Assembly (NCBI GenBank): GCA_037200385.1
Contig: JBBCGL010000001.1
Span: forward strand, 1,302,001-1,366,000
Direction: 5' to 3'
DNA length: 64,000 bases
From: Rhizomicrobium sp.
GTDB lineage: Bacteria > Pseudomonadota > Alphaproteobacteria > Micropepsales > Micropepsaceae
Shown: piece by piece, positions 1-64,000 of the stretch
How positions within the stretch are numbered: position 1 is the first letter of the stretch
Layout: every line of letters starts with the position of its first letter
Notes under the pieces: model-generated
What the model was told of the DNA's origin: nothing
Database searches by the model: none
What the model saw: only the letters and a program-made list of their open reading frames with translations
Translations under genes and position numbers: made by a program

Positions 1-2041
1 GAAGCAGCGTTACATTGGCGCCGGCGGCGCGCAGGACGTTGTACAGTTCGATCGATCCCAGAAGGAAGTTTCCGTCCTCGTCCCCGTCCGCGAGCAGCAT
101 CGGCGTCTTCACCTTGCCGGCGCGGAACACGGCCGAAAGCTTCACATAGGCGGACGGATCCTCCCACAATTTCGCGCCGGCCAGGTCCGCCATGAAGCCC
201 AGGCCGTCGAACCAGAGGAGCGAGGTTCCGATCCAGTCGGGCAAGGCCGGCGCGACGGAGACCGCGCATTTGAACCTGTCGGTTCGCGTCACGAGGTAAT
301 CGACGACGCCGCCGCCATTGCTATGGCCGTAGAGGCACATCCGTTCGGGATCGACGAGGCCCCGCCGCTCGAGATCCGCTACGCCGCTCATCACGTCGTC
401 GACGGTCGTATCCCAGGCGGCAGGGCCCTCGCCTCGCTTGCAGAACGCCCGTGCGCCCGAGCAATTCGGCGCCGAATGTGGCGCACGCGGTCGTGGCTTG
501 AACACCATGTAGCCGGCCGACGCCCAGGCCTGGTTCCCCGCCAGCGGGCTCATCCAGCCACCGCCGCCGCCCGGAAACGGATAGACATCGACGATCAGCG
601 GATATCGCGTCCCGGGCACATAGTGCGCGGGATAGAGCAGATCGCCGGCAAGCATCTCATGATGGCCGTTGCGCCACGTGACGGTTTCCGACCTCGCCAA
701 TTCGAGATCGCCACCGGACGTGAGAGAGAGGAGTCTTTCCGCGGTCGTCCCCCCGTCGGACGACAGCCACACGACGGGGCCGGCCTCGCCTTCGACCCAG
801 GCCACTGCGCCGCTGCGCGCCTGCGACCATGGCCCGACCGGAGCGGATGTCCGCGCGCCGAGGAAATTGGTGTCGCGGACATGCGCGACAGGCGTGCCTC
901 GGGCGGAGCCCCTACCGCTTCCGCTATCGTAGGAGACGAGAAAGCCGTCGCGCCCGGCAGACCGGTCCCAATCGTAATTCACGACCGGACCGTTCAATCT
1001 GTATTCGCGCGCACTGTCCACGCCATCCAGCGGGACGACACGGATAGCGGCCGGGCCGTCGAAGCGGCTGCTGACGAGAAAGGCGATACGCGCGCCGTCC
1101 GAAGACCAGAGGGGGCGGTATTTCACGCCATTGCCCACCGCCAAGGTGCGGACATTCCCGCTGCGAAGATCGAGAAGCATGATCTCGCCCTTCGTCGCCG
1201 AGATGATGCCGCCGCCGGCTGCGGCGCCTGGATCATCCGACCGGATGCGGGCGAAGGCGATGGTGCGGCCATCGGGAGACCAGGCCGGATCGAACGCCAT
1301 CGCGCTGTCGTGGGTGATCTGGCGGCTTCGATGCGAGTCGACATCGACGATGAAGAGCTGGCTGTAAAGCGCCTCTCCCGGCCGGGGGGATCGAAATCCG
1401 ACATCGCGGCCGTCCCGGGCCTCCACGATGCCGCCTGTCCCGCCGCCGGGATGGGCGAACACGTCGCTGAGGATCCGCCCTGGGGGCGTCGTGTTGTCCA
1501 AGACCAGCGGCGCGCCGGCCGCGGAGGGCACGGGCGCGAGTGATGCGACGCGGGAGGCAAGCACGATGTCGCGGCCGTCCGGCGACCACCGCATCCGGAA
1601 CGCGTCGCCGACATAGCCCATCATCCGGGTCTCGATTTCGGGATCGACGCCGGCGGTGAATTGCGTCAGCTGCTGCACGCCGCCATCGCTCCGGTTCCAC
1701 AGCCAGAGCTGCAGCGTGCCGGATCGGCGCGAATAGAAGGCGAGCCTTTCGCCGTCGGGCGACCAGCGCGGTATCAGCCCTTCGCCGAGACGTTGCAGGA
1801 TGCGGCCGTCTTCCACGCGCACGACCGACAGCTCGCCGCCGCGCTCGACGGCGAGAGACTTGCCGTCGGCGGACAGGTCGAGCGTCGCCAGCATCGAGGC
1901 TTCGCCTGAAGCCACGCCGTCGAGATCGTCCAGCGTGACCGGCCGCCTGGGACTTGCATCCGCCGCGGCCGGCCCGCCGAGAACGAGCACGGCAATCGCG
2001 ACCGCGACGCGGAGCATCCTGCGGCCACCGGCCGGTGCCAT
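1..2041 (-). CDS. S9-family (prolyl oligopeptidase-type) serine peptidase, partial
   Basis: The minus strand is open from an ATG at 2041 to the window edge, so the C-terminus is missing. An N-terminal hydrophobic stretch (VAVAIAVLVLGGPAAADA) looks like a signal peptide for export. The middle carries repeated WSPDG-type beta-propeller blades, as in WD40-like/DPP-IV S9 enzymes. The alpha/beta hydrolase part shows the nucleophile elbow GHSNGGG (near base 330) and an acid region LLADGDEDGN; the catalytic His lies outside the window. It starts 50 bp after the TonB receptor stop on the same strand, so the two are probably co-transcribed and this may be a periplasmic peptidase acting on imported peptides. 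An internal ATG at 2017 is an alternative start. Confidence 0.85.
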   Translation of the reverse strand, partial: MAPAGGRRMLRVAVAIAVLVLGGPAAADASPRRPVTLDDLDGVASGEASMLATLDLSADGKSLAVERGGELSVVRVEDGRILQRLGEGLIPRWSPDGERLAFYSRRSGTLQLWLWNRSDGGVQQLTQFTAGVDPEIETRMMGYVGDAFRMRWSPDGRDIVLASRVASLAPVPSAAGAPLVLDNTTPPGRILSDVFAHPGGGTGGIVEARDGRDVGFRSPRPGEALYSQLFIVDVDSHRSRQITHDSAMAFDPAWSPDGRTIAFARIRSDDPGAAAGGGIISATKGEIMLLDLRSGNVRTLAVGNGVKYRPLWSSDGARIAFLVSSRFDGPAAIRVVPLDGVDSAREYRLNGPVVNYDWDRSAGRDGFLVSYDSGSGRGSARGTPVAHVRDTNFLGARTSAPVGPWSQARSGAVAWVEGEAGPVVWLSSDGGTTAERLLSLTSGGDLELARSETVTWRNGHHEMLAGDLLYPAHYVPGTRYPLIVDVYPFPGGGGGWMSPLAGNQAWASAGYMVFKPRPRAPHSAPNCSGARAFCKRGEGPAAWDTTVDDVMSGVADLERRGLVDPERMCLYGHSNGGGVVDYLVTRTDRFKCAVSVAPALPDWIGTSLLWFDGLGFMADLAGAKLWEDPSAYVKLSAVFRAGKVKTPMLLADGDEDGNFLLGSIELYNVLRAAGANVTLL

Positions 2042-2091
2042 TCTCTCTAGGCCCGTGTCGCGCAGGGTCGTCACCTCCGGCGCGTGGCCGG

Positions 2092-4707
2092 TCACCATCG
2101 CTCGGTCAACTGAAGCGAAACGACCCGCCCCAGCACGTTGGCGTTCGCGCCGTCGAAAACGAGTCCGGGCGCAACGCCCGGGTCCGGCGTCGCGACGAAG
2201 GGCGGCTTTGTATCGGCGACGTTGATGACGTTGAAGCCGGCAACGAGCCCATCGAGCGGACTTCCGGACCCCTGGTCAAAATTGTATTCCACCGCAAGAT
2301 CGAACGTCGTCCACGACGCGATCGGGACGGAGGGTGAATTCCGGACATCGCGGTAGGAGTCGACATAGTTCGCGAACAGCGCAAAATCGAAATTGCCGTG
2401 CCGCAGGATCACGCGGCCGCGCAGCTTCAGATCGACGGGGTTGTACTGCGTGTTCAGCACGTCGGCGGTCGGCGTGCCCGGCGCCACCTTCTGCTTGAAG
2501 GTGAGGATATAGGTGCCGTCGAGGCCGGTCTCGAGATGGCCGAAGGAGAAATCGCCGTCATAGGACACCTTGAAATCGATGCCGTTCGTGTCGAGCGCCG
2601 ACAAATTGGTCGAGCGCGAATCGACGATGGCGGCTATCGTGGAAAGATCGACGCCACCGGGGATTCCGGTGAAATCGTCGAACTCCTGCGTGGTGGCGAC
2701 CAGGGACGCGACTTCCGCCGCCGGCGGATTGCGCTGGATCAGGGGACCGAACGTCGATGCATTGTTGAGCGCATCGAAGAGATCGAATCCCGCCGTCTGC
2801 GCGGTCGTGATCAGATTGGTGAAATGGACGTTGTAATAGGTCGTGCTGACCCTGACTCCCGGAAAGGCGTCCGGCGCCCAGTCCGCGCCGAGCGTCCAGT
2901 TGGTCGACTTCTCCGGGGAGAGCTTCGGATTGCCGCCGAAAACCACCAGGACGTTGGACGCGCCGCCCGTCGTCGGATCCGCCTCCGGCAAGGCGACGAC
3001 CTGGGACGGCGTCGGATTGAGATCGCTCAGCAAGGGCGCGCGAAACGAGGTCCCATAGGTGCCGCGAAGCTTGAGGTCCGATTGCGCCATCCAGCTCAGT
3101 CCGATCTTGGGATTATCGGTCGAGCCGAAATCGCTGTAGTGCTCGTATCGGTCGGCAAGGCTGAGTTCCAGGCGATTGTCGGGCGCTGAATCGCGCGGAC
3201 CGATGATGGGGATGTCGAGCTCTGCAAACCCGGCCGCAATGCTTCGGTTTGGAGAATAGGTGCTGTCCGCGATGAGGTCTTTGGAATCGAGGGTCTCGAA
3301 ACGATATTGGCCGCCGACCGCAAACCGCACCGGACCGGCGGGCAGCGAGAAGAGCGCGCCGTCGAGCTTGGCATCCACGGTTCCGACCGTCGCGATCGTG
3401 TGGACATGCGACGAAGGCGCGCCGGCGAAGGTGTCGGTCTGGGTGGTATCGCTCGCGCTGTAGGTCGTACTCAACTCGAATTGCCGATCCTCCGGCAGCG
3501 CCACGTCGACGCCGGCAGTCCCGCCATAGTTCGATGCCGACACGACATTATGATCGTCGCCGATGCCGGTGAAGAATTCGTCATTGGACGACGACCGGTT
3601 CGACCAGAGGCCTTCGCCGAACACGCTGATATCGCCGGTCAAAGACTGGTTGCCCATTGCAAACACCGAATTGTGCAATTGCTTGGGCACAAGGGTGAAC
3701 GGACTGGCATTGCCGCTCGCATAGCTGCGCTGGCTCGAGTCGATCGACGAACGCAGGTTGTAGTCGTAGCTGACAAGCGCCGAGCCGCTGCCCCAGGTAC
3801 GACCCAGGGTTTGCGCGAACTCCTCTTCCGCACCGCCGCCGTCGGTCGGCGCCGCAAAGCGCGCACGCGTCTCGGCTCCGTCGAAATCGTGCCGCAGGAC
3901 CAGATTCATCACCCCGCCCACGGCGTCCGATCCATAGATCGCCGACGCGCCGTCGGCGAGGACATCGACCCGCTCGAGCGCGCTGAGCGGGATCATCGAG
4001 ACGTCGACAAAATTGCCGTTGTTGTTCGCCGGCGCGATCCGGTGTCCGTCGAGCAGGACAAGTGTCGCGTCGCTGCCGAGTCCGCGCAGATTGACGCCCG
4101 CTCCGCCGACCGCGTTCACCGCATTGCCCCCGCCGACCAGGCTTCCAATCGTTTCGTCGGACGCCCCACCGCCGAAATTCTCCGGCAGCCGCCTCACGAA
4201 TTGCTGGATGCTTCCCAGTCCCGAGAGGTCGATCTGGTCGCGCGAGTAGCTGTCGACCGGGGCCGCCGGATTGGTCACGCCGCGGATATTCGTGCCGGTG
4301 ACGATGACGGTCTCGGTCGGCTGCCCCTTCGTCGCGGTGCTCGCCGCCTCTTCGTCAGAGGCGGCTTCGGCGTTTTTTGGTCGGACACGCAACATGATGG
4401 TCTGGGTATTCTCGGATGCGATCTCGATGTCCGTTCCTGCCAGGAGTTCCGACAGCGCGGCATGGAGATCGAGGCTTCCCTTGACCTCGTGGGTCCTGAC
4501 GCCGTTGAGCTGGTCCGCGGGCGCCACGATCTGGATGCCGGCCTGACGCGCAAATTCCGGAATGGCGTTGACGGCCGCGTCGGAATGCACATCGAAGTTC
4601 CGCGTCTGCGCCATGGCAGCCGTGGCACACAGCAACGCTCCGACGGCGACGCTGCTTCGCAAAGCGAGCCGGTTCACCGCTGACAGTCTTGACGCACGCA
4701 ACTTCAT
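2092..4707 (-). CDS. TonB-dependent receptor with STN signalling domain (FecA-like)
   Basis: Outer-membrane active transporter of about 871 residues. Residues 1-33 form a signal peptide ending AMA before Q. Residues about 40-108 are a secretin/TonB N-terminal (STN) domain, the part that signals to FecR. A TonB-box-like segment (TETVIVTGTN, about 131-140) and plug follow, then a beta-barrel ending in an aromatic residue (QLTERW). A GTG at 4761 would extend the frame by 18 residues, but the FecI-type promoter at 4755-4779 predicts transcription starting downstream of it. The ATG at 4707, preceded by GGGGGCGAG, is therefore preferred. The gene lies downstream of fecI/fecR on the same strand. The ligand is unknown; the adjacent S9 peptidase suggests a peptide or peptide-like compound. 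Confidence 0.9.
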   Translation of the reverse strand: MKLRASRLSAVNRLALRSSVAVGALLCATAAMAQTRNFDVHSDAAVNAIPEFARQAGIQIVAPADQLNGVRTHEVKGSLDLHAALSELLAGTDIEIASENTQTIMLRVRPKNAEAASDEEAASTATKGQPTETVIVTGTNIRGVTNPAAPVDSYSRDQIDLSGLGSIQQFVRRLPENFGGGASDETIGSLVGGGNAVNAVGGAGVNLRGLGSDATLVLLDGHRIAPANNNGNFVDVSMIPLSALERVDVLADGASAIYGSDAVGGVMNLVLRHDFDGAETRARFAAPTDGGGAEEEFAQTLGRTWGSGSALVSYDYNLRSSIDSSQRSYASGNASPFTLVPKQLHNSVFAMGNQSLTGDISVFGEGLWSNRSSSNDEFFTGIGDDHNVVSASNYGGTAGVDVALPEDRQFELSTTYSASDTTQTDTFAGAPSSHVHTIATVGTVDAKLDGALFSLPAGPVRFAVGGQYRFETLDSKDLIADSTYSPNRSIAAGFAELDIPIIGPRDSAPDNRLELSLADRYEHYSDFGSTDNPKIGLSWMAQSDLKLRGTYGTSFRAPLLSDLNPTPSQVVALPEADPTTGGASNVLVVFGGNPKLSPEKSTNWTLGADWAPDAFPGVRVSTTYYNVHFTNLITTAQTAGFDLFDALNNASTFGPLIQRNPPAAEVASLVATTQEFDDFTGIPGGVDLSTIAAIVDSRSTNLSALDTNGIDFKVSYDGDFSFGHLETGLDGTYILTFKQKVAPGTPTADVLNTQYNPVDLKLRGRVILRHGNFDFALFANYVDSYRDVRNSPSVPIASWTTFDLAVEYNFDQGSGSPLDGLVAGFNVINVADTKPPFVATPDPGVAPGLVFDGANANVLGRVVSLQLTERW

Positions 4708-4754
4708 ACTCGCCCCCGTACTGCAGGCCGCCCCGCGCGAACCTGTCAGAAAAG

Positions 4755-4779
4755 GAGACACATGACGGTCATCATTTCC
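4755..4779 (-). promoter_or_regulatory. FecI-type ECF promoter (GGAAAT-N17-TC)
   Basis: Read on the minus strand, GGAAAT (4779-4774) is followed by exactly 17 bases and then TC (4756-4755). This is the arrangement known for FecI-dependent fecA-type promoters. It sits between the end of fecR and the receptor gene. The expected transcription start a few bases further on lies between the two possible receptor start codons, which supports the ATG at 4707. Confidence 0.65.
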
Positions 4780-4797
4780 CTACGCGGTTGTCGCACT

Positions 4798-5754
4798 TCA
4801 TTGGCGCGAGAGGCGAACTTCGTTATCCGCGACCGCAACACGAAGATCGAACGAGACCGCGACAGCATGGGCGAAACCAATCGGATCACCTGCCAGGAAC
4901 AATCCGGCGATCCGTTCCTCGGCGATGGAGGGATCGTCAATCCGAATCCGGATATCGCTGTAGCGCGCGAACTCGTCAGCCGCGACTCCAAGGGTCTCGC
5001 CGTGGAACGCGATGCGGCCGTCGCGCCACGCCAGCGCGCGTTCCACCTCGGCCGTTTCAATCGGTTTGGCCACGATCGGCGCGTTCACGGGCGCGATGGC
5101 GCGGGTGTTGGCCGGCGCCCGCACCGGCGGCGCCACGGGGATATCGGGGCGGGTCACCTCGACCACACCTTCTTTGACGAGAATCTGCACGGGCTGCGAC
5201 GGCAATATACGGACCGTGAAGCTGGTACCGACCGCACGAACCGCAGTGTCGGCGGCATGAACGACAAAAGGCCTTTGTGTGTTCTTGGCCACGTCGAACA
5301 GAGCCTCGCCCTGGATCAGATCGATGTCGCGGCGATTCCGGGAGTAACGGACAACGACTTCCGATTGGGTGTTGAGACTGATGAGAGAGCCGTCGTTCAA
5401 CGGCACGACGCGCATTTCGCCGACCCGCGTCGCGTAGCGTTCCTCGCCGAAATACCGTAGCGCCGAGCGTCCCACGACCGCCAGACCCGCAGCGGCGGCG
5501 GCGATGCCGCCGCCCAGAACGACGCGGCGGCGGGAGAACGCCGGCCTCTCCGCCTGCCGAGACGGAGCGTCATGTTGCTGCAAAGGCGTCAGATGGGCAC
5601 TTGCCAAGGCGAACGCCCCGACATGCCGCACATCTTCGCTCAGCCATGCATCGAGCTCGGCCTGTTCGCCCGGATGCAGCGGTCCGGCGTCGCTCTTGGC
5701 CGCCCAGAGGGCCGCTTGGTCGTAAACGTTCTGGGCGGAAGGTCTCTCGGTCAT
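4798..5754 (-). CDS. FecR-family anti-sigma/signal relay protein
   Basis: A 318-residue inner-membrane regulator. The N-terminus (about 10-60) is the DUF4880-type cytoplasmic sigma-binding domain with a typical ALWAAKSDAG...LDAWLSED pattern. A hydrophobic segment after RRR (VVLGGGIAAAAAGLAVVG, about 75-95) is the transmembrane helix. The periplasmic FecR domain follows, with VVPLNDGSLISLNTQSEV and ALFDVAKNTQRPFVVHAADT. The C-terminal part resembles the STN-contacting region. Its ATG overlaps the sigma-factor stop by 4 bp, indicating coupled translation. By family it senses the ligand-loaded receptor's STN domain and releases or activates the sigma factor. Confidence 0.92.
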   Translation of the reverse strand: MTERPSAQNVYDQAALWAAKSDAGPLHPGEQAELDAWLSEDVRHVGAFALASAHLTPLQQHDAPSRQAERPAFSRRRVVLGGGIAAAAAGLAVVGRSALRYFGEERYATRVGEMRVVPLNDGSLISLNTQSEVVVRYSRNRRDIDLIQGEALFDVAKNTQRPFVVHAADTAVRAVGTSFTVRILPSQPVQILVKEGVVEVTRPDIPVAPPVRAPANTRAIAPVNAPIVAKPIETAEVERALAWRDGRIAFHGETLGVAADEFARYSDIRIRIDDPSIAEERIAGLFLAGDPIGFAHAVAVSFDLRVAVADNEVRLSRQ

Positions 5755-6329
5755 TTTCGCCGCGTCCCGGATGCACGCACCCTTGCTCCTATAGACAATT
5801 GGGACGCCGGTTTCCCTCCCCGGCCGAACGCGCTGATGAGACAGCGCACGCCCTGCGCCATGTATTTTTCGACGGCCTTTTCACTGACACCAAGACGCTG
5901 GGCAACCTCGCGCTGCGAGAATCCTTCCACCCGGCGGAGAAGAAAGGCCTGGCGGCAGCGCGGCGGCAAGTCCGCCAAAGCCTCGTACACTTCGCGGACC
6001 TCGTCGCGCAAGGCGACTTGCTCTTCCGGCGACGCTTCCAGAGCAAACGCTTCAATCGACTCGACATCGCCGACCGCGACGATCGGCACGACGCGCAGGC
6101 GTCGAAGCTGGTTGGCGAGAATGGAGAACGCAGTCTGGGCCGCGTATTGCCGCGGATTGCGAATATCGGCGACGGAATCGAGAGAGGCGAGGCGCGCGTA
6201 CATCTCCTGGATGATGTCGTCGATGTCCAATTCATAGACGCGCCGCGAAAGCCAGGCGCGGATCACGCGCTCATGGGGCACAATATTTTGGGCCAACCAC
6301 TGGGCCCGCTGGCTCGTGAGCCTCGGCAT
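5751..6329 (-). CDS. RNA polymerase ECF sigma factor, FecI-like
   Basis: 192 residues. Region 2 is visible as DIDDIIQEMYARLASL, with aromatic/basic residues further on (RNPRQYAAQTA). Region 4 is the helix-turn-helix REVAQRLGVSEKAVEKYMAQ, whose E-K-A-V-E-K-Y recognition helix is typical of FecI-group sigma factors. It is the first gene of the fecI-fecR-receptor set and overlaps fecR by 4 bp. It is expected to direct polymerase to the GGAAAT-N17-TC promoter upstream of the receptor. I see no strong promoter or Shine-Dalgarno before its own ATG. Confidence 0.9.
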   Translation of the reverse strand: MPRLTSQRAQWLAQNIVPHERVIRAWLSRRVYELDIDDIIQEMYARLASLDSVADIRNPRQYAAQTAFSILANQLRRLRVVPIVAVGDVESIEAFALEASPEEQVALRDEVREVYEALADLPPRCRQAFLLRRVEGFSQREVAQRLGVSEKAVEKYMAQGVRCLISAFGRGGKPASQLSIGARVRASGTRRK

Positions 6330-6661
6330 GGCGAACAGAAGAATGGAGCGACGGCGGCTTTACAAGTCTTCTCGTATCGCCTGTGGCGCCACCGACGCAC
6401 CGCGGAAATATTGCGGATGCGCGTAGGGATTTCGGCGCGTGAAGTGTATCTGCGCTCGCCGGGAACGGAACAGCACCGCGAACGCCGGACCGAAGCGTGT
6501 CGCCGATTGCAGACGGCGCTCGGCGGCACATGGAGATCGCCGGAGACCTGCGGCAGAGGTCTCGTCAACCAGTAGCGATCCGTGCTGCGCATGAACCGAG
6601 GATCACAAGCGCCGGCGCGCGGAGATTTCCTGGTGCGGCGCGGGGCATGGCCGCCTCCCGC
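6330..6661. other. Intergenic stretch with no supported gene
   Basis: About 330 bp between the sigma-factor start and the end of the first short-chain dehydrogenase. It must hold the sigma operon promoter, but I see no clear -35/-10 pair, hairpin or conserved coding frame. Short frames here are not convincing. Confidence 0.5.
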
Positions 6662-7585
6662 TCACCGCTGCGATAGAAAGGCCCGCGTCTCGGCGACAAC
6701 ACGGTCCTGGAATTCCGGGTCGCGCAGGCGTGCGGAACCTTGCATAGGGTGCCCGCCTTCGTCGTAGTAGATTCCGGTTCGACCGGATGTGTCGAGCAGG
6801 ATCTCGGTGAACACGCGCGCAGCTCGCTTCGGCGTGCTCAAGACCTTTATGAACGGCGCCATCAGCGGGACGATGTAATATGCCAGGATGTAGAAGAAGA
6901 TGTTCATGTTGCCGTGGAGGCCGGTGTTGAACATGATGCCCGGCTCGATGGCGTTGACATGCAGCCGCGGGTTTTCGCGCGCGAGCGCCATGGCCGTGGC
7001 GATATTGCACTGCTTGGAGGTGGCATAGGCGTCATAGCCCGGCTGCTTGGCGCCGCCGGGTTTCCATTCGCCGCGCACGCTCGCCTCGGCTGAGATGTAG
7101 CGGCCACCGCGAAAGCCAGCCCGCTTGGCGGGCCCGCGCTCGGGATCTTCGGTAGCCGAGCCGACGAAGAGGACATTCGCACCATCGCGCAGATGCGGCA
7201 GGAGCGCCTCGGTCAGCGCGAACGGTCCGAGGTGGTTCGTCGCGAACGTCATGTCCCAACCGGCTGCGGTCTTCATGACGGGCGGGTTCTGGACGCCCGC
7301 GTTGTTGAGCAACCCGACGATCGGCAGATCGAGCGCGATGATCTGCGCGGCGGCGCGGCGTACGCCCGCCAGATCCGACATGTCGCATACGACCGGCACC
7401 GCCTGCCCGCCCCGTCGCTCGACCTCCTTCCTGACGTCATCGAGCTTGCCGCTGTTCCGGCCCGCGAGCACAAGCGTGCCGTGCCTGGCCATTTTAAGAG
7501 CGGTCTCGCGGCCGGTACCAGAGGTCGGACCGGTGATGATGTACGCTTTACGACCTGCGGGATGTCTCAAGTCTGCTTTCGACAT
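6662..7585 (-). CDS. Short-chain dehydrogenase/reductase, retinol dehydrogenase-like
   Basis: 307 residues, Rossmann-fold NAD(P)H oxidoreductase. The cofactor motif is TGPTSGTG (about 18-25, for TGxxxGxG). The LLNNAG motif is present. The active site is YDAYATSK (Tyr-x3-Lys). The protein is longer than classical SDRs and has a C-terminal extension with a hydrophobic stretch (NIFFYILAYYIVPLMAPF), as in the WW-oxidoreductase/retinol-dehydrogenase/protochlorophyllide-reductase-like group. It begins 9 bp after the stop of the upstream SDR, so the two form an operon divergent from the AraC-type regulator. The substrate cannot be read from the sequence. Confidence 0.85.
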   Translation of the reverse strand: MSKADLRHPAGRKAYIITGPTSGTGRETALKMARHGTLVLAGRNSGKLDDVRKEVERRGGQAVPVVCDMSDLAGVRRAAAQIIALDLPIVGLLNNAGVQNPPVMKTAAGWDMTFATNHLGPFALTEALLPHLRDGANVLFVGSATEDPERGPAKRAGFRGGRYISAEASVRGEWKPGGAKQPGYDAYATSKQCNIATAMALARENPRLHVNAIEPGIMFNTGLHGNMNIFFYILAYYIVPLMAPFIKVLSTPKRAARVFTEILLDTSGRTGIYYDEGGHPMQGSARLRDPEFQDRVVAETRAFLSQR

Positions 7586-7594
7586 GACGCCCCC

Positions 7595-8353
7595 TCAGAT
7601 CTGCATGCCGCCGGCGACTTCGATCCGCTGGGCGTTGACCCAGCCGAAGTCGTCGGACAGCAGGCCGGCGATGACCGGCCCGACATCCTCCGGCACTCCG
7701 GCACGGCCGAGCGCCGTATGATCGGCGATCATCTTGTTGACCCCCGGATTGTCGCGAACCATGCCGCCGGAAAAATCGGTCGCGATCGGGCCCGGCGCGA
7801 CGACGTTCGCCGCGATCCGGCGCGGTCCCAATTCCAGGGCCATGTACCGTGTCAGCGTTTCGACCGCCGCCTTCATCGAACCATAGCCGATGCGGTTGCG
7901 TCCGGTGAAGCGCGCCAATCCCGAGGAGATGTTCACGATGCGACCGCCATCATTCATGAGCGGCAGAAGCTTTTGCGTCAGGAACAGGACGCCCTTGAAG
8001 TGGACGTTATAGAGCGCGTCCATCTCCGCTTCCGTTATCGACTCGAAGCTTGCGGTGGACGAAATCCCGGCATTGTTGGCGAGGTAGTCGAAGCGCTCGG
8101 CTTTCATGCCGGCCAACACGTCTTGTACCTGCGCCGCGAAACCGTCGAACGAGCCCACATTGCCCGTGTCGAGCTGCAGTGCGACTGCACCGGCGCCCGC
8201 TTCCGCGGCAAGCGCCACGACCTTGTCGGCTTCTGCACGATTTGTGTTGAACGTGAGTATCGAACGGACCCCGCGCTTGGCGAGGCAGAGGACCGTGTTG
8301 CGGCCGATCCCCCGGCTGCCGCCGGTGACGATCGCGATTTTGCCATCTGTCAT
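7595..8353 (-). CDS. Classical short-chain dehydrogenase (FabG-like)
   Basis: 252 residues. It has TGGSRGIG at the N-terminus for NAD(P) binding, YLANNAGIS, a Ser-containing strand (RIVNISSGLARF), and the catalytic YGSMKAAVE. The C-terminal VAPGPIATDF segment is standard for the family. It is the first gene of a two-SDR operon and its start lies about 160 bp from the divergent AraC-family gene. That arrangement is common where an AraC regulator controls aldehyde- or ketone-reducing enzymes. Specific function unknown. Confidence 0.88.
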   Translation of the reverse strand: MTDGKIAIVTGGSRGIGRNTVLCLAKRGVRSILTFNTNRAEADKVVALAAEAGAGAVALQLDTGNVGSFDGFAAQVQDVLAGMKAERFDYLANNAGISSTASFESITEAEMDALYNVHFKGVLFLTQKLLPLMNDGGRIVNISSGLARFTGRNRIGYGSMKAAVETLTRYMALELGPRRIAANVVAPGPIATDFSGGMVRDNPGVNKMIADHTALGRAGVPEDVGPVIAGLLSDDFGWVNAQRIEVAGGMQI

Positions 8354-8516
8354 AAGTGGTTTTCCATTGGGAACCGCCGTTCCGGAGCCAATTGCGTTGA
8401 TCGACTATGATTGCCGAAGGCCGGAAAGCGGAATGCCGGAACCCGCCAATTTCTTGCCTATTCCTGCCTCACGGGATATTCTCGCGGCCGTTTCAACGTG
8501 AACGGAAGGGTCGGAT

Positions 8517-9467
8517 GTGCCCGATCAATTGGCGGAAGCGCTCCTGCGCTATACGGATAGCCGGCCCGGAGAGAGCCCGTTCCTGACCGCCATCGACGGG
8601 TTGGCCATCGTGCGATCGGATCATCCGAAGCCGCCGAGCCACATGATTTCAAAGCCGGCGATGTGCATCGTGGCGCAGGGCGCCAAGTGGTCGATGTTCG
8701 GCGGCAACAAGCTTGAGTACAGGGCGGGGCAGGCCCTCCTGATCGGCGTTGAAACGCCCTCGATCGGCCGGGTGGTTGAAGCGAGCCCTGGGGCGCCTTG
8801 TCTTGTCCTCGCGTTCGAACTGGATCTTGCGATCATGCGGAGCGTTGCGGAGGAACTGGACACGCCGCCAAGGGCGAGCGGTGAGCCCGGCCGCGGCGTC
8901 TTCGTGACGAACTTTCGAGGCCCGCTGGCCGACTGCGCGCTGCGCCTGGTCCGGCTGCTCGATATGCCCGAGGCGATTGCGACGCTCCGCCCCATCATCA
9001 TGCGCGAAATCTGCTATTGGCTTCTGACCGGCCCTCATGGCGGAGACGTCGCCAGATTGACACTGGCAAACAGCCCGTCGCAGCAGGTGATGAGCGCCAT
9101 GCACAGCTTGCGAAGCAGCTTCAGAGAATCGATTCGTATCGACGAATTGGCCGCGGTCGCCCGGATGAGCACCTCCGCCTTCCACCGTCAGTTCAAGGCG
9201 CTGACGTCGCTGACGCCGCTGCAATATCAGAAGCAGCTCCGCCTGCTGGAGGCGCGCCGCCTGATGGTCTCCCGCAGATTCAACGTCGAAGCGGCGGCGT
9301 TCGAGGTCGGCTACGAAAGTCCCTCGCAGTTCAGCCGGGAATATGCCCGCATGTTCGGCGCGCCGCCAAAGCGCGACGTTAACCAAATGCGGGTCGTGCT
9401 TCAGGAAGATCGCGCCCGCTCCGGTGCAGAATTGATCGCTGAAGATGCCCGAGCGGTTGCTGCCTAA
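8517..9467 (+). CDS. AraC-family transcriptional regulator with AraC_N (cupin) domain
   Basis: 316 residues. The N-terminal half (about 30-150) is the AraC_N-type sensing domain (AMCIVAQGAKWSMFGG, YRAGQALLIGVETPS). The C-terminal half (about 200-295) carries the two helix-turn-helix motifs: LAAVARMSTSAFHRQFKALT, then AAFEVGYESPSQFSREYARMFG. The start is GTG at 8517 with GGAAGGG a few bases upstream; a nearby ATG at 8515 is out of frame. It diverges from the two-SDR operon, which it probably regulates. A degraded copy of part of an AraC-type gene lies just downstream. Confidence 0.9.
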   Translation: MPDQLAEALLRYTDSRPGESPFLTAIDGLAIVRSDHPKPPSHMISKPAMCIVAQGAKWSMFGGNKLEYRAGQALLIGVETPSIGRVVEASPGAPCLVLAFELDLAIMRSVAEELDTPPRASGEPGRGVFVTNFRGPLADCALRLVRLLDMPEAIATLRPIIMREICYWLLTGPHGGDVARLTLANSPSQQVMSAMHSLRSSFRESIRIDELAAVARMSTSAFHRQFKALTSLTPLQYQKQLRLLEARRLMVSRRFNVEAAAFEVGYESPSQFSREYARMFGAPPKRDVNQMRVVLQEDRARSGAELIAEDARAVAA

Positions 9468-9592
9468 GGCGGACCGGATGGCAGCCGCGAGCGCGGTTCT
9501 GCCGATGGCGCTCCCCAAAGCAAGCGACGCAGCAGGCAAGCGCCTCGCCCAATCGTGTCTCTCAGCTGGGCGGCCCGGGCTGAGCTCAAGGC

Positions 9593-9675
9593 GATCGGCG
9601 TTGAACCCCGTTGCTGCATAGCTTACGAAGCCGCTTTAGAGGGTCGATTCGTATCGGTGAAGAGGCCGCGGTGCA
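9593..9675 (+). pseudogene. Decayed AraC-family regulator fragment
   Basis: Bases 9614-9675 align without gaps, at roughly 80% identity by eye, to the start of the DNA-binding domain of the intact AraC gene (around 9103-9165; MHSLRSSFRESIRIDELAAV versus LHSLRSRFRGSIRIGEEAAV). Just before it, 9593-9605 repeats 13 bases of the N-terminal domain coding region (8741-8753). The two pieces are separated by about 350 bp in the intact gene but lie almost adjacent here. This suggests a second regulator gene reduced by an internal deletion. No functional frame remains. Confidence 0.55.
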
Positions 9676-9676
9676 T

Positions 9677-10660
9677 TTAGACTTTTGCCGCTGCGTCTTC
9701 GCCGCGCCGTCCCAAAGCGCGACCCGCGATCAGGAAGACGAGCAGCCCTGCACCGCCGACGACGACCGCGCGGATAGCAAGCTGAAACATGGGATTGCCG
9801 CCGAGGACAATTCCCGAAAGCTGTGCGCCGTCATTGAGAAAGCCGTGGACGGCAATGGTCGCCAGCACGCTGCCGCCCGTGCGATTGAAGAAATAGGCCA
9901 TCACGATCGTCGCGCCGACGCACCAGATCGCAAACAGCGGCAGCAATATCAGGCCGTAGGCGAACAGCCCCATCGCGGCCGGCGTCTGGAAGAGGATATC
10001 GCGCGAAACATGCCAGAATGCCCAGAACAGGCCCAGGACGACGCTGGCCTTGATCGGCGACATTTCACCCTGAAGCAGCGGAAGCCCGTAGCCGCGAAAA
10101 CCAAGCTCTTCCAGCAATCCGCCCTGATTGAGGAACATCGCTTCCAGAAGCAGCGGGATGGCGGCGGCGGAAAGCAAGGCGGGGTTGAAGGATACGGTCC
10201 ATCCCGCGGCGCCCGAGAAGAGAACCTGCGCAACGAAGGTGACCAATTGCACGGCCACGACAACGGCCATGAGACGCAGCCAGATCGACAGCCCTTCGGA
10301 AGCCTTGACGCCGCCAAGCCATGGACGCAGGCGGCCGAAGAGGCTCGCCAGCCCGCCCGCGCCATCCTTCATCGCGACCAGGACGATCGCCACCAGGGAC
10401 GGAATGGCCGACGCGAGCACGGCGATGACCAGCACGGGCTGGCCCCAGACGGCCTGGAGCAGCGGGAGCAGCGCGCCACCGCGGAGCGTGACGCCCGATC
10501 TCGCCATCGTATCGTGCATCAGGGACAGGAATACGAAAGGCCCGCCCTGCAATGGAAAGAACGGCTCGGGATAATACGCAAACAGAAGCGCCAACACGAA
10601 AGGAATCGCGAAGGTCCAGGCATAGAAGACCGCAAAGGGCCGATGGCGGCTTACATTCAT
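9677..10660 (-). CDS. CPBP-family intramembrane metalloprotease (CAAX/Abi type)
   Basis: About 327 residues with many hydrophobic helices, so an inner-membrane protein. All three CPBP motifs are present: EELGFRG (E184, E185, R189), FWAFWH (H217) and HGFLN (H272, N276). The ATG at 10660 is chosen; a GTG at 10669 would add three residues. The gene begins about 58 bp after the stop of the TonB receptor on the same strand, so the two are probably co-transcribed. Family members include prenyl-protein and bacteriocin-immunity proteases and the microcystin-opening enzyme MlrA. Pairing with an outer-membrane receptor and a peptide importer makes a peptide-cleaving role attractive, but that is inference. 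Confidence 0.85.
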   Translation of the reverse strand: MNVSRHRPFAVFYAWTFAIPFVLALLFAYYPEPFFPLQGGPFVFLSLMHDTMARSGVTLRGGALLPLLQAVWGQPVLVIAVLASAIPSLVAIVLVAMKDGAGGLASLFGRLRPWLGGVKASEGLSIWLRLMAVVVAVQLVTFVAQVLFSGAAGWTVSFNPALLSAAAIPLLLEAMFLNQGGLLEELGFRGYGLPLLQGEMSPIKASVVLGLFWAFWHVSRDILFQTPAAMGLFAYGLILLPLFAIWCVGATIVMAYFFNRTGGSVLATIAVHGFLNDGAQLSGIVLGGNPMFQLAIRAVVVGGAGLLVFLIAGRALGRRGEDAAAKV

Positions 10661-10717
10661 GACGAACACCGGAAGAAAACGGACGGCGCGCCGCGCCGCC
10701 CGCGTGGAAAACAGCCG

Positions 10718-12889
10718 TCAGAAATCCTTGCGTAGCCTGATGCCGATCGTCCTGGGCTGACCGACGTTGAAAAGCCGCGTATTGGGAAGCGACGGATCCG
10801 CCTCGAATGCATATTCGACGACTTTGTCCGTCAGGTTATCGGCAAACAGAGTGACGGCATAGCCTGGGCCGTCGGCTTCCAGCTGAAGATTGAGGAGCTG
10901 ATAGGCGCGCAGGCGCTGCGCCGGATTGTCGTCCGCGAAGTTATAGCGCGACGCGACGAAGGAGGCGTCGCCGCGCAGCGCCGCCGACCAATCGTCCGAG
11001 ATCGGCCAGCGATATTCGGCGCCCAAGCTCACCTTCCACTGCGGGACGAGCGGAAGCTGGTTGCCTTTCAGCGCTTCGGTCACGGGCCCGGACGGCGTGT
11101 TGAGGATGACCGTATCGGAGAGCGTCGCATCCGTGTAATTGCCGCTGAAGTTCAGCGTGAGGCGTTCCGTCAGCCTGGCCAGTCCTTCCAGTTCGACGCC
11201 CTTGCTGGTCGCGCCGCCGGCATTGTAGGTGCCGTTGAACACGGCCGCGCTGGCCGGCAATTGGATATTCTGCCAGTCCATGTAATAGGCCGCGAGATCC
11301 AACGTCAGGCGATTGTCGAACAGATCGGCCTTGACGCCGACTTCGTAGTTCCAAATCGTGTCGGGCTTGAACGTCAGCGGAAGAGGCACGCCAAGCAGAT
11401 CGAAGATGGGCTTGCTCGGGTTGGCGCCGCCGGGACGAAACCCCTTGGACACCGTCGCATAGGCCATCGTCGAATCCGCCAAATTGTATTTGAGGCTCAC
11501 CCGCGGCGCGAGTCCCGACGTGTTCTCCACGGAGGTGTTCACCAAGCCCGGGCCGGCGAACGCACCGGAAACATCGGTGTGGAATCGATCGTCTTCGTTG
11601 AAGTACCGCAGGCCCGCCGAAGCCTCCAACAGATCGGTGATGTGCCAGGTCAAGGCACCGTAAACGGCCCATTGGCGGAACCGGTAATTGAAATCGCCGT
11701 CAAGCAAAGGGCCCAAGTCGGGCGTGGTATCGATGCTGTTCAGATCGGAACGCGTGCTGTTCTTGTAAAAGGCGCCGACGATCCATTCCAGCGGCCCGGA
11801 CTGGTTCGACACGACCCTGACTTCCTGCGTGAAGATGTTGTAGTCGATCTTGTCCGGCGCGACGGCCGTCACGCCCGGCGGCAGGATGCCGAAGCCGGCG
11901 CCGGTATCGTCAGTCTTGCTCTCGGTCTGGCGCCCGAAATACGACGTCGACGATACGATGCTGGCCCAATCGGCATCGTATTTCACGGTCAGATTGTAGC
12001 GCTGGAAATTGTCGACGCGGCTTTCAGGCACGTAGCGGAACTGCTGCAAGTCCCCGTCGGATATGAAGGAGCCGTTGTTGCGCTGGTTCTCGCCCTGATA
12101 GGCCAGCGATACGGTAAGCGCCTGCGTCGGCGTCCAGGCCAGAATGCCGCGATAGTTCGTGGAACGCGAATCGTTCACGTCATTCTTGTGGAGCACCTGA
12201 TTGTCGATGAAGCCCGCATCGTTGCGCCAGCTGCCGACCACCCGCAGCGCAAGCTCGTCCTGCACGATGGGTATGTTGACCATGCCGTCGGCGCTGTAAT
12301 TTTCGCCGCCGTGGGACGTGTTGGACGTCATGCCTTGGATGGCGCCGGAAAAGGCCGACGCATCGGGCTGATGCGTGATGATCCGGATCGTGCCGCCCAG
12401 CGAGGATTCGCCGAACAGCGTCCCTTGAGGACCGCGCAACACCTCGACGTGGTCGACATCGAACACCTTCACATCGGGCTGGGCGGTCGGATCTGCGGTA
12501 ATCGGCATCTCGTCGAGATAGAAGCTGACGCTCGACTCGCCGGTCTGCGTTGAAATTCCGCGGATCGTGACCCGGTTCAGGCCCGGCGCGAACGACGCGA
12601 ATTCGAGACCCGGCACCTTGTCCGCGAAGTCCTTCAGATTGTCCGCGCCCAGCTTGCGCAACGTCGCATCGGTGAAAGCCGTTATGGACATCGGCACGGT
12701 CTGGATGGCCTCCGGGCGGCGCGTGGCGGTCACGACGACGGTTTCCACGCCGCCTCCGCCTTGGGCCCTTTGTGCGACAGCCGTATCCGCAGTCTGCGCC
12801 CATCCCGGCGACGCCCCACAAGCCAGCGCCAGAAGCGACACTGCCCCAAGGCTATGTGCCCGCATGCCTTTAAGACCCGCACTCGTCAT
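10718..12889 (-). CDS. TonB-dependent receptor (no STN domain)
   Basis: 723 residues. The signal peptide ends at about residue 31 (GWAQ). A TonB-box/plug start VETVVVTATRRPEAIQ follows at about 48-63, then a plug with ISTQTGESSVSFYLDEMP and a long barrel ending in RLRKDF, the usual aromatic terminus. It lacks the STN module and so is not sigma-coupled. The ATG is preceded by AGGGGG. The palindromic operator at 12974-13003, overlapping a TTGACA, lies about 85-115 bp upstream. It follows the Dpp-type importer genes, so it probably supplies their ligand across the outer membrane. Confidence 0.92.
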   Translation of the reverse strand: MTSAGLKGMRAHSLGAVSLLALACGASPGWAQTADTAVAQRAQGGGGVETVVVTATRRPEAIQTVPMSITAFTDATLRKLGADNLKDFADKVPGLEFASFAPGLNRVTIRGISTQTGESSVSFYLDEMPITADPTAQPDVKVFDVDHVEVLRGPQGTLFGESSLGGTIRIITHQPDASAFSGAIQGMTSNTSHGGENYSADGMVNIPIVQDELALRVVGSWRNDAGFIDNQVLHKNDVNDSRSTNYRGILAWTPTQALTVSLAYQGENQRNNGSFISDGDLQQFRYVPESRVDNFQRYNLTVKYDADWASIVSSTSYFGRQTESKTDDTGAGFGILPPGVTAVAPDKIDYNIFTQEVRVVSNQSGPLEWIVGAFYKNSTRSDLNSIDTTPDLGPLLDGDFNYRFRQWAVYGALTWHITDLLEASAGLRYFNEDDRFHTDVSGAFAGPGLVNTSVENTSGLAPRVSLKYNLADSTMAYATVSKGFRPGGANPSKPIFDLLGVPLPLTFKPDTIWNYEVGVKADLFDNRLTLDLAAYYMDWQNIQLPASAAVFNGTYNAGGATSKGVELEGLARLTERLTLNFSGNYTDATLSDTVILNTPSGPVTEALKGNQLPLVPQWKVSLGAEYRWPISDDWSAALRGDASFVASRYNFADDNPAQRLRAYQLLNLQLEADGPGYAVTLFADNLTDKVVEYAFEADPSLPNTRLFNVGQPRTIGIRLRKDF

Positions 12890-12973
12890 CCCAACCCCCT
12901 ACTCGCTGCAACTGGCCGGCTGCCGTCGCAGCGACGGACAGCCGGTACACATTCCCCGTCACAAAGAATAAGT

Positions 12974-13003
12974 TATTCTGAATTGATATGTCAATTCAGA
13001 ATA
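12974..13003. promoter_or_regulatory. Palindromic operator A upstream of TonB receptor
   Basis: A perfect inverted repeat: ATTCTGAATTGA (12975-12986), spacer TATG, and its exact complement TCAATTCAGAAT (12991-13002), with one more pair at each end. On the minus strand it contains TTGACA (12994-12989), followed after 18 bases by TATTCT, a plausible -35/-10 pair for the receptor. A protein bound here would block polymerase. The pattern ATTCT-N14-ATTCnGAA recurs at 28928 and, with N15, at 20541. The likely binder is the XRE-cupin regulator encoded at 28125. Confidence 0.7.
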
Positions 13004-13026
13004 TGAATATTTTGTGCCAGACGGTC

Positions 13027-13989
13027 TTACAGGGACTCGCTGCGCCAGCAGCGCACACGCCGCTCCGGCTGATGCAAAATGGAGTCGAGTTTCTGGGGCT
13101 GCTCGCAACCGGCGCCTGCGAAGGAGCATCGCGTCCGGAACGCGCAGCCGACCGGCGCCACAGCCGCATCAGTATCGGTATCGCCCCGATCCTCGATATC
13201 GAGGAACGTCCCACCGTCGAGCGTCGGCACCGAAGCCAGCAGCTCTCGCGTATAGGGATGACGGGGATTCTCCAATACCGCTGCTGCCGGCCCCTCCTCC
13301 ACGATCTGGCCGAGATACATGACGATAATGCGGTCTGCGAGATGGCGCACGACGGACACGTCGTGACTGATCAGCACATAGGTCAGGCCTCGCTGTGCCT
13401 GAAGTTCGAGCAGAAGATTCAAAATCTGCGCCTGAACGGAGATGTCCAGAGCCGAGGTCGGCTCATCCAGCACGATCAGCCTGGGTTCAAGCACAAGCGC
13501 GCGTGCGATCGCTATGCGCTGCCGCTGCCCGCCCGAAAATTCGTGCGGAAAGCGGTCGGCGCGATCGAGCGGCAATCCGACTTTCTCCATCATCTGCGCG
13601 ACGACCGCGCGCCGCGATGCGCGGCTTCCGATCCCCTGCGCCACAAGCGGCTCGGCGATGATGTCGCCAACCCGCATGCGGGGATTGAGGGACGACTGTG
13701 GCTCCTGGAAAACCAGTTGAACGCTGCGGCGGAACAGCTTCTCGGCGGGCCGGCCGCCGGTTACGACAGGACGGCCCTCGAACCGGATCGCGCCGTCCGT
13801 CAACGGAACCAAATTCACGATCGCTCGCGCGAGCGTGCTCTTGCCGCAGCCGGATTCTCCGACCACGCCGAGCGTCAGGCCGGACCTCAGCTCGAAGGAG
13901 ACATCGCGGAGCGCGAAAACGCCTCGCCGGCGTCCCGGCGCATCGTAGCGCACCGTTGCATGGTCGACCATCAGCACCGCATCATCCAT
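13027..13989 (-). CDS. Peptide ABC transporter ATP-binding protein (DppF-like)
   Basis: About 320 residues, starting at MDDAVLM (ATG 13989); the frame is open further upstream, but that part lies inside the preceding gene and looks unrelated. Walker A is GESGCGKS (44-51), the signature is FSGGQRQRIAIARAL, and Walker B is LIVLDEPTSALD. The C-terminal oligopeptide/dipeptide transporter extension contains HPYTRELLASVP and a cysteine-rich end (GCAFRTRCSFAGAGC), as in DppD/DppF/OppD/OppF. It overlaps the partner ATPase gene by 8 bp. It powers the importer made by the four upstream genes. Confidence 0.9.
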   Translation of the reverse strand: MDDAVLMVDHATVRYDAPGRRRGVFALRDVSFELRSGLTLGVVGESGCGKSTLARAIVNLVPLTDGAIRFEGRPVVTGGRPAEKLFRRSVQLVFQEPQSSLNPRMRVGDIIAEPLVAQGIGSRASRRAVVAQMMEKVGLPLDRADRFPHEFSGGQRQRIAIARALVLEPRLIVLDEPTSALDISVQAQILNLLLELQAQRGLTYVLISHDVSVVRHLADRIIVMYLGQIVEEGPAAAVLENPRHPYTRELLASVPTLDGGTFLDIEDRGDTDTDAAVAPVGCAFRTRCSFAGAGCEQPQKLDSILHQPERRVRCWRSESL

Positions 13990-14959
13990 GCGCAGATGCC
14001 TCCTGCACGGCCCAGCATGCCGTTTCATGCGTCTGCGAAAGCGGCGTGAAGCCGGGCTTGACCCGGCACGCCTCATGCGCCAAGCCGCAGCGCGGCGCGA
14101 ACCGGCAACCGACCGCGCGTTGGGACGGGCCGGCGGTCGCCCGCAAAGTCGGTATTGCCTGTTTCGATGCGTAGCGCTCCGGCGATGCGGCAAGAAGCGC
14201 CTGCGTGTAGGGGTGCGCCGGAGACAGAAGGACGTCGGCCGTTCGTCCCTGCTCCACGATCTGGCCGGCATGAATGACGTAGACGCGATCACAGAGGTGG
14301 CGGACGATGCCCATGTCGTGCGTTATAAGAAGGACCGACGTACCGGAGCGTCGCGCCTTGTCGCGCAGAAGACGCAGGATCTTCGCCTGCACCGTAACGT
14401 CGAGCGCCGTCGTCGGCTCGTCCGCCACCAGCACGGCGGGCGAGCATGCAAAAGCCATTGCGATAAGCACTCTTTGCCGCATGCCGCCGCTCAACATGAA
14501 AGGATAGGCGCGCATGATTCTTTCGACGTCGACGATCTGCATGTCGGCGAGCAGGCCCTTGGCCCGCGCCGACGCCTCGCGGCTGGTGGTGCGGCCATGA
14601 CGCCGGACGACCTCCGCGATCTGATCGCCGACACGCAGCAGCGGATCCAAGGCGTTGGAGGTCTCCTGAAAGATCATCGAGATCTTCGCGCCGCGGAAGT
14701 CCTCGAGCTCCGGCTCCCGCATCGCCAGCATGTCTTTTCCCAGCACCCGGATCGTGCCGCTGGCGGACCATCCCGCCTTCGGCAGAAGGCGCAGCAATGT
14801 GGTCGCCGTGACGGACTTGCCCGACCCGGATTCTCCGACCAATCCCACGATCTCGCCGGCGCCGACCGCGAGCGCGATGGCGTCGAGCACCGGCAAGGGG
14901 CCGTTGTCCGTGGCGAAGGCAAGGCTGAAGCCATCGATTTCTACGACGTGATCGCTCAT
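13982..14959 (-). CDS. Peptide ABC transporter ATP-binding protein (DppD-like)
   Basis: About 325 residues from ATG 14959 (MSDHVVEIDG). Walker A is GESGSGKS (42-49), with a MIFQETSNALDP Q-loop region, the signature LSGGMRQRVLIAMA, and VADEPTTALDV. The C-terminus has HPYTQALLAASPE and the cysteine-containing GCRFAPRCGLAHEAC typical of the dipeptide/oligopeptide group. It lies 11 bp after the dppC-like stop and overlaps the second ATPase. The two ATPases form the usual heterodimer. Confidence 0.9.
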   Translation of the reverse strand: MSDHVVEIDGFSLAFATDNGPLPVLDAIALAVGAGEIVGLVGESGSGKSVTATTLLRLLPKAGWSASGTIRVLGKDMLAMREPELEDFRGAKISMIFQETSNALDPLLRVGDQIAEVVRRHGRTTSREASARAKGLLADMQIVDVERIMRAYPFMLSGGMRQRVLIAMAFACSPAVLVADEPTTALDVTVQAKILRLLRDKARRSGTSVLLITHDMGIVRHLCDRVYVIHAGQIVEQGRTADVLLSPAHPYTQALLAASPERYASKQAIPTLRATAGPSQRAVGCRFAPRCGLAHEACRVKPGFTPLSQTHETACWAVQEASAHG

Positions 14960-14970
14960 CGCATCGGCCG

Positions 14971-15819
14971 CTATTTCTCTCGCCGCGGGTCGACCAGCGG
15001 GCCGATCGCATCGCCGATGAGGTTGAACGCCAGCGCCGTCATCAGGATCGCCAGGCCGGGCAGCAACGCGTACCACCACTGGCCAAGAATGTAGGGCTGG
15101 CCGGCATTGACCATCGCCCCCCATTCGGCGAGCGGGGGACGCGCACCAAGCCCGATGAAGCTCAACGTCGCGACGCCGAGCATCGCATTGCCGACGTCGA
15201 GCGTCGCCAGCACCAGCATGGACGAGAAGACGTTGGGAATGACATGGCGGACGAGAACGTGCCAGCGGCCGGCGCCGAAGGTTCGCGCCGCCTGCACGAA
15301 GTTCCGTTTGCGTATCCCCAGCGCCAGCCCGCGCGCGACACGGCCATAGCCGGGGATGCCCAGCACGCCGATGGCGATCATGGCATTGATCAGGCTCGGA
15401 CCCAGCGCGGCCGCCAGCGCCAATGCAACGACCAGTCCGGGCAGTGCCATCACGATATCCATGATGCGCATGATGAGGGCATCGATCCAGCCGCCCGCGA
15501 GACCGGAAAAACAGCCGATCAGCGTGCCCGCGCCGGCGCCGATCGCGACCACGCCGAGGCCCACGCCCAACGACGCATGGGCGCCCCACAGAATGCGCGA
15601 GAAGATGTCCCTGCCGACTTCGTCGGTCCCGCCCCAGTGCGCCAGGCTCGGAGGCGCCAGCCGGGCTGCCGCATCGATGAGATCGGGATCATATGGCGCA
15701 ATCAGCGGCGCCAGGCAGGCGCCGGCGAACACGACGCCGAGAATGATCAAGCCGGTTATCGACAAGGGGCTCGAGACGAGATGCCGCAACAGCTCCCGCC
15801 CGGGAGAACGCGTCGTCAT
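14971..15819 (-). CDS. Peptide ABC transporter permease (DppC-like)
   Basis: About 282 residues from ATG 15819 (MTTRSPGREL). It has an N-terminal transmembrane helix (SLSITGLIILGVVFAGACLAPL), the OppC-type segment YDPDLIDAAARL, LAHWGGTDEVGRDIFSRILWGAHASL, and the permease EAA-loop region (AARTFGAGRWHVLVRHVIPN). The frame is open upstream but that part is not homologous to the family. It starts 23 bp after the DppB-like gene. Inner-membrane subunit of the importer. Confidence 0.9.
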   Translation of the reverse strand: MTTRSPGRELLRHLVSSPLSITGLIILGVVFAGACLAPLIAPYDPDLIDAAARLAPPSLAHWGGTDEVGRDIFSRILWGAHASLGVGLGVVAIGAGAGTLIGCFSGLAGGWIDALIMRIMDIVMALPGLVVALALAAALGPSLINAMIAIGVLGIPGYGRVARGLALGIRKRNFVQAARTFGAGRWHVLVRHVIPNVFSSMLVLATLDVGNAMLGVATLSFIGLGARPPLAEWGAMVNAGQPYILGQWWYALLPGLAILMTALAFNLIGDAIGPLVDPRREK

Positions 15820-15842
15820 CGTTGTCTCTGCGAACCCGCTCA

Positions 15843-16859
15843 CTACCCGATCTCCCGGATCTGCGGATCGATCGCAAGATAGATGAGATCGACGGCGAGG
15901 TTGGCCAGCACATAGACCAGCGACACGATCACCGTGAATCCCATGATGACGGGGAAATCGAGCGCGAAAATCGCGTTGAGGACATAGGAACCGGCGCCCG
16001 GCCACGCGAATATCGTCTCGACCACGATGGAGCCGAACAGCAGGGAGCCGATCGCCAGGCCGGCCACGGTCACCAACGGCAAAAGGGCGTTGCGCAGCGC
16101 ATGGCGAAGGATGATCGTCCAGCGCCGCAGGCCCATCGCCCGGGCGGTGCGCACATAGTCCTCGTTCAAAGCCTCCAGCATCGACGTGCGTACCAGCCGC
16201 ATGAATCCGCCCATGGTGGAGAACGAAAGCGTCAGCACCGGAAGGATCATGTGCGCCAACGCGCTGTCGAAGACGGCGACGTCGCCCGCCAGCAAGCTGT
16301 CGACAAGAAGCATGCCGGTGACGACGGGCGGCGGCGTGAGCGCCGGATCGAGCCGCCCGGCACCGGGCAGAAGATTCCATTCCCCGTAAAGGAGCAACAG
16401 AAGCAGCAGCCCCAGCACGAAGCGCGGCGTCGATACGCCTGCGATGGCGAGGAGGCGCAACAGATGGTCGATCCAGCTATCGGCATAGACCGCCGACAGG
16501 ACGCCGAGCACGAGCGCCAGCGCGATCGAGACCAGGAGCGCGGCCAGCATCAGCTCCACAGTCGCGGGAAAATATTCGAACAGTTCGGTCAGGACGGGGC
16601 GATGCGTCAGCACGGATACGCCGAGGTCACCTCGGACCAGTTGCGCCAGATAGGCGAGGTATTGGACATAGAGCGGCCGGTCGAGACCCAGCTGTTGCCG
16701 GATTTTGGCGATGGCCTCGGCGCCGGCATGCGGTCCGGCGACGAGTTGCGCCGGATCGCCCGGAATCAAATGGGAAATCGCGAAGGTCAGCAGGGTCACG
16801 CCCAGCAGCACGCCCACAAGCATGCCGAGGCGCCGCACTATCATCGTTGATATGGACAA
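15843..16859 (-). CDS. Peptide ABC transporter permease (DppB-like)
   Basis: 338 residues, usual length for DppB/OppB. An N-terminal helix (LGMLVGVLLGVTLLTFAISHLIPGDPA) is followed by the conserved GLDRPLYVQYLAYLAQLVRGDLGVS segment, and later by the EAA-type loop (RTARAMGLRRWTIILRHALRNALLPLVT). ATG at 16859 is used; a second ATG 15 bp on (MIVRRLGML) is possible. It lies 12 bp after the binding-protein gene. Inner-membrane subunit of the importer. Confidence 0.92.
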   Translation of the reverse strand: MSISTMIVRRLGMLVGVLLGVTLLTFAISHLIPGDPAQLVAGPHAGAEAIAKIRQQLGLDRPLYVQYLAYLAQLVRGDLGVSVLTHRPVLTELFEYFPATVELMLAALLVSIALALVLGVLSAVYADSWIDHLLRLLAIAGVSTPRFVLGLLLLLLLYGEWNLLPGAGRLDPALTPPPVVTGMLLVDSLLAGDVAVFDSALAHMILPVLTLSFSTMGGFMRLVRTSMLEALNEDYVRTARAMGLRRWTIILRHALRNALLPLVTVAGLAIGSLLFGSIVVETIFAWPGAGSYVLNAIFALDFPVIMGFTVIVSLVYVLANLAVDLIYLAIDPQIREIG

Positions 16860-16871
16860 GGGCGATCCCGA

Positions 16872-18452
16872 TCAGGCGGAACGACGCAACATCGCGTCGG
16901 CGTTGTATACCAGCGGCCGCCAAGCGCTGTATTCCATCCCGGCGATTTCGTCGCGGTACCCGAGCAAGGCGTGCGGCGAGAATAGGAAGATGCGCGGCAT
17001 GTCGGCGAGGATGAGTTTCTCGGCCGCCCGGTAGAGCGAGAGCCGCGCGTTGGCGTCCAGCTCGGCCTGTGCCTGCAGAAGCAGGCGATCGACCGCGTCG
17101 TTGCCGTAGAAGGCGGTGTTGCCGCCCGCGCCGGAATTCTTCGAGAAGTAAAGAGGAAAAAGCACGAGCCAGGGATCGGCGAAGGCCGGGACGAAATTGT
17201 TGATGGCGAGCTCATACTCGCCGCCCAGGCTCTTGCTGACGAACGCCGACGGCGCCACGGGCTCCAAGGTCAACTTGACCCCGATGTCCGCGAAATTGCT
17301 TTGTATCATGAGCACGGTGGAATCCACCGTGCTGCCGCCCTGAACATAGCTCAGCGTCAAGCCCAACGTGGGATGTCCCGCCTGCGCCATCAGCGCCTTG
17401 GCGGCGGCGACATCGCGCTTCATGACCGGTAACGCGGCGTCGTATCCCGGCATGCCCTGCGGAATGGGACCGGAGCACGGTGTCGCGCGTCCGAGCAGGA
17501 CGGATTTGATGATCTGTTCGTAGTCGACGGCCAATGCCAGGGCCCGGCGTACGCGCACATCCGACAGGATCGGGTGGCGATTGTTGATGTCGATAAACAC
17601 GATCTGCGGGCTGACCTTGTCGAAGAGAGCCGCGCCGGGCGTTGCGCGAAAGCGTTCGCTGTCGTCGATGCTGATCCCTTCGCAGATATCGATCTCGCCC
17701 CTGCCCAGCTCAAGGCGGCGCGCATTCGGCTCCTTGACGAAGCGGAAAACGACCCGATCGAAATATCGGGGCGGGGTCGGATAGTGCGGGTTGGAAGACA
17801 TGACGAGTTGCTGGCCCCGTTCCCAACGCTCGACCTGATAGGGACCGCTGCCGGCGCTGTTTTCCGACAGCCATGCGGCGCCCTGGTCGCCGTTCTTCTC
17901 GTGCGCAAGCACCTTCGGATTGACGAACTCGACCGTGATGGCGAGGAAGTTCAGGAAGATCGCGAACCGCTGATGAAGCTCGAAGCGCAATGTGTGGTCA
18001 TCCACGACGTCATAGCGCTTGAGCCAGAAGAAGTTCGCCGCGAGCGCGGGTTGCAGGCTCAGCGCGCGTTTGAGGCTGAACGCGAACGCGTGCGCCGTCA
18101 CCGGCGTGCCGTCGCTGAACCGGCGATCGGTCTTCAGACGAAACGTCCAGATCAGGCCGGACGGATCGGCTTCCCAGCGCTCCGCCAGGACGCCCTCGAA
18201 TTCGCCGGAGGGAACGCCGTCACGGATCACTTCGCGCAACAGCCTTTCGTACGCCAGTTCCATGACCGAACCGTCGGTGAGGGATGCTTCGAAGGCCGGA
18301 TCGAGATTGCGATCGTCGAGCGCGCGACCGATGACCAATGTTTTTCTGCTCGATGACGGCGTCTTGGCACCGCGGCTGCAACTGGCGGCGACCATGAGAG
18401 ACGCTCCCAGGAGCGCCAAGACCGGGCGCCGGGCGATGGGATTGTTCAACAT
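16872..18452 (-). CDS. Extracellular solute-binding protein, family 5 (peptide-binding lipoprotein)
   Basis: About 526 residues from ATG 18452 (MLNNPIARRP). The hydrophobic N-terminus ends in a lipobox-like VAAS-C25, so it is probably a lipoprotein. Family-5 landmarks include the start of the mature domain (KTLVIGRALDDRNLDPAFEASLTDG), FRLKTDRRFSDGTPVTAHAFAFSLKRAL, SAGSGPYQVERWERGQQL and ALALAVDYEQI. Family members bind di- and oligopeptides, nickel or opines and deliver them to DppBC. Its start overlaps the preceding hydrolase stop by 7 bp. The ligand is unknown, but the importer class fits a peptide-like compound. Confidence 0.9.
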   Translation of the reverse strand: MLNNPIARRPVLALLGASLMVAASCSRGAKTPSSSRKTLVIGRALDDRNLDPAFEASLTDGSVMELAYERLLREVIRDGVPSGEFEGVLAERWEADPSGLIWTFRLKTDRRFSDGTPVTAHAFAFSLKRALSLQPALAANFFWLKRYDVVDDHTLRFELHQRFAIFLNFLAITVEFVNPKVLAHEKNGDQGAAWLSENSAGSGPYQVERWERGQQLVMSSNPHYPTPPRYFDRVVFRFVKEPNARRLELGRGEIDICEGISIDDSERFRATPGAALFDKVSPQIVFIDINNRHPILSDVRVRRALALAVDYEQIIKSVLLGRATPCSGPIPQGMPGYDAALPVMKRDVAAAKALMAQAGHPTLGLTLSYVQGGSTVDSTVLMIQSNFADIGVKLTLEPVAPSAFVSKSLGGEYELAINNFVPAFADPWLVLFPLYFSKNSGAGGNTAFYGNDAVDRLLLQAQAELDANARLSLYRAAEKLILADMPRIFLFSPHALLGYRDEIAGMEYSAWRPLVYNADAMLRRSA

Positions 18453-19564
18453 CGGACATTCCTTTTGTCGAGGCCCCGGTGCATCGCAGAGGTTGCCAGC
18501 GTCGCGCCGAGATCCAACACGTCGTCGCGGGATGCATGGACCGGATCGTCGGTGTTCACCATGACCGCCACCGCGAAACCGGCGTCGGGATAGCATTGCA
18601 CGTCGGTCCGGTATCCCGGTGTCCATCCGCCATGGCCGAAGCGGCGCCCGAGCGGACCGTCGGCAGCCAGAACGCCAAGGCCATAGATACCCGTCAGAGG
18701 CGGCGGTGTAGGCTGTCCGCTGGCGACGATCTCGTCGCGATAGGCCTTTTCCGCTCCGCCCAGAAGCCGATGGGCGAAAATTGCCATGTCGGACGCTGTG
18801 CTCGCCCATCCTCCACCGGCCCATTCGCTGCCGGGATGAAGGGTCAGCGCACCATTTTCCATCGATCGCCGCGGCAACGAGAAGGGATTGAGTCCACGGA
18901 AGCCCGGCACCAAGCCCGAGATATGCCGATGCTCGGCGGCATGGGTCGCCGTCAGATCCCAGGGGGCAAGAAAGTACTGCCGGACCAGATCGTAATATCG
19001 TGCGCCCGATGCGGCCTCGATGACCAGCCCAGCGACGAGATAGGCGGCATCGCTGTAGGCGAACCCAGTGCCGGGCTCGAACAGCGCGGGCCGGTCGAGA
19101 ACAAAGCCGATCAACATCTCCGGCGGAAAGACCAGATCGGGGTTCGCGGAAAGCGCGATGGCGCTGGGCTGGAAAGCATCGGCCGTGATGTAGTCGTTGA
19201 GACCGGCACTATGGTTCAGCAGATGACGCAGGTGGAGATGGCGGCCGTTCGGAAGGCGGGAAAACCACGGCCGATTCCCGATATGGCGTTCGATCGGTTC
19301 ATCGAGGTTCAGCACGCCTTCGGTTTCGAGTCGTTTGGCGAGCGCGCCGACATACATCTTGCCGACGCTTGCCTGGAGCATCACCGCGTCGACACCCATG
19401 GGCACACCCGCATCCGGATCCGCATAGCCGGCCGCCGCGCGCCAAGTCGTGCCGTCGTCGAACGCAATGGCGGCCGTAGCGCCGGGAAAGCCCCGCGTGC
19501 CGCGCATTTCTTCAAGCAGATCGGAAAAGTCGGATTCCACGATGTCGGCTCCAGAAACCGGCAT
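18446..19564 (-). CDS. Serine hydrolase of the beta-lactamase/S12 superfamily (1)
   Basis: About 372 residues from ATG 19564, immediately after the BKACE stop. The SxxK motif is SVGK (S66, K69), the second motif is YSD (Y170, D172; Asn of the usual YxN replaced by Asp), and HGGWTPG near the C-terminus fills the third-motif position. No signal peptide is seen, so it is probably cytoplasmic. Relatives include D-aminopeptidases, esterases, class C beta-lactamases and MlrB-type linear-peptide hydrolases. Lying between BKACE and the binding-protein gene, it probably hydrolyses an imported amide, ester or peptide. Confidence 0.85.
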   Translation of the reverse strand: MPVSGADIVESDFSDLLEEMRGTRGFPGATAAIAFDDGTTWRAAAGYADPDAGVPMGVDAVMLQASVGKMYVGALAKRLETEGVLNLDEPIERHIGNRPWFSRLPNGRHLHLRHLLNHSAGLNDYITADAFQPSAIALSANPDLVFPPEMLIGFVLDRPALFEPGTGFAYSDAAYLVAGLVIEAASGARYYDLVRQYFLAPWDLTATHAAEHRHISGLVPGFRGLNPFSLPRRSMENGALTLHPGSEWAGGGWASTASDMAIFAHRLLGGAEKAYRDEIVASGQPTPPPLTGIYGLGVLAADGPLGRRFGHGGWTPGYRTDVQCYPDAGFAVAVMVNTDDPVHASRDDVLDLGATLATSAMHRGLDKRNVRC

Positions 19565-19565
19565 G

Positions 19566-20498
19566 TCAGAAGTTGACCTTGTCGGCGCCCTTGGTGCCCA
19601 GCATAGCGCGCGCCTCGTCCGGCGTGGCGATCTCGATCGAGAGATCCTCGAGAATGCGGCGGATCCGCCGCACCTGATCGGCATTGGACTTCGCGGGTTG
19701 TCCTTTGGCTTCCCACAGGCTGTCCTCGATTCCCACCCGCACATTGGCGCCCAGGATCGCTCCCAGCGTGACGAACTTCATCTGGTTGCGGCCCGCGGCG
19801 AGATTCGACCAGTAGTATTGATCACCGAAGAGCTCGTCAGCGGTCTGTTTCATGTGCAGGACATGCGCCGGAAGCGCACCCAATCCGCCGACGAAGCCGT
19901 AGACCGACTGGATGAAAAACGGCGGCTTGACCCAGCCCTGATCCGCGATGAACCGCAACGTGTGCAGGTGACCGATATCGAAGCATTCGAACTCGAACCG
20001 GACGCCGCGCTTCTCGCCCAGCTCGCGGGCGATGTATTCCATGTTCTCGAACGTGTTCACCGTATTAAAGTTCTTCGTCATCGCCATGAGCTCGCGTTCC
20101 CAGGGATGCTTGAACTTGCCTTCGTAGCGCGGAACCATCGCGAACAACGCCGCGTTCATCGGCCCCAGGTTGAATGAGCAGATCTCCGGCGCGAACCGCT
20201 CCGGCGCCAGCATCCGCTCCTGGAACGTACCCGGCTGCCCCGTCGTGATGTTGATGACGGCGTCGGTCTGCTGCTTGATGCGCGACAGGAATTGTCCATA
20301 GACGTCGGGATCCGTCGTCGGCCTGCCGTCGCGCGGATCGCGCGCATGGAGGTGGATGATCGCCGCGCCCGCATTCGCGGCGGCCACGGATTCTTTCACG
20401 ATCTGGTCGGGCGTGATCGGCAGGTATGCCGATTGACAGGGAAAATGCACCGCTCCCGTGACGGCGCAGGTGATGATCGCCTTCTTCGCATGAATCAT
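19566..20498 (-). CDS. Beta-keto acid cleavage enzyme (BKACE) family protein, copy 1
   Basis: 310 residues. The family (type enzyme Kce, 3-keto-5-aminohexanoate cleavage) condenses a beta-keto acid with acetyl-CoA to give acetoacetate and a new acyl-CoA. Seen here: IIHLHARDP with the zinc-binding His pair H49/H51, VRVGIEDSL with the third ligand Glu and adjacent Asp, and an N-terminal ITCAVTGAVH segment. It is the first gene of the minus-strand operon leading to the Dpp-like importer. Operator C lies 43 bp upstream in the divergent promoter region. The substrate side chain cannot be predicted by eye; it differs clearly from copy 2 at 33328. Confidence 0.9.
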   Translation of the reverse strand: MIHAKKAIITCAVTGAVHFPCQSAYLPITPDQIVKESVAAANAGAAIIHLHARDPRDGRPTTDPDVYGQFLSRIKQQTDAVINITTGQPGTFQERMLAPERFAPEICSFNLGPMNAALFAMVPRYEGKFKHPWERELMAMTKNFNTVNTFENMEYIARELGEKRGVRFEFECFDIGHLHTLRFIADQGWVKPPFFIQSVYGFVGGLGALPAHVLHMKQTADELFGDQYYWSNLAAGRNQMKFVTLGAILGANVRVGIEDSLWEAKGQPAKSNADQVRRIRRILEDLSIEIATPDEARAMLGTKGADKVNF

Positions 20499-20540
20499 GA
20501 CGAGGCTTCCTCCAGCTTGTCAGAGAAACTAGCATAGTAT

Positions 20541-20568
20541 ATTCTCATATGGAATGTTTAATTCCAAA
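20541..20568. promoter_or_regulatory. Operator-like site C in a divergent promoter region
   Basis: ATTCT (20541-20545), 15 bases, then ATTCCAAA (20561-20568), related to operators A and B, which have 14 bases between the halves. It also contains TGGAAT-GTTTA-ATTCCA, a shorter inverted repeat. It lies between the BKACE operon (start 20498, minus) and soxB (start 20589, plus), so it could control both. The match is weaker than A versus B. Confidence 0.5.
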
Positions 20569-20588
20569 ATGATATATCCAGAGGGCAT

Positions 20589-21839
20589 ATGCGCTTCGGC
20601 CTCGCCGGACTTTTGAAGAACGCGATCCGGCAAAACCGCGACTGGCCCGAACAATGGCCTTCGCCGCAACCGAAAGCCCGCTATGACGTCGTCATCGTCG
20701 GGGGCGGCGGCCATGGACTCGCGACCGCATACTATCTCGCTGTCGAACACAGATTGCGGAACATCGCTGTGGTCGAGCGCGGCTGGCTGGGCGGCGGCAA
20801 TACCGGCCGCAATACGACCATCATCCGCTCGAACTATCTCCTCGAGGAAAGCGCCGCGCTTTACGATCACGCGCTGACGTTTTGGAAGGACCTCAGCCAG
20901 GCCCTGAACTACAATGTCATGTATTCGCCGCGCGGCGTGCTGACGCTGGCGCATTCGGCGAACGACATCCGCGTTCTCAAGCGTCATATCTACGCCAACC
21001 GGCTTGCCGGAATCGACAATGAATGGCTCGAGCCCCATGAGGCGAAGGCGTTCTGTCCGCTGCTCGACATCGGCCGCGACAGCCGCCATCCCGTGGAAGG
21101 CGCGGCGCTTCAGCGTATCGGCGGCACGGCACGCCACGACGCGGTCGCCTGGGGATATGCGAGGGCGGCAGCCGCTCTGGGCGTGGACATCGTCCAGAAC
21201 TGCGAGGTCATGGGAATACGGCGCGACCATAGCGGCGCGGTCTGCGGCGTCGAAACGACACGGGGTGCGATCGGCGCGCCGAAAATCGGCATCGCTGTTG
21301 CCGGGCACAGCACCCGCCTGCTGGCGATGGCGGGACTGCGCGCGCCGATCGAGAGCTTTCCCCTGCAAGCGCTGGTCTCCGAGCCGCTGAAGCCGGTTCT
21401 GCCCTGCGTGGTCATATCCAACACCATCCAGGCTTACGCCTCCCAATCCGACAAGGGCGAGCTCGTCATCGGCGGTCAGGCCGACGCCTATCTCTCCTAT
21501 TCACAGCGCGGTGCACTGCATGTGACGGGGCACACTTTGGAGGCCCTGTGCGAGCTCTTCCCGGCATTTCGCCGCCTGCGGATGATGCGCAACTGGGCCG
21601 GCACCGTCGACATCGCGCCGGATCGCTCGCCGATCATCGACAAGACCGACGTGCCCGGCCTCTACGTCAATTGCGGCTGGGGCACCGGCGGATTCAAGGC
21701 GACGCCGGGATCGGGCCATGTCTTCGCGTGGACGATCGCGAAGGACGAGCCGCATCGCCTCAATGCTCCGTTCGGCTTCGACCGTTTCCGCACGGGCCGG
21801 CTGATCGACGAAGCCACCGCCGCCGGCGTCACCCATTAA
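20589..21839 (+). CDS. soxB: Heterotetrameric sarcosine oxidase beta subunit
   Basis: 416 residues. The beta subunit holds FAD and covalent FMN and oxidises the N-methyl group of sarcosine or a related N-methylamine. Seen: the family start RFGLAGLLKNAI, the FAD dinucleotide motif VVIVGGGGHGLATAYYLA (34-51), GGGNTGRNTTIIRSNY, and GGTARHDAVAWGYAR, whose His183 fits the FMN-linking histidine of this family. The C-terminus has NCGWGTGGFKATPGSG. A good Shine-Dalgarno (AGAGGG) precedes the ATG. First gene of a tightly coupled six-gene operon behind operator C. Confidence 0.93.
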   Translation: MRFGLAGLLKNAIRQNRDWPEQWPSPQPKARYDVVIVGGGGHGLATAYYLAVEHRLRNIAVVERGWLGGGNTGRNTTIIRSNYLLEESAALYDHALTFWKDLSQALNYNVMYSPRGVLTLAHSANDIRVLKRHIYANRLAGIDNEWLEPHEAKAFCPLLDIGRDSRHPVEGAALQRIGGTARHDAVAWGYARAAAALGVDIVQNCEVMGIRRDHSGAVCGVETTRGAIGAPKIGIAVAGHSTRLLAMAGLRAPIESFPLQALVSEPLKPVLPCVVISNTIQAYASQSDKGELVIGGQADAYLSYSQRGALHVTGHTLEALCELFPAFRRLRMMRNWAGTVDIAPDRSPIIDKTDVPGLYVNCGWGTGGFKATPGSGHVFAWTIAKDEPHRLNAPFGFDRFRTGRLIDEATAAGVTH

Positions 21840-21850
21840 CGGGCCCAGCG

Positions 21851-22123
21851 ATGCTTCTCATTCCCTGTCCTTATTGTGGTTCGCGGCCGGAAATCGAATT
21901 CCGCTATGCCGGTGCGGCCCATATCGAGAGACCGGCCGACCCCTCTTCCGCCGGCGATCGGGAATGGTCCGCGTTTCTGTACGAACGCAGCAATCCGCGG
22001 GGCGTCCACGCCGAGCGGTGGCATCACGCCCATGGCTGTGGACATTTCTTCAACGCGCAGCGCGACACGATGACGGATCGCTTCGTGACATCCGATGCGG
22101 CGGCCGGCGGGACCAGCCCATGA
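21851..22123 (+). CDS. soxD: Sarcosine oxidase delta subunit
   Basis: 90 residues, the usual size. Zinc-binding ligands are visible as CPYCG near the N-terminus and H-x3-CGHFFNAQRD in the second half, with the family's WSAFLYERSNPRG segment between them. Its start lies 11 bp after soxB and its stop overlaps the soxA ATG (ATGA). The delta subunit is a structural, zinc-carrying component of the tetramer. Confidence 0.92.
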   Translation: MLLIPCPYCGSRPEIEFRYAGAAHIERPADPSSAGDREWSAFLYERSNPRGVHAERWHHAHGCGHFFNAQRDTMTDRFVTSDAAAGGTSP

Positions 22124-25041
22124 GCGGACCTTTTCGCATTGCGGGCGGCGCCCTGCTGGATCGCACGCAGCCCTTGCGTTTCTCCTTTGATGGCCGCAGC
22201 TACGATGGCTTCGCGGGCGACACGCTGGCGTCCGCCCTGCTTGCAAACGGCGTCCGTCTGGTGGCGCGTTCTTTCAAATATCATCGCCCGCGCGGATTGC
22301 TGACGGCGGGTTCCGAAGAACCCAACGGCCTGGTCAATCTCGGCCGGAGCGGGGGAACGCCCAATGCGCGCGCCACCATGGTGGAGTTGTACGATGGCCT
22401 GACTGCGAGCAGCCAGAATCGCTTTCCCAGCCTGCGCCACGACATCGGGGCGTTGGCCGGGCTGGCTTCCCCGTTCCTGGCGGCCGGGTTCTATTACAAA
22501 ACATTCCTCTGGCCGCGCCGCTTCTGGCGCAGCGTCTACGAACCGCTCATCCGGCAAGCCGCCGGACTCGGCACGGCACCGGCGTCATCCGATCCCGATG
22601 CCTATTCCACCCGCTTTGCGCATTGCGATCTTCTGGTCGTCGGCAGCGGACCGGCCGGACTTGCGGCCGCCTCGGCGGCGATCGACCGCGGCGAGCGCGT
22701 CATCCTCTGCGAGGAAAGAGCCAATTTCGGCGAGACGCTTTTGGACGATCCGGATGCGAGCATCGGAGGCGTCCCTGCCGACGCCTGGCGAGAGCAGGCT
22801 CTCCGCGCGCTCCGCGCGGCGCCGCAGGTCCGGCTTCTGGCCCGCACCACGGCGTTCGGGATATTCGCGGACAACATGGTCGGGCTGTGCGAGCGGCTGA
22901 CCGATCACGTCGCCCATCCCGATCCCCGGCTGCCGCGCGAGCGGCTCTGGCAGGTGCGGGCCAGGCGGATCGTCCTGGCCACGGGCGCGATCGAGCAACC
23001 GCTCGTATTTCCCAATAACGACCGGCCCGGCGTCATGCTGGCCGGCGCCGCGCGCGCCTATGTCCGGCGCTGGGGCGCGGCGCCGGGAACGCGCGCCGTC
23101 GTTGCGACCGCCAGCGACAGTGCGTGGGAGGCGGCTTTCGATCTGCACCGGTCGGGCATCACAATCGCCGTCATAGCCGATCTGCGCTCGCAAGTGCATG
23201 AGACGCTTCGCACCACCGCTCGCCGGCTGTCGATCGTCACGCAACTGAACGCGCGCGTGGACCGCGTCGCCGGCCACCGCCAAGTTCGCGCCATTGTCGT
23301 CAACGGGCGGCGGATTCCCTGCGACCTGGTTCTGACGAGCGCCGGCTTTGCGCCCGCCGTCCATCTCTATTCCCAAACCGGCGCGGGCCTGATCTACGAC
23401 GAGGCCCGCCATTTCTTCCTAGCCGATCAACGTCACCCCGGCGTGCGCTGCGCCGGCGCGTGCAACGGAAGCTTCGTTCTCGACGAGATCGTGGCGGAGG
23501 GCTATGAGGCGGCCGCCGGTGACGTCAGCGGGCCGCGTCCGGCACGCACACACGGCACGTTTGCCTTGCCGAATATCGGTGAGGCGCGCGGCATGGCGTT
23601 CGTCGACCACCAGAGCGACGTGACGGTCAAGGATATCCGGCTCGCGCTGCAGGAGGGCTTTCGCGCGGCGGAGCACCTGAAACGCTATACGACGAGCGGC
23701 ATGGGTGCGGACCAGGGCAAGACGTCGAACCTCAATGCCCTGGGGATCGCCGCCCGCACATTGGGCAAGCCGATCCCGGCGATCGGGCTGACCACCTTCC
23801 GCATGCCCTACACGCCCGTGAGCTTCGGCGCCCTGGCCGGCCGCGCGCGGGGCGCGCTGTTCGAACCGTTGCGCAAAACGCCCATCGACGGCTGGGCCGA
23901 AGAGCATGGCGCGGCTTTCGAGCTTCTCGGTGGATGGCGCCGCGCGCATTGGTTCGCGCAGCCGGGCGAAGATATGCGTTCGGCCGTTCGCCGCGAGTGC
24001 CGGACGGTGCGGTCCGCCGTCGGCATCTTCGACGCATCGACGCTCGGCAAGATCGAAGTCGCCGGCCCGGACGCGGCCGAGTTCCTGGAGCGCATCTACG
24101 TCAATACCATGCGCAAGCTCGAACCTGGGCGCTGCCGCTACGGGCTGATGCTGCGCGAGGATGGTTTCATTTTCGACGACGGCGTCGTCGGACGGTTTGC
24201 CGAAGACCGCTTCCATGTGACGACCACGACCGGCGGCGTCCAAGGCGTCCTTGCCCACATGGAAGACTATCGCCAGACGGAATGGCCCGAACTCAAGGTC
24301 TGGCTCACATCCACGACGGAGCAATGGGCGGTCATCGCCGTTCAAGGACCGAAGGCGCGCCAGGTCATCGAACCTTTCGTGCGCGACATCGAGCTTTCCG
24401 ACGCGGCGATGCCGCATTTGAGCTGTCGCGACGGGCATTTCCTTGGCATTCCGCTGCGACTGTTTCGCGTGAGCTTCACCGGCGAGCGCGGCTACGAGAT
24501 CAACGTTCCGGCCGGCTACGGTCGCAGCGTGTGGGAGAAGCTTTGGACCCGCGCAGCCGCGCTCGAAGGCACGGCGTATGGGACGGAGGCGATGCGCACG
24601 CTGCGCATGGAAAAGGGTTTTCTCATCGTCGGTCAGGATACCGACGGCAGCGTCACGCCGGCCGATGCCGGGCTCGGCCGGCTTGTCGGCAAGACGAAGC
24701 GGGATTTCATCGGCAAACGCTCGCTTGCGCGCAGCGGCCTCGTGGCCGCCGACCGCAAGCAGTTGGTCGGGCTGGCAACGGACGATCCCGCGATCGTGCC
24801 GGCCGAAGGCGGGCAGGTGGTCGACTGCCCGGCGCCGCCGCTCCGGACCCACGCCATCGGCCATGTGACGTCGTCTTGCTGGAGCGAAACCTTGCAACGG
24901 TCGATCGCCATGGCGCTGGTCGAGAATGGCCGCGCCAGGATGGGCGAACGTCTCTACGTCTCCGGCGAGCGCGGTTTTCATCCCGTTCGCGTCGCGCCGC
25001 TGCCATTCTTCGATCCCGACGGAGCGCGCCTCCATGGCTGA
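22120..25041 (+). CDS. soxA: Sarcosine oxidase alpha subunit
   Basis: 973 residues, typical for SoxA. The N-terminal part has FSFDGRSYDGFAGDTLASAL and FKYHRPRGLLTAGSEEPN (2Fe-2S-ferredoxin-like fold of the family). Next comes a dinucleotide-binding region CDLLVVGSGPAGLAAASAA (about 168-185) and IVLATGAIEQPLVFPNNDRPGVML. The C-terminal third is a GcvT-like tetrahydrofolate domain (VGIFDASTLGKIEVAGPDAAEFLERIY and GLGRLVGKTKRDFIGKRSL), which takes the formaldehyde equivalent. The start is the ATG at 22120 overlapping soxD; earlier in-frame codons are out of family. It overlaps soxG by 8 bp. Confidence 0.93.
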   Translation: MSGPFRIAGGALLDRTQPLRFSFDGRSYDGFAGDTLASALLANGVRLVARSFKYHRPRGLLTAGSEEPNGLVNLGRSGGTPNARATMVELYDGLTASSQNRFPSLRHDIGALAGLASPFLAAGFYYKTFLWPRRFWRSVYEPLIRQAAGLGTAPASSDPDAYSTRFAHCDLLVVGSGPAGLAAASAAIDRGERVILCEERANFGETLLDDPDASIGGVPADAWREQALRALRAAPQVRLLARTTAFGIFADNMVGLCERLTDHVAHPDPRLPRERLWQVRARRIVLATGAIEQPLVFPNNDRPGVMLAGAARAYVRRWGAAPGTRAVVATASDSAWEAAFDLHRSGITIAVIADLRSQVHETLRTTARRLSIVTQLNARVDRVAGHRQVRAIVVNGRRIPCDLVLTSAGFAPAVHLYSQTGAGLIYDEARHFFLADQRHPGVRCAGACNGSFVLDEIVAEGYEAAAGDVSGPRPARTHGTFALPNIGEARGMAFVDHQSDVTVKDIRLALQEGFRAAEHLKRYTTSGMGADQGKTSNLNALGIAARTLGKPIPAIGLTTFRMPYTPVSFGALAGRARGALFEPLRKTPIDGWAEEHGAAFELLGGWRRAHWFAQPGEDMRSAVRRECRTVRSAVGIFDASTLGKIEVAGPDAAEFLERIYVNTMRKLEPGRCRYGLMLREDGFIFDDGVVGRFAEDRFHVTTTTGGVQGVLAHMEDYRQTEWPELKVWLTSTTEQWAVIAVQGPKARQVIEPFVRDIELSDAAMPHLSCRDGHFLGIPLRLFRVSFTGERGYEINVPAGYGRSVWEKLWTRAAALEGTAYGTEAMRTLRMEKGFLIVGQDTDGSVTPADAGLGRLVGKTKRDFIGKRSLARSGLVAADRKQLVGLATDDPAIVPAEGGQVVDCPAPPLRTHAIGHVTSSCWSETLQRSIAMALVENGRARMGERLYVSGERGFHPVRVAPLPFFDPDGARLHG

Positions 25042-25570
25042 GCTCCGCACCGCATCCCGGGCATCGCGCCTGATCCTGCGCTGTGCGCGCGAACAGGCGA
25101 TGGCAAATCCGTCGCTGACAAGCCTGGGCCTGCCCTTTGCGGTCGGCGAAACGGCGTCCGGCACCGATTTCGCGACGGCATGTCTTGGACCCGACGAGTG
25201 GCTTCTGACGATGCCGACGACGAAGACAGATGCTGTGAGGCAGGCCGTCATGGACGCGCTGTCGAGCCAACCGCACGCGCTCGTCGATATTTCCGATCGC
25301 GACATCGGGCTTCTTCTCACCGGCGAAGCCGTTGAGGAGATCCTGGCGAGCGGTTGCCCGCTCGATCTCGCCGCCTTCCCGGCAGGCCGTGCTGTGCGGA
25401 CGGTGTTCAACAAAGCCCCGATTCTTCTCTGGCGGATTGATCCGTCCACCTTCCGCCTGGAGGTCGAGCGCTCGTTCGAGTCCTACATCCGAGACCTTCT
25501 TCGTATCGCGATCGACGAAGTCGGGGCTGATTCCGGAGCCCTGCGGACAACACATGAGGAGAATGCATGA
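25034..25570 (+). CDS. soxG: Sarcosine oxidase gamma subunit
   Basis: 178 residues from ATG 25034 inside the end of soxA. Family features are LGPDEWLLTMP, ALVDISDRDIGLLLTGEAVEEILASGCPLDL and TVFNKAPILLWRIDPSTFRLEVERSFESYIRDLL. The gamma subunit completes the B-D-A-G order of heterotetrameric sarcosine oxidase. It overlaps the following serine hydrolase gene by 4 bp (ATGA). This ties sarcosine-type oxidation to the hydrolases in one transcript. Confidence 0.9.
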   Translation: MAELRTASRASRLILRCAREQAMANPSLTSLGLPFAVGETASGTDFATACLGPDEWLLTMPTTKTDAVRQAVMDALSSQPHALVDISDRDIGLLLTGEAVEEILASGCPLDLAAFPAGRAVRTVFNKAPILLWRIDPSTFRLEVERSFESYIRDLLRIAIDEVGADSGALRTTHEENA

Positions 25571-27006
25571 GCGAAATGTTCGCAGAATCGATCGATGAAA
25601 TGCTCTCGGCGGTATTCCGCAAGTTCGAGATTCCCGCCGCCTTTGCCGTCGCCGTCAAGGACGACGACGTCTTCATCAAGACGCATGGGCCGAAACGGCT
25701 CGGCGAACCCGCACCGGTCGGTCCGGGCACGGCCTTTTCGATCGGTTCCTGTTCCAAGGCATTTTGCGGCGCGGCGGCAGCGGCGTTGGTCGACGACGGC
25801 CTTGTCCGCTGGGACGAACCCGTCATCGACACCTTGCCGGAATTCGCGCTCGACGATCCCTGGATCACGCGTCACACGACGCTTCGCGACCTGCTGGGAA
25901 TGCGCGTAGGCCTCAAGCGCGATGGCGCCTGCGAGTTTCCGTTCAACCCGACCCGTTCCTTGGCGGACTACCTCCCAATGATGGGCCGATTGGATCGCGT
26001 CGCCGGTTTCCGCGAAAAGACGTCGTACATGAATGGCGCTTATGCCGCTGCGGCTTTGCTTCTGTCGCGCAAGTCCGGCCTTCCCTACTCGGATCTGGTG
26101 CAAAAAAGGATTTTCGCACCGGCCGGCATGGCGCATGCCGTCTCGCGCACCGGCTTTCTGGGGCAGCACCCGGATCCCTTCACGCCGCACGTACGGCTGC
26201 ACGACGAGCTTCTTCCCCTGCCCGCACCGCTCTGCGTCGGCTGGGAAGGATCGAGCGCGATCTATCTGTCGGCCGACGACGCGGCGCGCTGGCTCAAGCT
26301 GCAGATCGAGGGCGGCGCGGTGGGGGGCCGGCCGGTGATATCGCAGGCGGCGATGTCCGAGACGCGCGCGCCGCAATCCATCGATACGCCCGATCCGAAC
26401 ACCGGCGAGCAATTCTCGCTGTATGCGATGGGCTGGAGACCGTTCGATTACGGCGGCCGGCGCGTCTACCGGCACACCGGAAGCGAACTCGGCGCGACCA
26501 CCATGGTGGCGTTCTGTCCCGAGGAGCGGCTTGGCCTCGCCTGCGTCGTCAACCTCTACAGCCCGGCATCGATTGCGGCCGTCTATCTGATGCTGGACGC
26601 CTTTCTCGGCGCGCCGCCCAAGGACTGGATCGACATCATGCACAAGAGCTTCGTCGAGCGCGTCGCGAACGCGATCGCCGACGTCAAGGAACGGTTTCCC
26701 GAAGGTGCGGTGCCCGGAGCGTCGCCGGACGGCGTGCAAGGCCATTATCACAGCCCGATCTATGGTAGCGCCGCAATCTATCGCAGCGATCGCGGCTTGG
26801 CGTTCGAAATGGAAGACCGCGCGATGCTGACGGCGGATCTGCTCCCCGTCGGCGAGGACGTCTTCGATCTCAAGCACCACGATGTCGGCATGGAGCAGGA
26901 GCTGCTCGGAGCCTATATGCGGTTGCGCTTCCTGCGTTCGGCCGGCCGCGTCGACGCGCTGGATCACGCCCTCTTCGGCCGCTTTGACAGGACATCCGCG
27001 CCATGA
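25567..27006 (+). CDS. Serine hydrolase of the beta-lactamase superfamily (2), with C-terminal extension
   Basis: 479 residues. SxxK is SCSK (S61, K64) and the second motif is the canonical YMN (Y155, N157); HTGSELG further on resembles the third motif. A C-terminal domain of about 100 residues (after residue 375) resembles the DUF3471-type beta-barrel found on many such hydrolases and D-aminopeptidases. No signal peptide is seen. It is coupled by ATGA overlaps to soxG before it and the C45-type gene after it. A second enzyme of the same superfamily lies at 18446 in the divergent operon. Likely substrate class: amide, ester or short peptide. Confidence 0.85.
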   Translation: MSEMFAESIDEMLSAVFRKFEIPAAFAVAVKDDDVFIKTHGPKRLGEPAPVGPGTAFSIGSCSKAFCGAAAAALVDDGLVRWDEPVIDTLPEFALDDPWITRHTTLRDLLGMRVGLKRDGACEFPFNPTRSLADYLPMMGRLDRVAGFREKTSYMNGAYAAAALLLSRKSGLPYSDLVQKRIFAPAGMAHAVSRTGFLGQHPDPFTPHVRLHDELLPLPAPLCVGWEGSSAIYLSADDAARWLKLQIEGGAVGGRPVISQAAMSETRAPQSIDTPDPNTGEQFSLYAMGWRPFDYGGRRVYRHTGSELGATTMVAFCPEERLGLACVVNLYSPASIAAVYLMLDAFLGAPPKDWIDIMHKSFVERVANAIADVKERFPEGAVPGASPDGVQGHYHSPIYGSAAIYRSDRGLAFEMEDRAMLTADLLPVGEDVFDLKHHDVGMEQELLGAYMRLRFLRSAGRVDALDHALFGRFDRTSAP

Positions 27007-28133
27007 TGACGAAAGATTTGCCGATCGTGGAACTCGCCGCCTCGCCGCGGAACAATGGCCGCGCGCATGGGGAAGCCCTGCGCGACAAGATCGCCGGCAT
27101 TCTCGAACTGTGGCGCGCGACCACCACGCTTCCCGGCGGACTCTCGTTTCAGGATTTCATCGAACGCTTCCTGGCCGAAACACGTTTTACCGATCAGATA
27201 CGGCACCACATGCCGCCCTTGATGGAGGAAATCGCCGGTATCGCCGACGGCGCGAACCAGCCCCCCGACCTGGTGCTGGCCTTCCAGTTCGGCGACGAGG
27301 CGCGCTGGTACCTGCGCGATCGCTTCGCGGAGCCGGCGCGCGGCGACCGCTGCAGCAGCCTCGGCGCCGTCGGCGACGCAAGCGGTGCGACCGTGATAGC
27401 GCAGAACATCGATGTCGGCGCCTGGGCCGACGGCGCGCAAGCCGTTCTTCGGCTGCGCGACGCAGTGACCGGCGGCGAGACGCTCATATTCACGGTCGCG
27501 GGCATGATCGGCATGAACGGAATCAGCGGCAACGGCATCGGGCTGTGCTGCAATACCCTGCTGCAGCTCGATCCCGATCCCGCCGGCCTGCCGGTCGCGG
27601 CGATCGTCCGCCGCACCTTGGCGAGCAGGGATTTCCAGGAAGCGGCGGAGTTTCTCAGGACCGTTCCGCATGCGTCGGGACAGAACTACCTGCTGGCCGG
27701 CCGCCACGACGTGATCAATTTCGAATGCAGCGCCGGCGGCGCGGTGCCGTTCCGGCTGGACGGCCGTTCGGATCGCGTCGTCCATACCAACCATCCGTTG
27801 ATCAGCCCTTTCACCGCCCGCTTCGCGGACTGGCGCAAGAGAGCGCCCGACGCACTCGACGAGGCATTGGAAACCAGCAGCCTGCGGCGGCTCGAGAGCC
27901 TGAAGGCGCGATTCGCCGCGTCGCGGGGGCGATGCTCCGTCGGCGACGCGCAGGCCGCGCTGCGCGCGCGCGACGACCCGTCCTACCCGGTCTGCCGGGA
28001 AGCCGTCCCGGACGGCTGGATGACGATCGGCGCGACGGTCTTCGAGATCGGCGACGAGCCCGTCATGCATGTCGCTCCGGGCGCGCCCTCGCAATGCGAA
28101 TTTCTCGCTCTCGCGGCCGCCCGTTCAGCCTGA
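27003..28133 (+). CDS. C45-family autoproteolytic acyltransferase/amidase (IAT-like)
   Basis: 376 residues. The family includes fungal acyl-CoA:6-aminopenicillanic acid acyltransferase and bacterial linear-amide hydrolases of the Ntn fold. Seen: an N-terminal helical part with NGRAHGEALRDKI, then GDRCSSLGAVG, where Cys117 would become the N-terminal nucleophile after self-cleavage. GATVIAQNIDVGAW, NGISGNGIGLCCNTL and VHTNHPLIS match the family core. It is the last gene of the sox operon and its 3' end overlaps that of the convergent regulator by 9 bp. Specific substrate unknown; amide-bond removal before N-demethylation is a reasonable guess. Confidence 0.85.
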   Translation: MMTKDLPIVELAASPRNNGRAHGEALRDKIAGILELWRATTTLPGGLSFQDFIERFLAETRFTDQIRHHMPPLMEEIAGIADGANQPPDLVLAFQFGDEARWYLRDRFAEPARGDRCSSLGAVGDASGATVIAQNIDVGAWADGAQAVLRLRDAVTGGETLIFTVAGMIGMNGISGNGIGLCCNTLLQLDPDPAGLPVAAIVRRTLASRDFQEAAEFLRTVPHASGQNYLLAGRHDVINFECSAGGAVPFRLDGRSDRVVHTNHPLISPFTARFADWRKRAPDALDEALETSSLRRLESLKARFAASRGRCSVGDAQAALRARDDPSYPVCREAVPDGWMTIGATVFEIGDEPVMHVAPGAPSQCEFLALAAARSA

Positions 28134-28826
28134 CTCGCCCTTGGCGTCCTTGCGTGCGGTCGGCCGCTGCAGGTGCTCGAATTCCGCGATGTTGGTCAGG
28201 CCCTGCGCCGCCAGCGCGCGCTCCATTTCCATGAACTTCTTGTCTTCCGAGGCGGTGACGACAATGCAGGTGGCGCGCTTGCCTTTAGGCGCCGTCAGAT
28301 TGTGACGCATCCGGATGTCGAAATAGATGCTGTCGCCGGCCTTGAGCGTGCGGTTTTCGTAGAACTCGCTGTGAAAGATGATCGTGCCGTCCAGAACGTA
28401 CAGAAATCGCTCCCCGTAATAATCGCCGAGTTCCAGCTTCGGCATGGCTCCGTCGCCGAGGATCTCGGCGAACGTCGCGATCATCAGCCTGTCCTTCACT
28501 TCGATGGCCAGCTGCCTGTGGCGGATATTGCGCCATTGAACGAGCTTTCCGTCGCTGCCGCGATCGATGGAGAACCGCGCAGAGGCCGCCATTCCGCGCG
28601 CGGAGGACGGCTCTTCGCGAAACAGCTCCGAGATGTCGCAGTCGAGCTTGCGGGCGACATCGACGAGCTTGTCGTAGGACAGCGACATCAGATCGTTTTC
28701 GATCTTCGACAGGCTCGACTGCGAAATGCCGATGACATCGCACATCTTGACCATGCTCCAGCCGCGGTCCGTGCGCAGCCGCTTCAGGTTGTGACCCAAG
28801 CTCGGTCCTGTTTCCTTGTCCGCCAT
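28125..28826 (-). CDS. XRE-family regulator with C-terminal cupin domain
   Basis: About 233 residues from ATG 28826; the longer upstream frame is rejected because it runs through the promoter region and is not family-like. The N-terminal helix-turn-helix (about 10-64) reads LGHNLKRLRTDRGWSMVKMC, then IGISQSSLSKIENDL. The C-terminal cupin (about 145-215) includes GERFLYVLDGTIIFHSEFYENRTLKAGDSIYFDIRMRHNL. Such proteins (PuuR-like) sense small metabolites and usually repress adjacent catabolic genes. The gene lies between two plus-strand operons of the locus, with operator B about 100 bp upstream. It is the obvious candidate to bind sites A, B and C. Confidence 0.9.
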   Translation of the reverse strand: MADKETGPSLGHNLKRLRTDRGWSMVKMCDVIGISQSSLSKIENDLMSLSYDKLVDVARKLDCDISELFREEPSSARGMAASARFSIDRGSDGKLVQWRNIRHRQLAIEVKDRLMIATFAEILGDGAMPKLELGDYYGERFLYVLDGTIIFHSEFYENRTLKAGDSIYFDIRMRHNLTAPKGKRATCIVVTASEDKKFMEMERALAAQGLTNIAEFEHLQRPTARKDAKGESG

Positions 28827-28927
28827 GTTCGTCCTTTTCCCGACACCCATGCCCGATTGGGCCGCGGCACGGGCATGCGCGCTGGTTAGCCCAATCCCGG
28901 CGCGGCGTCGATGAACAAGCGGGCTAT

Positions 28928-28954
28928 ATTCTTTATTGACATAATTATTCCGAA
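28928..28954. promoter_or_regulatory. Operator-like site B between regulator and aminotransferase operon
   Basis: ATTCT (28928-28932), 14 bases, then ATTCCGAA (28947-28954). Read on the minus strand it matches palindrome A at 21 of 28 positions, including TATGTCAAT and AGAAT. A TTGACA (28936-28941) lies inside it in the plus direction, with TACGAT 19 bases further on. It sits about 100 bp upstream of the regulator start on one side and about 80 bp upstream of the aminotransferase ATG on the other, so it fits both autoregulation and control of the downstream operon. Confidence 0.6.
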
Positions 28955-29034
28955 ATACGATACGATATGGCGAATTTGGTTTATCCTGCCCGCGACGGTG
29001 CCGCCACGATCCGAGGCACGTGAAGAGGAATTGC

Positions 29035-30381
29035 ATGCCTATCGTAATGCCCGACGCGGAAGCGGCCTCGCGATCGCCGGCGTCCGCCGCTCTCTTCGCG
29101 CGCGCGCGCGCGGTTATGCCAGGCGGTAATTCGCGGCTCACGATTTTCTTTCCGCCTTTCCCACCCTACGCGGCGCACGGATCCGGCTATACGGTGACGG
29201 ACATCGACGGTGTAGAGCGCGTCGACTTCATCAACAACTACTCTTCGCTGATCCACGGTCATTGCCCTGCACCGATCCAGAAGGCCGTGGGCGAACAGAT
29301 CGCCCAGCTTTTCGCCGTGGGTCTGCCTACCAGGCAGGAAGTCGAACTGGCCGAATTGTTGTGCGCTCGCGTGGCGTCCATCGACCACATCCGGTTCGCC
29401 AACTCGGGGACGGAGGCAGTGATGCTGGCGATCAAGGCGGCGCGTGCCTACACCGGAAAAGCCAAAATCGCGAAGATCGAAGGTGCCTTCCACGGCGCCT
29501 ATGACCCGACGGAAATCAGCCTCGCCTCGACGCCAAGCGATTGGGGCCCCGCGGATCATCCCGCCAGTGTCGCGCTCTGCCACGGCACACCGGTGTCGAC
29601 GCTCGACGATGTCGTCGTCCTGCCGCAAAACGACATCGAGACGGCACGAAGACTGATCCGGGAAAACGCCGCCGCGCTGGCGGCCGTCATCGTCGATCCG
29701 CTCCCGTCGCGACTGAGTTTTGCCGCCGCCAGCCGCGATTTTCTCGCCATGCTCCGCGAGGAGACGACGCGGCTAAATTCCCTCCTCATCTTCGACGAGG
29801 TCTACAGTTTTAGGCTCGGTTACGGCGGCGCGCAGGAGGCGCTGGGGATACGGCCGGATTTGACCGCGCTCGGAAAGATCATCGGCGGCGGGTTGCCGGT
29901 CGGCGCCATCGGCGGAAGCCGGGACGCGATGTCGGTCTTCGCCTCGGAAGATGCCATGCCGCGTGTCGTGCACGGCGGAACCTACAATGCCAATCCGATA
30001 ACGATGGCCGCCGGACTGGCGGCGATGCGGATGCTGACGCCCGATGCGTTGAACCGGCTCGATGGTCTGGGCGAACGGCTCCGCACCGGCATGCGCGATG
30101 TCGTGAAACGCCTTGGCATTGCGGCGACCGTGCGCGGCCAAGGCTCCCTCGCAAGCCTGCGTTTTTCCGACAAGCCGGCGGACGAGTACCGCGCCATGAT
30201 GACGGACGGTGCCGATCGGGCGCTGGCGGCCCGGGTCCATCTCGGACTTCTCGACGAAGGTATCCTCTGCACGTCGACGCTCCTGTTCATCCTGTCGACG
30301 CCGATGAACGAGACGGTGATCGACACGCTGATCGAGCGTCTGGAAGCGGTCCTGCGCAAACAGACCGAAGCCGGCATATGA
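29035..30381 (+). CDS. Class III PLP aminotransferase, beta-transaminase-like (GSA-aminotransferase family)
   Basis: About 448 residues from ATG 29035, with AGAGGA just upstream; the in-frame GTG at 29020 is less likely. Seen: VMPGGNSRLTIFFPPFP (28-43), the N-terminal pattern I recall from bacterial beta-phenylalanine/beta-amino acid transaminases, where the Arg of NSR binds the carboxylate. Also seen are SGTEAVMLAI, IFDEVYSFR, and LGKIIGGGLPVGAIGG, whose Lys281 would bind PLP. Transamination of a beta-amino acid would give a beta-keto acid, the substrate class of the BKACE encoded four genes downstream. First gene of a six-gene coupled operon. Alternative: an ordinary GSA-aminotransferase-like enzyme. 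Confidence 0.8.
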   Translation: MPIVMPDAEAASRSPASAALFARARAVMPGGNSRLTIFFPPFPPYAAHGSGYTVTDIDGVERVDFINNYSSLIHGHCPAPIQKAVGEQIAQLFAVGLPTRQEVELAELLCARVASIDHIRFANSGTEAVMLAIKAARAYTGKAKIAKIEGAFHGAYDPTEISLASTPSDWGPADHPASVALCHGTPVSTLDDVVVLPQNDIETARRLIRENAAALAAVIVDPLPSRLSFAAASRDFLAMLREETTRLNSLLIFDEVYSFRLGYGGAQEALGIRPDLTALGKIIGGGLPVGAIGGSRDAMSVFASEDAMPRVVHGGTYNANPITMAAGLAAMRMLTPDALNRLDGLGERLRTGMRDVVKRLGIAATVRGQGSLASLRFSDKPADEYRAMMTDGADRALAARVHLGLLDEGILCTSTLLFILSTPMNETVIDTLIERLEAVLRKQTEAGI

Positions 30382-31400
30382 ACGAGCTTCCAAGGCCATA
30401 TCTGGTCTTCCTCGGCGATCTCGATGACGGACCCGCCGCCAAGACCGCCTACGGCATGCGTGACTGGGCGCCGGAGGCATGCATCGGACAATGGTCTTTG
30501 CCGGAAGGACGGGTCGATCTCGGCTTCGCGCAGCTCGATCCCCGCGAGGCCCGCGCGCGGGGCGCCCGCTCGCTCCTGATCGCTGCCGCCCCCTTTGGCG
30601 GCGGTCTTCCCGATCACTGGATTCCGCCGCTCCTGGAAGCGCTGCAAGCCGGCCTCGATATCGTCAGCGGACTGCACCTGCGACTGTCGTCCGTCGCCCC
30701 GCTCGCAGCAGCCGCGCAGGCGCAGGGGCGTGCGCTGTACGACGTCCGGCACGGCCAATACGAACGCAGCGTGGCGAGCGGGCGCAAGCGCACCGGCAAG
30801 CGGCTCTTGATGGTCGGCACCGACTGTTCCTCGGGCAAGAAATACACCGCGCTGAGCCTCGCGCGCGCGATGCGCAGGCAGGGCCGACCGGCCACCTTCC
30901 GCGCGACCGGCCAGACCGGAATCATGATCTCCGGCGGCGGCATCGCGGTGGATGCCGTCGTCAGCGACTTCCTGGCCGGTGTCGCGGAGCGTCTTTCGCC
31001 CGATTCATCGCCCGAGCACTGGGATGTGATCGAGGGACAAGGCTCGCTCTTCCATCCCGCTTATGCCGCCGTCACGCTCGGCCTGCTGCACGGTTCCCAG
31101 CCCGACGCGATGGTGCTGTGCCACGATCCGATCCGCAAGCACATCGGCAACTATCCGGACTACCCGCTGCCGTCTCTCACCGAAGCCATCGATCTCTATC
31201 AACGGCTCGGCCGCCTCACAAACCCCGCGGCGCGGTTCGTGGGCGTCAGCCTCAACACCTCGAAGCTCGGCACCGCGGAAGCGACCGCCACGCTTCGCGC
31301 GGTGGAGGCGGAGACGGGTCTTATCGCATTCGACCCGCTCAAAGGCGATCTCACGCCGCTGTTCGCCCGGTTGGACGAGACCGTATGCTCACCCTCCTGA
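30378..31400 (+). CDS. DUF1611 P-loop protein (DgcN-like)
   Basis: 340 residues. The N-terminal Rossmann-like half has RSLLIAAAPFGGGLPDHWIPPLLEAL and GLDIVSGLH; the C-terminal P-loop half has MVGTDCSSGKKYTALSLA (about 145-162), ATGQTGIMISGGGIAVDAVVSDF and IEGQGSLFHPAYAAVTLGLLHG. The family includes DgcN, reported as an N-acyltransferase in D-glutamate catabolism acting with the epimerase-type DgcA. Here the next gene is indeed an enolase-superfamily epimerase overlapping by 16 bp. A D-amino acid acylation role is inferred from that pairing. Confidence 0.8.
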   Translation: MNELPRPYLVFLGDLDDGPAAKTAYGMRDWAPEACIGQWSLPEGRVDLGFAQLDPREARARGARSLLIAAAPFGGGLPDHWIPPLLEALQAGLDIVSGLHLRLSSVAPLAAAAQAQGRALYDVRHGQYERSVASGRKRTGKRLLMVGTDCSSGKKYTALSLARAMRRQGRPATFRATGQTGIMISGGGIAVDAVVSDFLAGVAERLSPDSSPEHWDVIEGQGSLFHPAYAAVTLGLLHGSQPDAMVLCHDPIRKHIGNYPDYPLPSLTEAIDLYQRLGRLTNPAARFVGVSLNTSKLGTAEATATLRAVEAETGLIAFDPLKGDLTPLFARLDETVCSPS

Positions 31401-32368
31401 CCGGAGCAATCTCCTGGAGGCTGCGCGAACCGTTCACGATCGCGCGCGGGACGGCGTCGACCGCGGACGGCGTGCTCGTCGTGCTCTTCGACGAGGACGG
31501 CCATATCGGCAGGGGTGAGGCCTATGGTGTCAATTATCGCCACGAAACGCCCGATACAATGCTCGCCCAGATCGCTGCTGCGGCGGCGGATATCCGCGCC
31601 GGAATTGGTCGCCGGGAATTGCTCGGCCTCCTGCCCGCCGGCGGCGCGCGTTGCGCCGTCGATGCCGCGCTTTGGGATATCGAGGCCAAGCGTTCCGGCA
31701 TTCCGGCATGGCGAAGCGCCGGCCTGCCTCCGCCCCTTCCGAAAACCAGCGCCGTCACGATCGGGATCGGCGATCCGGCCCGGATGCGCGCACGCGCCGC
31801 CGAACTTAGCCACCATACCGTGCTCAAGATAAAAGTGGACGCAAACGACCCCCTTTCGCTGCTCCAAGCAGTGCGTGAGGGCGCGCCGCGGCCGGCGATC
31901 ATTCTCGATCCCAACGCCTCCTGGTCCATCGACTTGCTGAACCGCCTGCTGCCCCGATTGCGCGACCTGGGCGTTGTGCTGATCGAGCAGCCGCTGGCGC
32001 CGGAGGACGACGCGGCGCTGGCCGATATCCCCCGCGCCATACCGATCTGCGCCGATGAAAGCATCCACGGCCCCGGCGACCTCGATCGCATTGCGGGGCG
32101 ATACGACGTCGTCAACATCAAGCTCGACAAAACCGGCGGCCTCACGGCCGCGCTCGACCTTGCCGATGCGGCGCAGGCGCGCGGATTCCGGCTGATGGTC
32201 GGATGCATGTGGGGAAGCTCCCTGGCGATGGCGCCGGCCGCGGTATTGGCGCAGCGCTGCCAGTTCGTGGATCTGGACGGGCCGCTGCTGCAGGTCGGCG
32301 ATCACCAGCCTGCCATCCGGTACGACGACGGCCTGATGGCATTTCCGCAACGCGAATTGTGGGGCTGA
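31385..32368 (+). CDS. Enolase-superfamily epimerase (dipeptide epimerase / DgcA-like)
   Basis: About 327 residues from ATG 31385, inside the end of the DUF1611 gene. Muconate-lactonising-enzyme subgroup features: KxK base pair at K148/K150 (LKIKVDAN), metal ligands at D175 (ILDPN), E201 (LIEQPL) and D224 (CADES), and the second base NIKLDKTGG. The subgroup includes L-Ala-D/L-Glu epimerases and N-acylamino acid racemases. Paired with DUF1611 it suggests racemisation of an N-acylated amino acid, as reported for DgcN/DgcA. The precise substrate is unknown. Confidence 0.82.
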   Translation: MLTLLTGAISWRLREPFTIARGTASTADGVLVVLFDEDGHIGRGEAYGVNYRHETPDTMLAQIAAAAADIRAGIGRRELLGLLPAGGARCAVDAALWDIEAKRSGIPAWRSAGLPPPLPKTSAVTIGIGDPARMRARAAELSHHTVLKIKVDANDPLSLLQAVREGAPRPAIILDPNASWSIDLLNRLLPRLRDLGVVLIEQPLAPEDDAALADIPRAIPICADESIHGPGDLDRIAGRYDVVNIKLDKTGGLTAALDLADAAQARGFRLMVGCMWGSSLAMAPAAVLAQRCQFVDLDGPLLQVGDHQPAIRYDDGLMAFPQRELWG

Positions 32369-32371
32369 GCG

Positions 32372-33331
32372 ATGCGAAAAACGGTCGCTATTGTCGGTTG
32401 CGGCGTCATCGGGCGGAGCTGGGCGATCGTTTTCGCCCGCGCCGGCGCGCAAGTCAGGCTTTTCGACATCCAGCCGAAAGCCGCGCGCCAGGCCTTGCGG
32501 AAGGCGCGGCAGGCATTGCGTGCGCTGGAAATCGGCAAGACCGGCATCGAGACGATCATGGGCCGAATGCAAGCGGTGACCACGCTGGACGAAGCGCTGG
32601 ACGGCGCCGACTACGTCCAGGAGAGCGTCGCGGAAAACGTAGAGGTCAAGCGCGGCATCTTCGAGCAGATGGATGCGATCGCCCCGCCGCGCTGCATATT
32701 GGCGAGCTCCTGCTCCGCCATCCCCCCGGCGGACTTTCTGGCGGGGCTGCCGCATGAGGAGCGCTGCCTTATCGCGCACCCGTTCAACCCGCCGCACCTG
32801 ATCCCGCTCGTCGAGCTGGTTCCGGCGCCGAAGACGGCGCCCAAAACGATAGCCGAAGCGAAGCGCCTGCTGTCGCAAAGCGGGCAGCATCCCGTTCTGC
32901 TGAAGCGGCCCATCAAGGGCTTCATCGGCAACCGCCTGCAGGCGGCCGTCGTCAACGAGATCATGCATCTTGTCGCCGAAGAGGTGGCCAGCCCGGCGGA
33001 CCTCGATGCCTGCCTGCGCTGGGGGCTGGGGCTCCGCTGGAGCCTGATGGGCCCGCTGGAGACCATGGACCTCAACGCCGATGGCGGGATCGCCGATTAT
33101 ATCGGCAAGTTCGGCAACGACTACCAAGCGCTCGGCGGCGAGCTCGGCTGTCGCGAAGCCTGGCAGGCGCGCGCGATCAAGACCGTGATCGAAGCCCGCC
33201 GTTCCGTTCTTCGGCTGGACCGCATCGGCGCGCGCGTCGCCTGGCGCGATCGCAACCTTCTGCGGCTGCGCGAACTGATCGAACCACACCCTGCCGGCAA
33301 GCGCTCGAAGCGAAAAGGGAGTCGACAATGA
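32372..33331 (+). CDS. 3-Hydroxyacyl-CoA dehydrogenase-family protein (lambda-crystallin/L-gulonate or carnitine dehydrogenase type)
   Basis: 319 residues, the length of single-domain lambda-crystallin-type enzymes that oxidise free 3-hydroxy acids rather than CoA esters. NAD motif VGCGVIGRSWA (G9, G11, G14); VQESVAEN; catalytic His136 in CLIAHPFNPPHLIPLVELV; C-terminal GFIGNRLQAAVVNE and GPLETMDLNADGG. It overlaps the BKACE gene by 4 bp, so it most likely makes the beta-keto acid that BKACE cleaves. L-carnitine dehydrogenase plus dehydrocarnitine-cleaving BKACE is a known pairing of this kind, but the substrate here is not proven. Confidence 0.85.
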   Translation: MRKTVAIVGCGVIGRSWAIVFARAGAQVRLFDIQPKAARQALRKARQALRALEIGKTGIETIMGRMQAVTTLDEALDGADYVQESVAENVEVKRGIFEQMDAIAPPRCILASSCSAIPPADFLAGLPHEERCLIAHPFNPPHLIPLVELVPAPKTAPKTIAEAKRLLSQSGQHPVLLKRPIKGFIGNRLQAAVVNEIMHLVAEEVASPADLDACLRWGLGLRWSLMGPLETMDLNADGGIADYIGKFGNDYQALGGELGCREAWQARAIKTVIEARRSVLRLDRIGARVAWRDRNLLRLRELIEPHPAGKRSKRKGSRQ

Positions 33332-34260
33332 AAAAGGCCAAGAAGGTCATCGTCACCTGTGCGGTGACCGGCTCGATCCACACCCCCTCGATGTCGGCGC
33401 ATCTTCCGATCACGCCGGAGGAGATCACGCGCGCCGCGGTCGAGGCCGCCGGGGCGGGCGCGGCCATCGTGCATCTGCACGCCCGCGATCCGCTGGACGG
33501 ACGCCCGAGCGCCGATCCGGAATTGTTCCTGCAGTTCCTCCCGCGCATCAAGCAGCAATGCGGCGCGGTGCTCAACGTCACGACCGGCCATGGGCCGGGA
33601 ATCTCCGTCGAAGACCGCCTGCGCGCCGCCAAGCGGGCGAGCCCCGAGCTCGCTTCGCTCAACATGGGCTCCTTCAACGCCGGCGTGATGCCGACCGATG
33701 CCGTCAAGGCCTGGCGATTCGACTGGGAAAAGCCCTATCTCGAGGCGTTCAAGGGCGGGATCGCGGCGAACAGCTACGAAACCATGGAACGGATCCTGAC
33801 GGAGGTCGGGCTCGAGCACGGCACCCGCTTCGAATACGAATGCTACGACATCGGCCACCTCTATGCCCTCGCCTATTTCGCCGAGCGCGGCCTCGCCAAG
33901 CCGCCCTTCTTCATCCAGTGCATATTCGGTCTCATGGGTGGCGCCGGCCCGGATCCGCAGAATCTCACTTATATGGTGAACGTCGCCGACAAATTGTTCG
34001 GCGACGACTATTACCTTTCGGTATTCGCCGCCGGACGCCACCAGATGCGCTTCGTCACGCTCGGCGCGATCATGGGCGGATCGGTCCGCGTCGGGCTTGA
34101 GGACAGCCTGTACATCGCCAAGGGGCAATTGGCGACCAGCAACGCGCAACAGGTCGCGAAGATTCGCGGCATCCTGGAGGCCCTGTCGTTCGACGTGGCG
34201 ACGCCGGACGAGGCGCGCGCGATGCTCCATCTCAAAGGCGCGCATGAGGTCGCGTTTTGA
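33328..34260 (+). CDS. Beta-keto acid cleavage enzyme (BKACE) family protein, copy 2
   Basis: 310 residues. HLHARDP with H49/H51 and VRVGLEDSL give the zinc and substrate-binding core; the N-terminal ITCAVTG-type segment is present as VTCAVTGSIHTP. Compared with copy 1 (19566), the active-site-facing stretches differ (GHGPGISVEDR versus GQPGTFQERM; NSYETMERI versus NTFENMEYI), so the two probably act on different keto acids or different stages. It is translationally coupled to the dehydrogenase before it (ATGA) and to the next gene. Confidence 0.9.
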   Translation: MKKAKKVIVTCAVTGSIHTPSMSAHLPITPEEITRAAVEAAGAGAAIVHLHARDPLDGRPSADPELFLQFLPRIKQQCGAVLNVTTGHGPGISVEDRLRAAKRASPELASLNMGSFNAGVMPTDAVKAWRFDWEKPYLEAFKGGIAANSYETMERILTEVGLEHGTRFEYECYDIGHLYALAYFAERGLAKPPFFIQCIFGLMGGAGPDPQNLTYMVNVADKLFGDDYYLSVFAAGRHQMRFVTLGAIMGGSVRVGLEDSLYIAKGQLATSNAQQVAKIRGILEALSFDVATPDEARAMLHLKGAHEVAF

Positions 34261-35138
34261 CGGCGGCGCCATCGCGCGTGGCCGTGCTGGGCATGGGGAT
34301 CATGGGTCGCCAGATGGCCGCCCGGATAGCCCGCGCCGGTTTTCCAACACGCGTCTGGAACCGGACGGCGAGAGATTGCGAGCCGGCGATCTCGGCGGGA
34401 GCGACCGCCGCATCCACGATCGCGGAAGCCGTCGGCGACGCGGCCGCCATCGTGATCATGGTCAGCACCGGCGATGCGGTGGAGGACGTCCTTTTCGCGC
34501 CGAACGGCGTCGTCGCCGCCGCAAAGCCGGGCTGCCGCGTGATCGTCATGAGCTCCATTCCTCCGGCAGCTGCACGCGACCAAGCCGTGCGTCTTGCAAA
34601 CATCGGCGTGGTCTATCTCGACGCGCCGGTGTCCGGCGGAGAAGTCGGGGCGCGCAACGGCAGCCTCTCGATCCTGGTCGGCGGGCCTGAGGAAGAATTC
34701 GCCTCGATCAATCCCCTGCTTCGGGCGATGGGCCGGCCGAGCCACATCGGTCCGGTGGGAAGCGGCCAAGTCGCCAAGCTGGTCAATCAGACAATTGTCG
34801 GCATCACCATCGCCGCGGTCGCCGAAGCGACGCTCCTGGCAAGAGCCGTGGGTGCCGACCCCGACCGCATTCTCAACGCGCTGGGCGGGGGATTTGCCGA
34901 TTCAGCGGTGCTGCGCATCCACGGACCCCGTATGGTTGCGGCGGACTTCGCGCCGGGCGCCCACGCTGCGACACAGCTCAAGGATCTTCGCACGGCGCAG
35001 TCGCTCGCGATCCATGCGGGGCTCACCTTGCCGACCTTGCACACGGTAGAGGCGCTCTATGCGGCGATGTGCGCAAACGGACTAGCCGACCTGGATCATA
35101 GCGGTCTTTATGCCTGGCTGGAGCGACAGGTGTTCTGA
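34257..35138 (+). CDS. 3-Hydroxyisobutyrate dehydrogenase-family NAD(P) oxidoreductase
   Basis: 293 residues. NAD-binding VAVLGMGIMGRQMA near the N-terminus, substrate motif DAPVSGGEVGARNGSLSILVGG (122-143), and catalytic Lys174 in GSGQVAKLVNQ. The start is TTG at 34257, overlapping the BKACE stop (TTGA), consistent with translational coupling; a GTG further in (VAVLG) is possible. The family oxidises 3-hydroxy acids or reduces their semialdehydes (3-hydroxyisobutyrate, tartronate semialdehyde). Last gene of the operon, convergent with the creatininase-family gene 10 bp away. Confidence 0.85.
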   Translation: MTAAPSRVAVLGMGIMGRQMAARIARAGFPTRVWNRTARDCEPAISAGATAASTIAEAVGDAAAIVIMVSTGDAVEDVLFAPNGVVAAAKPGCRVIVMSSIPPAAARDQAVRLANIGVVYLDAPVSGGEVGARNGSLSILVGGPEEEFASINPLLRAMGRPSHIGPVGSGQVAKLVNQTIVGITIAAVAEATLLARAVGADPDRILNALGGGFADSAVLRIHGPRMVAADFAPGAHAATQLKDLRTAQSLAIHAGLTLPTLHTVEALYAAMCANGLADLDHSGLYAWLERQVF

Positions 35139-35148
35139 CGGACGGACT

Positions 35149-35895
35149 TCAAAATGCGATCGCCTCGCGAACGGCGGCGGCAAGCGCATCCGCCATGATC
35201 CGAAAGGTCCGTTCGCCCTCTTCCGCCGTCGCAAGCCGCGGGTCGCCGAAATAAGCATCAGCGCCCCCGGCTTCCGCAAACGTCCGGGCGCCCCGGGAGA
35301 AAGCCTCGGTCAGGCTGGCGGGATTCTCCGGCAGCGCGCATCGCACAGCTTCGTTCACCAGATCGGGCCGATCCGCCAGGACAAGGCTGGTCTCGAACCG
35401 GCCGGCATGACAAGCGCCCGAGAGGAATTCCGGGGTCAGGCTCTGCGCCAGGGCGCGGCGGGTGAAGTCTGGGAATGCAACAGCAAGTCCCATTCCGCGA
35501 ATATCGGCGACCACGTCGCGGAGCATCGCGACATTCGCGGGATCGAAATGGCTGTTGGCGATGCCAAGACAGGAGAAGCCCTGCATCTTCAAGCTGCGGG
35601 CGATGTCGGCCAGGACCGCCTTCGCGGCCAACGGCCCGATCGTGATGGTGCCTGCGAACTCCGCCGCGCAGTCGGCCGGGGCATAGGCGATCGACGGCAG
35701 AACAAGCGCAGCGATGCCGGATTGCTCGAGCGTCTGCGCCGCGCGCCGCGCCACGCCCACGCTGATGATGACATCGGTGCCGAGCGGCAGATGCGGCCCA
35801 TGCGCCTCGGTTGCCCCGCAAGGCAGGATCGCCACGGCGCGGCTGCTGGCCGCGATGTCCCGGATCGCCGGCCAGGCCCGATCGGCAAATTTCAT
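35149..35895 (-). CDS. Creatininase-family amidohydrolase
   Basis: About 248 residues from ATG 35895 overlapping the ligase stop (ATGA). The metal-binding signature LPCGATEAHGPHLPLGTD is intact (E30, H32, D41), with NSHFDPAN and FGDPRLATAEEG later. Family members hydrolyse amide bonds in creatinine and formamides and include MftE-type peptidases. It is the last gene of the anthraniloyl-CoA operon. Creatinine breakdown is unlikely because no creatinase is seen. A role as a formamide or other amide hydrolase in this pathway is possible but unproven. Confidence 0.8.
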   Translation of the reverse strand: MKFADRAWPAIRDIAASSRAVAILPCGATEAHGPHLPLGTDVIISVGVARRAAQTLEQSGIAALVLPSIAYAPADCAAEFAGTITIGPLAAKAVLADIARSLKMQGFSCLGIANSHFDPANVAMLRDVVADIRGMGLAVAFPDFTRRALAQSLTPEFLSGACHAGRFETSLVLADRPDLVNEAVRCALPENPASLTEAFSRGARTFAEAGGADAYFGDPRLATAEEGERTFRIMADALAAAVREAIAF

Positions 35896-37460
35896 GAATA
35901 CCGCCTGCGAAGCGCCTTCCTGTCGACCTTGTCGCGATCGTTGCGCGGAAGCGCAGTTTCGGAAAACACCACCCAATGCGGCGCCTTGTAGCGTGCAAGC
36001 CGCTGCTTGACGAAATCGACGAGCTCGAGCTGGAGCGCCGGCAGGGGCGCCAATCCGTCCTTGAGGACGACCACGGCCAGAGGCTTCTCCAATCCCGCGC
36101 CGTCCTTCTTGCCGATCACGCAGCATTCGCGGATGGCTTCATGCTGCACGAGACAGTTCTCCACCTCGATCGGGCTGACATAGATGCCGCCGCTCTTGAT
36201 GAGATCGTCGCCGCGCCCTTCGTAGTACCAATAGCCTTCGGAATCCTGACGGAATTTGTCGCCGCTGACGACCCAGCCGCCGCGCAGATGCTCCTTCGAT
36301 TTCTCGTAGGCGCCGTGATAGCAGAGCGCGACGGAGTCACCTTTTATCCAAAGCGTTCCGACGTCGCCCTGTGCAACGGAGTTTCCCTCGTCGTCGATGA
36401 GCCGTGTCTGATAGCCCGGAACGAGCTTGCCCAGGCTTCCCGGCCTTATGTCGCCGAGCCGGTTGCTGATGTAGATGTGAAAACTCTCGGCGCTGCCGAT
36501 GCCGTCGATGATCGGCACGCCGAATGCGCTGTCCCACCGCGCGTGCAGGTCGCGCGGCAACGCCTCGCCGGCGCTCCACATGAAGCGTATGCCGGACAGG
36601 TCAGCCTCTTTTCCGGCCGGCGCCTCGAGCATCTTGTTGATGAGCGTGGGAACGCCGGTGAGCACGGTCGGCCGATGCTCCCGGACCAGGTCGAACATGC
36701 GCTCGGCGCTCGGCTGCTCGCGGAACAGCACGGTTGTCGCGCCTACGGCGAACGGAAACATGAGGTTCGTTCCCGTGGCATATCCGAAGAACAGGCGCGG
36801 ACCGGAAATCGTCACGTCCGTTTCGCGCATCCCGATGAAGCGCTTGGCATAGATCTCGGTGTTGAACGGGAAATGGAAGTGACAATGGACGGCACCCTTG
36901 CTCTGTCCAGTCGTCCCGCTCGTGAACAGCCAGACCGCGGGGTCGTCCTTGCGGGTCGGCCATGGTGCCCCGCCCCGTTTGGGCGTCTCGGCCAGCCAGT
37001 CGTCGAAACTCTTTCGCCCGTGGGTGCCCGCGCAGACGATATTGGCGCCGCCGCCGCAATGATGCGACATGTCCGCCGCGGCCTCGAACGCCGGCGCGCT
37101 CGCATCGTCGATGAACGCAAATTGCGGCTTCACGTAGGAAAGATAGTATTCGTAGTCGCTTTGTGGCAGGAGCGGGTTGATCTGCGTGGCGACGCCGCCG
37201 GCCTTGATCGCGCCGAACCATACATAGACGAACTCCGGGCAATCCCGCATGCAAAGGAGCACGCGTTGCTCGGGCAGCAGGCCGTCGCCGATCAGCTTCT
37301 CCGCAACCCGCATCACATTGTGCGCCACTTCCGCGTAGGTAATGGCGCGCCCTTCGAACAGGATGGCCGTCTTGTCGCCGCGTCCGGCTTCGAGATTGGC
37401 GAAGACGAAATAGTCCGCCATGTTGAAGTCTTCGGGAAACATCGGGCTTTCGAATTCCAT
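35892..37460 (-). CDS. Benzoate/2-aminobenzoate-CoA ligase
   Basis: 522 residues, ANL superfamily AMP-forming ligase. AMP-binding loop LFTSGTTGQSKGAVH (179-193), DGIGSAESFHIYISN (benzoate-CoA-ligase-like A5 region), VSGDKFRQDSEGYWYYEGRGDD and the C-terminal NDRDKVDRKALRRRY with the adenylation Lys. The N-terminus (FNMADYFVFANLEAGRGDKTAIL) is typical of benzoate-CoA ligases. Next to anthraniloyl-CoA monooxygenase and behind kynureninase, its likely substrate is anthranilate, giving 2-aminobenzoyl-CoA. Confidence 0.88.
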   Translation of the reverse strand: MEFESPMFPEDFNMADYFVFANLEAGRGDKTAILFEGRAITYAEVAHNVMRVAEKLIGDGLLPEQRVLLCMRDCPEFVYVWFGAIKAGGVATQINPLLPQSDYEYYLSYVKPQFAFIDDASAPAFEAAADMSHHCGGGANIVCAGTHGRKSFDDWLAETPKRGGAPWPTRKDDPAVWLFTSGTTGQSKGAVHCHFHFPFNTEIYAKRFIGMRETDVTISGPRLFFGYATGTNLMFPFAVGATTVLFREQPSAERMFDLVREHRPTVLTGVPTLINKMLEAPAGKEADLSGIRFMWSAGEALPRDLHARWDSAFGVPIIDGIGSAESFHIYISNRLGDIRPGSLGKLVPGYQTRLIDDEGNSVAQGDVGTLWIKGDSVALCYHGAYEKSKEHLRGGWVVSGDKFRQDSEGYWYYEGRGDDLIKSGGIYVSPIEVENCLVQHEAIRECCVIGKKDGAGLEKPLAVVVLKDGLAPLPALQLELVDFVKQRLARYKAPHWVVFSETALPRNDRDKVDRKALRRRYS

Positions 37461-37486
37461 GGCAGCCTCTCCTGCGGCGCGGCGCG

Positions 37487-39856
37487 TCAGTTCTCGGCCT
37501 GCTGATAGTGGCGCCGGTTGGGGCGCGCTTTGGCGTTGAGCGCGGCGAGCTTCTCATTGGCTTTTTCGGCTTCGCGATAGAGCTGGTATTCGCCGCTGCG
37601 CAATTGAATCGGCCAACCTAGAGACACGCCGCCCGCCGAACGGACACCGTAGTGGCCGGCCGCCTGTCGGGCGAAGAAGGGATCGTTGAGCATCGGGCGC
37701 GCCAGCGCGCAAAGATCGGCGCGACCGGCCGCGACGATGGTATTGATCTGCTCCGGCAACGTTATGTCTCCAACTGCGATGGTCGGGATACCGACGGCCT
37801 GACGGATGTGCTCGGCGAAGGGCGTTTGCCACATCCGGCCATAGATCGGCTTCTGCCACGGCACGGTCTGCCCGGAGGACGCGTGGATGATATCGACGCC
37901 GGCGTCCTTGAACAGGCGCCCGATGACGACGATATCGTCCGGCGTTATCCCGCCGTCGGCCCAGTCGCTGCAGGAAAGCCTGACCGACATGGGCTTGTCC
38001 GACGGCCAGACCTCGCGCATGGCGGAGAAGACTTCCACCGGAAACCGCGCCCGGTTTCTGGCATCGCCGCCATAGCGATCCGCGCGCCGATTCGTCAGCG
38101 GCGACAGGAAGCTGGCCAGCAGGTAGCCATGCGCACAATGAAGCTCCAGCATATCGAAGCCCGCGCGCGCGCCGCGCCGCGCGGACGCAACGAAACTTTC
38201 GCGGACCTCGTCCATCTTCGCGCGGTCCAGCGCGACCGGCGTGTCCGAACGGTCCTCGAAATAGGCGAGCGGCGACGCCGAATAAATCGGCCAGTTGCCC
38301 GCGCGCATCGGCAGATCGGCGCCACGCTCCGGCACGTCGGTCGATCCCTTTCGGCCCGCATGGCCGAGCTGGAGCGCCATCTTCGCCGGCGTCGTGCGAT
38401 GGACGAATTCGACGAGGCGTTTCCAGTCGTCTTCCTGCCGGTCGCTCCAAAGTCCGGTGCAGCCCGTCGTGATCCGCGCATCGGGTGTCGGACATGTCAT
38501 CTCGGTGAAGATAAGGCCCGCGCCGCCGATCGCCCGCGCGGCGTAGTGCGCGAAGTGCCAGTCGTTCGGGTCGCCCTCGACGGCGCAATACTGCGCCATC
38601 GGGGCCATGGCGACGCGGTTCGGCACGACCAGGCCGCGCAGGTCGAACGCCGTGAACATGGGCGTCGGCTGCTCTGCGGCCACGTCGCGTCCGGTCGCGC
38701 GCCCATAGCGCGCATAAAATTCGTCCTCGACGCGCCGCAGAAACGCCTTGTCGCGCATCGCGATGTTGTCCCAGGTCAGCGACTTCGCGCGCGACATCAG
38801 CGAGAAGGCGAACGCGTACCGCTCCTTGTTCCAGTGATTCGGCATATCCTCGAACCAGCGCAGCGAGACCTGTGCATTGTGCTGCGTGATTTCGACCGGC
38901 GTGCGCCGGCCGGCTTCGTAGGCGGCCTCCACGGCGTCCGCGTCCGCCCCATGCGTCACCACGGCGTCCGAGAGCGCAACGGCGCATTCCATCGCGAGCT
39001 TGGTGCCAGAGCCGATGGACCAATGGGCGGTCGCCTTCACGTCGCCCAGGAGAAACATCTTGCCGTGTCGCCAGGACGAGCAGCTCACGGCCGGAAAGCT
39101 CCGCCAGATGGACCTGTTCGAAACAAGGCGATGACCGTCGAGCTCCCGCGCGAACACGTTCTCCAGACAGGCCACGCTGGCCGCCTCGCTCATATGCGCG
39201 AGTCCGCTTGCGGCCCAGCATTCCGGCGTCGTTTCGATCACCCAGGTCGAGAGCCCGCTCTCATACTGATAGGTGTGCGCGCAAAAAAGCCCATGTTCGG
39301 TCTGGCGAAAGAAGAATGTGAAGGCATCGAGCGGCCGCGTCGATCCCAGCCAGCAGAACTTGTTGCGGGTCTCGACGACGCGTGCGCCGAAAGCATCGGC
39401 ATGCTTCGCGCGAATAGGGCTGTTCACGCCCTGGGCCACGACGACGAGGTCGCAGTCCGCAAAGCGTTCCTCGACCTCGTCCGCGTCGATGGCCGTCGAG
39501 AAATGCAAAGTCACGCCCAGCGACCGACAACGGTCCTGCAGGAGGCCCAGCAAAGCCCTTCGCGAGCAGCCGGCAAAGCCGTTTCCGCCGACGACCGTGC
39601 GCTCCGCCTCGCGCTCGATGACGATATCGCTCCAATAGGCGAAGTTGGCGCGCACCGCTTCATAGGATTGCGGATCGGCGCTCAGGAATTCGTCCAGCGT
39701 CTCGTCCGAGAAGACGACGCCGAAGCCGAAGGCATCGTCGGCCCGGTTTTGCTCATAGACGTCGATCGCGCAGTCCGGCAGGCGCTTTTTCGTGAGAAGC
39801 GCGAAATAGAGCCCGCCCGGCCCCCCGCCGATGACGGCGATCTTCGGCGATCCCAT
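37487..39856 (-). CDS. 2-Aminobenzoyl-CoA (anthraniloyl-CoA) monooxygenase/reductase
   Basis: 789 residues, a fusion of two flavoenzymes. The N-terminal part (1 to about 390) is a flavin monooxygenase starting with IAVIGGGPGGLYFALLTKK. The C-terminal part (about 400-780) is an Old Yellow Enzyme-type reductase (VVPNRVAMAPMAQYCAVEGDPNDWHFAHYA, HCAHGYLLASFLSPLTNRR, ARPMLNDPFF). This arrangement is that of the Azoarcus enzyme, which hydroxylates and then reduces the ring of 2-aminobenzoyl-CoA. Its neighbours, ligase and RidA/hydratase/SDR, fit the same pathway. No signal peptide. Confidence 0.92.
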   Translation of the reverse strand: MGSPKIAVIGGGPGGLYFALLTKKRLPDCAIDVYEQNRADDAFGFGVVFSDETLDEFLSADPQSYEAVRANFAYWSDIVIEREAERTVVGGNGFAGCSRRALLGLLQDRCRSLGVTLHFSTAIDADEVEERFADCDLVVVAQGVNSPIRAKHADAFGARVVETRNKFCWLGSTRPLDAFTFFFRQTEHGLFCAHTYQYESGLSTWVIETTPECWAASGLAHMSEAASVACLENVFARELDGHRLVSNRSIWRSFPAVSCSSWRHGKMFLLGDVKATAHWSIGSGTKLAMECAVALSDAVVTHGADADAVEAAYEAGRRTPVEITQHNAQVSLRWFEDMPNHWNKERYAFAFSLMSRAKSLTWDNIAMRDKAFLRRVEDEFYARYGRATGRDVAAEQPTPMFTAFDLRGLVVPNRVAMAPMAQYCAVEGDPNDWHFAHYAARAIGGAGLIFTEMTCPTPDARITTGCTGLWSDRQEDDWKRLVEFVHRTTPAKMALQLGHAGRKGSTDVPERGADLPMRAGNWPIYSASPLAYFEDRSDTPVALDRAKMDEVRESFVASARRGARAGFDMLELHCAHGYLLASFLSPLTNRRADRYGGDARNRARFPVEVFSAMREVWPSDKPMSVRLSCSDWADGGITPDDIVVIGRLFKDAGVDIIHASSGQTVPWQKPIYGRMWQTPFAEHIRQAVGIPTIAVGDITLPEQINTIVAAGRADLCALARPMLNDPFFARQAAGHYGVRSAGGVSLGWPIQLRSGEYQLYREAEKANEKLAALNAKARPNRRHYQQAEN

Positions 39857-39859
39857 GGC

Positions 39860-40264
39860 CTAGCGCCCGTCGGAGACGACGGCGGTCGTCTCGATCTCGA
39901 CCTTGGCCAGGTCTTCCAACAGTGCCGATATTTCCACGACGGCCATGCAGGGAAAGACTTTCCCAAGCACGTCCCGCCAGGCGGCGCCGATCTCCGCGCG
40001 CCGTTCGAGATATTCGCGCCGGTCCGTCACATAGCATGTCATGCGGACGATATCGGCGGCCGCGGCGCCGCCCTCGGCGAGGATGGCGCGCGTGTTGAGG
40101 AGCGCCTGCCGGAATTGCCCCGCGAGGTCGCGATGTTCGAATTGCTCCTGGTCGTTCCAGCCGAGCACGCCGGCGGTGAACACGAAACGCCCCGAGGCGG
40201 CGATGCCGTTCGCATATCCCTTGGGGCGTGTCCAGTTCGGGGGCTGTAGGATTGTTCTGGTCAT
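39860..40264 (-). CDS. RidA/YjgF-family protein (enamine/imine deaminase)
   Basis: 134 residues, standard RidA length. Seen: PPNWTRPKGYANGIAASGRFVFTAGVLGW, FRQALLNTRAILAEGGAAAADIVRMTCYVTDRREY, and the C-terminal FPCMAVVEISALLEDLAKVEIETTAVV with the conserved V-E-I. The family hydrolyses reactive enamines/imines. The ring product of the monooxygenase/reductase is an amino-cyclohexene carboxyl-CoA (an enamine), so this protein probably removes its nitrogen. It starts 7 bp after the hydratase stop and ends 3 bp before the monooxygenase gene. Confidence 0.88.
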   Translation of the reverse strand: MTRTILQPPNWTRPKGYANGIAASGRFVFTAGVLGWNDQEQFEHRDLAGQFRQALLNTRAILAEGGAAAADIVRMTCYVTDRREYLERRAEIGAAWRDVLGKVFPCMAVVEISALLEDLAKVEIETTAVVSDGR

Positions 40265-40271
40265 CGTTCGA

Positions 40272-41081
40272 TCAATCGCCTTCGAATACCGGCCTCTGCT
40301 TCGCCACGAACGCGCGGTAGGCGCGTTCGAAATCGCGGGTCTGCATGCAGAGCGCCTGGGCCTGGGCTTCCGCCTCGATCGCCGTGTCGAGGCTCATGTC
40401 CCATTCCATGTTCAACTGGTTCTTGGTGATCCCGTTGGCGAAGGTCGGCCCCGCCGCAAGCTTGCGGGCCGCGTTCATCGCATGCGCGTCGAGCTCCGCG
40501 GCCGATACGACATCGTTGAAGAAACCCCACATCTTTCCTTCCGCGGCGCTCATCGCGCGGCCGAAGAACAGGAGCTCGCTCGCCCGGCCCTGCCCGATGA
40601 TGCGCGGCAGGATCGCGCACGCCCCCATGTCGCAGCCGGCCAGGCCGACGCGATTGAACAGGAAGGACGTCGTCGCCTCCGGCGACGCGTAGCGGATGTC
40701 GGACGCCATCGACAGGATGGCGCCCGCGCCGACGCTCACCCCGTCCACCGCGGCGATGATCGGCTGCGGGCATCCGCGCATCGCCTTGACCAGATCGCCC
40801 GTCATCCGCGTGAAGTCGAGCAATTCCGGCACGGACATCCCTGTCAACGGCGCGATGATGTCGTGTACGTCGCCGCCGGAACAGAAATTGCCGCCCTGGC
40901 TGCCGAAGACGACCACTTTCACGGCTTTGGCGTAGGTCAGGGCGCGAAACATATCGCGCAATTCGGCATAGGACTCGAACGTGAGCGGATTCTTCCGTGC
41001 CGGGCGGTCGATCGCGATGCGTGCGACGCCTTGCGAAAACGCCCACGAGAAATGCCGTGGCGCAAAGGTTTCCGGGTTCAT
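40272..41081 (-). CDS. Enoyl-CoA hydratase/isomerase family protein
   Basis: 269 residues, crotonase fold. Seen: the N-terminal [31 protein letters not shown], oxyanion-hole region [17 protein letters not shown], and [41 protein letters not shown] with the catalytic-site glycine/aspartate region, followed by [17 protein letters not shown]. In the anthraniloyl-CoA operon it is the natural candidate for hydration or hydrolytic ring cleavage of the CoA-bound ring. Its ATG overlaps the MarR stop. Confidence 0.88.
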
Positions 41082-41536
41082 GCCGCCTCCTCTTCGAACT
41101 GGCTTGCGGGATGGCCGAGCGCATTCAGAAGTCCGCGCAGGTTCGAGACCTGCGCCGGCGAGAGCGCGGAAAACGACTCGGCAACCCAGCGACGGTTCGC
41201 ATCGGCCATGTCCGCGAATATGCGCCGGCCCTTCTTGGTGAGCCGGAAGATCGCGACACGACCATCGCTCGGACTGGCGGAGCGCTGCACCAGACCGGCA
41301 ACTATGAGAGGCGCCGTAACCTGCGTCGTGTTGCCGTCGGTGACCTTGAGGTAGGCCGATAAGGCTCCGGCCGTCGCCCCCTCCCCGCCGGCGCGATCAA
41401 GTGCCGCGAGCACGTCGAAGCGCGAGATGGACAGACCAAAATTTTGCCGCATGCGGGCATCGATGGTCTTCTTGATCGTGTTGGAGGCTGAAAGCAGGGC
41501 AAGCCACGCCCGAAGCGAATCGCGATCGTCCGTCAT
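41078..41536 (-). CDS. MarR-family transcriptional regulator
   Basis: 152 residues from ATG 41536; the longer frame upstream lies inside the SDR gene. Winged-helix features are [67 protein letters not shown] split across helix 3 and the wing (R-x3-DGR). Such proteins often sense aromatic acids or their CoA esters. It lies inside the anthranilate operon, overlapping the SDR (4 bp) and the hydratase gene. The imperfect palindrome at 42285-42302 in the divergent promoter is its probable operator. Confidence 0.9.
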
Positions 41537-42267
41537 GCGGTTTCTCCACCATCGATGACGATGGCTTGGCCGTTGACCGCCGCGGCCGCGTCGCTTGCCA
41601 GCCACAGCGCGGCGGCTGCCACTTCTTCCGGCCGGACAAGCCGCCCCATGGGGTTGGCGCTGGTGAACGCGGCGGCGGCCTCGTCCTGTGTACGTCGCGT
41701 CCTGCCGGCGAACGCATCGATCGCTCCGGCGATCATCGGCGTATCGGTATAGCCGGGACAAAGCGCATTCGCCGTGACGCCGGTTTTCGCGAGTTCGAGC
41801 GCCAGTGAACGCATGAAACCCAGCACGCCGTGCTTCGCCGCCGCATAGGCGCTCGCATAGCGATATCCCTTCAGCGAGGCGGTCGATCCCAGGACGATGA
41901 GGCGTCCCCATCCGCGCTCCACCATGGCCGGCACCGCGGCCTGGGCGCAGCGCACGACGCTGGTGAGATTGAGCGCGATCATCCGGTCCCAGGTTTCGGG
42001 CGACGTCTTGAGTGCCGGCGCCGTATCGGCACCGCCGGCGTTGGCGACCAGGACGTCGATCCGCCCCGCCTCGCGCAACCCCGCGCTGACGGCTTCGGGA
42101 TCGCACACATCCATGACGACATGGGGAAAGCCGGTGCCCTCCAGCCGCGCCCGGTCGCGGCCGGCGATCACCACCTCGCTGCCCGCGTCCCGGAAGGCAC
42201 GGGCGATCGCAAAGCCGATGCCGGCGGAACCGCCGGTAACCAGTACGCGCGGACGAGTCTGTCTCAT
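41533..42267 (-). CDS. Short-chain dehydrogenase (3-hydroxyacyl-CoA dehydrogenase-like)
   Basis: 244 residues. TGGSAGIGFAIA for NAD(P) binding, VANAGGADT, IVLGSTASLKGYRYASAYAAAKHGVLGF with catalytic Tyr-x3-Lys (YAAAK), and ALCPGYTDTPMIAGAI. The set and operon position fit the oxidation step after enoyl-CoA hydration in the anthraniloyl-CoA route. First gene of the minus-strand operon, 73 bp from the divergent tryptophan dioxygenase gene. Confidence 0.88.
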   Translation of the reverse strand: MRQTRPRVLVTGGSAGIGFAIARAFRDAGSEVVIAGRDRARLEGTGFPHVVMDVCDPEAVSAGLREAGRIDVLVANAGGADTAPALKTSPETWDRMIALNLTSVVRCAQAAVPAMVERGWGRLIVLGSTASLKGYRYASAYAAAKHGVLGFMRSLALELAKTGVTANALCPGYTDTPMIAGAIDAFAGRTRRTQDEAAAAFTSANPMGRLVRPEEVAAAALWLASDAAAAVNGQAIVIDGGETA

Positions 42268-42284
42268 TGCCCTTCATCATAGAT

Positions 42285-42302
42285 TACTTTAGGACTAAGG
42301 CA
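42285..42302. promoter_or_regulatory. Imperfect palindrome, candidate MarR operator
   Basis: The 18 bases TACTTTAGGACTAAGGCA match their own reverse complement at 12 of 18 positions, with core TTAG-GA-CTAA. The site lies between the divergent starts of the SDR/MarR operon and the tryptophan dioxygenase gene, where a MarR dimer would control both directions. Confidence 0.4.
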
Positions 42303-42340
42303 AGTGACCGCGGACCGACCTTTTGCAAAAGGGTGACGAC

Positions 42341-43138
42341 ATGAGTTCGATGCGATCGATGACCTATGGAGGCTATCTGCACCTGCCCGAGCTGCTGTCC
42401 TGCCAGCAGCCGCTGAGCGGACGGCACGACGAAATGCTGTTCGTGATCCTTCACCAGACCATGGAACTGTGGATGAAGCAGGTGCTGTTCGAGATCGATG
42501 CCGCCCAGGCGATGATCGCATGCGGCGACCTGGTGCCGGCCTATAAGGGCCTTGCACGCGTCTCGCGCATACAAATGGTGATGACGCAGGCCTGGGACAT
42601 CCTCGCGACCATGACGCCTGCCGACTATCTCGGCTTCCGCGACGTGCTGGGCACGAGCTCCGGCTTCCAGTCGGCCCAGTTCCGCACGCTGGAATACCGT
42701 CTGGGACTCAAGGACGAGGCGTTCCTGAAGTTCCAGGAGGACGGATCCGAGGAGCGCCGCTTGATGGAACGCGCAATCGAGGGACCGAGTCTCTACGACG
42801 AAGTGCTGGCGCAGCTCGCGAAGGCTGGCTTTGCCGTTCCAGCCGACAAGGTCGGGCAGCCGCGGCGCGCAGCCTATGTCCCGAGCGAGGCGGTGGAAGC
42901 GGCCTGGATAGAGATCTATCGCGACACGCACAAACATTGGGCGTTCTACCAGCTCGCCGAGAAGCTGCTCGATCTCGACGACGCGCTGCTCACCTGGCGG
43001 CATAAGCATGTGCTGACCGTCGAACGCGTGATCGGGATGAAGCGCGGCACCGGCGGCACCGAGGGCGTCGCCTATCTTCAGAAGACGCTCGCGCGGCGGT
43101 GCTTTCCGGAGATCTGGTCGATGCGGACCAAGCTATGA
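42341..43138 (+). CDS. kynA: Tryptophan 2,3-dioxygenase
   Basis: About 265 residues from ATG 42341; an in-frame TTG at 42323 would add six unneeded residues. Seen: MTYGGYLHLPELLSCQ, FVILHQTMELWMKQVLFEI (heme-pocket His and substrate contacts), FRDVLGTSSGFQSAQFRTLEYRLG and LTWRHKHVLTVERVIGMKRGTGG with the proximal heme His. It converts L-tryptophan to N-formylkynurenine. It overlaps the kynureninase gene (ATGA) and diverges from the anthranilate operon, which completes the path from tryptophan. Confidence 0.95.
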   Translation: MSSMRSMTYGGYLHLPELLSCQQPLSGRHDEMLFVILHQTMELWMKQVLFEIDAAQAMIACGDLVPAYKGLARVSRIQMVMTQAWDILATMTPADYLGFRDVLGTSSGFQSAQFRTLEYRLGLKDEAFLKFQEDGSEERRLMERAIEGPSLYDEVLAQLAKAGFAVPADKVGQPRRAAYVPSEAVEAAWIEIYRDTHKHWAFYQLAEKLLDLDDALLTWRHKHVLTVERVIGMKRGTGGTEGVAYLQKTLARRCFPEIWSMRTKL

Positions 43139-44295
43139 AATCCTACAAGCCGCTTTTCTCCCGCGCGCTTGCGGCAGCGCCGCAGCGTCTGCACTTCGCG
43201 GCCCATTCGCACCATCTGTGGCCCGACGCGTCCTATGACGGACACTTGCAGGCCTGGAACGATGCCGCGCATCTCGCCGATCGGAAATGGGACAAGATAT
43301 TCGGCGACGTGATTCCAACCGCACAAAGACATGTCGCCCAGGAATTGAACCTGCCGGATTCCGGCACCGTCAGTTTCGCACCGAACACCCACGAGCTTGT
43401 GCAGCGCCTCTTTTCGGCGAAGCAGGGAACCGCTCCCTTGGACATTCTCACCAGCGACGGAGAATTCCATTCCTTTCGCAGACAGGCCGCGCGGTGGGAG
43501 GAACAAGGCAGCGTGAAGCAGCGTATCGTGTCGTGCGAGCCGTTCGACACCTTCACCGAACGCTATCTGGATGCCATGGCGCAAAAGGCACCGGATATCG
43601 CCTTCGTAAGCCACGTCATGTACAAGAGCGGATTGCGCTTCGACGGGATCGACGCGCTCGCGCCCTATGCGCGGCCAGACGGCACCTGGGTGGTGATCGA
43701 CGGCTATCATGCGTTCATGGCGCTGCCTGTCGATCTCGGCCGCGCCGCGGATCGCGTCTTCTATATCGGCGGCGGCTATAAATATGCCATGGCGGGAGAA
43801 GGCGCGGCGTTCCTGCACGCGCCGCCGGGTTTCGGGCCGAGGCCGGTGAACACCGGCTGGTTTGCCGAGTTCGCAAGCATCGAGGCGCGGACCGAAGGCG
43901 TGCTCTATTCCGCCGACGGCATGCGCTTCATGGGCGCGACGTGCGATCCAAGCGGGCTATACCGTTTCAACGCGGTGCGCGCAGCGCTCGGCGCCGAAAA
44001 CCTCGACACGGGCGGCATCGCAACGCGCACGCAGATGCTGCGGGAAGAACTCGAAGCCGCCATCGCATCGGGCCGGCTTGGCGCGCTCCAGGAAGCCGCC
44101 CTTCTGCGCCCGAACGCGAAGGGCCCGCAGAGCCGCTTCATCGCGCTGCGTGACGCACGAGCCCAAGCCTGGAAGGCCGAGTTGGCTGCGCGCGACGTCG
44201 TCACCGACGCGCGCGACGATGTGTTACGGATCGGTTTGGGACTCTATCACGACAAGGCCGACATCAACGCGCTTTGCGAAAGGATCGCCGATTGA
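43135..44295 (+). CDS. kynU: Kynureninase-type PLP enzyme (class V aminotransferase fold)
   Basis: About 386 residues from ATG 43135 overlapping the kynA stop. PLP-binding Lys216 lies in GGGYKYAMAGEG, with WVVIDGYHAF upstream supplying the cofactor Asp (D189) and neighbouring His; AAHSHHLWPDAS is at the N-terminus. It is somewhat shorter than classical kynureninase (about 415 residues), and assignment rests partly on its coupling to kynA and the anthranilate operon opposite. Expected reaction: kynurenine to anthranilate plus alanine. Confidence 0.78.
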   Translation: MKSYKPLFSRALAAAPQRLHFAAHSHHLWPDASYDGHLQAWNDAAHLADRKWDKIFGDVIPTAQRHVAQELNLPDSGTVSFAPNTHELVQRLFSAKQGTAPLDILTSDGEFHSFRRQAARWEEQGSVKQRIVSCEPFDTFTERYLDAMAQKAPDIAFVSHVMYKSGLRFDGIDALAPYARPDGTWVVIDGYHAFMALPVDLGRAADRVFYIGGGYKYAMAGEGAAFLHAPPGFGPRPVNTGWFAEFASIEARTEGVLYSADGMRFMGATCDPSGLYRFNAVRAALGAENLDTGGIATRTQMLREELEAAIASGRLGALQEAALLRPNAKGPQSRFIALRDARAQAWKAELAARDVVTDARDDVLRIGLGLYHDKADINALCERIAD

Positions 44296-44493
44296 TCGGG
44301 CGCGGCATACGCAATGGCCGTCACCCCGGATCTGATTGTGCGCCTTTGATGCATGACGTCGTAAGGCTCTTTTGAGGACGTTTGGCAGTTGGCGGAGCAG
44401 CGTTGAAGGCCTCATGCTCCAATTGTTGGAAAGACCGATTTCGCCGACATTCAACAACGCAGACAAACCCGTGGCGCAAAATTCGCCAGCGCG

Positions 44494-46743
44494 TTAGGCC
44501 GACAGCAGCCGGCCTACGGCGTCCGCGAGGCTCCCGATCTCCAGCCGGTCGCGGATGAACGCCTCGCGGAGCAACTCGTCGGGAATGAAGCCGTCGAACT
44601 TCGCGGTGCGCAGATTGTCGGCCAGGAAGGCGAGGGTTTCCGCGGGCGGCGGTTTTGCGGCCAGCGCGCCCAGCGCTTCCTCGACCAGGGAAATGGTGGC
44701 GTCACCGACCGACAGGTGGATGCGGCTCTGCTCGACCTTGAGGCCCGCATAGCGCAACGCAAGCCGCAGGGTATCGAGCTTGGCCGTGCCGAGCCAGGGG
44801 AAGAGATGGATGCGTCCGTCGTCGGAAATCACCGGTCTGCGGTTCAACTGCAGTTGCGCATAGTTTTCGCGCCCTTCGGCCAGATGCCGCATCGCCTGGG
44901 CGTCCAGGTAAGCCGGGATCTCACTGCTCCGATAGACCCGCTCGATTTCGGCGGCGAGTTCGTCATGCAACGGCGCGGCCTCGCCTTCGAATCTCGGGAC
45001 GCGGCCGCCTGGAGCCGGCTCGACGAAGATCTTCCGGGCGCGGTCGTCAACGTTCACGACCTTCCAGCGCCGCCCCGCAAAGATCACGAAGTCGTCCGGG
45101 CCGAGCGCGTTCCGGACCGACAGCGTACCCAGCGTCTTGCCGTCCGCGATGAGCGTGCTTTCGTCGAGGCTCTCGAACACGGCATAGAAGCGGTAGTGAT
45201 CGGTGAGCCTTTCGCCCGCCGGACCCAGCATCAAGGTGCGATCCGGCGCCTGTTCGATCAGCCGCTCCTCGCGCGCCGCCATGCCTTTCAGGAGCGCCGC
45301 GTACTGCGCCGGCGCCACGGAGGCGAACGGCCCGGCGCCGCCCAGCAAGTCGAAGGCCGCCTGCGCCTGCGCACCGCCGCGCTCGGCGATGACGGACAAG
45401 GTCTGGTGCAGCAGAGTCGAAAGGTGCAGGCCGCCTTCGCGCGGCGGCTCGACCCATTGCCTTTGCAACAGGCGGATGGCGGCGACGCATTGGACGGTCT
45501 CGACCCGCAGGCGGTCGAAGAGGCTGCTGTCGGCGTGGAGCGGATGCTCGATGCCATAGATGCGCAGGACGGATGGCTTGCCGGCGCGCCGCCCGGAGCG
45601 GCCGATGCGCTGGCGCAGGGACGAGATGGAAGCGGGGGCGCCGACCTGGGCCACGCTCTCGACCGAGCCGATGTCGATGCCGAGTTCGAGGGTGGTGGTG
45701 GCGACCGCGGTGGTGGGAATGCCGCCCTCCTTCAACCGCTGCTCGAGCCATTCGCGCGTCTCGCGCGACAGGTTGCCGTGATGCGGGAAGAACTCGTTGG
45801 GAACGTGCGCTTGCTCGCAGAGAATCCGCAGCCGATCCGAGAGCGCCTCGGTATTGCGGCGGCTGCCGGCGAACACGAGGTGATTTCCGTTCGCGCGCAA
45901 CGTCGCGAAAAGATGCCGCGCGACCTGGAGCAAGGCGGGCGCGTCCCGCACACCGCCCGCGGCCTCCCCGGACCGCGCCTCGCTTTCCTCCTCCTCGTCA
46001 TCCTCCGCCGCGCCCAGGATACCGCGTATCTGCAGCCTCAATTCCGCGCCGGCGGCGGCGCTTCGGATCGTCGTGACCGTGGCGGTGCCGGCGGGATTGA
46101 GCCAGCGCGCGGCGACGTCGGGATCGCCGATGGTCGCCGACAACCCGACACGGCGCGGCCGGCGCTGGGTGCGCCGCTCAAGACGCTTGAGGAGCGATGC
46201 AAGCTGGACACCGCGCTCGCTGCCGAGAAAAACGTGCAGCTCGTCGATCACGACGAACTCGGTCTCGGCGAACATGCGGGTGAGGTCTTCGGGCCGCCGC
46301 AGGAAGATCGCTTCCAGCGATTCCGGCGTGATCAGCAAGACGCCCGCGGGATGCTCGCGGGCGCGCTGCTTGCCGGCGGCCGACGCGTCGCCGTGCCATT
46401 TGGTGACGGAGATCTCGAGGCGCTCGCACAGATCCTCCAGCCGCGCGAACTGGTCGTTGATCAGCGCCTTGAGCGGTCCGACATATATCGCGCGGATGCC
46501 GTCATGCGGGTGTTCGGCAATGCGGCTGAGGATCGGCAGGAACGCGGCTTCGGTCTTGCCCGAAGCGGTCGCGGCGGCGATGAGGATGTCGTCGCCGGTT
46601 TCGAGCAGCGTGTGGATCGCTTCGGCCTGGATGTCGCGCAGCTCGTTCCAGCCACGGTCCCATATCCAGCGCTGGATACGCGCATCGAGACGGCCGATCG
46701 CCGCGGCGTCAAAGCTTGATGGTGGCAAGCTCGTCATCTCCAT
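44494..46743 (-). CDS. Lhr-like DEAD/DEAH-box superfamily II helicase
   Basis: 749 residues. N-terminal Q-like region RDIQAEAIHTLL, Walker A ATASGKTEA (about 58-66), YVGPLKALINDQ, Walker B VIDELHVF (DELH box), SATIGDP, and motif VI RIGRSGRRAGKP. The C-terminal half (from about 520) is specific to Lhr-type or TerB-linked helicases and contains no recognised nuclease. Its start overlaps the ATPase gene by 35 bp. The TerB protein-ATPase-helicase order is a recurring cassette proposed to process nucleic acid in stress or phage response; that role is inference here. Confidence 0.85.
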   Translation of the reverse strand: MEMTSLPPSSFDAAAIGRLDARIQRWIWDRGWNELRDIQAEAIHTLLETGDDILIAAATASGKTEAAFLPILSRIAEHPHDGIRAIYVGPLKALINDQFARLEDLCERLEISVTKWHGDASAAGKQRAREHPAGVLLITPESLEAIFLRRPEDLTRMFAETEFVVIDELHVFLGSERGVQLASLLKRLERRTQRRPRRVGLSATIGDPDVAARWLNPAGTATVTTIRSAAAGAELRLQIRGILGAAEDDEEEESEARSGEAAGGVRDAPALLQVARHLFATLRANGNHLVFAGSRRNTEALSDRLRILCEQAHVPNEFFPHHGNLSRETREWLEQRLKEGGIPTTAVATTTLELGIDIGSVESVAQVGAPASISSLRQRIGRSGRRAGKPSVLRIYGIEHPLHADSSLFDRLRVETVQCVAAIRLLQRQWVEPPREGGLHLSTLLHQTLSVIAERGGAQAQAAFDLLGGAGPFASVAPAQYAALLKGMAAREERLIEQAPDRTLMLGPAGERLTDHYRFYAVFESLDESTLIADGKTLGTLSVRNALGPDDFVIFAGRRWKVVNVDDRARKIFVEPAPGGRVPRFEGEAAPLHDELAAEIERVYRSSEIPAYLDAQAMRHLAEGRENYAQLQLNRRPVISDDGRIHLFPWLGTAKLDTLRLALRYAGLKVEQSRIHLSVGDATISLVEEALGALAAKPPPAETLAFLADNLRTAKFDGFIPDELLREAFIRDRLEIGSLADAVGRLLSA

Positions 46744-48019
46744 CCGCCGCCGGCGCAGGATCGGGCGCCGCGTCGGCTTCCGGCGCGGCGGCGCCGACCA
46801 GCATCCTCCAATCCGTGCCCGGATTCTGCTCCAGCACCGACAGGATCTGCACGAACGCCTTGATCACGGTGCGCGGCGTGCGGAAATAGGCCTCGCCGAT
46901 GCGCTTATGGCAATGCTCCATGAATGCATCGAAGGCTTCGTCGGGCACCAGATGCTTGGCAGGATCGCCACCGGCGAAAACGCCGCGCAGCTTTTCCAGG
47001 AGGACGCGCAGATCTTCCGGCGTGAGCGCTTGCAACCGCAGGACCGGCCCGGAGAGGTCGACGAGCTCGCCCGTGGCATAGGCGTTCTCCGCCAGCCGCG
47101 ACTGCAAGGCGGGATAGCTGTAAAGGCCTCGACGCGTATCCATCAGGAATTCCGGAGTGCCGCCGAACAGGAATCCGATGCCGCCGGCCGAGCCTTGCAG
47201 CGCGTCGTTCACCATGCGCAGGATCTGCTCGTAATTGGCGGCACGCGCCTGGCCGCTTTGCAGCTTGTAGAGATTGACCATCTCGTCCAGCGAGACCAGC
47301 AGGCCGGCATAGCCCGCCAGGCGCACAAACGCGGCCAGCAGCTTCCAGTGATCGTAGATCGAGGCGTCATCGACGACGACGCGCACGCCGAGCGCCTGGC
47401 GCGCTTCTGTGCGGGTGCTGTACTCGCCGCGTATCCAGCGCAGCGCGGCGTCCTTGCCCGCTTGGTTTGCGGCCTCCGCCGCGTGCCAGTAGGCCGACAG
47501 CACTTGCGCGAAATCATAGCCGCCGACGAGCTCGCGCAGCGACGCAAGCTTGGCCTGGATGACGTCTTCGATCGCAGTCTGGCTCTTGCGGGCTTCGTCG
47601 TTGGCATCCGACACAAAGCGTTCGACGACGTTGGACAGCGCGCCGCCGTCCGGCTTGTTGCGTGTCGAAAGATTGCGCAGGCTTTCGGCATAGAGATTGC
47701 GGGCCTGCCCGCCGGACGCCTGCAGGCGGCGATCGGGCGCGAGGTCGGCCGAGATCGTGACCAGCCGCTTCTCCATCGCCATCAGCCGGATCAGGGTGAG
47801 AAAGAAGGTCTTGCCCGCGCCATACTCGCCGACGATGAAGCGTACCGCGCTGCCGCCGTCCGCGATCCGGTCGAGGTCGCGTACCAGCGCCTGTATCTCC
47901 CTCAATCGTCCGACCTGGATGTGCTTCAGTCCGATGCGCGGCACGACGCCGGCGCCGAGCGCCTGGATGATGGTGTCGCGTTCCTTGGGCCGGATCGCAG
48001 AATCGCCGGGATTGCTCAT
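46709..48019 (-). CDS. P-loop ATPase (DUF2791 / BREX BrxD-like ATP-binding protein)
   Basis: About 436 residues from ATG 48019, which overlaps the TerB-gene stop (ATGA). Walker A is GEYGAGKT (64-71) in VRFIVGEYGAGKTFFLTLIR; Walker B is GLLVSLDEMVNL; FLFGGTPEFLMDTRRGLYSY and LQALTPEDLRVLLEKLR match the family's sensor region. A low-complexity acidic tail follows residue 410. Relatives occur in BREX (BrxD) and in TerB-helicase cassettes. Probably works with the helicase encoded next. Confidence 0.8.
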   Translation of the reverse strand: MSNPGDSAIRPKERDTIIQALGAGVVPRIGLKHIQVGRLREIQALVRDLDRIADGGSAVRFIVGEYGAGKTFFLTLIRLMAMEKRLVTISADLAPDRRLQASGGQARNLYAESLRNLSTRNKPDGGALSNVVERFVSDANDEARKSQTAIEDVIQAKLASLRELVGGYDFAQVLSAYWHAAEAANQAGKDAALRWIRGEYSTRTEARQALGVRVVVDDASIYDHWKLLAAFVRLAGYAGLLVSLDEMVNLYKLQSGQARAANYEQILRMVNDALQGSAGGIGFLFGGTPEFLMDTRRGLYSYPALQSRLAENAYATGELVDLSGPVLRLQALTPEDLRVLLEKLRGVFAGGDPAKHLVPDEAFDAFMEHCHKRIGEAYFRTPRTVIKAFVQILSVLEQNPGTDWRMLVGAAAPEADAAPDPAPAADGDDELATIKL

Positions 48020-50757
48020 GCGCTCGCTCTTTCCGATACGTGCAGAAGAGAGCGGTCGATCGTGATCGCAGCGCCCTCGTCCAGCAATGGTTGGTCGAAT
48101 CTTCCGAAAGCCCAGTCGTTGACGGCTTCGATGGCGCCATCGGGCAAGACATCGCAGGCATGCGCCAATTCGGCGAATTCGGCGCGGTCGATGGAGGCGC
48201 GTTCGCCCAGGGCGCAGACCAGGCTGGCATAACGCGGGTCCAGGCCATCGAGATCGTATTTCGCGACGATCGAGGCCTGCGCTACGACGCGTGTGGGCGT
48301 TGCCGGCGGCGCGTCGTCGACGAAGATCTTGCCCAGCAGCGCGCCGACCTCGGCGGTCTCGGCGCGGGTCCGTGCAAGGCGGCCCGGATCGAGTTGAATC
48401 GATTTGCGCAAGACCGCCGCGCCGGCCTGTGCCGCGGGAATGGCGGCATCGGGTTTTGCAGCGGCAGGCAGATCGGCCGTCGACGCGCTCAGCCCCTGAA
48501 GATCGGAATAAAGCTGCGCTTCGGGCAGATCCAGGACCTTGTAGAGCTTCTCCAGCAACTGCACCTCTTCGATCGCGAGCCGGTCGTCGGCGGTGGCGAC
48601 GGACACCGCGAAGCGGGCCAGCGCCGAGCGTTCGTCCAGGCTGCGTTCGCCGAGCCGCCTGAAACTGCGCGGCACCACCGGTTTCTTCATGCGATACGCG
48701 ACACGCGCCAAGAGGCGCACGCGGTCCGCCCCGCCGAGCTCGACATTCGCGGCAAGCTCCCGTTCGATGGCGGCGAACTCGGACGGTGCGAACACGCCGT
48801 CGGCGGCGGCCACCATGGCACCGAGGTCGATGCGCAGCATCGCAGCGAGGAACTGCGGACCGGGCGCGGGCTCCTTGTCCGCATCCTTCGCTTCGAACAG
48901 CACGGCGACGTCGCCGAACCCCATGCGGGAATAATCGATGCGCGGGTCGGGCTCCATCCCGAAACCGCAAGCGCCCAAGGCGCGCGCCAGCCGCAACATG
49001 TCGGCCTTGCCGTAATTACCGTTGCCATCCGAGGAGATACCCGCAGCGGCGGCGAGATCGTTCAGCGGCAGAAGCGCCGCCGGAGACGTCCAGGTCTTGG
49101 CGACGAATTGCTTCAACGCCTGAAGCGGCTCGGCCGCAGGCGCGTCGCGCAGCGCCGGCGGCAGGGCCAGGGCGACGTCCAGCGGCTCGCGCCTGTCCGC
49201 GGCGCGCCCGGCGCGTTGGGCGTAGGGCTCAAGCTCGGCCTCGCAAGCATCGACGAGCGTTTGCACGGCATTGAGCGGGGCCGTCACGCCGCCGACGTCC
49301 GGCCAGTCCTCGAACACGCCATGCAGCGCGACCGAGAACGAGCCGCTGGCGGCCTTGTAGGTCGCCGAGAGCTTGCGCGCCGGCGGCGCGACTTTCCAGC
49401 CCTGCGGGTATGTCTCGGCAAAGCGCAGCGCGAAGAGTTTGCAGAACTCTTCGGGGCAGCGCACGACAAGCCGGGCCGGGACCCGCTTGTCGGGGTGGGC
49501 GCAAAACCAGGACAGCATCTGATCGGCCGAGAGCGGCTGCCCGGCGGCGATCTGGCGGCCGAGCGCAGCACGCAGGCCAAGCGGCAGCTCCCATATCCGC
49601 TTGCGCAGTTGCGCTGGCGGAACCGGACCGGCCACGCCCGCCCGCAACGCGGCTGCATCGAGAAGCGCGTCCGCATAGCGCGCAAAGGAGTGATTGCCGC
49701 CATAGATCGCAAGCAGCCGACGGACCTCGGCGACGATCGCGTCGGCATCGGCGCGCGCATCGTCGAGGAACAGGCGGCGTTCGAGGCCGTAGAAGTAGAG
49801 GAAGACATAGCCGATATAGGCATCGGGATCGGACTTGCCCGTCGCCAGCCAGTTCAGATAGGAGGCGCGCGATGCCGGATCGAGGCCGGCGTAGGACGGA
49901 TAGTAGGACATACCCGCGCCGTCGTCATTGCGCGCATCCGGCGACACGGCAAAGCCGGGATTGATCAGGCAGTTTTCGCTGCCGAGACCGTCCTGCCGGG
50001 CCAGCGCCGCGCCGACATAGACAAGGCCGGACGAGATCCGGTAGCCGGCGATGGTCGCCGCCTGCCCCGCCGGCACCCAGGCGTGACGCGCCTGCTCCAT
50101 GCGCTCGAGGGCGGTGTCGGGCTCTCGCGCCGCGACGATATCGATTTCAATCGGCATGCGAACCTTCCACCAATCCTGCTTCGCAGGCACGTCTTGCACG
50201 GACACAGCGGTTCGACTCTTGACTGAAGTCTGCTGCGAAAGGGGCGTCTCGATTTGCCTCTTTATCGGAGTTGACTGCGGCAAAGGTGCAAAGACAGCCG
50301 CTGCTTTTCCGCGACGCGAATACCAGACGACGACTGCAATGCCGCCCGCGAGAAAAAGAACGATAAACATTCCGGTGCCGCTACCACTGGACGCGCTGCC
50401 GGTAGCGGCAAGCGCAACAGGCTCAGCCGGCGCAGCGGCAACCGGATCGGCAGTCGGCGGTTCCTTGATATTCAACGCAGCGAGCGTCGCGTCATCGAGC
50501 CGGCCGGTCGCCGGCAGGCTGATCTGCCGCTGGAATTTGCGCAGCGCCTGCCGCGTACGGCGCCCCGCGGCGCCATCGGCGGGTCCCGGATCGTAGCCCA
50601 GCGACGTCAGCGCCTGCTGCGCCGCGCGCGTCTGGTCCGATGTCGCCGCAGCAGCTTCCGCCGGAACAACCGCCGCCAAGAGCAACGCGAGCCCAGCGAG
50701 CACCACGAGCCGCAGTCGGCCGGTCAAACGACGAGCTGTCTCCCGATGCTTCGACAC
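48016..50757 (-). CDS. TerB_N/TerB/TerB_C protein with periplasmic peptidoglycan-binding domain
   Basis: 913 residues from GTG 50757. Residues 1-37 are a signal sequence or anchor. Residues about 42-96 form a peptidoglycan_binding_1 domain (TRAAQQALTSLGYDPGPADG, then RRTRQALRKFQ). A transmembrane helix (about 129-146, MFIVLFLAGGIAVVVWY) precedes the large cytoplasmic part: TerB_N-like (about 195-400, WVPAGQAATIAGYRISSGLVYVG), a TerB-like helical core (about 640-760, MVAADGVFAPSEFAAIERELA and ATADDRLAIEEVQLLEKLYKVL), and TerB_C-like (about 800-913). It would link the cell wall to a cytoplasmic ATPase-helicase pair. The domain fusion is unusual; role inferred. Confidence 0.75.
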   Translation of the reverse strand: MSKHRETARRLTGRLRLVVLAGLALLLAAVVPAEAAAATSDQTRAAQQALTSLGYDPGPADGAAGRRTRQALRKFQRQISLPATGRLDDATLAALNIKEPPTADPVAAAPAEPVALAATGSASSGSGTGMFIVLFLAGGIAVVVWYSRRGKAAAVFAPLPQSTPIKRQIETPLSQQTSVKSRTAVSVQDVPAKQDWWKVRMPIEIDIVAAREPDTALERMEQARHAWVPAGQAATIAGYRISSGLVYVGAALARQDGLGSENCLINPGFAVSPDARNDDGAGMSYYPSYAGLDPASRASYLNWLATGKSDPDAYIGYVFLYFYGLERRLFLDDARADADAIVAEVRRLLAIYGGNHSFARYADALLDAAALRAGVAGPVPPAQLRKRIWELPLGLRAALGRQIAAGQPLSADQMLSWFCAHPDKRVPARLVVRCPEEFCKLFALRFAETYPQGWKVAPPARKLSATYKAASGSFSVALHGVFEDWPDVGGVTAPLNAVQTLVDACEAELEPYAQRAGRAADRREPLDVALALPPALRDAPAAEPLQALKQFVAKTWTSPAALLPLNDLAAAAGISSDGNGNYGKADMLRLARALGACGFGMEPDPRIDYSRMGFGDVAVLFEAKDADKEPAPGPQFLAAMLRIDLGAMVAAADGVFAPSEFAAIERELAANVELGGADRVRLLARVAYRMKKPVVPRSFRRLGERSLDERSALARFAVSVATADDRLAIEEVQLLEKLYKVLDLPEAQLYSDLQGLSASTADLPAAAKPDAAIPAAQAGAAVLRKSIQLDPGRLARTRAETAEVGALLGKIFVDDAPPATPTRVVAQASIVAKYDLDGLDPRYASLVCALGERASIDRAEFAELAHACDVLPDGAIEAVNDWAFGRFDQPLLDEGAAITIDRSLLHVSERASA

Positions 50758-51311
50758 GGCCCCGCCCCAAGGGAGTAAACAATCATCAATTGCGTGCCGG
50801 TCAACTGCATTGGCTCAAAGATGGCCGGCCAGATGTTTAGCAGTACACACAAAGAGAAGGGGCGGCGAGCCTCGGCGCGCCGCCCCATTTCGTGCTCGTT
50901 TCGAACTTGTTAACGGAAAGCTCTAAATCACCAGACCGCTAAGTCTTTGGCAAAACCTGTCGTCACTGTTCTTGCACCGAGACTAAGTTTCCACTCACGT
51001 TCAGGTTGTGTCAATATCGAATGCGACTGGTTTGAGGATGGGGCAGCTACGCCATCCAGGACACGCCGGCGATGGTGGGTGGCAAAGCACTACGGACGCT
51101 TCTGCCTCAGGACAAGGCCGCGCTCGCCGCTCAAATTCCGAACAAGGTTTGGAGGCGGCTTAGAAGCCGCATCTACAAGCGCTGCTCGCAGCGCGCATTC
51201 AGACAGCCATCATTGCGACCGTCGTCGAGGTGATGTTAGTGGGAAGTTCTCTGCTATGCTTGGATTTCAGGTCCGTGAACCATTCTCATAATTGGGAAGA
51301 CATTGATAGCG
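50758..51311. other. Divergent intergenic region with a GC-rich hairpin
   Basis: About 550 bp between the TerB operon (minus) and the 53-aa membrane peptide (plus). It contains an inverted repeat GGGGCGGCG (50859-50867) / CGCCGCCCC (50878-50886) without a T-run. A frame at 50947-51291 and another fragment around 51050-51233 look partly codon-like but match no family I recognise. No convincing start or ribosome-binding site is seen. Base composition between 50900 and 51020 is more AT-rich than the flanks, suiting promoters. Confidence 0.5.
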
Positions 51312-51473
51312 ATGGCTATTGCCGAGAAGAACGCGATTTCCGCCTTGGTGACGGTGTCGGACCGCCGTTTCGAGGATTTCCTCGCGCCCGGCCTTTCGGC
51401 GCTGATGTTCGCAATCGCGGGCGCAGGTTTTGTGATTTCTGCGTTCTCGCTTTGCTGCGGCGGCGATTGCTGA
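51312..51473 (+). CDS. Small single-helix membrane protein (53 aa)
   Basis: A frame of 53 codons begins ATG GCT ATT GCC (MAIAEKNAIS) and ends CCGGDC-stop. The N-terminal half is soluble (LVTVSDRRFEDFLAPG) and the C-terminal half is one hydrophobic helix (LSALMFAIAGAGFVISAFSL) followed by a Cys pair and a third Cys. The stop codon overlaps the next ATG (TGATG), a clear sign of translational coupling and the best evidence that it is real. Shine-Dalgarno is weak. Function unknown; it may be a partner of the two-helix protein downstream. Confidence 0.6.
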   Translation: MAIAEKNAISALVTVSDRRFEDFLAPGLSALMFAIAGAGFVISAFSLCCGGDC

Positions 51474-51883
51474 TGAGTTCGTCAAACCAGCGCAAACCGC
51501 TCCTGCTGCCTTGGATGTCGGTCGGCGCGCTGTTCATCGGCATGATGTTCGTTGGCGGCTCGTATTACTCACCGCAAGAGTCGAGCGCCGGCGTCGCGTG
51601 GGCTGGGATCGCTCTGATAGTCTTCGTGACGTTCGCCGGCGCCGCTCGCTATGTGGCGGAAAAATTATCCTGGGAAGCAGAGCTGCGCGGCTATGAACAC
51701 GCGCTCGATGCATTCCAGATGGCCAATTCGGTCTTGGACGACCTTGCGACGGGCGACCTGTCTGTTGCAGCAAAGGACGCGCGCCGCAAGGACCTTATTT
51801 TCCTGCTGGGCCGAAAGGCACTGGCAGAGAACGAGAGCTGGCTGCGCGCCCATCGCGAGCGGCCACTCGAACCGGCTTACTGA
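51473..51883 (+). CDS. Two-transmembrane SLATT-like protein
   Basis: About 136 residues from ATG 51473, which overlaps the stop of the 53-aa gene. Two hydrophobic helices lie at about 10-34 and 39-63, followed by an amphipathic cytoplasmic tail with WEAELRGYEHALDAFQMA. The ending FLLGRKALAENESWLRAHRERPLEP resembles the tails of SLATT two-helix membrane effectors found in nucleotide-based defence systems. That family call is from memory of the motif and should be tested. The GNAT gene starts 3 bp after its stop. Confidence 0.55.
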   Translation: MSSSNQRKPLLLPWMSVGALFIGMMFVGGSYYSPQESSAGVAWAGIALIVFVTFAGAARYVAEKLSWEAELRGYEHALDAFQMANSVLDDLATGDLSVAAKDARRKDLIFLLGRKALAENESWLRAHRERPLEPAY

Positions 51884-51886
51884 GCG

Positions 51887-53296
51887 ATGCCGCCGCAACT
51901 TCGCGACCTAACGGATTCGCCAGCCGATTTGGCGCTCCTTTTCCGATTTTACGAAGGAGTCTATGTCGCCAATTTCCCCGATGCGGACGAGCGCGAGTCA
52001 CTTGCAAACATGCAACGCTATCTCACCCTCAAGCGCGAGGGTTGGTATGGGCGCAACAACTATCACATCGCGTTACTAATGGATGAAGGCCAGGTCGTGG
52101 CCGCATCGGTCAGCGATTATTTCGCCGATGTAAATTTTGGCGTCATCGAATTCATTCTGGTGGACGAAGGGCGGCGCGGCAGCGGCCTTGGCCGCCGCAT
52201 CCACGAGGCTACACTTGCGCTGTTGCATGACGATGCGCGCAGGACTGGCAAGGAAGGACTAGACGCCAACATTATCGAACTCAACGATCCGTTCCGTGTG
52301 CCGGCCAAGCGAGACAATTTCGATCCCTTCTCGCGGGCAATGGCTTGGAACGGATGGGGCTATGGCCACCTGCGGTTTCGCTATGTCCAACCATCATTGT
52401 CGGCCAATCAAAAGCCGGTTGACTGTTTGATCCTGGCCGCGAAACCGTTCGCCCCAGAATTTGCGCAATCGATACCATCCGAGCGTGTCCGGCAATTTCT
52501 CGAGGCTTATCTCATTCTGGCCATGCGCATTCCGGTTCCCATGCGCAATGCGACCTTTCGTTCAATGGCCGAGGATCTCGGCACGGTCGAGCGCGTCGCG
52601 ATCGAACCTCTCGCGCGCTATATTGGTCGCTCACCCTCGCCCGCGCTAGACGTCCGCGAAACCACCGGACCTTCCGACGCCAATTTCGTTGGAGCGACGG
52701 CGGTCTATGCTCGCGCATTCCCGCCGGGGCCCTCCACGGTCGATCCTTCCACCTTTGTCCGGTCGTTATCGCGCATGCGTACACGGAAGCATCACCACTA
52801 CCACTTCTGGGCATTGGCGGAGACGCCGGTTGCACCGGTCCACGGCATGGCCGCTTTCTTTGTGATGCCCAGTTTTGGTTTTGGCGGATATATCGCGCTA
52901 GAGGCGCCACTCGCGGGCGCCGGCCTGTCGCGCGTCCTGCTCAAGCGGATGGAAGAACGCATGATCCGCGACGAGCCGGATGTGCGCGAGTGGTATATCG
53001 AATGCGATCCGAATTCGGTTCAGCAACGCATCTTCGAACATCTGGGCTTCGTGCCCGTGCCTACTCGCTATCACCAACCGCAGCTTGGTTCGTCTGATGG
53101 TGGAACGGCTCTCGGGCCCGAGCTCATCTTGATGCGCAAGGGACTGGGTAAGGAATTCGACAGGCGGCCAATTTCGCGGCGCAGGCTCGGCACGGTGCTG
53201 CGCGGGATACTCAAAGTGGTTTATGGCATCCGCGATCCTGAACAATCGCCAAGCTTTCGCACAGCCATCGATACCTTTGCGCAACATTCGAAATGA
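51887..53296 (+). CDS. Double-GNAT-domain acetyltransferase-like protein
   Basis: 469 residues. The first GNAT-like domain (about 10-170) contains GVIEFILVDEGRRGSGLGRRIHEATL, where RRGSGLG fits the acetyl-CoA pyrophosphate loop. A second one (about 240-425) has GYIALEAPLAGAGLSRVLLKRMEERM and YIECDPNSVQQRIFEHLGFVPV, the latter resembling the final strand-helix of GNAT folds. A C-terminal basic segment follows. The target is unknown. It lies between the SLATT-like and TIR-WD40 genes on the same strand, so it may be part of that putative operon. Confidence 0.7.
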   Translation: MPPQLRDLTDSPADLALLFRFYEGVYVANFPDADERESLANMQRYLTLKREGWYGRNNYHIALLMDEGQVVAASVSDYFADVNFGVIEFILVDEGRRGSGLGRRIHEATLALLHDDARRTGKEGLDANIIELNDPFRVPAKRDNFDPFSRAMAWNGWGYGHLRFRYVQPSLSANQKPVDCLILAAKPFAPEFAQSIPSERVRQFLEAYLILAMRIPVPMRNATFRSMAEDLGTVERVAIEPLARYIGRSPSPALDVRETTGPSDANFVGATAVYARAFPPGPSTVDPSTFVRSLSRMRTRKHHHYHFWALAETPVAPVHGMAAFFVMPSFGFGGYIALEAPLAGAGLSRVLLKRMEERMIRDEPDVREWYIECDPNSVQQRIFEHLGFVPVPTRYHQPQLGSSDGGTALGPELILMRKGLGKEFDRRPISRRRLGTVLRGILKVVYGIRDPEQSPSFRTAIDTFAQHSK

Positions 53297-53400
53297 CAAG
53301 CGATCAGCTCGGTTCGGCACTGTGACACTGGCGCACGATTATTGACTAGAGTTCTTTCTGTGTCAGGCTGCCTTAAGGGGAATTGGATATTGGGGTAGGT

Positions 53401-56400
53401 ATGTCCGACATTCCGAAAGACGGCGTTCCGTACAAATACAAGGCGTTCCTCAGCTACAGTCATCGCGATGCGGACTGGGGCGACTGGCTGCACAAGGCGC
53501 TGGAAACCTATCCGATACCGCGCCGCCTCGTCGGCACCCCAGGACCGGACGGTCCGCGTCCGGCGCGCTTCTACCCCGTATTCCGCGACCGCGAGGAATT
53601 GCCGACTGCGCACGATCTCAACGAGCAGATCAAGGTCGCCCTCCAGCAATCGGCCAACCTCATCGTCATTGGCTCGCCAAACAGTGCGGCCAGCCGTTGG
53701 GTGAATGAGGAAATTCTTGCTTTCAAGCGTCTCGGTCGCGAGAACCGGATCCAGACCCTCGTCGTCTCAGGTCATCCCACCGCGGAAGATGAACCCTCGC
53801 TCGAAGAACTGGCGGAACGAACAGGAGCCGCAGCGCGTGGCGCGGCACTGCCACAAGCAAGCTTCCCGCGTGCGCTCAAATTCAAGCTCGGCAAGGACGG
53901 AAATCTATCAGGCGAGCGCACACACCCGCTTGCCGCCGACGCGCGGCCAGAGGGCGACGGACGAGAGCATGCGAAGCTCAAGCTAATCGCGGGCCTGCTC
54001 GGGCTTGGTTTCGAAGAGCTGCGACGGCGGGACGCCGAGGCAAAGCGCGCCCGGCTCAGACTGCAATTTGCCGGTGCCCTAGCTGTCGTGGCTGTAATCT
54101 TGGGCGTGATCTTCTATTTTCTTCGGGCCAACACGCTCGATGCCCGTTCATCGCAATTTATAGCCGAAGCTGGCAGTGAACTATTCCAGCGAGACTATGC
54201 CAAGGCGGAGATCGCAGCGGCCGAAGCGCTGACCTATCGCGATACGGATGCTGCGAGAAAGCTCTTGCTCGCAGCCCGCCTGGGAGGAGTCAGTTCCGTT
54301 GCACGGTCGGCCAAAGACCTGACCTCGGAGCTGAATGTTTTCAGCAGTGATGGCGGCGTTGTGGCGGCGGTCACGCGGGGTGCATCCGGCGTAACGATTT
54401 CGGTCTTGTCGCCATCCGATAAAAAATTGCTGTGGCGTATCACGCTGCCGTCGGCAGCGGGCGTTCCCGATTCCATCGCATTCAGCGAACACAAATACGG
54501 CAACCGACAGATCGCGGCGGCGTGGCCGGAGAACGATGCAAAGACATTCCATGTCGGCGTCTGGAATCTGCCGGACGGAAGGCCGACTGGACAAATGCGC
54601 GAACTCACGACGGGAACCGAGACCGGCCGTCATGACAAGCGCATCCCGTCCATGGCATTTAGCCCTGGCCGTCCCTGGCTTGCGACCGGTGGCGAGGACA
54701 GCAAGCTGATGCTTTGGGATCTATCGCTGGAGCGGCCCCGCCTGATTTGGGAGCAAGACAACACGCATTTCCCCGATGTTCACGGGATTGCCTTCAATGC
54801 CGACGGAACGTTGCTGGCATCGGCCGGCGGCGACTATCTCGCGAATATTTGGAAGACGGTCGATATGACCGGCGCAAACTACGATCCGCACGCGCCCTAT
54901 GAGGCTCATACGATCAAGCCGGTGTTCACGCTGACAGGTCACAATGACTCGGTGTTCGTGGTCGCGTTCGGTCCAGATGGATGTCATCTCACGCCTGCAA
55001 GCAATCAGGTCACGCCACCGGGCGATAAGCCGCCAGCGCCGTTGACATTCGATGGAGGCTGCAAGATCGCATCTGGCGGGTATGAGCGCACCATCCGTAT
55101 CTGGGACCTTACCCAGCTCAAGGACAATCAACCACAAACCGTAGCTACACTCTCGGGACATGACGGAACAATTCTTGCACTGGCTTTTAGCGACGACGGG
55201 AAATTCCTGACCTCCGGTGCGAGCGATGGAGCCGCCGATCTGTGGGATGCCACGGCCGGCCGACTTCTCGATAAGTTCAAGCCGGATGACGAGGCCGTGC
55301 GCTCGGTGTCGACTCCTCGGTTCGAGACCGGTGTGCACATCGGCAGTGAAAAGGGCTGGAGCGTATGGTCGGTCCAGGGAAGCTCCCTTGTCGCTCGGCT
55401 TTGGAATGGCAGCGCAACAATCGGGGTGCTGGCGTTCGATCCCACGGGCGAATTTCTCGCTGCCAGCGGAGTCAACGACGATGGACGCATCCGCGTCTGG
55501 AACCGTTCCAACCGCCTGGTCTATTTGCTCGATCCCGGAGCACCAGGCGAATACATAAACGGAGTTGTCTTCAGCCCTGACCGGCGTTGGATCGTTGCCG
55601 GTGGTGGCAAGGGCACGATTCATGTCTGGGATCGCACCAAGCCCGGTTGGCAAAAGGTCCCGGGCACCGAAGATGTCATGAAGCACGGTGGCTTCGTCTG
55701 GGGTCTGTGTTTCGACTCCAGGAGTTCTCAACTTGCCTCAAGCAACCAGAGCCCGGACGTCAAGATCAAACGCTGGCGCACCAGCGACTGGTCTATGATC
55801 GACCAGACCAAGCCCGGTCAGCTTGTCGATAGCGTCTACGCGCTCGTCTGCGATCCTGTCAGCGGCCGGATTGTCGCCGGCGATTCCAAGGCGCGTGTAG
55901 CGGTACGTGATGCCGGGCTCGGCACGACTGCGGAGACCATCAATGTCACCCAGGGCGAAGTGAACGTATGGAGCCTTGCCTTGGCGGACACACCCCATTC
56001 CATCCTGTCTGGAAATTCGGATGGCCATGTCTACCGCTGGGTGCCGCCCGATGCGGGCTGGGCCGGACCGAACAAGGGCGAAAAGATCGGAACGTCGTCG
56101 GACGACGCCAAAGTCAATCCAACCATTAACAGCGTCGCCTATGACGCAAAACACGGCTGGGTCGCCGCCGGCGGCGTCGGGCCTAGCGTTGAGCTCTATG
56201 ACATAAAAGACCTTCACCATCTGCGGAGCCTGAGCGGCCATGACGGTACGATCTGGTGGGTCACCTTCGACCCCCAAGGCACGCGCCTGGCCTATGGCGG
56301 ACTGGACGGCATTGTGCGTGTGGTCGATCTGGAGGCGATGCTCCGCCTAGATACCGACTCCCCTGCCGACATCTATCGCGACTCGCAACGAGAGACCGGA

Positions 56401-56439
56401 CTAACGGTCGAGGGAGACACGATCTTAAGGCTGAAGTAG
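53401..56439 (+). CDS. TIR-domain, transmembrane, WD40-repeat protein
   Basis: About 1012 residues from ATG 53401 (TTGGGGTAGG upstream); a TTG at 53383 is a weaker start. The TIR-like domain (12 to about 130) has YKAFLSYSHRDADWGDWL, FRDREELPTAHDLNEQIKVAL and SRWVNEEIL, placing a Trp and Glu pair (W100, E103/E104) at the usual NADase-Glu position. A helix-rich linker leads to one transmembrane helix (about 222-242), then WD40 blades to the C-terminus (PSMAFSPGRPWLATGG, SLSGHDGTIWWVTFDPQG). The architecture suggests a sensor-effector: WD40 for recognition, TIR for signalling or NAD cleavage. Confidence 0.85.
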   Translation: MSDIPKDGVPYKYKAFLSYSHRDADWGDWLHKALETYPIPRRLVGTPGPDGPRPARFYPVFRDREELPTAHDLNEQIKVALQQSANLIVIGSPNSAASRWVNEEILAFKRLGRENRIQTLVVSGHPTAEDEPSLEELAERTGAAARGAALPQASFPRALKFKLGKDGNLSGERTHPLAADARPEGDGREHAKLKLIAGLLGLGFEELRRRDAEAKRARLRLQFAGALAVVAVILGVIFYFLRANTLDARSSQFIAEAGSELFQRDYAKAEIAAAEALTYRDTDAARKLLLAARLGGVSSVARSAKDLTSELNVFSSDGGVVAAVTRGASGVTISVLSPSDKKLLWRITLPSAAGVPDSIAFSEHKYGNRQIAAAWPENDAKTFHVGVWNLPDGRPTGQMRELTTGTETGRHDKRIPSMAFSPGRPWLATGGEDSKLMLWDLSLERPRLIWEQDNTHFPDVHGIAFNADGTLLASAGGDYLANIWKTVDMTGANYDPHAPYEAHTIKPVFTLTGHNDSVFVVAFGPDGCHLTPASNQVTPPGDKPPAPLTFDGGCKIASGGYERTIRIWDLTQLKDNQPQTVATLSGHDGTILALAFSDDGKFLTSGASDGAADLWDATAGRLLDKFKPDDEAVRSVSTPRFETGVHIGSEKGWSVWSVQGSSLVARLWNGSATIGVLAFDPTGEFLAASGVNDDGRIRVWNRSNRLVYLLDPGAPGEYINGVVFSPDRRWIVAGGGKGTIHVWDRTKPGWQKVPGTEDVMKHGGFVWGLCFDSRSSQLASSNQSPDVKIKRWRTSDWSMIDQTKPGQLVDSVYALVCDPVSGRIVAGDSKARVAVRDAGLGTTAETINVTQGEVNVWSLALADTPHSILSGNSDGHVYRWVPPDAGWAGPNKGEKIGTSSDDAKVNPTINSVAYDAKHGWVAAGGVGPSVELYDIKDLHHLRSLSGHDGTIWWVTFDPQGTRLAYGGLDGIVRVVDLEAMLRLDTDSPADIYRDSQRETGLTVEGDTILRLK

Positions 56440-56546
56440 CGCACTAAGAAACCAGGAGCGTATTGCTGTCCCGGGAACATGACGCGTCTTGGGTTGGGTC
56501 GCCCTTTGGAGATACTCGACGCTTTTCCGTTCGTACAGGAACTGCT

Positions 56547-56585
56547 TCGTTTTGCAACGGCCCGAAATGGGTCGTTGCAAAACGA
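56547..56585. repeat. Long near-perfect hairpin between convergent genes
   Basis: CGTTTTGCAACG (56548-56559) and its exact complement (56573-56584) flank G-CCC-GAAAT-GGG-T, so the stem continues through a G-T wobble and three more pairs to a 5-base loop; one A-T pair extends it outward. It lies 108 bp after the TIR-WD40 stop and about 200 bp before the end of the convergent DUF6880-like gene. There is no T-run on either side, so it is not a textbook terminator, though bidirectional termination is possible. The rest of 56440-56781 shows nothing recognisable. Confidence 0.7.
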
Positions 56586-56781
56586 GCGCTGCGCGCGGCC
56601 TCCATGAAGACCAGTTGCATCGCCAGCCCCCACTTCGAAAACTCTCACCGGCAATGCCGATATCTCGCTAGCAGGCCTCCGGTCGAACCGAAACCGCGCC
56701 GTCTCGTCGGGCGGAATAGCCTTCTAAGCCACCGAGACTTCCAGCGCTCTCGTTTTTGCGGACACTCGCGACAATCCGATT

Positions 56782-57507
56782 TTATCGTCTTCTCTTTGGC
56801 TTTCCGCGGCTCTGCATGCCGTCGACCGAATTTCCGGTTGCCGCCAAACGACGTCGCAGCGTCGCGGCGAACGCCGTGAGCCGCCTATCCGGCTCATCCT
56901 CGAATTGCCACAGACCCTCTTCGGCCCATTTCAGCGCCTCGGCCGTGCGGCCGTGATCCGCGCATAGCTTCGCGACCTGCAGATAGGCATCGGCCGACGA
57001 CAGGTCGGTGGCACGGATCGCGATCCATGCATCGATATCGCCGTCGCGCGCCGCGAAGCTTTCGAGAATGGATTGCACCCGGTAGCGCATTTCGGGCCGA
57101 TCGTCCCGCACCCGCCGCGCACCACCGCGCAGCGGCTTGAATTCCGCCCAGGCTTCCCGCGCGAGGCGACGATATTCGGCCAAACCAGCCTTCCCCAGAA
57201 GTGTCCGATAGCGTTCGCTCGCACGGCAAAAATACTCACTTTCCCATTCCGTTTCGCGCCGGAAGAGGTCGCGTGCGAGCGCCAGCGGCTCAGGTTTGCC
57301 GGCGCGGCAGGCCCTGAGGTCCAACTCGCTTGCCCGCGCGAGCAGGCCGCCGCCATGGCCGTCCGAGTCGTCGACGCTCTGCAACGCCTTGTCCATGCGG
57401 ACGAAGAAATCATCGAGCAGGTGCAGCACCATCGGCGCTCGCGCCTTGTCGATCATGCCTTCGAGGTGCACCAGAATTGCCTCAACATTCGCTGCCCAGG
57501 CGCGCAT
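56782..57507 (-). pseudogene. N-terminally truncated DUF6880-like protein
   Basis: 241 codons remain. Segments such as APMVLHLLDDFFVRMDKALQSVDDSDG, CRAGKPEPLALARDLFRRETEWE and LLGKAGLAEYRRLAREAWAEF resemble the C-terminal helical-repeat half of DUF6880 proteins, which as I recall are usually 400 residues or more. A TGA lies nine codons upstream of the first ATG in frame, and beyond it the sequence turns into cysK debris, so the N-terminal half appears lost. It may still be expressed as a short protein. Function unknown. Confidence 0.5.
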
Positions 57508-57750
57508 CCGGTCGGCATCTAACCCGCTGGTATCACTGGTTTATTTTTCGAACGAAACAGCCGAACCAACACCGGACCAACGGCTTTTTTGCAAGGCTGC
57601 GTATCTCTGCATCGCAATCTGCGCTCGAGACGACCCAAGCTGGAATGTCTCCAAGCCCCTGCTGCGACAGAGGAACGCCCGCACCAGATAAGCCACCTTC
57701 GCGCGCACCCAGCGCATCGTTCGAAAAATGGTTCGATCTCCGACACGAAC

Positions 57751-58176
57751 TCAATGGACCACCAGAACGTCGACCTTTCCACCCGTGTCGTTCCAGACTT
57801 CCTGGGCCGTCGTGCGGCGATGAAACGTCCGGATTTGCCGGGTTGTCAAACTGGCGCGGACTGATCGCGCCCGGTGCCGTCGCGACGATACTCTGCGCCT
57901 TCTCGATCGCGCCCTTCATGCCCTTGGCGGCTCCGGTCAGCACCAAACGCGCTCCGAGCAGGGCCAGCATCTTGCATTGCTCGATGGAAAAGGATTCCGG
58001 CATCGTCAGGATCGGCTTGTAGCCCTTGGCCGCGGCCACAAGGCGAGCGCGATGCCGGTGTTGCCGCTGGTCGGCCCGACCAGCGTGGTTCGCTGCGGAG
58101 AAATCTCGCCGTCGCGCTTCAGCGCCTCGATCATCGCCACGCCGATGCGATCCTGACGCTGGAGACCGGGGTTTCG
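57751..58176 (-). pseudogene. Broken cysteine synthase (cysK-like) fragment
   Basis: Read on the minus strand, [20 protein letters not shown], then [11 protein letters not shown] (PLP phosphate-binding loop), then [20 protein letters not shown], then QFDNPANPD and TTAQEVWNDTGGKVDVLV follow each other in different frames, as in O-acetylserine sulfhydrylase. Frame changes are needed near 58040 (a missing base in the codons for AFVAAA) and near 57825, and a stop at 57751-57753 ends the fragment. Both ends of the gene are missing. Clear remnant, not functional. Confidence 0.85.
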
Positions 58177-58402
58177 GCAGGTCCGGATTGCTCGTTTCAG
58201 ACCTGGTCAGCTCCGCATGATATCGAGGACAATGCTCGTCTAGATTAGATGGGCCTTTTGGCCGATCGGCAAGACCGAGGACCAGTATTGTGCAGACTTG
58301 AACAACGCCTTGACGACCTGCATAGTGGCCACATCTCAGAATGGGTTCTCGGCCGGCAAACTCTGCGACATGGCGGCGTTGCCAGCATCCAAGGAGATTG
58401 AG

Positions 58403-58591
58403 ATGAGCATGGAAGCCGACAAGCGTCCGGTCCGGTCCGACACTGACGAGGATGTGCCGGCGCAAAGCGCGGCCGTCGAGACAGGCTCGCTCGAGGGACC
58501 GAAGGCCGGGTCGAGCTCATTTCTTCAGTGGCTTCACAAGAAGATGCAGAGATTGCAGAAGGACGATCCGGAGATTTACCCGCTATGGTGA
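58403..58591 (+). CDS. 62-aa peptide, candidate RiPP-type precursor
   Basis: ATG at 58403 follows AAGGAG at a 6-base spacing, an excellent ribosome-binding site that excludes the longer in-frame start at 58298. The product begins MSMEADKRPVR, has an acidic, Ser/Glu-rich first half, then a basic helical stretch SSSFLQWLHKKMQRLQ and ends KDDPEIYPLW, rich in aromatic residues at the very C-terminus. Its last 7 bases overlap the start of the SGNH hydrolase gene. I do not recognise the family. A leader-core layout next to an oxidase and an exporter suggests a modified peptide, but a small regulatory or structural protein is also possible. Confidence 0.65.
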   Translation: MSMEADKRPVRSDTDEDVPAQSAAVETGSLEGPKAGSSSFLQWLHKKMQRLQKDDPEIYPLW

Positions 58592-59487
58592 AATCGACGG
58601 AGCCCGCTTCGGCACAGTCGTTTCAACCCTATTTCGGCGCCCGGCGTTTCGAGCATCTGCCGGAGGGGCCGGGCAAGCCAAGCGTTCGAAAGATTTACTC
58701 GCTCGATTTCTCGGGCAACTGCACTTATGGGTTCAACTCGCTGGGCTTTCGGGGCCCCGACCCAAGGCCGGATGCGCGCGCCCGAATCTTTGCCGTCGGT
58801 TGCAGTCTGACCATTGGCGTGGGCATCGAGTTCGAGGAAACGTGGAGCTACAGGTTCAAGTTACGGTATGCCGAGGCTCTCGGCTGCGCGGCAGACGAAG
58901 TGGATCTCTTGAACTTCGCGGAAGCCGGAAGTTCCAACGACTATATCGCGCGCACCGCCATCTCGCAGTGCGAGCGGGTGGTGCCGGATCTCGTGCTTGT
59001 GCTCTTCACCGAGCAGGCCCGTGTCGAGACCTTTCTCCCCGACCGGATGTGCGCACAAATTGGGCCATGGTGGACCTCTCTCGAACAAGCGCTGAGGACC
59101 ATGCCTCAAATCCCGCCGGCCCAACGGTCTGTCGGAGAGATGGTCGTCGAGACCGCCAAACGCTTCTATACGTTTTATGAAGACGACTTTGGACTGATGA
59201 ACAGTCTCAAGAATATCGCCCTGCTGCAGTTCTATTGCCAGGCACGAGGCATTCCGCATGCGATTGCGTGGACGAACCATGAGGTGTTGTCCGACAATTC
59301 CCTTCGCGAAGATCAATTGTTTGGTCCGGTGATCGGCTCGATCGATGTCTCGCGGGTCTGTCCTTGGTCAATCAATGACAAGGGCATCCTGGTGGACACC
59401 GCCGCAGACGGGCGGCATCCGGGCCGTGAGTCGAATGAACGTTTCGCGGCGCGGCTCTTCGATCACTATAAGGCACTCGACAGCTAA
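58585..59487 (+). CDS. SGNH/GDSL-type hydrolase
   Basis: 300 residues from ATG 58585, inside the end of the peptide gene. YGFNSLGFRGPDP and FAVGCSLTIGVGIEFEETW give the nucleophile block (S74), NFAEAGSSNDYIAR gives the block III region (Gly/Asn), and DGRHPGRESNERFA near the C-terminus gives the Asp-His pair. No signal peptide is seen, so it is probably cytoplasmic. Such enzymes cleave or form esters. Coupling to the 62-aa peptide suggests it acts on that peptide or its modification. Confidence 0.82.
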   Translation: MVKSTEPASAQSFQPYFGARRFEHLPEGPGKPSVRKIYSLDFSGNCTYGFNSLGFRGPDPRPDARARIFAVGCSLTIGVGIEFEETWSYRFKLRYAEALGCAADEVDLLNFAEAGSSNDYIARTAISQCERVVPDLVLVLFTEQARVETFLPDRMCAQIGPWWTSLEQALRTMPQIPPAQRSVGEMVVETAKRFYTFYEDDFGLMNSLKNIALLQFYCQARGIPHAIAWTNHEVLSDNSLREDQLFGPVIGSIDVSRVCPWSINDKGILVDTAADGRHPGRESNERFAARLFDHYKALDS

Positions 59488-59516
59488 TAGGCTTCGGCCG
59501 AGATGCGGAGGCGGAC

Positions 59517-60584
59517 TTGGATTTTGGAATCTATTCCGAGATGCAGTGCCCGCCGCAAAAGCAGGCTGTGGCTGTCTACCAGGAAACGCTCGAGCAGTTC
59601 GACGCGGCGGATGCGCTGGGATACGAGACAGCCTCGACGATCGATCATCATTTCTTTCCCCAATTCGGGATCTCCGCCAATCCTCTCGCACTGTTCGCAG
59701 CATCGGCGCAGCGGACGCGGCGCATCCGCTATCGGGTCGAACTGCTGAACTTGACGCCGAAGAACCCGATGGAACTTGCCGGACAGGTGGCCGCGGCAGA
59801 CATCCTTACCGGAGGCCGGTTGGAGTGCGGAGTCGGGAGAGGGCATCCTTGGGCGTGTCCCGGATTCGGGATTCCGCTGGAGGAGACGAGAGCCCGCTTT
59901 GAGGAATCATTGGATCTCCTATTGCGCGCTTGGGATGGGAGTCCCGTCAATCGCGAGGGGCGATTTTGGAACGTCCGGGACGCGATGGTTGTTCCTCAGC
60001 CACTGCAGCGGCCGCATCCTCCGCTCTTCGTCGTTGCATCGAGTCCAAACAATACCGAGGATGCAGGCACGCGCGGGTTCGGAGTCCTGTTGAACCCCGT
60101 ATTCCCGCTGGAGATGTTCGCCGAACCGCTCGCGGTCTACCGCGCACGGTGTCGGGAGAATGGGCACGCCCCACGCATCGTGTGCCATCGCGTCGTCTGT
60201 ATCGGCGACAGCGCCGCAGAGATTCGCGATCGGTACGAGGAGACGGTGATGGCGTTCGCGCAGTTTAACGCGAGTGCGCTTCGGGGTCTTGGCGCGTATT
60301 CGGATGACGAGCTCGATGCAGCCGGTTACGGGCTCTACGCGCGTCTTCGGACAATGGTGCCGCATGCAATACCTTTTGAGATGGTTCTGAAAGCGATGTG
60401 TTTCGCCGGATCCACGGACGAAATTGTGGAGGAGATAGGCCGCGCGGAAGAGCGCTATGGGATCACCGAGATGAGCATCGTCGTAGCCTATGGGGGATCG
60501 CCTCATTCCCACACGCTTAAGCTGATGGAGCGGGTACAGGCATCGATCCGGCCCGCATTCCGCAGGTCCATACGGGCAGTCTAG
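59517..60584 (+). CDS. Luciferase-like flavin-dependent monooxygenase
   Basis: 355 residues. The start is TTG at 59517, giving (M)DFGIYSEMQ, the usual beginning of the family, and GGAGG lies 5 bases upstream. F420/FMN-binding bacterial-luciferase features: GYETASTIDHHFFPQFG, GRLECGVGRGHPW and PQPLQRPHPPLFVVASSP, with GYGLYARL and FAGSTDEIVEEI later. Family members hydroxylate or oxidise small molecules and some RiPPs using reduced flavin. It follows the SGNH gene by 29 bp and precedes the MATE gene by 16 bp. Confidence 0.88.
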   Translation: MDFGIYSEMQCPPQKQAVAVYQETLEQFDAADALGYETASTIDHHFFPQFGISANPLALFAASAQRTRRIRYRVELLNLTPKNPMELAGQVAAADILTGGRLECGVGRGHPWACPGFGIPLEETRARFEESLDLLLRAWDGSPVNREGRFWNVRDAMVVPQPLQRPHPPLFVVASSPNNTEDAGTRGFGVLLNPVFPLEMFAEPLAVYRARCRENGHAPRIVCHRVVCIGDSAAEIRDRYEETVMAFAQFNASALRGLGAYSDDELDAAGYGLYARLRTMVPHAIPFEMVLKAMCFAGSTDEIVEEIGRAEERYGITEMSIVVAYGGSPHSHTLKLMERVQASIRPAFRRSIRAV

Positions 60585-60600
60585 GAGGCGGTGGAGAGCG

Positions 60601-61971
60601 ATGAACGAGCTGCTTGGAAATCCGAGGATTTCCCTCTTGCTGTTCAAGCAGGCCGCTCCAATCCTCCTCGGATTGTCCGGCACGACGCTCTACCTGCTTG
60701 CCGACAGCGTGTTCGTGAGCCGACTCGGTTCGGCTCCGCTCGCCGCGCTCGGTTACGCGATTCCCCCGGTACTTCTGGTCGTGAACATCATGTTCGGCCT
60801 CGGGATGGGAGCGACTGCCTGCGTCGCACCAAAGTTGGGCGCGCACGACTTCGAGGGAGGCCGGACGTTGGCAACCCGCTCGGTGTGGCTGGGGCTTGTG
60901 GTGGCCATGACGCTTGGCCCTTTGGTCTTCATGCTCAGATGGGAAATCGTCAGGGCGCTCGGCGCGCAGGACCCGATAGCGGCGCAAAGCGTCTCGTTCC
61001 TGGCCGTTTGGCTATGGGGAGCTCCGTTCCAGGCTCTTATGCAGATCGGAACCGCTGCGCTGCGCGCAGCAGGCGACAGTAAGACCTCCGGTATCGTGCT
61101 CCTGACGGCCGCAGTCTTGAACATCGCGCTGGATCCGATTCTCATTTTCGGCTGGCTGGGCTTCCCGGCGATGGGGCTCACCGGCGCTGCATACGCAACG
61201 CTGATTGGAAACGGTGTCGCGGCCGCACTAACGATGAGGCGCATGCTGGCATTTGGATTGTTGGACTTGTCCGATCGTGCGCACGGCCTCCTCGCGTCGT
61301 GGAAGGAAATCGGCCGAGTGGCGGGTCCTGCGTCCGTTACCTATGTCAGCGTGCCCCTTGGGGCGGCGGTGTTGACGGGATTCATCGCTGGGCATGGGCC
61401 GGGTGCCGTGGCGGCCTATGGCGTGGCAGGACGGATCGACAATCTGGTGCGGTTGGTGCCCCTCGCGTTGTCCGGCGCGCTGGCACCCTTTGTCGGCCAG
61501 AATTGGGGGGCCTCGCAGATCGAGCGGGCCCGGCAGGGCGTTGCGGTCGCGCGTCGTGGCGCTTTGCTTTGGGGGCTTGTCGCGTGGGCCATTCTTGCCG
61601 CATTGGCGACGACGATCGCCGGCTTGTTCTCAGATGACCCAGGCGTGACCGGAGCACTCGCAGCATTTCTGTGGGTTGCCTCGGCGGGTTTTGCCTGGAT
61701 CGGTACGACGACGGTGTCGAGCGCAGCCCTCAATGCCGTCAAAAAGCCTCTCGAAGCCGCCGCGATCAGCATTCTTCGCGCCTTCGTACTGCCCATACCG
61801 CTGGCCCTTCTCGGCGATCGCGTGTTGGGGCTTCCGGGACTTTTCGCCGGTGTCGCGCTCGCCGCGATGATTTCGGACCGCTTTGCGATTCATTGGCTGG
61901 CGAAGGCGTCGCTCGGTCGAGCGATGGATGTCGTCAGTCCGACTCCACTTCGCCGCGGTAGTCCCGAATGA
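60601..61971 (+). CDS. MATE-family efflux transporter
   Basis: 456 residues with about 12 hydrophobic helices. Seen: ISLLLFKQAAPILLGLSGTTLYLLADSVFVSRLG, GATACVAPKLGA, QIGTAALRAAGDSKTSGIVLL and the second-half repeat GAVAAYGVAGRIDNLVRL, LAPFVGQNWGA. A strong Shine-Dalgarno (GGAGGCGG) lies just upstream of the ATG. Probably exports the product of the peptide/SGNH/monooxygenase genes or a toxic intermediate. Its last 38 bp overlap the end of the convergent carbamoyltransferase gene. Confidence 0.92.
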   Translation: MNELLGNPRISLLLFKQAAPILLGLSGTTLYLLADSVFVSRLGSAPLAALGYAIPPVLLVVNIMFGLGMGATACVAPKLGAHDFEGGRTLATRSVWLGLVVAMTLGPLVFMLRWEIVRALGAQDPIAAQSVSFLAVWLWGAPFQALMQIGTAALRAAGDSKTSGIVLLTAAVLNIALDPILIFGWLGFPAMGLTGAAYATLIGNGVAAALTMRRMLAFGLLDLSDRAHGLLASWKEIGRVAGPASVTYVSVPLGAAVLTGFIAGHGPGAVAAYGVAGRIDNLVRLVPLALSGALAPFVGQNWGASQIERARQGVAVARRGALLWGLVAWAILAALATTIAGLFSDDPGVTGALAAFLWVASAGFAWIGTTTVSSAALNAVKKPLEAAAISILRAFVLPIPLALLGDRVLGLPGLFAGVALAAMISDRFAIHWLAKASLGRAMDVVSPTPLRRGSPE

Positions 61972-63769
61972 GGCGCGGATCCTGGTCAGCCTTGCTCAAG
62001 TAGAGGGAGCCGATCGCGAGAACGTCGAGCCCCGTACCCATGAAGCAGCGAAAGGCTTCATCGGGTGAGCAGACGATCGGCTCTCCGCGAATGTTGAAGC
62101 TCGTATTCACCAACACCGGGCAGCCCGTGTGCCGGGCGAAGGCCGAGATAAGCGCGTGAAAGCGCGGATTGGTCTCGGAGTCGACGGTCTGAACGCGAGC
62201 CGTATAATCCACATGCGTCACAGCCGGGATCTGCGACCGCGGAACGTTGAGTTTGTCTATGCCGAAAAGAGCTTCTTGGTCCGGGGTCATCGCCCGGCGG
62301 TGTTGTTCCGCCACCGCTGCGACGAGCAACATGTATGGGCTTGAGGAATCGAGGTCGAACCAGCGGCCCACTTCCTCGCGCAGCACTGCGGGCGCGAAGG
62401 GCCGGAACGACTCCCTGAATTTGACCTTGAGATTCAACTCCGACTGCATCGCAGGCGAGCGTGGATCGGCCAGAATGGAGCGATTGCCGAGCGCGCGCGG
62501 GCCGAACTCCATTTGGCCTTGGAACCACCCCAGAGCCTTGCCCTGGGCGAGATCGGACGCCGCCCGTTCAACCAATTCCTGCTCGCCAAGGCGGGTGAAA
62601 GTCGCTCCCGCCGCCTGAAGGCGCAAAGATGTCTCGTCATCGTCGAACGAAGGACCGAGAAGCGCACCCCTCATCCCGTCTCGTGGGCCGCTCACGTGCC
62701 TCCGGCCCCCCTTATAGAGGTGGTATGCGGCCAAGGCAGCGCCAAGCGCACCGCCCGCATCTCCGGCTGCCGGCTGGATCCAGAGGTTCTTGAATCGACC
62801 ATCGCGGAGAATTCTCCCGTTGGCGACGCAGTTCAAAGCAACACCACCGGCAAGACACAAATTGCGGGCGCCACTATCGGCTGCAAGCGACCGCGTAAGG
62901 CGAAGCATCACCTCTTCCGTCACCGCCTGAATTGAGGCAGCCAGGTCCATATGACGCTGCGTCAGCGGCTCTTCAGGATCGCGAGGAGGCCCACCGAACA
63001 GACGGTCGAAGCGGGGTCCGGTCATCTTGAGACCCGTGCAATAGTCGAAATAGGACTGATCAAGCCGGAAGGTCCCGTCAGGCTTAAGATCGATCAGATT
63101 GTCGAGGATCGTGTTGGCATATTTGGGTTGCCCGTAAGGCGCCAACCCCATCACCTTGTACTCGCCTGAATTCACCCTGAACCCGGTATAGTAGGTGAAA
63201 GCGGAGTATAAGAGGCCGAGGGAGTGGGGAAAATAGAGCTCCTTTTCGATCACGAGGTCGGCACCCCGGCCGAACCCGGCCGAGGTCGTCGTCCATTCTC
63301 CGACACCGTCCATCGTAAGAATTGCGGCCTCGTCAAAAGGCGACGGAAAAAAAGCGGAGGCGGCGTGACTTTGGTGATGCTCGCAAAATAGCAAGCGATC
63401 TTCTCCGTCGAAATCCGGCGCGATTTTTCGCAGTTCGTCGCAGAGCAGCGTCTTCTGAAACAATTTTCCATTCAGCCAGAGCGGAATGGCCTGGCGGAAC
63501 GAGCGGAAACCCTTCGGTGCGGACGCAAGGTAGGTTCCCAGAAGCCGTTCGAACTTGCGAAACGGTTTGTCATAGAAGGCCACATAGTCGACATCTTCCA
63601 GTCCGCCGCCCGAGGCCTTCAGGCAATAGTGCAGCGCGTTGCGAGGGAAGCCGGCGTCATGCTTTTTCCGGGTGAAACGTTCTTCCTGCGCGGCTGCAAC
63701 GATCCGGCCGTCGTCTATCAGCGCGGCCGCGCCATCGTGATAGAATGCCGAGATGCCTACGATGCGCAT
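61934..63769 (-). CDS. NodU/CmcH/TobZ-type O-carbamoyltransferase
   Basis: About 611 residues. Kae1-like N-terminal domain starting MRIVGISAFYHDGAAAL, with metal-binding HHQSHAAS (H131, H132, H135), TMDGVGEW and VNSGEYKVMGLAPYG, and LCLAGGVALNCVANG. The C-terminal YrdC-like part has MEFGPRALGNRSILADPR, VKFRESFRPFAPAV, THVDYTARVQTV and PVLVNTSFNIRGEPIVCSPDEA. ATG 63769 matches the family start; a GTG at 63814 with GAGG upstream is an alternative adding 15 residues. It transfers carbamoyl from carbamoyl phosphate to a sugar or natural-product hydroxyl. It is downstream of an SxtJ-like gene. Confidence 0.92.
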   Translation of the reverse strand: MRIVGISAFYHDGAAALIDDGRIVAAAQEERFTRKKHDAGFPRNALHYCLKASGGGLEDVDYVAFYDKPFRKFERLLGTYLASAPKGFRSFRQAIPLWLNGKLFQKTLLCDELRKIAPDFDGEDRLLFCEHHQSHAASAFFPSPFDEAAILTMDGVGEWTTTSAGFGRGADLVIEKELYFPHSLGLLYSAFTYYTGFRVNSGEYKVMGLAPYGQPKYANTILDNLIDLKPDGTFRLDQSYFDYCTGLKMTGPRFDRLFGGPPRDPEEPLTQRHMDLAASIQAVTEEVMLRLTRSLAADSGARNLCLAGGVALNCVANGRILRDGRFKNLWIQPAAGDAGGALGAALAAYHLYKGGRRHVSGPRDGMRGALLGPSFDDDETSLRLQAAGATFTRLGEQELVERAASDLAQGKALGWFQGQMEFGPRALGNRSILADPRSPAMQSELNLKVKFRESFRPFAPAVLREEVGRWFDLDSSSPYMLLVAAVAEQHRRAMTPDQEALFGIDKLNVPRSQIPAVTHVDYTARVQTVDSETNPRFHALISAFARHTGCPVLVNTSFNIRGEPIVCSPDEAFRCFMGTGLDVLAIGSLYLSKADQDPRLIRDYRGEVESD

Positions 63770-63848
63770 CGCAGGTATGACGGGACATCGTGCGGCCGCC
63801 GCGACCTTCGCCACGACGACCTCAAATCCGCCGCGCTGAACCGCGCCA

Positions 63849-64000
63849 TCAGTATTGACCCTTCATCGAATTCGGCGGCGGACCAGGCGGCACGCGACCA
63901 ACCCAGTAGCTGGCGGCGTGCGGATCAAAGCGCAGCGCCAACGGATCCCTTCGCACCAACCGAACCAGCACGCCTACCAGTGTAACCACAGCATAGAAGA
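63849..64000 (-). CDS. SxtJ-like small membrane protein, partial (C-terminus only)
   Basis: The minus strand is open from the window edge to a TGA at 63851-63849. The visible residues are a hydrophobic helix FYAVVTLVGVLVRLV followed by RRDPLALRFDPHAASYWVGR and a PPGPPPNSMKGQY end. The DPL-LRxDPxAxSYW pattern is characteristic of the small protein regularly encoded before carbamoyltransferases in glycan and natural-product loci (SxtJ family). The N-terminus lies outside the window. The next gene, the carbamoyltransferase, follows on the same strand. Confidence 0.65.
   Translation of the reverse strand, partial: FYAVVTLVGVLVRLVRRDPLALRFDPHAASYWVGRVPPGPPPNSMKGQY

Follow-up and report, generated by a model that had tools for sequence, protein, structure and literature searches.

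A candidate regulon in Rhizomicrobium for taking up and degrading a peptide-like or amide-linked compound with a beta-amino acid

Genes and transcription units

The window, a 64,000-nucleotide stretch of a Rhizomicrobium sp. contig (JBBCGL010000001.1, positions 1,302,001 to 1,366,000), contains a 25-kb locus at positions 9677-35138. Its open reading frames were assigned to families by profile search, with starts refined for some, and the gene-family list of the original prediction was borne out with small corrections only. An XRE-cupin regulator gene, recognised by profile search and translation, is an addition to that list. The features are as follows.

9677-10669, minus: CPBP (Rce1-like) membrane protein (Pfam PF02517, 45.9 bits, cut-off 22.4)
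10718-12889, minus: TonB-dependent outer-membrane receptor (Pfam barrel and plug)
12974-13003, no strand: palindromic copy of the operator-like motif, upstream of TonB-CPBP (promoter motif analysis)
13027-18452, minus: DppF, DppD, DppC, DppB and family-5 solute-binding protein of a dipeptide/oligopeptide-type ABC importer (Pfam ABC_tran, oligo_HPY, BPD_transp_1, SBP_bac_5)
18446-19564, minus: SxxK hydrolase 1 (Pfam PF00144, 172.7 bits)
19566-20498, minus: BKACE 1 (PF05853, 304.4 bits; NF053538, 439.9, cut-off 430)
20540-20568, no strand: operator-like motif between BKACE 1 and soxB (promoter motif analysis)
20589-25570, plus: soxB, soxD, soxA and soxG of a heterotetrameric sarcosine-oxidase-type N-demethylase (Pfam/NCBIfam profiles)
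25567-27006, plus: SxxK hydrolase 2 (PF00144, 141.7 bits)
27003-28133, plus: C45 Ntn amidase/acyltransferase (NF040521, 183.9, cut-off 85)
28125-28826, minus: XRE-cupin regulator (HTH_3 and Cupin_2; translation)
28927-28954, no strand: operator-like motif between regulator and transaminase (promoter motif analysis)
29035-30381, plus: class III transaminase, beta-amino-acid type (6k8h, 433.7 bits; aligns to 4ao9)
30378-31400, plus: DUF1611 protein, DgcN-like (NF041892, 432.4, cut-off 480)
31385-32368, plus: MR_MLE epimerase, DgcA-like (NF042940, 398.7, cut-off 400)
32372-33331, plus: 3-hydroxyacid dehydrogenase (PRK06129, 375.3, cut-off 347)
33328-34260, plus: BKACE 2 (PF05853, 321.7 bits; NF053538, 474, cut-off 430)
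34257-35138, plus: HIBADH/tartronate-semialdehyde-reductase-like dehydrogenase (PF03446 and PF14833; TIGR01505, 256.9, cut-off 340.75)

The ORF coordinates show neighbouring genes overlapping within transcription units, in agreement with the tightly coupled operons predicted for the locus. An ORF at 35110-35991 (plus) had no family match on profile search and is probably not a gene.

The importer genes reach their Pfam cut-offs, while among the matches listed none passes an NCBIfam equivalog cut-off, so that the predicted "Dpp-type" stands as a family-level name. For SxxK hydrolase 1, the nearest relative among solved proteins is alkaline D-peptidase; a signal peptide is not evident from its chosen start, nor is one evident in SxxK hydrolase 2. 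The score of the C45 protein is well over its NF040521 cut-off, and its predicted nucleophile is Cys117, invariant in all seven aligned sequences. The soxBDAG set was found complete, as predicted: SoxB (656.5 against 529.45), SoxD (122.2 against 116.5) and SoxA (1356.8 against 1164) pass their NCBIfam cut-offs, while SoxG passes its Pfam cut-off (54.1 over 21) and stays under that of NCBIfam (117.2 against 143.95).

The best solved relative of the transaminase is 6k8h, and its alignment to beta-Phe aminotransferase 4ao9 runs through PGGNSR/PGANSR, a stretch common with that enzyme and not with HemL, which suggests a beta-amino acid transaminase. Assignment as HemL was rejected, since the HemL profile scores 301.7 against a cut-off of 527.3 and the alignments favour the beta-Phe aminotransferase stretch. 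Both BKACE copies far exceed the PF05853 cut-off of 24.8 bits. A DgcN-DgcA route for D-glutamate is named in PMC10845958; the predicted DUF1611/epimerase pair does resemble DgcN and DgcA, but both scores fall narrowly short of the NCBIfam cut-offs.

A motif common to three promoter regions

The dyad ATATTCT-N14/15-ATTC is common to the three promoter regions of the locus. In shuffled controls, any 7+4 dyad was shared in 0 of 500 triples and a 6+4 dyad in 1 of 500; a 6+5 dyad is not common to the three regions. The stricter form TATTCT-N13..16-ATTC[CA][AG]AA occurs at only these three places in the 5.0-Mb genome, where it matches by construction, having been read off the three promoters, and its reversed pattern gave 0 genome matches. 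In a raw, length-uncorrected similarity ranking of the 153 pairs from 18 intergenic regions of the window, the three promoter pairs rank 4, 49 and 71. A palindrome, RGAAT-N5-ATTCY, has 2 exact matches where 0.24 are expected (a count of 2 is reached in 3 of 100 shuffles), but with one mismatch allowed it has 5 against 4.08 expected, and the third promoter lacks it; it was rejected as the operator in favour of the dyad.

An operator-like motif lies at all promoters of the locus, as a single regulon would have it, and its sharing indicates that these genes are not neighbours by mere chance. The XRE-cupin regulator gene begins in one of the motif-bearing regions, and its product is the most likely controller of four catabolic transcription units, acting through one putative operator in the three promoter regions. 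Together with the recurrence of sub-sets in unrelated bacteria, the common motif supports the prediction of one coherent locus.

Recurrence of sub-sets and competing explanations

Conservation of the whole set, proposed earlier as a check, was found in part: sub-sets recur, but a second complete set was not found in the genome tables, which score only part of the candidates in each genome and include many fragmented assemblies. Co-location was read by eye from these tables, so that misses may occur; the Dongia transaminase beside C45, for example, was seen on locus inspection and not in the co-location table. C45, transaminase and BKACE genes lie together in Dongia mobilis (L077), genome G309 (L078) and a Rhodospirillaceae MAG (L163), and SBP5-DppB-DppC with BKACE, transaminase and an FAD/GcvT demethylase lie together once in G225 and twice in G320. 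A scan of the genome contigs with C45 alone confirmed no relative. A second scan, with an alignment of seven C45 proteins as query, gave 71 loci, among which a PGG[ND]TR-type transaminase is near C45 in 5 of the 71 named loci, BKACE in only 3 (one at 26% identity) and DgcN or DgcA in none. A further locus (L208) pairs BKACE (59%) with a 24% C45 relative, with the transaminase relative absent within 20 kb. Across the surveyed genomes BKACE, DgcN and this transaminase type are mostly apart, and the other BKACE and transaminase copies of this genome adjoin M81, S15, M55, penicillin-amidase, SxxK or S58 genes. The original prediction held that consistent splitting of homologous loci into unrelated parts would count against it; what is found lies partway, the families elsewhere forming smaller, overlapping sets.

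The strongest competing explanation, itself unlikely, is scavenging of D-glutamate (murein-type) peptides by the receptor, importer, SxxK hydrolases and DgcN/DgcA-like pair, with sox, transaminase and BKACE serving neighbouring nutrients under the same control. Genes for TonB, SxxK, XRE-cupin, DgcA-like and DgcN-like proteins are indeed together in three sphingomonad plasmids (L035-L037), all of these except XRE-cupin in a congener (G022), and TonB, DgcA-like and DgcN-like genes at another locus of this genome (L103); the alkaline D-peptidase likeness of SxxK hydrolase 1 points the same way. However, no BKACE relative was seen in those co-located loci, the Dgc-like scores are both under cut-off, and N-demethylase, beta-transaminase and BKACE would be superfluous for murein peptides.

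Catabolism of a methylated amine or an amide-linked betaine/carnitine relative, in which Sox would carry out the demethylation and a beta-hydroxy acid with a quaternary or secondary amino group would fall to dehydrogenase and BKACE, seems doubtful. It draws on a locus (L089) where genes for an MTTB protein and for an FAD/GcvT demethylase accompany transaminase and BKACE, and on a 3HCDH relative adjoining BKACE in several congeners. The 3-hydroxyacid dehydrogenase, however, is below both carnitine-dehydrogenase cut-offs (200.3 against 592 and 170.8 against 414), for which carnitine catabolism was rejected and the carnitine relative put forward earlier as a substrate loses ground; two SxxK hydrolases, C45 and a TonB receptor would also suggest larger amides. 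It is improbable that two or more unrelated catabolic systems are neighbours by chance: the parts do fall into different sub-sets in other places, with a single full set found, but the motif stands at all three promoter regions and the rest of the genome lacks its strict form.

An mlr-related pathway for compounds of the microcystin or nodularin type, substrates raised by the original prediction, would accord with the CPBP-family protein, the SxxK hydrolases, the beta-amino-acid-type transaminase and six M81 proteins encoded outside the locus, but is highly improbable, and the canonical route was rejected on MlrC scores and CPBP residues: all six M81 proteins (288-429 bits, best 429.4) are far below the cut-off of 999 for microcystinase MlrC (NF041767); of seven MlrA residues reported as crucial, two are replaced in the CPBP protein (W to F, E to D) and the five kept are those common to the general CPBP protein MmRce1, in a comparison made without direct MlrA alignment; and an ABC importer is present where mlr has the MlrD transporter.

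Proposed pathway and comparison with known systems

The locus may be one substrate-induced regulon that imports and catabolizes a peptide-like or amide-linked compound with a beta-amino acid, a reading to which we give about an even chance. The compound would enter through the TonB receptor and the Dpp-type ABC importer, and its amide bonds would be opened, presumably in the cytoplasm, by the C45 amidase and the two SxxK hydrolases. The freed beta-amino acid would become a beta-keto acid through the transaminase, and BKACE would convert this with acetyl-CoA to an acyl-CoA and acetoacetate, while the 3-hydroxyacid dehydrogenase and the HIBADH-like enzyme would feed or drain the same pool. N-methyl groups would be passed to folate by SoxBDAG, and a D-configured acid, e.g. 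D-glutamate, may be inverted by the DgcN/DgcA-like pair, in keeping with the NCBIfam names of the two families. The gene families are consistent with the beta-amino, N-methyl and D-amino parts once predicted for the compound, its class being read from these families. What the data show is the gene content, the common motif and the recurring sub-sets; regulator binding, the enzyme steps with their order and the compartment are deduced from these.

More tentatively, and with rather less than even confidence, the locus could be an undescribed regulon dismantling a non-ribosomal-peptide-like compound through a widespread but unrecognised C45, beta-transaminase and BKACE module, together with N-demethylation linked to folate and an epimerase for a D-acid, all controlled by one operator. 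If so, the module would convert beta-amino acids held in amide linkage to acyl-CoA and acetoacetate. Among open PMC papers, none was found to describe this gene set by title or abstract. To our knowledge, little is understood of how bacteria feed on peptides that contain beta-, N-methyl- and D-amino acids. The candidate regulon is compact, has an operator-like motif of its own and includes an amidase/transaminase/BKACE set that recurs; it offers defined genes and a reporter promoter for finding the substrate, and roles could follow for C45, DUF1611 and BKACE proteins that so far have no more than a family name.

The locus resembles the mlr cluster in having a CPBP-family protein and SxxK-type hydrolases, MlrB being of the SxxK type, but differs in its transporter, in a CPBP protein not specifically MlrA-like and in a genome without an MlrC-level protein. 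The sphingomonad loci hold homologues of the receptor, SxxK, epimerase, DUF1611 and XRE-cupin proteins, and an operator-like word of their own is common to the promoters of two of the three; that sequence is unlike the operator here, the stretch lacks relatives of BKACE, sox and the beta-type transaminase, and the annotation of two of the three has a peptide MFS transporter instead of the ABC importer. As in the DgcN-DgcA route, a DUF1611 and an epimerase gene of the matching families are adjacent, but the pair here is under the cut-offs and embedded in a beta-amino-acid-type locus. All four subunits of heterotetrameric sarcosine oxidase are present in the order soxB-D-A-G, in this case co-transcribed with SxxK hydrolase 2 and C45. 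BKACE pathways are represented by BKACE15 of Paracoccus denitrificans (structures 8RIO/8RIP; PMC11961710). The enzymes here belong to the same family (316 bits to 8rip) and presumably cleave a beta-keto acid in the same acetyl-CoA-dependent manner, but in this locus two BKACEs sit with amidase, transaminase, importer and demethylase genes.

Gene organization and a shared promoter motif

Profile searches confirmed, each in its place, the gene families that the original prediction had listed for the locus at 9677-35138. The genes are tightly packed, with overlaps of a few bases at 19566/19564, 18452/18446, 25570/25567, 27006/27003, 30381/30378, 33331/33328 and 34260/34257, and their direction defines four catabolic units.

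Catabolic units of the locus (SBP5, family-5 solute-binding protein; DgcN, DUF1611 protein, and DgcA, MR_MLE epimerase, both named by likeness; 3HCDH, 3-hydroxyacid dehydrogenase)
Minus strand: TonB-CPBP
Minus strand: BKACE1-SxxK1-SBP5-DppB-DppC-DppD-DppF
Plus strand: soxBDAG-SxxK2-C45
Plus strand: transaminase-DgcN-DgcA-3HCDH-BKACE2-HIBADH

The XRE-cupin gene, on the minus strand, is convergent with C45 and divergent from the transaminase gene. Two SDR genes and an AraC regulator lie upstream of the locus, and an anthraniloyl-CoA/tryptophan-dioxygenase-like group downstream. The region 35892-44295, with genes for a CoA-ligase (benzoate-CoA ligase family), a salicylyl/anthraniloyl-CoA-monooxygenase-like protein, an enoyl-CoA hydratase and a tryptophan-2,3-dioxygenase-like protein, is probably a separate tryptophan/anthranilate degradation cluster. 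An ORF at 35110-35991 (plus strand, 293 aa) overlapping the end of the HIBADH gene had no match in the family search and is probably not a gene.

Promoter regions at 12890-13026, 20499-20588 and 28827-29034 were compared against shuffles preserving dinucleotide content. Their pairwise local similarity (third region taken as 28846-29034) was equalled by 1, 6 and 17 of 500 shuffles, and ATATTCT-N14/15-ATTC is common to all three; any 7-mer plus 4-mer dyad of like spacing was common to none of 500 shuffled triples and a 6+4 dyad to one of 500, while no 6+5 dyad is common to the three real regions. Four matches to the stricter TATTCT-N13..16-ATTCMRAA occur in the genome of 5,008,785 bases, and every one falls in these three promoter regions, where one site is palindromic; the reversed control has no match. 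Since this pattern was derived from the same promoters, the weight rests on the shuffle test and on its absence elsewhere. The looser TATTCT-N13..16-ATTC has nine genome matches, four of them at this locus (0.09 expected in the window), and one for the reversed control. A ranking without correction counts against a shared motif: among the window's 153 intergenic pairs, the three promoter pairs come 4th, 49th and 71st. With the motif common to three regions, the proposal of one coherent locus is now better supported than from the first reading, and the XRE-cupin protein may bind this putative operator.

Proposed enzymology

Family chemistry and co-location suggest that an amidase would act first, followed by the transaminase and then BKACE. 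Inspection by eye revealed no evident signal peptide in SxxK1 (start at 19564), SxxK2 or C45, so that amide cleavage by these enzymes would probably be cytoplasmic, after import. The nearest solved relative of C45 is acyl-CoA:6-APA acyltransferase, and Tan, an insect relative, reportedly hydrolyses beta-alanyl amides. Sarcosine oxidase (Sox) transfers the N-methyl group to folate. The transaminase aligned best to 6k8h, and with beta-phenylalanine aminotransferase 4ao9 through PGGNSR/PGANSR. BKACE, as described in PMC11961710, converts a beta-keto acid and acetyl-CoA to an acyl-CoA and acetoacetate.

Gene sub-sets in other genomes and in the same genome

An alignment of seven C45 proteins, used as query, returned 71 named C45 loci (1.16 Mb in total); because their flanks were at most 10 kb and often ended by a contig edge, a full 25-kb copy could not appear whole and all counts are lower bounds. 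All four Dpp genes were found near C45 in at least 10 of the 71, a transaminase relative in at least 7, BKACE in at least 3 (58, 59 and 26% identity), SoxA-like and SoxB-like genes in at least 4 and 2, and SxxK relatives in at least 4; DgcN or DgcA occurred in none within these flanks, and reversed copies of the loci gave no match. By chance about 0.4 such transaminases would be expected, assuming one per 3 Mb. PGG[ND]TR is carried by the transaminases of L125, L138, L150, L154 and L163 and is absent in L152 and L160. C45, transaminase and BKACE occur together in Dongia mobilis (L077/L154), genome G309 (L078) and a Rhodospirillaceae MAG (L163), and this recurring set is a concrete lead.

C45 lies with a transaminase in L125, L138 and L150, from MAGs of Tissierellales, Anaerolineae and Spirochaetes; Pfam confirmed IlvD/Edd dehydratase (L125, L150), M28 peptidase (L125, L138) and M29 peptidase (L125) genes as neighbours. 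In a second setting, C45 accompanies TonB receptors and D-serine-dehydratase-like genes (L071, from Pfam; L112 and L119, by eye), with SxxK (L112, L119) and M81 (L071, L112).

SBP5, DppB and DppC adjoin BKACE (58-59%), transaminase (34%) and SoxA/SoxB-like matches once in G225 and twice in G320 (L088-L090). Phosphotriesterase, MTTB, M24 and FAD/GcvT neighbours were assigned by Pfam in L089, their counterparts in the other two by eye only; these Dpp-type/BKACE/transaminase/FAD-GcvT demethylase loci possibly represent a methylated-amine pathway through BKACE.

Among 289 genomes of the class, C45 (E 1e-15) occurs in 15, transaminase (1e-55) in 58, BKACE (1e-80) in 62 and DgcN (1e-40) in 72; by listed coordinates, no other genome places DgcN close to transaminase or BKACE, the nearest being 13 kb apart (G273). 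C45 is present in 4 of the 69 congeners and DgcN in 2 of them, with this genome counted each time.

Three further loci of the genome hold its two remaining BKACE genes and its two remaining close transaminases.

Related loci in the same genome
L070, 4.85 Mb: transaminase (57%), M81, BKACE (62%), S15-type peptidase
L073, 4.71 Mb (4707001-4727000; 1586-10619 within): SxxK, M55 D-aminopeptidase, penicillin-amidase relative, 3HCDH, BKACE (62%)
L072, 1.48 Mb (1474001-1494000; 2333-12135 within): transaminase (50%), S58 peptidase, two SxxK, Asp/Glu racemase

In L072, a further candidate locus for unusual peptides, the transaminase gene immediately precedes the S58 peptidase gene. Together the three loci suggest that the organism feeds on non-standard peptides. 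Six M81 (MlrC-family) proteins are encoded in this 5-Mb genome, all far below the MlrC cut-off.

Comparison with known catabolic clusters

A carnitine relative as substrate, suggested in the original prediction, is not supported, the 3-hydroxyacid dehydrogenase falling below the carnitine-dehydrogenase cut-offs. A microcystin/nodularin-like route, also raised there, was set aside, as no protein in the genome attains the MlrC cut-off and the CPBP protein is without two of the seven reported MlrA residues.

TonB, SxxK, XRE-cupin, DgcA-like and DgcN-like genes cluster in three sphingomonad plasmids, and the same set without XRE-cupin in congener G022 (L207); this genome has TonB, DgcA-like and DgcN-like genes together once more, at L103. 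In two of the three plasmid loci, all of them with an XRE-cupin homologue, the two promoters share an operator-like word (reached by 1/500 shuffles in L035 and 0/500 in L037, against 79/500 in L036), whose sequence differs from the motif described here.
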